A stretch of DNA of 24,668 bases from a virus (IMGVR_UViG_3300007640_000226:1-24668), one strand, 5' to 3'. Positions 1 to 24,668 are shown, counted from the first letter of the stretch. Numbers and translations: made by a program. Notes: generated by a model not told the origin, from the sequence alone.

Positions 1-459
1 CAAAGAGCAGTAGAAATTGCTAATAATCAGGAAGAATTTGACCTTTATGACCCAGAGGGAATGAAGCGTGAAATTGAGAGACAGGCTGCTTTGCAGTTAA
101 AGCAAATGCTAGAACCTGCGAGAGAACAAATTAAAATGGAACAGAGAAAGATGGAATTGGAAAGATTTAAAGCAGCCAATCCTGAAATCACAGATGATGC
201 CTACCGCATCCCTATTGCAAAGATGCTTATGGAGCGTCCAGAATTGCGTTTAGAGGACGCTTACTACATAGTGAAGGCAAAGGTAGGGGCAGAAAGAATA
301 GAGGCAGAGAAAGCCGAAATAGAAGCCCAGAGAGCCAATCGTCGTGCTGCTCTCAAACAGACTTCATCTGGTGCTAATGCATCCCCATCTGGAACACCCA
401 AGTTCCGTGATGCTTGGTCTGCTTATCAGTTCCATAAGTCCCGTCAGCAGAAGATTTAA
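1..459 (+). CDS. Scaffolding protein, C-terminal part (5' end outside window)
   Basis: The reading frame is open from base 1, so the start lies upstream and the ATG at 61 is internal. The visible part is almost entirely charged helix: an E/K/R-rich coiled coil, then ANPEITDDAYRIPIAKML and RPELRLEDAYYIVKAKV, a second charged helix, a Ser/Gly/Pro linker and a basic tail ending SRQQKI. A helical, highly charged protein with a basic C-terminus placed just before the major capsid gene is typical of phage scaffolding proteins, which bind the capsid protein through a C-terminal helix during prohead assembly. Assignment is from composition and position; no catalytic motif is visible. An intrinsic terminator begins 24 bases after the stop. 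It could instead be a portal-associated or minor head protein, but I think that less likely. Confidence 0.6.
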   Translation, partial: QRAVEIANNQEEFDLYDPEGMKREIERQAALQLKQMLEPAREQIKMEQRKMELERFKAANPEITDDAYRIPIAKMLMERPELRLEDAYYIVKAKVGAERIEAEKAEIEAQRANRRAALKQTSSGANASPSGTPKFRDAWSAYQFHKSRQQKI

Positions 460-479
460 TTATCCTCCAAGATGATTAA

Positions 480-502
480 CTTGACCTTCCCTATTTAATG
501 TA
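480..502 (+). promoter_or_regulatory. Late promoter candidate 1 (CTTGAC-N10-TAATGTA)
   Basis: CTTGAC at 480-485 and TAATGTA at 496-502 are separated by 10 bases, matching four other intergenic copies in the window. It overlaps the terminator hairpin at 483-511. If transcription begins a few bases after TAAT, the transcript would lack the hairpin's 5' arm and start close to the GGAGG ribosome site of the next gene. The function is inferred from recurrence and position. Confidence 0.5.
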
Positions 503-518
503 GGGAGGGTCTTTTTTT
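483..518 (+). terminator. Intrinsic terminator after the scaffold gene
   Basis: Arms GACCTTCCCTA (483-493) and TAGGGAGGGTC (501-511) pair over 11 bp with one G-U pair and a 7-base loop. Seven T residues follow (512-518). The 3' arm contains GGAGG (504-508), which is also the only ribosome site for the ATG at 519, so terminator and ribosome site share the same bases. Confidence 0.8.
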
Positions 519-803
519 ATGGCTACTAAATCAACTAAACCTGCAAAGGGAAAACGCTTTACCAAAACTTACACAGATAAGAAAACTGGAAGAAAGCGTA
601 AGGTTTCCTACGGGCAAGCAGGTGCAAAAAACAAATCAGGCAAACAACGCATTCAGCCCAGCACAAAGAAGGGCGATGCCTATTGCGCTCGTTCTTATGG
701 AATTAAAAAAGGACTACCAAAAGAAAAACAAAACGACCCTAACACCCCCAATAATTTAAGTCGTAAAAAGTGGAAATGTGTAGGCAAAAAGAGCCGAAGA
801 TAA
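519..803 (+). CDS. Small basic two-cysteine protein between scaffold and capsid
   Basis: This 94-residue protein is very rich in Lys and Arg, with a disordered basic N-terminus. Its C-terminal half is compact: KKGDAYCARSYGIKKG, a D-P-N-T-P-N-N motif and LSRKKWKCVGKK. The two cysteines (C56 and C87) lie in the motifs YCARS and KWKC. I recall similar YCARS...NLSRKKWKC proteins in other phage and algal virus genomes, annotated only as unknown, and cannot confirm a family name. Charge and location suggest a nucleic-acid-binding or packaged virion protein, but that is inference. The start is fixed by GGAGG at 504-508, ten bases upstream, inside the preceding terminator stem. It appears to have its own late promoter (480-502), and the next one follows directly at 810. 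Confidence 0.75.
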   Translation: MATKSTKPAKGKRFTKTYTDKKTGRKRKVSYGQAGAKNKSGKQRIQPSTKKGDAYCARSYGIKKGLPKEKQNDPNTPNNLSRKKWKCVGKKSRR

Positions 804-809
804 TTTTTA

Positions 810-833
810 CTTGACGATTTCTTACTTAATGAG
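810..833 (+). promoter_or_regulatory. Late promoter candidate 2 (CTTGAC-N11-TAATGAG)
   Basis: CTTGAC at 810-815 and TAATGAG at 827-833 are separated by 11 bases. It sits 7 bases after the stop of the small basic protein and drives the capsid module. It would leave an unusually long 5' leader of about 155 bases before the capsid ATG, whereas the other copies sit only about 20 bases from their genes. Confidence 0.6.
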
Positions 834-992
834 ACGGGCAACCTTTCCCTCCGTAAAATCTATTGACCTCTTTGAGACACCAAGGATTTAAAAATGGTGA
901 AGGAACTAAAAACTAAAACCTCTTTCCAGAGACACTTTTAATTTTAGATAATTCACAATCATAGGATTTTACAAAAAAGGAAGGATAAAACT
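834..992 (+). promoter_or_regulatory. Long 5' leader of the capsid gene, with repeat and short ORF
   Basis: This 159-base stretch separates late promoter 2 from the capsid ATG. It holds a direct repeat, ACCTCTTT(CCA)GAGACAC, at 866-880 and 918-935. Each copy can form a small CTC...GAG hairpin. A 15-codon ORF (894-941) is preceded by AAGGA at suitable spacing. The capsid gene's own site, GGAAGGA, ends just before the start. A role in mRNA stability or capsid translation is possible but unproven. Confidence 0.4.
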
Positions 993-2006
993 ATGGCTAT
1001 TTCTAATGACTTGCTTTCCTCAACCCTCTATTCTATCCGTGATGGAGAGGTTGATGCTCTTTACCAGAAGGTCGCATTTCTAGACCACGCCCGTAAGAGC
1101 GGAGGAATTGATTACGAAGATGGTGGGATTAAAATTCAGCGTCCCCTATCAATTGCGGAACACAGCACAATCACCGAACTACCTACTGGCTATGAACCTG
1201 TTTCACTTGCCGTTAAGGATGTTTTGCAGCCAGCAATCTACGACTGGTGTGATTTCACCGCTCCAATTGTTATTACCCGTAAGGAAGAATTGGAGAACAG
1301 CGGCGAAAAGGCTATTGTTAAAATCGTAGAAGCCAGAATGAGAAGCGTTATGTCTATGCTTCGTAGGGAACTTAACAAGCAAATTCTTGCTGGTTCTTCT
1401 ACCATTCTCACCACTATGAATTCTCTTAATGGTGATGTTGGTGGTTTCCTAGAAGCCGAGACCAAGCCAAACCAGAATAATGTTGTTGGTGGTGTTTCCA
1501 AGGCAACCTTTAATGTTAATGGCTGGACTAACCAAGTCTTTGATGTTGGTGCTGCTTTCGGCACAGACGGCATTAGAGGAATGCAGCAGATTTACATTAA
1601 CGCAAACAGCGTCTCTCCTATGGGCGAGATTGATTGTGTGCTTTTAAGTGAGGCTGCTATGGCGAACTATCGTCGTGCGCTTTTCGCACAGGAACGCTAC
1701 ATCAGCGAAAGCACCCTTGATGGTGGTAGAATGAGCCTTGCATTTGCAGGTGCTGCCGTAGAGCAGGACTTGGAACTTGGTTTCCTCTACAATAGTGCTG
1801 ACTTTGGTAATGCTCCACTTTCAGGTTATTTCCTCAACTTTGACGGGATTAAACTTGTTTTCCACAAAGATGCTGACTTTGCTGTTAGTCCTTTTGAGGA
1901 TGTTGCTGGAACAACTGCCCGTGCCGCTCAACTTTATGTTAAGGCACAACTTATTGCCGACCATCTTGGCTCACAGGGTGTCCTGTTTGATGGCGACACA
2001 TTCTAA
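993..2006 (+). CDS. Major capsid protein (HK97-type fold likely)
   Basis: This 337-residue protein is the likely shell subunit. It begins with a short helical N-arm, has no obvious cleaved delta domain, and has a basic segment around residues 25-45. A pattern I associate with this class of capsid proteins follows: YDWCDFTAPIVITRKEELENSGEKAIVKIVEAR, then a long helix containing MLRRELNKQILAG. The middle and C-terminal parts are beta-rich with Gly-rich loops (GEIDCVLLSEAAMANYRRALF; SGYFLNFDGIKLVFHKDADF), as expected for the A- and P-domains. Its length is in the usual 300-400 range. It follows the scaffold gene and precedes a decoration-type gene, the standard head-gene order. GGAAGGA lies just upstream of the start. 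The HK97-fold assignment is from general pattern and position rather than a search. Confidence 0.85.
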   Translation: MAISNDLLSSTLYSIRDGEVDALYQKVAFLDHARKSGGIDYEDGGIKIQRPLSIAEHSTITELPTGYEPVSLAVKDVLQPAIYDWCDFTAPIVITRKEELENSGEKAIVKIVEARMRSVMSMLRRELNKQILAGSSTILTTMNSLNGDVGGFLEAETKPNQNNVVGGVSKATFNVNGWTNQVFDVGAAFGTDGIRGMQQIYINANSVSPMGEIDCVLLSEAAMANYRRALFAQERYISESTLDGGRMSLAFAGAAVEQDLELGFLYNSADFGNAPLSGYFLNFDGIKLVFHKDADFAVSPFEDVAGTTARAAQLYVKAQLIADHLGSQGVLFDGDTF

Positions 2007-2041
2007 TGCGTAGTGCTAATTATTAATAAAGGAGAAACATT

Positions 2042-2608
2042 ATGGCTACACAAACTTTAATTAACTATTTGGAAACTACACAGAAAGATGGTTTCGGTGC
2101 CTCCGTTGATGTTGGACTTGCCGCTATGAACCGCAGACAGGTAGAGACCTTTAAAGCCGATGCAGCACTTACTGCTGGCGATTGGGTTGCTCTATCTCTC
2201 GGTGATGGTGCTGGTGCTACAAACACAGATGGTGTCGCTGCTATTTCTGTGCGTCCCGCTGACCTAAACGATGCTGGTGGTCTTGCTGCTACTACCTCTA
2301 TCGCTTCTATCGTTGTCGGTGTTGTCCTCGGTCCTGCTTCTAGCAGAGACGATGATGGCTCTGGCGGTGTGGTTCAGGGCGGTTCTGCCCTTATCTGCAC
2401 CCGTGGAATTTGCGAAGCGAAGGTTAATGATGCTGGTGCTGCGATTAATCGTGGTGCTGCTCTATCTGCAACCAACACCGCTGGTGTTAGTGATGCTTAC
2501 CTTGCTGCTTCTACTTTCGGCATCTGTGGTCTTCTAATTGACCCAGTTGCTGGTGGTGGTGCAGGCTTCGTTTCCAGAAGTGTTTATGTAATGCCTTCTC
2601 TTACCTAA
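2042..2608 (+). CDS. Capsid decoration or cement protein
   Basis: This 188-residue protein is rich in Ala, Gly, Val and Thr, with predicted beta strands and almost no long helices. Segments such as FKADAALTAGDWVALSLGDGAGA and IVVGVVLGPASS, followed by a repeat of the same style (ICEAKVNDAGAAINRGAALSATN), resemble the DUF2190-type capsid cement proteins. Those carry alternating 'A-G-D-V-V' and 'G-V-A-L' strands and sit immediately after the capsid gene. It would bind the outside of the expanded capsid and stabilise it. It has a strong ribosome site (AAAGGAG) and shares a transcript with the capsid protein, which suits an abundant product. A terminator follows 34 bases after the stop. Confidence 0.65.
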   Translation: MATQTLINYLETTQKDGFGASVDVGLAAMNRRQVETFKADAALTAGDWVALSLGDGAGATNTDGVAAISVRPADLNDAGGLAATTSIASIVVGVVLGPASSRDDDGSGGVVQGGSALICTRGICEAKVNDAGAAINRGAALSATNTAGVSDAYLAASTFGICGLLIDPVAGGGAGFVSRSVYVMPSLT

Positions 2609-2640
2609 TGGTAAGATTACATTACAGGTAAAGGAGAACT

Positions 2641-2724
2641 ATGCCCCTTCCCCTCTCTGGGGTTGGGGCTTTTTCTTTACTTGACTTTTACTACATAATG
2701 AGAACAAGAGGAATTACATTATGA
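2641..2724 (+). CDS. Possible 27-codon leader peptide spanning a terminator and promoter
   Basis: An ATG at 2641 has a strong ribosome site (TAAAGGAG, spacing 4-5). Its frame runs through the whole terminator hairpin and late promoter 3, and ends in TGA at 2722-2724, overlapping the ATG of the next gene as ATGA. The peptide starts MPLPLSGVGAF. No homology can be seen. Ribosomes on it would disrupt the terminator and couple to the tail gene. It may equally be a decayed or chance ORF. Confidence 0.3.
   Translation: MPLPLSGVGAFSLLDFYYIMRTRGITL
2643..2678 (+). terminator. Intrinsic terminator after the capsid module
   Basis: GCCCC (2643-2647) pairs with GGGGC (2665-2669), and CCCC (2650-2653) pairs with GGGG (2659-2662). 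A TT/TT internal bulge separates the two stems, and the loop is TCTCT. A T-run with one C follows (2670-2678). It lies directly before late promoter 3, insulating the capsid transcript from the tail module. Confidence 0.85.
2680..2702 (+). promoter_or_regulatory. Late promoter candidate 3 (CTTGAC-N10-TAATGAG)
   Basis: CTTGAC at 2680-2685 and TAATGAG at 2696-2702 are separated by 10 bases. It lies between a terminator and the tail module, with the next ATG 18 bases downstream and AGAGGA between them. This is the clearest copy, because its position leaves no other role for the sequence. Confidence 0.7.
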
Positions 2725-4253
2725 ACCTTACAGCCCTACGAGAAAAAATAAAAAACATAACTGACTATTCCCCAGACTTGCAGCAGTTTAACGACCAGAT
2801 GGATGAGATTGTTAATGATGCTCTTTATGCAATCTGGACTATGAAGCGTTGGACTTTTGCTACAAAGACTATCAACTATCGTCTTTACCCAGACATCCTA
2901 CCAGATAGAGACACAGCAAATGTTGTTGCTCCTGCTACATCAGTAGGGATTAGTTGGGTGCAGGGAGAAAGGCGTGTTCTATTTCAGTTTGGAATTGATA
3001 GGCTAGAAAAGGTTGGTGTTATTGATGCAAAGAACATTTGGGAAGGACAGCCTATGGAGATTGAGAACCGAGACTACATTATTGCAAAGGTTGTTAATAA
3101 GGCAGAGATTATCCTAGCAGAACCAGTTGTTGCACCTACACCTACTGCTGGAACATTTAAAACTAATTGGGCTATTAAAAAAAGAACTTATGATTTACCA
3201 GAGGATTGTTTAGAATTACTTTACTTCGGTCATCGTGATTATCCATTTAACACATCAGCAGGTTCATTTCCTCCTTATGGTAAATCAACTGCTATTATGC
3301 CTCGTAGAGAAGAGCAGGTAGATTTAAGAGCAGATTACAAATCATCCTACGCAGAGGCTTATGTTTGGTCTCCTGCTTATCAGGTTCCTGCTGCCGAGAA
3401 ACTAGAACTTACAGAAATAAACGACATAGGCACAGGCTTCCTAGGAAACACTTATTATGAATTCTGTTGGGCTTTTGAGGTTGCTGGTAAGTTAGGTGCA
3501 TTAAGCGAACCTGCTACAATCCAGATGAGCGAGGGAAATAATAATGCAATTCTTTTTACTTGTAAGTCTTGGGATGGAACAGACATCATAGCAGATGCTT
3601 ACAATAACTTTGATGAATTGCCTACACCTTGGCGTGGAGCAAGAAAGGTTTTCTTCTACAATAAAAATCTAAACAGACAGACAGGAGAAAGACAAGGACT
3701 TCCTTGTTGGGTTCAGGTTATTAATGGTGGGATTTTTAGAAACACAGAAAACTACAACGATTATTATTTTATTAATGATGAAAGTGCAACAGGGGCTTTG
3801 ACTAACATTAACCAGTTAGACAACGGACAGAAGCGTTATGTAGAGATTGACGGACAACACCAGCAGATTAGACCTTACCCAAGACCTGATGGATTTGATG
3901 AGGTAATAGCACAGGTTAAAAACGAGCAGTCAATTACAACATTCCAAGACTTCCGTAGAGATGCAATCATTCGTTATTACAAGAAACCAGAAGACTTAAC
4001 ACTTTGGACTGATAGTCCAGAGATGCCTTATGAATTCCACCAGTTGATTGTGTTTAAAGCATTAGAAGACATTTACTTAAAGATGGGACAAGAAGGTTTA
4101 TCTAACACTTACCGCAAAAGAATTGAGACAGAAGTTAAAGGCTTGCAGAAGCGTTATTGCGACCACATAGACAGCCAAGTGCAAAGAGGTCAGTTTGGCG
4201 TTAATCGTCAGGCACCGCTCTATGATTACCAATCTTTAAGGAGAATTAACTAA
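2721..4253 (+). CDS. Head-tail connector or tail tube-type protein
   Basis: This 510-residue soluble protein begins with a helix pattern often seen in podovirus head-tail adaptor and tail tubular A proteins: regularly spaced N and D residues, then MDEIVNDALYAIWTMKRWTFATKTINYRLYPD. There, 'aL..iW..rrW.Fat' is followed by beta strands. The middle is a beta-rich insertion with immunoglobulin-like character (ELTEINDIG...TYYEFCWAFEVAGKLGALSEPA). The C-terminus returns to helix with 'QLIVFKALEDIYLKMGQEGLSNTYRKRIETEVKGLQKRY', again as in adaptor proteins. T7 gp11 is much shorter (about 196 aa), so this would be an enlarged form. The next gene starts on the last base of its stop codon (TAATG), so the two are translationally coupled, as gp11 and gp12 are adjacent in T7-like phages. 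The exact role is inferred. Confidence 0.55.
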   Translation: MNLTALREKIKNITDYSPDLQQFNDQMDEIVNDALYAIWTMKRWTFATKTINYRLYPDILPDRDTANVVAPATSVGISWVQGERRVLFQFGIDRLEKVGVIDAKNIWEGQPMEIENRDYIIAKVVNKAEIILAEPVVAPTPTAGTFKTNWAIKKRTYDLPEDCLELLYFGHRDYPFNTSAGSFPPYGKSTAIMPRREEQVDLRADYKSSYAEAYVWSPAYQVPAAEKLELTEINDIGTGFLGNTYYEFCWAFEVAGKLGALSEPATIQMSEGNNNAILFTCKSWDGTDIIADAYNNFDELPTPWRGARKVFFYNKNLNRQTGERQGLPCWVQVINGGIFRNTENYNDYYFINDESATGALTNINQLDNGQKRYVEIDGQHQQIRPYPRPDGFDEVIAQVKNEQSITTFQDFRRDAIIRYYKKPEDLTLWTDSPEMPYEFHQLIVFKALEDIYLKMGQEGLSNTYRKRIETEVKGLQKRYCDHIDSQVQRGQFGVNRQAPLYDYQSLRRIN

Positions 4254-6541
4254 TGGCTATGAAATCTCAAAAGATTAGTTTTGTTGATGCTGCTGGTCTA
4301 GACCAACGCTACAAAGGTCAGTTAGGTTATGCAGATAAAATTTACAATTTTCGCATAGACCCTAATGGTTTAGGTTGGGTGTGTGATAGAGGAATAGAAA
4401 GTTGGTGGAAGTTTCCCCAATCTTTTACACTTGTAGGTAATGCAACATCTATTACAAAACATTTGCTTTATCCAACTGATGCTTGCTTTATCTGGGAGAA
4501 ATCCAGCACAGGACAAATTTATTATTTTTGGGAAAGAGGTGGTGATTTACTTTATGCTTGGGGTAATAAAGGGCAAGGCTCGGCTTATGCAGGAAACTAT
4601 TATTACAACGATTTTGTTTATTTGCAGAGCGATAGAAAAAGACCAAAGACAAATGAAGTAGGAACACAATTTATTCCTTATGGTAATCGCCTTTTAATTA
4701 TCAACGGCTACGATAAGCCAATCTGGTTTAGTGGAAATGAAGATTTTAGAGATTTCAGTTTCTCTCTACCAACAGCATCTCCACAGGTTTCACCTTTGCA
4801 GCCATCTTATCTTGATGGAGATGATTTAGAAGGAGGAACTTGCGGTCCTGTCTTCGGTCAAAAATCAACTTTGGGACTTGGTTTTGCTGATGATGAACGC
4901 TCAAACTATTTTTGGTTTATGACTTACATTACAGAAGATGGTGCTGAAAGTCCTTTGTCTGCACCTGTTTCTACTAACTGGCTTCCATCAACAGCAGCAC
5001 AGCAGCAGAGATTTGGTGTTGTCCTACAACTACCACAAGGTGCAGAAGGAACAACTGCTCGCAGACTTTACAGAACAAAGAACATTCGTCGTGTTGGTGC
5101 AACAGATGCTAATGATGCTCTTTATTTCTTTGTTAAGGAATTTGAGGATAATAGCACCACACACTACATAGACATTACACCTGATAGTGCATTAGTAGTT
5201 CAGGCACCAGAGACATTTGCTTCATCAAAGATTAACACTACTTACAAGTTTGGTGCTGCTTGGGACAACCGCATTTGGCTTGGTGGTGGAGACAGCACAC
5301 CAACTAGAATTATTTACAGCGAGAAAGGAAATCCAGAACAATTTGGTTCTTTTAATTTCTTTGAGATTGGTTCTACTGGTGGAGGACACATAACACAACT
5401 TTATTCTTATTACAATAACTTGTTAGTGTTCCGTAGAAATTCTATTGAGATTATTAGAAGAGACGGGCAAGGTAATCCTACAATCTCAACCCTAGCAAAT
5501 AACTTGGGAACTATTGCATCAAATGCTATTTGTTCTGTTGCAAACCTAGGTGTTATGTTTATGAACGAAGAAGGCATCTTCCTAATCCAAGGTGGTTTAG
5601 ATGGTGGCTCACAGATTACAATTACCCGTGTAAGCGAGACACTAGATAAAGAAATTGCTGAAATAAATAAAGCAGCACTAGGTAATGCTTGGGCTTGTTA
5701 TTCTCCACAGGAAAGAGAAGTCTGGTTCCATTTTGCAACAGATAGTAATTCAGTTCCTACAAAGGGATTGGTTTATCATTTAGATAATGGGATGTGGTCT
5801 ATTAGAGGTGCAGTAGGAAATGCTAATGAAAATCTATTTCGTTTTACTTGTGCTGCTACTGACCCAGAAGGACACTTTGTTATGGGATGCGCTCCTTCTT
5901 GGACTGGTCTAGGTGGTTCAGGCTCTCCTATTATTATTGGTTCCTTTGGGGCTTCTGTCTCTCCGCTTGTAGTTTGGTCTGGTAGTCGTTCATTCGGTCA
6001 AACATTCTTCGTGCAAGGTTTTAATCAGGACACAGCAACTTATCAAGTTAATGATGTTAATAGACCAGCAGCAGTCTGGGAAAGTAATTGGATTGACTTT
6101 GGAGATAATAGCGTCAAGCATCGTGTTTATTCAGTAGAAGCAGAAATTCTTTCTTATGGTGATTTATCACTTGCATTAGATTATGCTACTGATTACGATG
6201 TTGATTTTGTTTCAGCGGGAGGACAAAAACAATCAAAGAATGAGCGTGTCTTTACAACAAAAGAAGACCCTGTGTTTGGTGCTGGTGATGGTGCTATTAC
6301 CAAAGTTCCATTTACAATAAGCAACGATAGATTAAAAGATGCAAGAATAATTCGTCTTCGCTGGGACACTAACACACAATTAATAAATCAATTTAAATTT
6401 AGATTACAGACACAGCCAGCCAAAGAACTGGAACCTGCTAATGTTCCTTTCCACCTTATTAGTTTTCACATAAACTACGACACAGCAGACATCCAAACAC
6501 TAAATCAAAGAACAAGACTTAATAAGGGGCAAGCAAGATAA
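4253..6541 (+). CDS. Tail nozzle-type protein (tubular B or stabilisation-like)
   Basis: This 762-residue protein is beta-rich throughout and has no signal peptide. Repeated strand pairs with conserved aromatics recall the propeller-like nozzle proteins (T7 gp12, about 794 aa; P22 gp10-type stabilisation proteins). Characteristic stretches are FGAAWDNRIWLGGGDSTPTRIIYSEKG, LYSYYNNLLVFRRNSIEIIRRDG, and NAICSVANLGVMFMNEEGIFLIQGG followed by EVWFHFATD...GLVYHLDNGMWSIRG. Length and place, right after the adaptor-type protein and overlapping its stop by one base, fit. The C-terminal 170 residues form another beta domain (WIDFGDNSVKHRVYSVEAEIL). It probably builds the distal tail tube to which the fibre proteins downstream attach. 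The assignment is by fold impression and synteny. Confidence 0.6.
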   Translation: MAMKSQKISFVDAAGLDQRYKGQLGYADKIYNFRIDPNGLGWVCDRGIESWWKFPQSFTLVGNATSITKHLLYPTDACFIWEKSSTGQIYYFWERGGDLLYAWGNKGQGSAYAGNYYYNDFVYLQSDRKRPKTNEVGTQFIPYGNRLLIINGYDKPIWFSGNEDFRDFSFSLPTASPQVSPLQPSYLDGDDLEGGTCGPVFGQKSTLGLGFADDERSNYFWFMTYITEDGAESPLSAPVSTNWLPSTAAQQQRFGVVLQLPQGAEGTTARRLYRTKNIRRVGATDANDALYFFVKEFEDNSTTHYIDITPDSALVVQAPETFASSKINTTYKFGAAWDNRIWLGGGDSTPTRIIYSEKGNPEQFGSFNFFEIGSTGGGHITQLYSYYNNLLVFRRNSIEIIRRDGQGNPTISTLANNLGTIASNAICSVANLGVMFMNEEGIFLIQGGLDGGSQITITRVSETLDKEIAEINKAALGNAWACYSPQEREVWFHFATDSNSVPTKGLVYHLDNGMWSIRGAVGNANENLFRFTCAATDPEGHFVMGCAPSWTGLGGSGSPIIIGSFGASVSPLVVWSGSRSFGQTFFVQGFNQDTATYQVNDVNRPAAVWESNWIDFGDNSVKHRVYSVEAEILSYGDLSLALDYATDYDVDFVSAGGQKQSKNERVFTTKEDPVFGAGDGAITKVPFTISNDRLKDARIIRLRWDTNTQLINQFKFRLQTQPAKELEPANVPFHLISFHINYDTADIQTLNQRTRLNKGQAR

Positions 6542-7272
6542 TGTCTAAAACTTACGCAAAAAGACCAGCATTTAGATTTCAGGCTGTAAAGCCAGAGAAC
6601 ATTAATGATAATCTGGACGGAACATTAAAAGAAATAAATGGAAACTTAAACGCAAATAACTTTCCAGTTGATGCTTTAACATTTGATAATTTTGCTGATG
6701 CTTCTTCTACGGAAGTTTTTGCAAATGGAAATAGAACACTAACTTATTCAGGTGCAACACAAGATTACCATAGAATAAAAAGATGGAATGTTGCAGAAGG
6801 TGGGCTAGATGTTTGGGAACCAATCACATCTATTAATTTACCAACAGCAAACTGGACTACTGGTTGGAATAAATTAACTGATTATGGTTCTATGGATTAC
6901 ACCTTCTTGGAATTTGACGCACAAGAAGGAATGCTTACAGGTTGTGCTGTTATTGATTTTTTCCACGGCGTAGATAGAATTGTTTATCAAAGCGACGACA
7001 CTACATTTAGAATTTTCTTTGGTGAAGATTGGTGGAGCGAATGGGGTGTGTTTGTAAATGATGTTCTTGTTGCAGAGACTTCTTGGATTTATGCTCGCAG
7101 AATTACTTGCACTATTCCTTTTAAAGTTCCTGTTGGTTCGCAGAATGTAAAAATAGATTTGCGTTGGAGAGCATTAACAAGTGATGCTGTTGGAACTAAC
7201 TATCAAGGTAATCCCAGCAGACCAATAGACATCTATGGTGCTGAAATAATGTGCCGCAACACAAAGAGGTAA
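6541..7272 (+). CDS. Virion or fibre-like protein A
   Basis: The protein has 243 residues. A short N-terminal segment, VKPENINDNLDGTLKEINGNLNANNFP, looks like a virion-attachment helix with regularly spaced Asn. It is followed by a wholly beta-type body with many aromatics (EDWWSEWGVFVNDVLVAETSWIYARRITCTIPFKVPVG). The start ATG overlaps the previous stop by one base. It is the first of three consecutive genes of 226-243 codons with the same design: an N-terminal Asn/Leu-rich helix and a beta-sandwich-like body. This suggests tail fibre or appendage subunits, perhaps lectin-like. I see no enzyme motif. The precise role is unknown. Confidence 0.5.
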   Translation: MSKTYAKRPAFRFQAVKPENINDNLDGTLKEINGNLNANNFPVDALTFDNFADASSTEVFANGNRTLTYSGATQDYHRIKRWNVAEGGLDVWEPITSINLPTANWTTGWNKLTDYGSMDYTFLEFDAQEGMLTGCAVIDFFHGVDRIVYQSDDTTFRIFFGEDWWSEWGVFVNDVLVAETSWIYARRITCTIPFKVPVGSQNVKIDLRWRALTSDAVGTNYQGNPSRPIDIYGAEIMCRNTKR

Positions 7273-7276
7273 TCAA

Positions 7277-7957
7277 ATGGGAACAATTAAATTTACAAAA
7301 TTTAGAGAAGGCGACACACCAACAGCAGCAGAACTAAACCAGCCTTATGATGATTTAGCAGCAATCACTATTACTGAATTAAACACAAAACCTAATTGGG
7401 CTACAAGAGCGCACTTTAATCAATCGGCTGGTTCTACACTAGCAAATGAAGTTTTCTTTTTTGATAATCCAACAACAACTGGTTTTACAACACAATCAAC
7501 CAACTATGTTTTAGTTAATTCTGGCGGAACACCAAGTTCATTAACAATCAATAGAACTGCTGATGCTACACATCTTCTTCGGGTGCAAACCTCTGGAATA
7601 ATTGGAGATGTTATTTGTAATGATGATGGTGATGGAACAAATGCAACTGCTTCTTACAACTGCATAGGAATGCGCCTAGTTGTTTATTACAACGATGGTG
7701 GTGGAACATTAACCGAGACCATAGCAGAATGTGGTTATTCTTTTAATCGCAGGTCTAGATTAACTAACGACACCACAGGTTTAGACACCGCTATTTGGTG
7801 GAGGAACTTTTCTTTTTCTGGTGTTTGGCGTGTTGGAATAACAGGTAGAACTATTGAGAAAGTAGAACTGCAAGTTAAAGTAGGACCGAATGGTGGTGCT
7901 GGTAATCAAGCAGACATAACAAGAAATAACATCACAGCAATTTTAATAAAGGAATAA
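7277..7957 (+). CDS. Virion or fibre-like protein B
   Basis: The protein has 226 residues. The N-terminus 'FREGDTPTAAELNQPYDDLAAI' closely resembles the anchoring motif of many tail fibre and appendage proteins, where 'G...TA..LN..f..l' binds the baseplate or tail. The rest is beta-rich and full of Gly, Thr and Asn (NSGGTPSSLTINRTADATHLLRVQTSG; TIEKVELQVKVGPNGGAGNQADI). It is the second of three similar-sized genes and lies 4 bases after the first, with an AGAGG ribosome site. Likely an appendage subunit. Whether it contacts the host receptor or joins other subunits cannot be told from the sequence. Confidence 0.5.
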   Translation: MGTIKFTKFREGDTPTAAELNQPYDDLAAITITELNTKPNWATRAHFNQSAGSTLANEVFFFDNPTTTGFTTQSTNYVLVNSGGTPSSLTINRTADATHLLRVQTSGIIGDVICNDDGDGTNATASYNCIGMRLVVYYNDGGGTLTETIAECGYSFNRRSRLTNDTTGLDTAIWWRNFSFSGVWRVGITGRTIEKVELQVKVGPNGGAGNQADITRNNITAILIKE

Positions 7958-7960
7958 ATT

Positions 7961-8671
7961 ATGGCTTTTACTAAACCTTACAATTATGTAGATAATGCAG
8001 TTTTGTTTGCAGACAATCAGCATCTTAACGAAGAAGCAGCAAAAGTTTATTCTAATCAAGAGATTGTTGTTGCAGATGTTGGTAGTGATTTTAAATTTGA
8101 TGAGATAGAAGCAGGAGAATTTAAACCTATTACAGACGACCACAAGTTTGCTTCGTCATTTATCGCAGGACAGAACATAGATAGTGAAGCCCTTAATCGT
8201 GCTTACTTTACTTCTACTACAAAGTCCAACACACAGACTGCTGCATCTTCTGTTGTTTATCGTGATTTGTTTGGTTGTGGAAAACAAATTGTTTTAGACC
8301 AAAACGCTTGGGTGCAGATTACTTTTCAGGCAGCATTTATCTCAACAGACAACAGCAACACTTCTGGTGGTGATGGAAATGGTAAATGGGAAAACAAAGT
8401 TCTTCTGCGACACACAGATTACACCACAGCCAATCCTACACCTGATTACATAGCAGGAACAAGAGGCTATGTCTTTGAGAGCGCAGGTGCATCATTAGGT
8501 GTTCTAGACCCAAATGCTGGTGGTAATGCAGCACAAAGAAGACAAGTAATGTTTCAGTTTGCTCTCAACCTATCAAAAGGCAAGCACGATTTACAAGTAG
8601 CAATTAACCCAAAGGTAGAAGAAGGTTGGACTTCTGCAAGGAACTTTGTTGTAGAGGTCTTCTATCTGTAA
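7961..8671 (+). CDS. Virion or fibre-like protein C
   Basis: The protein has 236 residues. Its N-terminus, 'YVDNAVLFADNQHLNEEAAKVYSNQEIV', again gives a short Leu/Asn helix. A beta-type body follows, ending in a strand that reads NFVVEVFYL. Body segments such as WVQITFQAAFISTDN and RQVMFQFALNLSKGKHDLQVAINPK suggest a jelly-roll or C1q/TNF-like sandwich. This is an impression only. It closes the tail module. Late promoter 4 begins 5 bases after its stop, so the ejection genes downstream form a separate unit. Confidence 0.5.
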   Translation: MAFTKPYNYVDNAVLFADNQHLNEEAAKVYSNQEIVVADVGSDFKFDEIEAGEFKPITDDHKFASSFIAGQNIDSEALNRAYFTSTTKSNTQTAASSVVYRDLFGCGKQIVLDQNAWVQITFQAAFISTDNSNTSGGDGNGKWENKVLLRHTDYTTANPTPDYIAGTRGYVFESAGASLGVLDPNAGGNAAQRRQVMFQFALNLSKGKHDLQVAINPKVEEGWTSARNFVVEVFYL

Positions 8672-8676
8672 ATGCT

Positions 8677-8699
8677 CTTGACTTTTTCACTATTATGAG
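8677..8699 (+). promoter_or_regulatory. Late promoter candidate 4 (CTTGAC-N10-TTATGAG)
   Basis: CTTGAC at 8677-8682 and TTATGAG at 8693-8699 are separated by 10 bases. It lies in the 38-base gap between the fibre-like genes and the ejection trio. GAGG within and next to the element may double as the ribosome site of the next gene. There is no terminator before it, so it adds to read-through transcription. Confidence 0.65.
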
Positions 8700-8709
8700 G
8701 AAATAAATT

Positions 8710-9381
8710 ATGGACCCAATTACATTAGCAATCCTAGGTGCAACAGCAGGCACAGCAATCTCTCAACTTCCAAACATTATCCCATCAAAGTTTGAGAGAG
8801 AACAAAAGAAAAGAATGCAAGATTTGCAGCGCAAAGAAGAAATGGGACTTCTTGGCTTAACTGATAAAGAAAGAGCAGCATTAGAAGGTAGGCTAGAAAG
8901 CAAATCTATTGCTGCCGCTGATTATGCAGCACAGGAAAGACAGAGAGCATTAGCAGGAATGGGTCAGGGTGTTGCTGGTGCAAAACTATTAGAAGCACAG
9001 GTTGCTGACGAGCAGTTAAGAGCGCAGAACCAAGCAGTAAGTCAGGCTATTGCAGAACAAGACCTAGCAAAAGAACAGGCACAGATTGATGAACTGCGAG
9101 CATTAGAAGCAGCACAGGGTGAATTTGCAGCCCGTAGAGCGCAAGGGATTGCATCTATTGGAGCCGCTGGTGTTGAGGCTGGGTTTAGTTCAGCAGCACA
9201 GCAGAAGATTATTCAGGGTGCAACCACACCATCACAGAATTCTGTTTCAGCAATCGCACAACTTTATGGGATTAGCGACGACCAAGCAAGAGGATTGATT
9301 GAGATTAGTGCAAAAAATCCAGAGGCACTTTCTCTTTACAGAACTTTAAACGCTACACCAACCACAACCACAGGGCAGTAA
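8710..9381 (+). CDS. Internal virion (ejection) protein, gp14-like
   Basis: The protein has 223 residues. The N-terminus has one Gly/Ala-rich hydrophobic helix (residues 4-25, TLAILGATAGTAISQLPNII). It is followed by about 150 residues of Ala/Gln/Glu-rich amphipathic helix (ERQRALAGMGQGVAGAKLLEAQVADEQLRAQNQ) and a second small Gly/Ala segment near residues 146-160. T7 gp14 is of similar size, also helical with a hydrophobic N-terminus, and forms the outer-membrane pore during genome ejection. Here too it comes first in a trio of small, about 750-residue and very large proteins. The start has a GAGGAAA ribosome site that overlaps late promoter 4. There is no sequence identity I can quote; the call rests on architecture and synteny. 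Confidence 0.5.
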   Translation: MDPITLAILGATAGTAISQLPNIIPSKFEREQKKRMQDLQRKEEMGLLGLTDKERAALEGRLESKSIAAADYAAQERQRALAGMGQGVAGAKLLEAQVADEQLRAQNQAVSQAIAEQDLAKEQAQIDELRALEAAQGEFAARRAQGIASIGAAGVEAGFSSAAQQKIIQGATTPSQNSVSAIAQLYGISDDQARGLIEISAKNPEALSLYRTLNATPTTTTGQ

Positions 9382-9385
9382 AATA

Positions 9386-11614
9386 ATGGCTATTAGACAA
9401 GTAAATGGAAGAAACGCTTATGTTATTGAGGTAGAACAGCCAACTGCAAGAACCAGTCGTGGTGAAGGCTACGCTCAACTTATCACTAATCTCCGCTGGA
9501 AGATGTGGGAAGAAGCACAGAAAAGCGAATTGATGGCGTTAGAATTTGAGAAGTTGGCTTATCAGCAGCAACTTAAAATCTATGCAGACCAGCAAAGATT
9601 GATTAGAGGCGAGATTGCAAAAACAAATGCTGCTATTAATGCGCTCAACAGAGCCGAACTAACAAGAGACCAGCAGTTAGAAAACAACTTACAATCAGCA
9701 GAGAATGCAGAAGCAAGGCGTGTAGCCCAAGCAAGAGAAGCCCGTTTGCGTCAGCAGTCATCACAGGAATTTGCAGGACAAGAACAAATAACAACAACCG
9801 AAAGAGAGACTGCTGGTTCAGGTGGTCGTGGTGCAAAAACACAAGAAGAATTAATTGCTGATTTATCTAGTGATAGTCAGGATAGTTTCCAGCGTGTTAG
9901 AGAAATAAGCACAAGAGCAGCCGCTAGTGAAACTGATGAAGAACAAAGAATTAGAACACAAGCAAGTGAAGCAACAACCCAAACCAACTTCCAGTTAGGT
10001 GAAGGTGGTGGAATTACTGCTGGTGATGAAAGAACTATGAAAGCAGCAGTTGTTGCTGCCTCTGTTAAGGATGCAAGAGACAGGGCTATTGCTGATGGTA
10101 GAGACCCTAATGCAGCAGAACAATCAGTTCTTTCTGCTTATGGTGCTGATTATGTTGCAGACTATCAATCATTCCAAACTGCACCAGAAGAAACACCGCC
10201 AGCAGGTGGAGCAGGAGGAGACCTATTAGAAGGAACCTCTACAAGACAACAAAGAGAAGCGAAGCCTATTCAGCAAGGCATTTCAGGTGCAGGTGTAGGA
10301 AAAGCAGAAGCCGTAGATTATTCCAAAGAAAGAGAAAGATTACAAAAAGAACTTTTAGATTTACAAGCAGAACTTGGTGGGCTACAATTACCTACTGCTC
10401 CATCTGTTGATTTGCTAGAAAGAACAAGAGGCAAATTCCAATCTGCTTATGGAGAAGGTGGCTTTGGTTTAGCACCAAGACCTACCAGAATGCTTCCTCG
10501 TTTTGACGAACCTGCTGCAACAAGAGCAGCACAAGACATCGCTGCATTTGGAGCAGACAAAGCACTAGCAGATTTTCGTGCTGCTAATCCAGATGTAGAA
10601 CTAAACCCTCAACAGATTGCATCAATCCGTCGTCAGGGTGTTCTTGGAATGTTAAACCAGTTAGGGGGTAGAGAAGTTGCGGAACAAGATTTCCTTGATT
10701 TTAGAACAACGGAACCTGCAACGCTCCCCCCGTCCAAAACAAGAGAACCAGAACTTCCACCTATGGAAGAAGAAGAACCAATAGCACAGGAGCCTATGCT
10801 TACCAGACCTGTTCCACAAAGAATAGGTTTGCCTGCATCACAACTTCCTGTGTCTGGTGAATTAGAACAGCAGTTGTTAGAAGAAGACCGAATGAGAGAA
10901 ATGCAAGGTCTTCCTCCACAGCGTTATGGTAGTTCTTTCCAGCCAGTCCAAAAAACACAAACCGCTGCTGACTTCCTTGCTGAAATGAGAGCATTAGGTT
11001 TTGAGGAACAAGCATTACAAAGATTACAAATGGAACAAGGAATTCAGGAGCAAGGTGCATCTGCTTATTACCAGCAGCAAATCCCAACTGAAACTTACCA
11101 AGCACCTCCAACATTTGGCGAGCGTGTTAGTAGTCTTATTCCAACACCTGTTGATAGAAGAACAGAAGCAGGGATTGCAAGAGAAGAAGAATTAGCACAG
11201 ATGCCTTCTCAACGCATTAATCCATTTACAGGACAAGTAAAACAAATTCCATCCCGTGCTGAAAGAGACGCTGAAAGAGCGGCTCAAAGAGCAGAGACTA
11301 CGATGGATAGAAGAAATGCTTACAAAATCAAAATGATTGAGAAAGCAACCCGTCTTGCAAATCAGCCAAAGAAGTTTGAGAGAATTGCAAAAACAAATCT
11401 ACCACCAGAGGAAAGAGCCAGAAAGGTTGCTGACTATGTTATTGTTGTAGATAATCTTTACGCTGCTAATAGCAGAGAAGGTGGAGACCCAATCCAACCT
11501 TCTTACGCAGAGATTAACAGGGTTTATGCCGATGACCCAAAGACCAGAGAACAAGCAACATCTTATTTATTAGCAAAACAAATTCTAGACACTACAATCC
11601 AGAACCCAGAATAG
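9386..11614 (+). CDS. Internal virion (ejection) protein, gp15-like
   Basis: This 742-residue, almost wholly helical and disordered protein matches the length of T7 gp15 (about 747 aa). Residues 40-135 form a long coiled coil rich in Gln, Glu and Arg. A second, KERERLQKELLDLQAELGGLQL, lies near residues 312-333. The centre (about 440-500) is Pro/Glu-rich and probably flexible. The C-terminal 140 residues are again helical (ERIAKTNLPPEERARKVADYVIVVDNLYAANSR). Such proteins form the middle of the trans-envelope ejection tube. It lies between a gp14-like and a giant gp16-like gene, 4 bases after the former. Its ribosome site is weak (an AGGG about 13 bases upstream), so translation may depend on coupling to the gene before it. 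Confidence 0.5.
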   Translation: MAIRQVNGRNAYVIEVEQPTARTSRGEGYAQLITNLRWKMWEEAQKSELMALEFEKLAYQQQLKIYADQQRLIRGEIAKTNAAINALNRAELTRDQQLENNLQSAENAEARRVAQAREARLRQQSSQEFAGQEQITTTERETAGSGGRGAKTQEELIADLSSDSQDSFQRVREISTRAAASETDEEQRIRTQASEATTQTNFQLGEGGGITAGDERTMKAAVVAASVKDARDRAIADGRDPNAAEQSVLSAYGADYVADYQSFQTAPEETPPAGGAGGDLLEGTSTRQQREAKPIQQGISGAGVGKAEAVDYSKERERLQKELLDLQAELGGLQLPTAPSVDLLERTRGKFQSAYGEGGFGLAPRPTRMLPRFDEPAATRAAQDIAAFGADKALADFRAANPDVELNPQQIASIRRQGVLGMLNQLGGREVAEQDFLDFRTTEPATLPPSKTREPELPPMEEEEPIAQEPMLTRPVPQRIGLPASQLPVSGELEQQLLEEDRMREMQGLPPQRYGSSFQPVQKTQTAADFLAEMRALGFEEQALQRLQMEQGIQEQGASAYYQQQIPTETYQAPPTFGERVSSLIPTPVDRRTEAGIAREEELAQMPSQRINPFTGQVKQIPSRAERDAERAAQRAETTMDRRNAYKIKMIEKATRLANQPKKFERIAKTNLPPEERARKVADYVIVVDNLYAANSREGGDPIQPSYAEINRVYADDPKTREQATSYLLAKQILDTTIQNPE

Positions 11615-11625
11615 AGGAATAATTA

Positions 11626-14600
11626 ATGGCTCCACCTACACTAGACCAGCAAATCGCACAGGCGATGCTTCTGCAAGATGAAGCAGATAGAGAAAGAGAA
11701 CTTATCCGTCTTCTACAACAGAAGCAAACACAATTCGTTCAGGCAAGAACAAACGAATTAATCCAGTCTGCACCTTTTACTGGAACACCAGAAGAAGCAA
11801 AAGCAATCGCACAGGATGAATTTACCAGCGATTATCTTATGCCTTTGCAATCAACCTTTGGAACATTACCAGAAAAAGTTTTTGATTTCTCACTTGCTGC
11901 TACACCTTTTGAGATGGCTGGCTTTGAGGAGCCTGCACCTCCTATGCAGTTGCCTCCTAGACCAGAAGATGGTGCGCCTGATTTATTTACTGCTTTAAGA
12001 CCACAGGTTTATCTTCCAGATTATTCTGCTGAAAGTGAAAGGTCTAGGGTTGCAGCAGAAAGCACAATTGATTTTGCAAAATTAGAAGAAGCATTTAGAG
12101 AACAAGAAGGAATGGATGAGGCGCAAGCAAAATTGCAGCGTGAAGCCATCCAGAGAGCCTATGATGCCGTTAGAAGAAACAACCCTACCAGACCCCCTGA
12201 TGTAATTTTTAAAGAGGTTCTAGGGGAACTGGAAGCCCTTGGAAGCACTTTGCAGGGTGAGGGTGCTATGCTCCAAGACGAGCAAGCGGCTAGGGTCGGT
12301 CCTGCTGACCCTCTTTATCAAGCGTTTGTTAGGCAGAGGCAGCAGGGGGCTGCCGTGCCTGACCTTACACCAGCACAGATTGCTTACTTTGATGTTATTT
12401 ACAAAGACCAGCAAAGACAATTTAGAGAAGAAACAGCAGAAGAATTAACAGGACAGACCGAGCGTTATTATCGCTTACCTGATGGAACAGATGTTCTTGC
12501 TGATGCTTACGACATCCAAAGACAACAAACCACAGAACTTCCTGACCCTGTTAGTGAATTCCAAAAACCAATAGAAAGAGAGCAAGCAGAAGTTCGTGCA
12601 AGAACTATGCAAGCAGGAGCAGTCCCAGACCTTTGGTGGGCTGACCCAGAAAAGAAACCAAAAGTTCTTGCTGACCCAGAAGCCTACACGCAGTTAGGAA
12701 TTTTTAGTTCTACTACACCATTCGGTGGAACAATAGAAACACCTGCTGGTTGGTTTCTTCGCTCTGCTATGTCTCCTCTTAACATAGGTGCTTCTGCTAT
12801 GTTTGAGGGAACCACAACATTATTTGAGGGTGCCTTTACAGAAGAGGGCGAAAAAACATTACAAGAATTAAGACAGGAAAGCAGAGAAGAAAAGACACCT
12901 CTTTATGCAGATAGTCCAATTCTTTTAAATGTTGCAGAAAATCGTGGCTTCACTATGGAGATGAACGAAAGTGCAGACTTAATGGAGATGTCGCCCACAG
13001 GCAAAGTTCTTATGACTGCTGGTGGTTTTATGCTTGATTTGCTAGACCCTTCGCTTGGAATGGCTGGTGGTGCTGCAAAAGGATTGAGAACAACAGGACA
13101 ACTTTACAAAGCCCGTCGTGCAATCTATGGTGGAGAGAAAGCACTATCATCTTTAATGACCGCAGGTAAAACAGGTGCTGGTGTTGGCGCTCGTTATTTC
13201 CTAGATGATTTAAATTTTGTTTCTATTCTCACACCTAATCGCTTTAAGACTAATCTTCCTGTTGGTGATGTTCGTTCTGTTATGGCTGCTGACCTTGCTG
13301 GTTCTCTTGGTGCAAGAGAGATTGCAAGAGCAGAGGCTAGTGCGGAGAAAGCATTAGCAAGAATTGCAGAGGAAGGATTAGAAAACACTTCTTATGGTAA
13401 AGCATTAAGAGAAGCATTAGAAGGTGCTGCTCCTGAAAACTATGGAAAGATTGTAGATGAACTTGATAGTTTGCTGACCCCAAGGACAACAGGCGCTACT
13501 GGTGCAGCAGATGAATTAATCGGCAGAGCAGGCACACCGCTAGATGAAATGACTAGGGTTGTTGATGACTTTGACGGACAGATGCGTTCTCTTGATGAAA
13601 TGGGAACAGGAGCAAAAGGTCTTGGTAAAATTAATGCAGATGATTTAGCACACAACCTTGGTGCATTAGCAAAGCGTGATGAAGCAGTAGATGCTCTCTT
13701 GCGTCAGGTTGATGAGGCTGCTGGGACAGGACCGAAGTTGGCTCGTTATGTTGAGGCGATTTACAATTCACCAGATGCTGCAACACTTGTTCCTAGATTA
13801 AAAAATCAATTCGCTTTTGATAGAGCCTTGGCTTATGTTTATGAAAACACAAAGGGACTTACTGGCTTTGATGACCTCCGTGCTATTACAAGAAACACTT
13901 GGGCGAGAAAAGAACAAGCAGCAAAAATTCTAGAACACACCAGAGATAAAACTGAAATTGGTAAAATCGCAAGGGAAATGGTTGAGAACGATGTAGAAAT
14001 TGTTATGGCTCAAACCAAACCACAGATTGCTACACCAGCAAGAGAAACTGGTAGTAGAGGAATGACTGGAACCCAAGCAGCCGAAGGTCGTTTTGTTCCA
14101 CATTACAATTTAAAAAATCAACCAGAACTAATAGAAAGACTTAAAGCAGTTGCTCGTAAGTTAAATGATTATGGTAAGTTAAGCAACAAACAATTAAGCG
14201 ACATCGTTAGAGGATTAGACTACCGAGGTGGTTTAATTTCTACTGGTGATTTCCGTGCTTTGATGGAAGGCACAACTGATTTGGTTGCAGAAGGTTTATC
14301 TGCTGGTTCTCGTTCTCCACTTATGCGTGGTAAAGATGTTGGAAGATTACCAGCAACAGAAGCAAACCTTATCCTAGAACCATTAGAGATGCGTTCCTTT
14401 GGTGCTGGTGCATTAAAGCGTTGGACTATTGAGACACTACAAGGTGGTGGTAAGGTTGAGGGTCGTGCTATTACGCCACAGCAAAGAAGTCTCGTTAGAG
14501 AGGCACAACAAGAGGCTTCTAACCTAGACACGAAATTAAGACAAACAGCAAAAGGAATTAAAACTTCTCCTGATTACGCTGCTCGCTATGGTGTCCCACA

Positions 14601-17298
14601 GATGGCTGATGCTTCTAATTCACAGGTAGTTGGTGTAGCAATTGTTGGAGAGAAACAAGGCGCAGGTTTTGATAGTCCATTTATTGCAGACCTAGGTGTG
14701 TTCCGTCAGTTGGCTGTTGTAGAAGAAGGAATTGCTTGGACTATTCGCAGACTATTCTATGTAGAAAAGAAAAGTGAAAGTTTGTTAGATGCTGTGCTTG
14801 GAAGCAAGTTAGTTTTTGAGGAGCAGTTCTTATCTTCACAAGGACAGAAACTTCTTGATGAGGTAATAACAGAAGCAGCAGAAGCAGCAATTAGAAATCC
14901 AGAACTTTATTGGGATAGTGTTAAAAAAGTTATTGATAAAATGGAACTTCTTATCAAGAACCCAGAGAACTTAAAACCCCGTGTTAATCCTAAAAACATC
15001 CAGCAGGTTATGAAAAAAACAGGTGGTCGCATTCCAGCAGAGGTGCAGGTAGGCAACTACTTTTACAACGAAACTACTAGGATTATGGATAGAAAAATCA
15101 CCGAACTTATTGATGGCGACCCTATGGTTGATAGATTTGTTTATTCGCCGCCATCCACTACTGCTGCTGTTAAGCCAGATAATCTAGGTGATTTCGTAAA
15201 GAACTATGGATTTGATGGAGACACACAAGCATTCTATCGTGAATTAGTTAAAGAAAGAGCAGTCAATCAAGTTGCTGGTAGAAATGCTGGTGATGAATTA
15301 TCAATCTTTGAGGATGTTTTAAAGGTTCTAAAAAAGAAAGCACCATCAAGGGGAGCCATAGAAATAGTAGAAGAAGTCCCCGACTACATTAAAGCAAACA
15401 TCCAGCAACTAGAAGACAACATTAACATTTTAAGAGCCACAATCCAAACAGGAGACCCAATTGCTATTGCTGGTGCAAGAAGAAGAATAATGCAATCACC
15501 TCTTGTGAAAGAAGCAATAGATGGATTTGTTAAAGCAGATGAAGCGGCTTCTGTTCTTGTTCGTCGTAATGGTTTGGATGATTATGGTTTCCACGGAAAT
15601 TACAAAGCAACAAGAAATCTATTAGATGATTTGGTTGGTTCTGGAAATGAAAACTACATCGCTGCTGTTATTGGTCGTGATGCTTATGATGAATTAGATG
15701 CAGCAGTTAAGGCTGGTAAGGGTAATTCATTCTCTGGTTATGTAGATGCTGCACTTCGTTCTGCAACTGGTAAGAAAGATTTAAAGCGTCTGTGGAATTC
15801 TCTTACTTATGTAATGCGTGAAATTAATAATGCTCGCTACAACTTCTTGCTTTCCGCTCGTCCTCGTTTCTCCGCAGCCAACTTATCTACTGCACCTTAC
15901 ATAGTTTATTCTACAATTGGTGAAGTAATAGGACCGACTGCTTTACACGGAGGACAGCAGATTGTAAGAAAGGGATGGGATGCAACAGACCCAAGAGGGT
16001 TGCAGGTTGGAGCCGTAGCACCTGATGGTAGAACCTACACTAATCTAGAAATTATGGAAGCATTAAGAAATGCAGGCATCCGTAGTGAATTTGGTTTTAT
16101 TACAGATGTTGCAACCCAGCAGAGAATTATTAACTTTGTTGAGGATAGAGGTGTCCTACAAAGATTTGCTAATTCACTTGGATTTAGATTTGGTGTTGAG
16201 GAAGGAACCAAGACTTTGGCTGCTAGATTTGTAGAAGGTGCAGGTCAGTTCTCGCAAGACATCGTTTTAAAACAGGACTTAATGTTCCGTGCTGCTGTTA
16301 TGAAGAAAGCACTAGAAGAAGGAAGGTCTATGCAGGAAGCAACAAACCTTGCTCGTCGTTCTCTCTTTGATTACAACGAATTAACAAACTTTGAGAAAGC
16401 ACTATCAGGCTACGCATTTATCTTCTATGCATTTAACAGACAGAACTTTGCAACCTTGCTTCGTGCTATGGCTGACCCAACAAAGATGAAACGCTACATT
16501 AATGTTCTAAAAACAGACAGAGGCATAAGTGCTGTGGCTCAAACTGCAAGCGGAACACAGCAAGACCCAGAAGTTTTTTATCCTGATTACACTTTATCTC
16601 GTCAATTATTGAGAGGGCAGACATCAGGAGATAGAGACATTTGGATTGCAGGACCGCCTGTTCCACCGATAGATGGGATGATTTTTATGGCTACGCTTAT
16701 GAAGAGAGGTGGCGCACAAGAACTAATCAAGAAGCAATTACATCCTAATGTGGCTGCTGCTCTTGGAACAGAAACTATGCCTAAATCTTTTAAGCAAGTT
16801 GCACCAGAACACATCGCTTATGCTTCTTTTGTTAATGATAGTCCTAATGAGATTGCTGGTTTTCTTTCTACAATTCTAGGTGGAGAGATTAGACCAGTTC
16901 CTTCTACTGATGAAACAGCAGTTGGTGGCTACATCTATCCTCTATCACCAGAACAACAGGCTGCTTACAAAGCATTTGATAAATGGGTGTTAGGCTTTAC
17001 AGGCATAGGCGCACCAGCAAATGATTACATCCGTTATGGTCTTGGTTTTTCTGCTGTTGAGGGAACACCACAAACACAGATGACTACATTTGAGCGTGTG
17101 CTTGGAACAGGACTTCCAACAACAGCACTTACATTTGTTCCTTATGTTGGTGCAGTTGCTCCTTACACAACACCTATGATGACCCCAATTAAAGCAACGA
17201 GACCAGAGACACAGAGGGCTTATGAGATTTATTCTCGCATAGATGCTATTAATGCGAGACTAAAACAAATGGGCGAAGAAGAGAAGAAAGAAAGATAG
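11626..17298 (+). CDS. Giant internal virion (ejection) protein, gp16-like
   Basis: At 1890 residues this is by far the largest protein here, bigger than T7 gp16 (1318 aa). The N-terminal 330 residues are helical and Gln/Glu-rich. Hydrophobic Gly/Ala stretches lie near residues 365-400 and 460-485 and could enter membranes. The middle is mixed helix. Residues 1410-1450 are hydrophobic (FSAANLSTAPYIVYSTIGEVIG). Residues about 1577-1625 carry LFDYNELTNFEKALSGYAF followed by IFYAFNRQNFATLLRAM. This 'lfDY.eLT.fEk......Fy.f.R.N...llr' pattern I recall from the C-terminal part of other very large phage virion proteins. I see no clear lytic transglycosylase catalytic motif, which T7 gp16 has at its N-terminus. 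It is probably ejected with the DNA. A large uncharacterised middle region could hide other activities. Confidence 0.55.
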   Translation: MAPPTLDQQIAQAMLLQDEADRERELIRLLQQKQTQFVQARTNELIQSAPFTGTPEEAKAIAQDEFTSDYLMPLQSTFGTLPEKVFDFSLAATPFEMAGFEEPAPPMQLPPRPEDGAPDLFTALRPQVYLPDYSAESERSRVAAESTIDFAKLEEAFREQEGMDEAQAKLQREAIQRAYDAVRRNNPTRPPDVIFKEVLGELEALGSTLQGEGAMLQDEQAARVGPADPLYQAFVRQRQQGAAVPDLTPAQIAYFDVIYKDQQRQFREETAEELTGQTERYYRLPDGTDVLADAYDIQRQQTTELPDPVSEFQKPIEREQAEVRARTMQAGAVPDLWWADPEKKPKVLADPEAYTQLGIFSSTTPFGGTIETPAGWFLRSAMSPLNIGASAMFEGTTTLFEGAFTEEGEKTLQELRQESREEKTPLYADSPILLNVAENRGFTMEMNESADLMEMSPTGKVLMTAGGFMLDLLDPSLGMAGGAAKGLRTTGQLYKARRAIYGGEKALSSLMTAGKTGAGVGARYFLDDLNFVSILTPNRFKTNLPVGDVRSVMAADLAGSLGAREIARAEASAEKALARIAEEGLENTSYGKALREALEGAAPENYGKIVDELDSLLTPRTTGATGAADELIGRAGTPLDEMTRVVDDFDGQMRSLDEMGTGAKGLGKINADDLAHNLGALAKRDEAVDALLRQVDEAAGTGPKLARYVEAIYNSPDAATLVPRLKNQFAFDRALAYVYENTKGLTGFDDLRAITRNTWARKEQAAKILEHTRDKTEIGKIAREMVENDVEIVMAQTKPQIATPARETGSRGMTGTQAAEGRFVPHYNLKNQPELIERLKAVARKLNDYGKLSNKQLSDIVRGLDYRGGLISTGDFRALMEGTTDLVAEGLSAGSRSPLMRGKDVGRLPATEANLILEPLEMRSFGAGALKRWTIETLQGGGKVEGRAITPQQRSLVREAQQEASNLDTKLRQTAKGIKTSPDYAARYGVPQMADASNSQVVGVAIVGEKQGAGFDSPFIADLGVFRQLAVVEEGIAWTIRRLFYVEKKSESLLDAVLGSKLVFEEQFLSSQGQKLLDEVITEAAEAAIRNPELYWDSVKKVIDKMELLIKNPENLKPRVNPKNIQQVMKKTGGRIPAEVQVGNYFYNETTRIMDRKITELIDGDPMVDRFVYSPPSTTAAVKPDNLGDFVKNYGFDGDTQAFYRELVKERAVNQVAGRNAGDELSIFEDVLKVLKKKAPSRGAIEIVEEVPDYIKANIQQLEDNINILRATIQTGDPIAIAGARRRIMQSPLVKEAIDGFVKADEAASVLVRRNGLDDYGFHGNYKATRNLLDDLVGSGNENYIAAVIGRDAYDELDAAVKAGKGNSFSGYVDAALRSATGKKDLKRLWNSLTYVMREINNARYNFLLSARPRFSAANLSTAPYIVYSTIGEVIGPTALHGGQQIVRKGWDATDPRGLQVGAVAPDGRTYTNLEIMEALRNAGIRSEFGFITDVATQQRIINFVEDRGVLQRFANSLGFRFGVEEGTKTLAARFVEGAGQFSQDIVLKQDLMFRAAVMKKALEEGRSMQEATNLARRSLFDYNELTNFEKALSGYAFIFYAFNRQNFATLLRAMADPTKMKRYINVLKTDRGISAVAQTASGTQQDPEVFYPDYTLSRQLLRGQTSGDRDIWIAGPPVPPIDGMIFMATLMKRGGAQELIKKQLHPNVAAALGTETMPKSFKQVAPEHIAYASFVNDSPNEIAGFLSTILGGEIRPVPSTDETAVGGYIYPLSPEQQAAYKAFDKWVLGFTGIGAPANDYIRYGLGFSAVEGTPQTQMTTFERVLGTGLPTTALTFVPYVGAVAPYTTPMMTPIKATRPETQRAYEIYSRIDAINARLKQMGEEEKKER

Positions 17299-17299
17299 A

Positions 17300-17323
17300 C
17301 TTGACGATTACTTAAATAATAGA
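17300..17323 (+). promoter_or_regulatory. Late promoter candidate 5 (CTTGAC-N11-TAATAGA)
   Basis: CTTGAC at 17300-17305 and TAATAGA at 17317-17323 are separated by 11 bases. It starts 2 bases after the stop of the giant ejection protein and lies 20 bases before the next ATG. A purine-only stretch (AGAAGAAGAAGGAG) follows TAAT, as in the other copies. Confidence 0.65.
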
Positions 17324-17342
17324 AGAAGAAGGAGAAAACATT

Positions 17343-18116
17343 ATGCCTATTGCAGACCCATTTGCACCTGCGGCTGAAAGCGGGGGAACAGGAACAGAAG
17401 ACCTTGGTTGGGAAGTCGTTGATGTAAGCGACGGCTCTTGGACTTTTGCAAACCCCAGCGGTTATGGTGTGGTTAGTTATTCCACAGACCCAGCAGGAAA
17501 CACTAAATTAGAATGGGATGTCGCTGCACCTGTAAGTGATGACCTCTTAACAAACGGGGCAAACTTTGTCGGTCCTAGACTTTACAAGCAGATTTTAAAA
17601 CCTGATGGGACACCTTACAGATTAGACGACACAGACCAAAACATTTTAATTGTTATTAACATAGACAGACAAATCCGTCCAGCAGACACAGCAGGGCAAA
17701 ACAATCCTTTGCTACACGCAGTTCTTGGATTAGCAGAAGACCCAACACAAACCATTAGAACAAACTTAAAACTTGCAGGTGTTGGGTTTGGATTTAACGG
17801 CACCTTGTCTAACAGAAATCTTATCCCTTACACAATTGGTTCTAACAACCTTATCAGCCCACCAGATTACAGGGTTGCGATGGGAGACTATTGGATTTGG
17901 GGTAAGGCAGGTGGTGCTGTAAATGCTACTGCTTTAAGAGACAACGGAACTACACAGCAACTATCATCAAGAAACACAAATCAGTTCTACACAGAGAATG
18001 GTGAAATCTATTTGTGTTTAGGATGGTCGCCTTCTTTGATAGGGCAATCATCCAGCGGAGAACTACAAGGTAGAATTCGCTACAAAATAATTTCATTCGC
18101 CAACACTACTACATAA
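17343..18116 (+). CDS. Fibre or adhesin-like virion protein
   Basis: This 257-residue, beta-rich protein is dominated by Gly, Asn, Thr and Ser, with regularly spaced Trp/Tyr (WEVVDVSDGSWTFANPSGYGVVSY; GDYWIWGKAGGAVNATALRDNG; GEIYLCLGWSPSLIGQSSSG). There is no signal peptide and no catalytic motif. It is the first gene after the ejection trio, the place of the tail fibre gene in T7-like genomes, but it is far shorter than T7 gp17 and lacks the N-terminal attachment domain. It may be a receptor-binding or spike subunit. The start is set by GAAGGAG. A virion role is likely; anything more specific is a guess. Confidence 0.45.
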   Translation: MPIADPFAPAAESGGTGTEDLGWEVVDVSDGSWTFANPSGYGVVSYSTDPAGNTKLEWDVAAPVSDDLLTNGANFVGPRLYKQILKPDGTPYRLDDTDQNILIVINIDRQIRPADTAGQNNPLLHAVLGLAEDPTQTIRTNLKLAGVGFGFNGTLSNRNLIPYTIGSNNLISPPDYRVAMGDYWIWGKAGGAVNATALRDNGTTQQLSSRNTNQFYTENGEIYLCLGWSPSLIGQSSSGELQGRIRYKIISFANTTT

Positions 18117-18132
18117 GAAGGAGAAGAAGACT

Positions 18133-18558
18133 ATGGCTAAACAAGGAAAATTTATTCATCAGGGAGAATGGGTCGGTGTTAAACCACTAACCACCAGTTA
18201 TGCTGCATCAGGTGTTTCGGGCATTAATGTCCCACCAAATCAATCGTCGTTCTACAACGAAGTGCTTACAGGTAAATTATCTTTCTGGGTAATCAAAGGA
18301 GACACACTTGCTGGCGCTCCACCACCATCATCAATTACTGCCTTCATTACAGAGGATGCAGCAGGTGATGAGATTATCATTCCTGAAACTACTATGGCTC
18401 TAACACTTGGTCGTTCAGGTGCAGGAACTTGGATGGGGGCTGCTCGTCTAGATGTTGATGTTCGCCTTAAAGCACCAACAACTGATTTATTTGTCTGGAT
18501 TAAAACAGACAGCGGAACCGCTACTGCGAGACAGGTGCAGTTAAACTGGGAGGAATAG
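18133..18558 (+). CDS. Small beta-rich protein, likely paralogue of the 19152 gene
   Basis: The protein has 141 residues. It begins MAKQGKFIHQGEW and ends QLNWEE. The 146-residue protein at 19152-19592 begins MGAVGKFIKLQHLE and ends DFYWEDIG, and both have a strand with a central 'L-S-F/I-F-W' (KLSFWVIKGDT; NLSIFWSKNQAGTD). The shared start, middle and end suggest the two are diverged copies, though overall identity is low and I have not aligned them formally. Composition suggests a single beta sandwich. Likely a minor virion or fibre-tip protein. It has a strong ribosome site (AAGGAG). Confidence 0.5.
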   Translation: MAKQGKFIHQGEWVGVKPLTTSYAASGVSGINVPPNQSSFYNEVLTGKLSFWVIKGDTLAGAPPPSSITAFITEDAAGDEIIIPETTMALTLGRSGAGTWMGAARLDVDVRLKAPTTDLFVWIKTDSGTATARQVQLNWEE

Positions 18559-18560
18559 TT

Positions 18561-18782
18561 ATGGAAATGGAAATCTTTTCATTACTAGCAACCCCAGCAG
18601 GAACAGCAGCAGTTGCTATTTACTTCGTTCATAAGTTTATGCACTTCCATAAGGAGAGCCTAGACAAATGTTTAGCAGAGGCGAAGGAAGACAGAGATGT
18701 TTTTAAAGAAGCCGTCATTAAAATTGACGCACGATTAACCTACCTAGAAAAATTAGTTGAGAAACTTACGGAGAAACTATGA
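18561..18782 (+). CDS. BhlA/UviB-type holin-like protein
   Basis: The protein has 73 residues. One N-terminal membrane segment (about residues 6-24, FSLLATPAGTAAVAIYFVH) is followed by a charged linker and a C-terminal amphipathic coiled coil (residues 40-73, with ARLTYLEKLVEKLTEKL). This topology and length match the BhlA/UviB group of small phage holin-like proteins. It would sit in the inner membrane and trigger lysis. No endolysin is visible nearby, which is a gap in the lysis story. Its stop overlaps the next start (ATGA), so it is coupled to a second small membrane protein, a common arrangement for holin pairs. Two in-frame ATGs lie at 18561 and 18567; the first has the better AGGA spacing. 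Confidence 0.55.
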   Translation: MEMEIFSLLATPAGTAAVAIYFVHKFMHFHKESLDKCLAEAKEDRDVFKEAVIKIDARLTYLEKLVEKLTEKL

Positions 18783-18970
18783 CTAAAATAAAAGAATTTA
18801 TTGACCGCTACAACATAAGCATAGCAATCGTTGGAACCGCTGTGGTTCTTTCTACTATGTTTGGGACTTGCTCCTATGACTACCAGTCGGGTGATGTGTC
18901 GGTAGATGCAAACCCACAGCAGGTAGTTGAGGAGATTAAGAATGGTTCTACCACCGAAGAAAAAGAATAA
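18779..18970 (+). CDS. Small single-span membrane protein, possible second lysis factor
   Basis: The protein has 63 residues. A short basic N-terminus is followed by one membrane segment (about 13-31, ISIAIVGTAVVLSTMFGTC) and an acidic, soluble C-terminal tail ending TEEKE. A Cys directly after the hydrophobic stretch (FGTC) vaguely resembles a lipobox but does not fit well. The start overlaps the holin-like gene as ATGA. The location suggests an antiholin, spanin-like or inner-membrane accessory protein, none of which can be proved from the sequence. Confidence 0.5.
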   Translation: MTKIKEFIDRYNISIAIVGTAVVLSTMFGTCSYDYQSGDVSVDANPQQVVEEIKNGSTTEEKE

Positions 18971-19148
18971 ACCATCAACAGGAATTATTGTTATGCCGAA
19001 GAAAGGACTTTACGACAACATCAACAAACGCAAGAAGAAAGGAATTAGTAGAACAAAAAAGAATTCTACTATTGACCCAAAGACTTACGACAAGATGAAG
19101 AAAAAGAAAGGGGGCTTTGCTCCCAAGAAGACAGCAAAGAGGAAGTAA
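18942..19148 (+). CDS. Small Lys-rich protein with MPKKGLY motif
   Basis: The protein is extremely basic, with about a third Lys plus Arg. From the ATG at 18942 it has 68 residues and a well-placed GAGGAG site, but this start overlaps the membrane-protein gene by 29 bases. A second in-frame ATG at 18993 gives a 51-residue form beginning MPKKGLYDNINKRKKKG. I recall 'MPKKGLYANI.AKRKRI' as the N-terminus of short, widespread phage proteins of unknown function, so 18993 may be the true start. The protein ends GGFAPKKTAKRK. It could bind DNA or RNA or be a packaged virion peptide. Confidence 0.6.
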   Translation: MVLPPKKKNKPSTGIIVMPKKGLYDNINKRKKKGISRTKKNSTIDPKTYDKMKKKKGGFAPKKTAKRK

Positions 19149-19151
19149 TCT

Positions 19152-19592
19152 ATGGGTGCCGTAGGAAAGTTTATTAAACTACAACACTTGGAGATAGACC
19201 CACCTATCACATTTACGAATGCTTATTCACAGGTTCTGCGGATAGACATTCCACTTCCTACTGGTGCATTTGATTTAGGTGTTAAGCGTCTTGTTGGAAT
19301 TGTAGGACAGGTGCGATTGTTCGGCAACGCACAGACTGGTGGAGCAAAGAACCTATCTATCTTCTGGTCTAAAAACCAAGCAGGCACAGACCTTTTGTTT
19401 GAGGATTTAACCAAGCCAGTTTTCACTTCACCATTCGTAGCAGGTGGCTGGGTTGTAGATTTTAATTACGATAAGATGATGGTGATTAAACCAGAGGAAC
19501 ACCCAGAGGGAACAATTAGTTTATTTGGTGTCGTCTCTTCTGGAACACTAACCTGTAATCATTTAGATTTTTATTGGGAAGACATAGGATAG
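19152..19592 (+). CDS. Small beta-rich protein, last gene of the late region
   Basis: The 146-residue protein shares its start (GKFI), an internal strand and its end (YWED) with the protein at 18133-18558, so it is probably a diverged duplicate. Its central part is beta-rich: LVGIVGQVRLFGNAQTGGAKNLSIFW and TSPFVAGGWVVDFNYDKMMVI. It has an AGAGGAAG ribosome site. Its stop codon ends at 19592, immediately beside the 3' end of the tRNA-like sequence on the other strand. A minor virion protein is the likeliest role. Confidence 0.5.
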   Translation: MGAVGKFIKLQHLEIDPPITFTNAYSQVLRIDIPLPTGAFDLGVKRLVGIVGQVRLFGNAQTGGAKNLSIFWSKNQAGTDLLFEDLTKPVFTSPFVAGGWVVDFNYDKMMVIKPEEHPEGTISLFGVVSSGTLTCNHLDFYWEDIG

Positions 19593-19667
19593 TGGAACGA
19601 CTACTGGGAATTAAACCCAGACCATCACCTTCGTAGGGCTGTGTGCTATTCATTACACCATAGTCGC
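19593..19667 (-). tRNA. tRNA-Arg(ACG)-like sequence, with encoded CCA and weak anticodon stem
   Basis: Read on the minus strand, the 75 bases fold as a cloverleaf. The acceptor GCGACTA pairs with TAGTCGT (7/7 with one G-U), followed by discriminator T and an encoded CCA. The D stem is GTGT/GCAC with loop AATGAATA. The anticodon loop is CTACGAA (anticodon ACG, Arg). The variable loop is 4 bases. The T stem CTGGG/CCCAG is perfect, with loop TTTAATT. The usual G19-C56 pair is replaced by A19-U56, a matched double change. The anticodon stem is poor: only 3 of 5 pairs form, with C27/A43 and A28/G42 mismatched. So it may be a functional but odd tRNA, a decaying one, or a tRNA-derived attachment sequence. 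A small hairpin flanks its 5' end. Confidence 0.5.
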
Positions 19668-19734
19668 ACCTTATGTTTTTTTATTAGGTGTCCTTAACTT
19701 TGTGTAATCCAAATAATAAAAATAAGTAAAAGAA

Positions 19735-19767
19735 AAACCCCCACATTATTCAGGAATGTGGGGGTTT
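19735..19767. terminator. Strong bidirectional terminator between convergent regions
   Basis: AAACCCCCACATT (19735-19747) and AATGTGGGGGTTT (19755-19767) form a perfect 13-bp stem with a 7-base loop. On the minus strand it runs into TTCTTTT, and on the plus strand into AGTTTTGG. It stands between the last late gene (+) and the minus-strand operon and should stop both. In the minus direction it lies upstream of the tRNA-like sequence, so that RNA needs read-through or its own promoter. Confidence 0.9.
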
Positions 19768-19826
19768 AGTTTTGGCGGTTTAGTTTTTAGGAGATAAATA
19801 ATAATGTCTTATCATTTGGTGAAAGG

Positions 19827-20018
19827 TTATTGCCTCTCACTATTAGAGAAATCGTCAAGGCGTTTTTGTAATTGATTGCAAGTTTCTTCACGCTCAATCA
19901 TTCCCCTCGTTGGCTTCTCTAATAAATCATAACACGACACGCTCTCCAAGTCAAGACCTTTAAACCATTCAGGTGTAGGAAGTAATTTATTTATTTGATG
20001 AGGCAACCTCTCTTCCAT
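19827..20018 (-). CDS. Small unknown protein, last gene of the minus-strand operon
   Basis: From the ATG at 20018 this gives 63 residues (MEERLPHQINKLLPTPEWFKG ... LEKPTRGMIEREETCNQLQ ... NSERQ), a soluble, charged composition typical of a real protein. The frame stays open upstream to an ATG at 20162, but that extension looks like out-of-frame translation of the neighbouring gene. There is no clear ribosome site before 20018. It overlaps the end of the preceding gene by 32 bases in a different frame, so it could be reached by coupling or by a frameshift from that gene. Function unknown. Confidence 0.4.
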   Translation of the reverse strand: MEERLPHQINKLLPTPEWFKGLDLESVSCYDLLEKPTRGMIEREETCNQLQKRLDDFSNSERQ

Positions 20019-20196
20019 CAGGTAGGACAACGGGATTACAGGAGCCAGCAAGGGCAGACCCTTCGCCGCTCTCATAACCCTCACTTGTAGAATAATCATT
20101 CTTCTCATAAGCAAGTCCATAATAATGAAGTTGTTTCTTTCTGTTGGTTTTATCTTTTTCATTTACTACCTCGTTAGTTATTTTACTTTTATCCAT
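19987..20196 (-). CDS. Small hydrophilic unknown protein
   Basis: The protein has 69 residues, beginning MDKSKITNEVVNEKDK and ending LPDGREVASSNK. It is highly charged at the N-terminus and Gly/Ser-rich in the middle (YSTSEGYESGEGSALAGSC). A longer in-frame ORF reaches 20301, but the start at 20196 is preceded by an excellent AAGGAGGAAG site, which decides it. It overlaps the end of the nuclease-like gene by 19 bases, as expected in a compact operon. No recognisable family. Confidence 0.65.
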   Translation of the reverse strand: MDKSKITNEVVNEKDKTNRKKQLHYYGLAYEKNDYSTSEGYESGEGSALAGSCNPVVLPDGREVASSNK

Positions 20197-20729
20197 TTGC
20201 CTTCCTCCTTCTTGATTGTGAATAGCCACCCTTGGTCTGCATTCTCCCAACCGAAGAAACTTATGTAGCCATAGTTGTTTGCTTGGTTCGGGTCTTTGCA
20301 ACGGGTGAGATAAGGATTACCATTCTCGTAATGTGTTTTTAATTTGAGAGCATCAAAGACATAAACACAATCTGTAAATTCATTAACAAAAAATAAAAAG
20401 TTTAAATGTCCTATCTCTACTGACTTCCACCAACCTGCTCTCTTTGTCTTTGCATCATCCTTCCAGATTTCTATTACACCTGTGTCGCAAGCCTCACCAG
20501 TCCATTTAGTTCCAGCAAGTGTCTTAACCTCTATGCCTTTGGTTCCTCTGTTAGAATTCCAAATAACATAATCATTCTCTGCATCTATTCCTAGATGTTC
20601 GTAGAGATAGTGTGGTGTTTTAGTCCAGCCTTTAATGTTGCCTACGGATTGGAGATAGTTAAAGAAGTCTTCTACCTTTGCCTCTCCTCTGTCGCCCTGC
20701 TTTAATGATGTTCCAAAATTCTTATTCAT
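20178..20729 (-). CDS. PD-(D/E)XK nuclease-like protein
   Basis: The protein has 183 residues. The order of motifs fits a minimal PD-(D/E)XK fold: an N-terminal helix with GDRGEAKVEDFF (E16), then a strand with GIDAENDYVIW (D49 or D53) and GIEVKT (E67-x-K69). The acid-to-E-x-K spacing is about 13. A following conserved-looking segment, TGVIEIWKDDAKTKRAGWWKS, resembles the strand and Ser/Trp region of small restriction- or resolvase-type enzymes. It would cut DNA in the host cell, perhaps host chromosome degradation or recombination-junction processing. The start overlaps the sigma-like gene by 8 bases, and AAAGGAGGG lies upstream. The assignment is by motif only. Cys-containing and Trp-rich segments in the C-terminal half do not suggest any one family. 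Confidence 0.5.
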   Translation of the reverse strand: MNKNFGTSLKQGDRGEAKVEDFFNYLQSVGNIKGWTKTPHYLYEHLGIDAENDYVIWNSNRGTKGIEVKTLAGTKWTGEACDTGVIEIWKDDAKTKRAGWWKSVEIGHLNFLFFVNEFTDCVYVFDALKLKTHYENGNPYLTRCKDPNQANNYGYISFFGWENADQGWLFTIKKEEGKWIKVK

Positions 20730-21351
20730 AACCTGTTCCCTCCTTTAACTTTTTAATCAGGTCTAGTCTCTTTGCATAAAATGCTTTCTTACCAATTACC
20801 CCTGATGGGAAATTTAAAATCTTATTTTTCTTTTCGCTCCATTCCAAGTCCAGCATTCCACAATTGTAAAGATAAATAAATCTCTCATCTTCTGTGGCGT
20901 GGTTAGAAATGTAGTTCTCTACGACTGCAATAATTTCATTTGTCTCAAACATTAGTTCTCCTAGTGGTGTTGTTGCTACAAGCATTTGATAATCTGGAAC
21001 ATAGGTGAAGCATAACTTTTCTTTTGCTTCCTCCTGTGTTCTCATAAATTCTCTGTAATAAAGTCTTCCTACAAAAGCCTTTACTTCTATCTTCGTCCAA
21101 GCCCTGAATTGTTTTTGTAATCCTATGTCGTTCCAATCCCACCAATCAGTCATCCACTTTTCTCTAAATCTATTTGTGGAATTTCTATTGTGTGATAGAA
21201 TGTGTAGGTAGAATTCGCTGGCGAAGTCTTCCAAGTCCCAGCCTTTAAAGGATAGGATTTTTCCTAGTTTATTATGTGGTGATAAGAACCTGTAAGTAAT
21301 CTCATTACACACCTTCCATAACTTTAACTGGATGAAGTCTGTGTTTTTCAT
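20722..21351 (-). CDS. Sigma factor-like protein, first gene of the minus-strand operon
   Basis: The protein has 209 residues. Residues 38-52 (WDLEDFASEFYLHIL) resemble sigma region 2.1/2.2, where 'D..D...E..l.i' contacts the polymerase. Residues 82-103 (FRAWTKIEVKAFVGRLYYREFM) resemble region 2.3/2.4. Residues about 143-204 look like a divergent region 4 helix-turn-helix, ending in GKKAFYAKRLDLIKKLK. ECF sigma factors are of similar length (about 160-210 residues). It is the first gene after the minus-strand early-type promoter, where a transcriptional switch protein would be expected. The start at 21351 has GGAG eight bases upstream. The resemblance is weak and could be chance. An unrelated DNA-binding helical protein is the alternative. 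Confidence 0.4.
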   Translation of the reverse strand: MKNTDFIQLKLWKVCNEITYRFLSPHNKLGKILSFKGWDLEDFASEFYLHILSHNRNSTNRFREKWMTDWWDWNDIGLQKQFRAWTKIEVKAFVGRLYYREFMRTQEEAKEKLCFTYVPDYQMLVATTPLGELMFETNEIIAVVENYISNHATEDERFIYLYNCGMLDLEWSEKKNKILNFPSGVIGKKAFYAKRLDLIKKLKEGTGYE

Positions 21352-21406
21352 AATTTAATCTCCATAACATAAATCCCGCCAAGGATTTGTAATAACTACT
21401 ACATCT

Positions 21407-21435
21407 ATTGTAGCATAAATAAATAGTTTCCGCAA
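21407..21435 (-). promoter_or_regulatory. Early-type sigma70 promoter for the minus-strand operon
   Basis: On the minus strand, TTGCGG (plus 21430-21435) is followed by 17 bases and TACAAT (plus 21407-21412). The same -35 and -10 hexamers and spacing recur at 23381-23409. The start would be about 40-50 bases before the ATG of the sigma-like gene. Confidence 0.75.
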
Positions 21436-21444
21436 CTGGAAAAG

Positions 21445-21478
21445 GAAACTTTTTCTCTAAAAAAGTAAAAAAAGTTTC
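21445..21478. promoter_or_regulatory. Operator-like dyad upstream of the minus-strand promoter
   Basis: GAAACTTTTTCTCT (21445-21458) and, inverted, GAAACTTTTTTTAC (21465-21478 on the minus strand) are separated by six A residues. The dyad begins 9 bases upstream of the -35 element. A related half-site occurs at 21539-21554 and another on the minus strand at about 23426-23437. It could be a repressor or activator site, or simply an A/T-tract UP element. Confidence 0.35.
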
Positions 21479-21483
21479 TACCC

Positions 21484-21520
21484 TATGCAACATTATTACC
21501 AGAAATCTGGGAGGTGCATA
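21484..21520. repeat. Inverted repeat TATGCA...TGCATA enclosing a small hairpin
   Basis: TATGCA (21484-21489) and TGCATA (21515-21520) flank CCAG-AAAT-CTGG (21499-21510). The same outer repeat occurs at 22801-22852, around a different hairpin (AGCC-GTGGG-GGCT). Two copies of one outer repeat in two control regions suggest protein-binding or RNA-structure elements. The function is unknown. Confidence 0.4.
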
Positions 21521-21556
21521 ATTTATTTTTATTTTTTTAAACTTTTTTGGAAACAC

Positions 21557-21581
21557 TTTTGGAAAGTTGGTCCTGTGTAAT
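21557..21581 (+). promoter_or_regulatory. Degenerate promoter for the plus-strand early genes
   Basis: TGTAAT (21576-21581) followed by AAGTGTAGGGGTTATT closely matches the bases after the two well-formed TACAAT boxes (AATAGTGTAGGGATT and AGATGTAGTAGTTATT). This supports it as a -10 region. Upstream, CACTTTTGGAA resembles the CACTTGCGGAA of the promoter at 23381, but with only 13 bases between hexamers. It is either a weak or activator-dependent promoter, or a damaged copy. Confidence 0.4.
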
Positions 21582-21588
21582 AAGTGTA

Positions 21589-21646
21589 GGGGTTATTGTT
21601 CCCCCGCATCTCGGGTTAAGCCAATAGGCTGAATGGTTCTACGAAC
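21589..21646 (+). ncRNA. Hairpin-rich leader of the plus-strand early genes
   Basis: Four small stems follow one another: GGGG/CCCC (21589-21604), CCCG/CGGG (21603-21615), AGCC/GGCT (21619-21630) and GTTC/GAAC (21636-21646). The first two share bases and cannot both form, so the leader could switch between two folds. The following 70 bases are AT-rich and apparently unstructured. No riboswitch class is recognised. Confidence 0.35.
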
Positions 21647-21721
21647 TGATTGAGACCAAATAAAATAATAAATAAAAATTAATAACAAACAAATCTAATA
21701 AACTGAAAGGAGAAAGAATGA

Positions 21722-21982
21722 ATGTTAGAAGAAAGATTAAATGTTTTAGAAAATGAAGATTACAAATTAAGAAATGAAAGTGAGATTAAAGAAGAGAAAG
21801 TTATTATTAATAAAGAGAAGATTAAATCTTATCAGGACTGGGAAGATAATAGAAGCCAACAAGAAATCTATTATTCCAATCTAAACAAGAAAGAAAAACA
21901 AAGAGAACTTATCTTCCAGACTTTAATAATAATGTTCTTTGGTTGGTTGTCTGGAATAATAACTTCACTTTCAGTTCTTTAA
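21722..21982 (+). CDS. Coiled-coil protein with C-terminal membrane anchor
   Basis: The protein has 86 residues. Residues 1-60 are an uninterrupted charged helix (LEERLNVLENEDYKLRNESE...EKVIINKEKIKSYQDWED) and likely a coiled coil. Residues 65-86 (ELIFQTLIIMFFGWLSGIITSLSVL) form one C-terminal membrane segment. A tail-anchored inner-membrane protein made early could act on the host envelope, for example superinfection exclusion, but this is speculation. The ATG at 21722 has GGAG ten bases upstream. Another ATG at 21718 opens only a 12-codon frame. It is the first plus-strand early gene. Confidence 0.6.
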   Translation: MLEERLNVLENEDYKLRNESEIKEEKVIINKEKIKSYQDWEDNRSQQEIYYSNLNKKEKQRELIFQTLIIMFFGWLSGIITSLSVL

Positions 21983-22039
21983 ACTAATTAACTAATGTTG
22001 GAGGCAACAACTTAATAACTAATAAAGGAGATAATGATT

Positions 22040-22486
22040 ATGTTGAGACCAAAAAGAAAAAATAAAATTCCAGATTGGAAAGAAGAAATAAGAAAGTTAG
22101 ATGAAGCAACTTCTCTTAAAGATAATTGGCGTTATGTTTCAGTAGGTGTTGATGTTTGGAAAATAGATAATAACCATTACTATGACCCAACAGATGAAAT
22201 GATTGAGAACATAGATAATAAAAATAAAATAGATGAAGGTGAAGCCCTTGTTGAGAGAATGAATTTACCATCAGGTGTTGAGATGATTGAGAGACTAGAA
22301 CCAATAAAACAAAAAGTTGTTTTCTATTATGTCTGGGATGGAATGTCTTTCAGTAAAATAGGAAAGGTGTTAGGTTTCTCTAAACAACGAGCGCATCAAA
22401 TTTACTGGTCTGCTATTCAGGATTTAAAAGATTTGTTTGGTGGTGATAATGTGTTCTATGGTTTGTGTGATGGAGAAGAAGAATGA
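22040..22486 (+). CDS. Sigma region 4-like helix-turn-helix protein
   Basis: From the ATG at 22040 this gives 148 residues. An ATG at 22034 is only 3 bases from GGAG, while 22040 is 9 bases away and preferred. Residues 83-131 read like sigma region 4: ERLEPIKQKVVFYYVWDG then MSFSKIGKVLGFSKQRAHQI and a final helix YWSAIQDLKDLF. This matches 'L....r.v..l.y.dg.s..eIa..lg.s..rv.qi...al..L'. The N-terminal 80 residues have no recognisable region 2, so it may bind DNA or a -35-type element without core contacts, like a partial sigma or co-activator. It is translationally coupled to the next gene (ATGA). A candidate regulator of the phage transcription programme. Confidence 0.6.
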   Translation: MLRPKRKNKIPDWKEEIRKLDEATSLKDNWRYVSVGVDVWKIDNNHYYDPTDEMIENIDNKNKIDEGEALVERMNLPSGVEMIERLEPIKQKVVFYYVWDGMSFSKIGKVLGFSKQRAHQIYWSAIQDLKDLFGGDNVFYGLCDGEEE

Positions 22487-22770
22487 TTACAGGAGATTTA
22501 ATTTATCCCAGAAATAATAATCATCCCCTAGGAATGATGATTGTAATAGAAGATGTAAGTGTTGAGAACATAGAAAAAGATAATTTAAATTCTTTAATAG
22601 ATAATGGTTTCTATGATGATGGAATAAAGATGATAGAAAGAATAGAAGATTTAGGAAATCATAAGTTAGTTTATTCTATTATTACCCAGAACAAGATAGT
22701 AGTTCCAGAAGATTGGTTATTAAAAAACTATCAAGTTATTTCTACTGCTAATTCCCCAGCACAATCATAA
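22483..22770 (+). CDS. Unknown early protein coupled to the sigma-like gene
   Basis: The protein has 95 residues. Its start overlaps the previous stop (ATGA). It begins MITGDLIYPRNNNHPLGMMIVIEDV, a pattern of an N-terminal 'GDLI....' strand and a beta-type fold, possibly a small barrel (SH3-like). It ends in a short charged segment and a Ser/Ala tail. The protein at 23522 has a similar 'GDLV' start. No family can be named. The pairing suggests it works with the helix-turn-helix protein. Confidence 0.6.
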   Translation: MITGDLIYPRNNNHPLGMMIVIEDVSVENIEKDNLNSLIDNGFYDDGIKMIERIEDLGNHKLVYSIITQNKIVVPEDWLLKNYQVISTANSPAQS

Positions 22771-22995
22771 CAATTTACTGAAAAATAATTTAATAATTTC
22801 TATGCAATCCTTACTAATCTGGTTAAAATGATAGAGCCGTGGGGGCTGCATAGTTTGTAGTGAAAGTGGCTAGAATGTAGGCTACATCAGCATTTAAATA
22901 AATAAAATGTAGTAATCAGGATAGTGTGCTTATCTGCTCCACTACACACATAAAAGCAAGTGGTCTATTTATTTTCATTTATTTGCAGAAAAGAC
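22771..22995 (+). other. Noncoding region with inverted repeats before early promoter E1
   Basis: About 225 bases without a credible gene. It holds CTATGCA...TGCATAG (22800-22853, like that at 21484), the hairpin AGCC-GTGGG-GGCT (22835-22847), the odd palindrome ATGTAG-G-CTACAT (22875-22887), and TAGTG...CACTA (22922-22944). A T/A-rich stretch ending TTATTTTCATTTATTT precedes the promoter. This could be an operator cluster, a small RNA gene or an origin-like region. Confidence 0.35.
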
Positions 22996-23024
22996 TTGCG
23001 GCTCCCTCAAAAATGTGTTATTAT
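22996..23024 (+). promoter_or_regulatory. Early-type sigma70 promoter E1
   Basis: TTGCGG (22996-23001), a 17-base spacer and TATTAT (23019-23024). It is preceded by ACT and an upstream TTATTTTCATTT stretch, which is also present before promoter E3. It lies 35 bases before the next ATG. Confidence 0.75.
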
Positions 23025-23058
23025 TATTATGTAAGTTAATTTATTTCTTGGAGGTTTT

Positions 23059-23283
23059 ATGGATTTATTTACAGAGACTACCCCAGTCCCATTCACACAT
23101 CTAATTGCAAGGCTCCCAGAGGGCGCACAGCAAGATAATAAAATAATCTGGGACTATCCCCCTCTTACTTTTTTAGGAGAGATTGTAGAGGCAATTACGC
23201 TCGCCTGTGGGACTATCTGGATTAAGACTGCAAAGGCAAATGTTAGACTACCTGTCTCTACCACAGCCCTGAAATTAATTTAA
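23059..23283 (+). CDS. Small unknown early protein
   Basis: The protein has 74 residues, beginning MDLFTETTPVPFTHLIARLPEG. It has one moderately hydrophobic region (LTFLGEIVEAITLACGTIWI) and a short C-terminus, VSTTALKLI. TTGGAGG precedes the ATG, and a dedicated promoter lies just upstream. No recognised domain. Phages often encode host-takeover peptides at such places, so an inhibitor of a host enzyme is possible but unsupported. Confidence 0.6.
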   Translation: MDLFTETTPVPFTHLIARLPEGAQQDNKIIWDYPPLTFLGEIVEAITLACGTIWIKTAKANVRLPVSTTALKLI

Positions 23284-23291
23284 AAAAATAG

Positions 23292-23320
23292 TTGCACGAT
23301 TATCCAAATCGTGTTATGTT
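23292..23320 (+). promoter_or_regulatory. Early-type sigma70 promoter E2
   Basis: TTGCAC (23292-23297), a 17-base spacer and TATGTT (23315-23320). It is followed by AGGAGGAGACATC, a perfect ribosome site with no ATG, GTG or TTG at the right distance. It may mark a lost gene start or simply feed the next gene together with E3. Confidence 0.55.
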
Positions 23321-23380
23321 ATTATCATAGGAGGAGACATCAGGGCTACACAAATTATTTTCATTTTTTTTAGATTTCAC

Positions 23381-23409
23381 TTGCGGAACCCAAAAAATTA
23401 TGCTACAAT
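23381..23409 (+). promoter_or_regulatory. Early-type sigma70 promoter E3
   Basis: TTGCGG (23381-23386), a 17-base spacer and TACAAT (23404-23409), identical in both boxes to the minus-strand promoter at 21407. It is followed by AATAGTGTAGGG, a start-site context also seen at 21582. Confidence 0.8.
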
Positions 23410-23521
23410 AATAGTGTAGGGATTGGAAAAAAAGTTTCATTTAAATGTGCTTTTTCTTTTTCTATGAACTATTTATTACAGATGCGCTTGGCGGTGCATC
23501 CTTTCCATAGGAGATTAAAAA
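23410..23521 (+). promoter_or_regulatory. Structured leader before the 350-residue gene
   Basis: About 110 bases. GAAAAAAAG (23427-23435) can pair with CTTTTTC (23450-23456) around the palindrome CATTTAAATG, giving a terminator-like structure followed by more T. GATGC...GCATC follows just before the ribosome site TAGGAG. Possible attenuation or mRNA protection; unproven. Confidence 0.3.
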
Positions 23522-24574
23522 ATGGAACATAATAATAATTGGTCTTATCTCACCAGCGACCAGATAAAAGTAGGTGATTTAGTTTGGTGGAATTTTAATT
23601 CTACTTGGAACACACCTGATTGGAAACTATGCATCATTACCGATGTTGCACTAGAACCCAACGAACAGAAGTCAGTAAATGAATGGAGAAATTTAATTCC
23701 AAATTTCTGGAATAATAATTTGATTACTTGCGAGACTGGCTTTGTAGAGAACACACGCAGGGATAAATGTAAATTTAATTCATTCACCTTTATGTGTCCC
23801 CAGAATTCTAAAAAGAAAACTATTTTAGTTCATCCCACCTACAAACAAAAGTGGGGAACAACTGATTTATCCAAGCACTTTATGACCCAAGCACATAAAG
23901 AGATTAGGGATGCAAGAGCAAACCATAATGCACTTGTTAATCAAAAGGAAAAAGATTTAAAAACTTGGTGGCGTGAAGTGCATAGCGACATCTTTGACGG
24001 CAAAGATTATCAGGACTACAAAGAAAAAAACTACCATCCAAATGTCTATGACTGGACGAGAGAATTATTTAATAATTGGAAGCACAATCTTTACAAGGAT
24101 GACGAGACCCTCTTTCACAATTACATTAAAAGTTTAGATAGTAAAACTTGCAATCCTGTTATGGTTGTAAAAGATTTAAATAATCTATCACCCAGACTTA
24201 CCATCCACAAGTTCCTGAATGGGATTGAGATTAATGATGGTAAGGCACAAGGTAATTTGGAGATTAATTACATCTGGAAAGTTGAGAAGAACCGAGAATG
24301 GTTTGAGAATAAATTAAATAAATCTTTTGATGATTGCCGTAAGATGATTGTTGATTGGTGTAATGCAAATTGTAGTCCAGCAGTAGCACACGACTTATTA
24401 GAAAATAATGCATTACAAAATTATGCATTCACACCAGAATGGTTTGAGCGTTGCGTTCTATCTCATAGTGATAGAGATAAAATTAATAATCATCCTGATG
24501 AACCAATAATGGTAGGTGCAACATCTTATCATCCACATAGTCAAACAAGTAGTTGGACTTACGAGATAGAATAA
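23522..24574 (+). CDS. Large unknown early protein with SH3-like start
   Basis: The 350-residue protein is soluble and unusually rich in Asn, Lys and Trp. The N-terminus, SDQIKVGDLVWWNFNSTWNTPDWKLCIITDV, looks like an SH3- or Tudor-type small barrel ('vGDlVw.........giV.dv'). Beyond that are charged helices (QAHKEIRDARANHNALVNQKEKDLKTWWREV; WFENKLNKSFDDCRKMIVDWCNANCSP). Six Cys and several His in the C-terminal half do not form a clear zinc motif. It has its own strong promoter and leader and is followed by a terminator, so it is a single-gene unit. I do not recognise the family. Confidence 0.65.
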   Translation: MEHNNNWSYLTSDQIKVGDLVWWNFNSTWNTPDWKLCIITDVALEPNEQKSVNEWRNLIPNFWNNNLITCETGFVENTRRDKCKFNSFTFMCPQNSKKKTILVHPTYKQKWGTTDLSKHFMTQAHKEIRDARANHNALVNQKEKDLKTWWREVHSDIFDGKDYQDYKEKNYHPNVYDWTRELFNNWKHNLYKDDETLFHNYIKSLDSKTCNPVMVVKDLNNLSPRLTIHKFLNGIEINDGKAQGNLEINYIWKVEKNREWFENKLNKSFDDCRKMIVDWCNANCSPAVAHDLLENNALQNYAFTPEWFERCVLSHSDRDKINNHPDEPIMVGATSYHPHSQTSSWTYEIE

Positions 24575-24597
24575 TCCTCCATAAGTTCTACCTCACT

Positions 24598-24632
24598 AGC
24601 CCCTTGCAGAAATGCTTGGGGCTTTTCTCTTT
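24598..24632 (+). terminator. Intrinsic terminator after the 350-residue gene
   Basis: AGCCCC (24598-24603) pairs with GGGGCT (24618-24623). Inside it, GCA/TGC pairs around a GAAA loop. TTTCTCTTT follows. It closes the early plus-strand unit just before the next late-type promoter. Confidence 0.85.
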
Positions 24633-24662
24633 ATGCCGAGAATAAAACAAAATAAATTAATG

Positions 24663-24668
24663 CTTGAC
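24663..24668 (+). promoter_or_regulatory. First half of a sixth late promoter, cut by the window edge
   Basis: CTTGAC is the last six bases, located 40 bases after a terminator, the same setting as late promoter 3. It predicts TAATGAG 10-11 bases further on and a late gene beyond. Confidence 0.4.

Follow-up and report, generated by a model that had tools for sequence, protein, structure and literature searches.

A compact candidate late promoter family in small uncultured phages that co-occurs with a sigma-70 region-4-like protein

In an uncultured family of small phages, a short two-box motif lies ahead of the capsid, tail, and packaging genes, and comparison among genomes indicates that it is almost certainly a family of late promoters. 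The reading that we favor, with a probability of about 60%, is that host RNA polymerase is recruited to these late promoters by a phage-encoded sigma-70 region-4-like protein that contacts the TTGAC box, and that transcription starts right after the TWAT sequence. By computation we established the motif, its positions and strand bias, its conservation, its co-occurrence with the region-4-like gene, and its replacement by canonical promoters in certain relatives, starting from a 24,668-nt viral DNA (the window, meaning the whole stretch that was analysed).

The window carries four exact matches to CTTGAC-N10/11-TAAT, compared with 0.17 expected from dinucleotide shuffles, and a further copy at 8677 has TTAT instead of TAAT and hence falls outside this count. 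An initial annotation of the window had described five full copies (480, 810, 2680, 8677, and 17300) placed at functional boundaries. Indeed, all five are present, on the plus strand, and intergenic, and each is directly 5′ of a gene of the virion region (519, 993 for the capsid, 2721, 8710, and 17343). The TAATGAG tail attributed to the entire set is exact at 810 and 2680 but reads TTATGAG at 8677, TAATAGA at 17300, and TAATGTA at 480. All plus-strand CTTGAC sequences in the window (6/6) are intergenic. A probable minus-strand copy at 19859, overlooked previously, is 5′ of a tRNA-Arg gene on the same strand in the window and in relatives G002 and G004; this copy lies within a gene end, and thus protein conservation may account for part of its conservation.

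480..499, plus strand: motif copy before ORF 519-803, overlapping the 5′ arm of a terminator-like hairpin
810..830, plus strand: putative late promoter of the major capsid gene; exact motif, in the same place in relatives
993..2006, plus strand: major capsid protein gene (phrog_9953)
2680..2699, plus strand: putative late promoter of ORF 2721-4253; exact motif, also in relatives
8677..8696, plus strand: putative late promoter of ORF 8710-9381; the Shine-Dalgarno sequence GAGGA starts at the next base
17300..17320, plus strand: putative late promoter of ORF 17343-18116; exact motif
19593..19667, minus strand: tRNA-Arg (ACG), downstream of the minus-strand copy
19838..19859, minus strand: probable motif copy, CTTGACGATTTCTCTAATAGTGAGAGG, with irregular spacing, upstream of tRNA-Arg

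The proposal that the motif comprises two boxes with slightly variable spacing, too short for sigma-70, is supported by the box-to-TWAT distance in the window copies and in relatives, wherein 8 to 9 bp separate the end of TTGAC from a TATWAT-like stretch. Canonical sigma-70 promoters have hexamers 16 to 18 bp apart and a start about 7 bases past the −10 element, and the motif does not have this hexamer spacing. With positions numbered from the first base of CTTGAC, the spacer shows conservation of its own: among 43 related sites, position 12 is C and position 13 is T at a frequency of 0.86 each, and G is almost lacking at positions 14 to 20. The CTTGAC sequence is not avoided inside genes (30 occurrences versus 32.8 expected from synonymous shuffles), so the signal must extend beyond this hexamer.

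A capsid-protein scan provided 51 related viral contigs, which were searched with a relaxed regular expression. Intergenic matches numbered 57 on the plus strand and 3 on the minus strand, and genic matches numbered 21 and 14, respectively, counts that include near-identical contigs and so are not independent. The reversed pattern yielded no plus-strand intergenic match in the same relatives. Conserved matches are intergenic and strand-biased rather than equally common within genes, and the motif recurs, in close relatives too, 5′ of homologous module-start genes: the capsid gene, TerS, the homologues of 2721, 8710, and 17343, and the portal gene of some genomes. Both observations agree with the promoter reading of the initial annotation, which they could have refuted. 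In the group typified by G016, the motif was seen at the capsid gene only, a point against the reading favored here. Capsid identity to the nearest cultured phages is about 25%, and a prophage search for the host returned one weak, uninformative match in a MAG contig.

The half copy that had been noted at 24663 is not a sixth site.

24649..24668, plus strand: half site where a 20-bp repeat ends against the edge of the contig, as compared with L005 and L085

These two contigs are 100% identical to the window over its last 368 bases and continue differently, as CTTGACGACAGGGCTGGGAGGCGTTAGATT; the sequence past the edge, CTTGACGACAGGGC..., is not the motif. The terminal 20-mer of the window is repeated 245 bp downstream, where it opens a full motif before TerS, and a further motif is found ahead of the portal gene. 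The predicted promoter of TerS (small terminase) is therefore placed by this comparison about 245 bp beyond the half site.

The window also includes a gene, not recognized in the initial annotation, whose distribution is linked to that of the motif.

22034..22486, plus strand: gene for a sigma-70 region-4-like protein that we propose as specificity factor for late transcription (Pfam, WhiG profile, and Foldseek)

Assignment to region 4 comes from Pfam, where PF04545 is at the cut-off for the window protein and above it for eight relatives, and from a PDB profile search, in which WhiG matches at E 1.4e-9. The predicted structure gives weaker support, with a best Foldseek E of 6.7e-3 and mostly sigma domain 4 among the matches; AlphaFold with 18 sequences is confident for the region-4 part only, and single-sequence prediction is poor. 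Sigma region 2 was not seen in these proteins, in which only region-4 stretches match, and some family members have just 102 to 118 residues. The NCBIfam matches listed include only sigma models and not the ArpU-type family, and a match to phrog_36, a “transcriptional regulator,” is weak. A region-4 match in G022 was rejected as a family member, being a different small protein that lacks the N-terminal part of the family. The region-4 protein was not found in any of the nearest cultured phages, and no promoter could be assigned upstream of the gene itself.

This gene is present in every motif-bearing contig that spans the early region (9/9), and it is absent from G008, G010, G012, G014, and G015. 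It is the only non-virion gene with such motif-matched presence and absence (nine versus five contigs). G012 has 127-base terminal direct repeats and is thus a complete negative for the gene, and all modules are present in G008 (34 kb). On the capsid and ORF-2721 trees, the gene/motif label needs at least two changes, so the two shifted jointly on at least two occasions; the number of independent changes underlying the co-occurrence is small (two), and several contigs are fragments. Diverged contigs retrieved by the region-4 protein alone, such as L095, L096, L106, and L110, also bear the motif. Because the motif is confined to genomes with the region-4-like gene, the phage probably supplies a factor of its own that turns host RNA polymerase toward its late genes.

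Sequences that conform to ordinary sigma-70 promoters are found elsewhere in these genomes, and their locations bear on whether the motif could simply be a poor version of the same element.

21407..21435, minus strand: predicted canonical early promoter ahead of the minus-strand operon, TTGCGG-17-TACAAT, located by eye; equivalent TTGCGA-17-TATAAT in G002 and G004
22996..23024, plus strand: predicted canonical early promoter TTGCGG-17-TATTAT before ORF 23059, located by eye; G004 and G006 have TTGACG-17-TATAAT/TATATT at the corresponding position
23381..23409, plus strand: predicted canonical early promoter TTGCGG-17-TACAAT before ORF 23522, located by eye; equivalent in G006

A consensus scanner is overall not above chance in the window, and so these early promoters rest on position and on relatives. 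In motif-bearing genomes, the strong canonical promoters, those scoring 10-11/12, are confined to the early region. In some genomes that lack the region-4 gene, canonical promoters occupy the places of the motif: G008 and G010, whose capsid proteins are about 82 to 83% identical to that of the window, have TTGACA-17-TACAAT and TTGACA-17-TAAAAT, respectively, at the capsid gene, and G012 has TTGATA-18-TATAAT at the 2721 homologue. No obvious canonical replacement was seen in G014 and G015, which also lack the gene, and this counts against the favored reading. The resemblance of TTGAC and TATTAT to the two sigma-70 hexamers, remarked on already in the initial annotation, could be taken to mean that host holoenzyme alone uses the motif, with TTGAC as a −35 element and TWAT as a −10 element one helical turn too close. 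We consider this very improbable, given that the same genomes have proper 17-bp promoters in their early regions, that properly spaced promoters stand at module starts in gene-lacking relatives, and that the box-to-TWAT distance is itself conserved across diverged phages.

The motif is closely associated with terminators on one side and with leader elements on the other.

483..511, plus strand: intrinsic-terminator hairpin followed by seven T, with a 3′ arm that contains the Shine-Dalgarno sequence of ORF 519 (−20.8 kcal/mol, z −5.6)
2643..2669, plus strand: terminator hairpin directly 5′ of the putative 2680 promoter (z −4.5); same order in relatives
832..906, plus strand: predicted structured capsid-leader RNA, with stem P1 and a pseudoknot joining the P1 loop to the GGTGAAGG strand (covariation, model matches)

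The overlap with a terminator at 480 had gone unnoticed in the initial annotation. This element is probably both promoter and terminator, and the same composite occurs in the distant group of G021, L035, L041, and L051. Relatives often have the motif immediately 3′ of a terminator, and at 2721 homologues in most motif-bearing relatives the terminator, motif, ribosome site, and start codon fit within about 80 bases. The motif is strand-specific and sits at the 5′ edge of leaders, as might also be true of an RNA-level element that marks a processing site within longer transcripts rather than a start. Such a role seems most unlikely when the motif so often follows a terminator directly, is tied to a DNA-binding type of protein, and is replaced in place by canonical promoters in motif-free relatives.

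In the capsid leader, P1 pairs nucleotides 834 to 837 with 851 to 854. Compensatory changes in P1 and the loop pseudoknot involve 16 cells, versus 4.6 ± 1.6 after shuffling. The structure is paired in 93.9% of cells versus at most 62% in slid controls, a comparison that somewhat favors the structure because it was drawn on the same alignment; the argument is carried by the shuffle control and by the number of two-sided changes. Single-strand energy folding alone did not recover the structure.

The leaders provide evidence on the start site that the initial annotation had not drawn upon. At about 20 distinct sites the Shine-Dalgarno sequence begins at positions 21 to 25, and an RNA that includes it would have to start at or before position ~21. 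The capsid leader opens with P1 at positions 22 to 25. A sigma-70-type start 7 bases past TWAT would remove both the Shine-Dalgarno sequence and the leader hairpin. The placement of these two elements suggests that TWAT probably occupies −4 to −1 and TTGAC about −20 to −16. From these two independent constraints, we infer that the RNA probably starts right after TWAT, about 20 to 24 bases from the box. A start at this place, deduced from the Shine-Dalgarno sequence and the leader hairpin, differs from that of canonical sigma-70 promoters and would match neither a sigma-70 −35/−10 pair nor T4 middle promoters. The candidate −10 hexamer TACTAT at positions 10 to 15, which would be compatible with the proposed start, was considered and rejected because it is not conserved.

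The main rival to a start adjacent to TWAT is that the region-4-like protein acts as an activator, binding CTTGAC and helping sigma-70 holoenzyme to use an ordinary −10 element (TATTAT-like, positions 15 to 20), with a start about 7 bases past TWAT as in T4 middle promoters. Positions 15 to 20 do resemble TATAAT, which is exact in L010; the co-occurrence of the motif with the region-4-like protein would be the same; and T4 MotA offers a precedent, its box lying 12 ± 1 bp from the −10 element (PMC2988021). The gap in the motif is 8 bp rather than 12, however, and a start at position ~27 would truncate the Shine-Dalgarno sequence at about 20 distinct sites and remove the covarying hairpin with which the capsid leader opens. 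We therefore regard the activator arrangement as rather unlikely, albeit the most plausible of the alternatives considered.

The initial annotation had also raised the prospect of a phage-encoded single-subunit RNA polymerase. The motif-bearing relative G004 (30.1 kb) is in effect complete, as its ends abut, with 8 bases missing, in a gene that G005, a near-identical genome, carries intact. Apart from virion and packaging proteins, G004 has genes for only a few small proteins, and no recognizable RNA polymerase was found in it by a search that recovers the T7 enzyme. PF00940 has no match in 22 records, G004 included (T7 control, 9.9e-110), and the early proteins of G004 that were scanned have no Pfam match. 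The large virion proteins contain only scattered chance motif strings and no consistent polymerase motifs, have no PDB or Pfam match, and occur in motif-free genomes as well. Promoters for a T7-like or hidden virion polymerase would explain the compact layout, the AT-rich stretch at −1 to −7, and the inferred purine start directly after TATA/TWAT, as in T7, and a very divergent polymerase inside the 1890-residue virion protein is a remote possibility. With the searches above set against it, this explanation has in our judgment only a slight chance of being correct.

Returning to recruitment of host polymerase by the region-4-like protein, we propose from these comparisons a scheme for transcription from the motif by a phage without its own RNA polymerase. 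Host polymerase would transcribe the early genes from sigma-70 promoters with 17-bp spacers, and the early gene at 22034-22486 would yield the region-4-like protein. TTGAC is the sequence read by sigma region 4 at −35. The phage protein would bind this box, located at about −20 to −16, and steer host polymerase to the late promoters, where the AT-rich stretch behind the box would be melted and RNA would begin at the first purines right after TWAT. Each such RNA would open with a very short leader that carries the ribosome site, except at the capsid gene, where the leader would be structured. At the 480 copy, a start in the hairpin loop would free the ribosome site, whereas read-through RNA would terminate or hide it. 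A counterpoint to this model is that no region 2 is visible and no −10 element is conserved at −12 to −7, which leaves promoter melting and start selection unexplained. The strictest form of the proposal, in which a stand-alone region-4 protein on TTGAC, about 16 to 20 bp from the start, makes host polymerase initiate immediately behind TWAT although −12 to −7 offers no conventional −10 element, is possible but tentative. The rewiring of promoter choice can be studied in phages that borrow host polymerase. In the present family, comparative genomics links an apparently minimal sigma fragment to a compact promoter of about 25 bases, a pairing that makes directly testable whether region 4 alone can redirect polymerase, and how near to the start it can act.

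Precedents for the diversion of host polymerase by phage factors are familiar and include T4 MotA/AsiA and gp55/gp33 and the Ltr regulators. The sole box of T4 late promoters is the −10-type TATAAATA, and gp55 resembles region 2. The system proposed here resembles that of gp55/gp33 in using a sigma-like phage protein to aim host polymerase at virion genes, but involves a region-4-like protein and a TTGAC box. As in T7-type promoters, the layout is compact, reaching about 20 bp upstream of the start, and is AT-rich before a purine start; unlike in those promoters, the spacing varies by a base or two, and no such polymerase was found. In T4, the MotA box is centered at −30, with 12 ± 1 bp between it and a good −10 element (PMC2988021). 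The proposed promoters share with T4 middle promoters a phage protein that reads a box replacing the −35 element and the use of host polymerase, but the motif lacks this spacing, its box being 8 bp from TWAT with the predicted start adjacent, and MotA is not a region-4 protein. Ltr, like RinA and ArpU of Gram-positive phages, is a small regulator of late transcription that acts ahead of the terminase and capsid genes, yet Ltr needs a repeat cluster upstream of the TATA box of one late promoter (PMC13123087), whereas here a single box lies inside each of several promoters. Promoters of the jumbo-phage non-virion RNA polymerases are similar in that the start adjoins a conserved box, lying directly in or after TATG in phiKZ and TA/G in AR9 (AACA-6N-TA/G, with a second box upstream; PMC5312081), but those phages encode multisubunit polymerases and the 30-kb phages here do not. 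A literature search found no description of this promoter class or of the capsid leader RNA. The combination of TTGAC 8 bp from TWAT, an adjacent predicted start, and a region-4-only protein is outside all of the classes compared here.

The capsid gene (993-2006, plus strand) is preceded by a structured leader RNA at 832-906, for which covariation analysis supports a hairpin and a pseudoknot. The same RNA lies 5′ of the capsid gene in the related viral contigs L007, L009, L012, L014, L015, L017, L019, L020, L036 and L040, among others, and has no entry in Rfam. Searching with a model derived from this RNA also gives matches, though weaker ones, ahead of the capsid gene in four genomes that lack the proposed late promoter motif, CTTGAC-N10/11-TWAT (L021, L022, L024 and L025).

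Other features of the window that bear on the motif and the virion region are as follows.

11626-17298, virion-region protein of 1890 residues
19593-19667, minus strand, tRNA-Arg
19838-19859, minus strand, probable motif copy, some 170-190 bases 5′ of tRNA-Arg

The 1890-residue protein is kept throughout the group and has no significant match in Pfam, PHROG or PDB. The minus-strand motif copy, irregularly spaced in the window, is shared upstream of tRNA-Arg by the motif-bearing relatives G002 and G004. At 480-518, the motif overlies a terminator-like hairpin, which is predicted to sequester the Shine-Dalgarno of the following gene. Such composites also occur at L035 1030, L041 3854 and L051 7113, and the arrangement is retained by two distant groups.

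The contig ends exactly with a 20-bp repeat (24649-24668), a second copy of which lies 245 bp beyond the first in near-identical contigs (L005 2702-2971). There the first copy resembles TTGACG-17-TAGATT, possibly the sigma-70 promoter of a small gene.

In the window and in G002, G003, G004 and G006, the coding sequence of plus-strand genes contains no CATGAC (9.3 expected) and fewer copies of GTCAAG than expected (19 versus 31.4), perhaps reflecting restriction avoidance; motif-free genomes exhibit neither pattern. The motif-free phages G008 and G010 (L016 and L018) encode capsid proteins ∼82-83% identical to that of the window. Their early genes are unlike those of the window and include XRE-type regulators and a DNA methylase (assigned by eye), and their promoters are of the canonical sigma-70 type.
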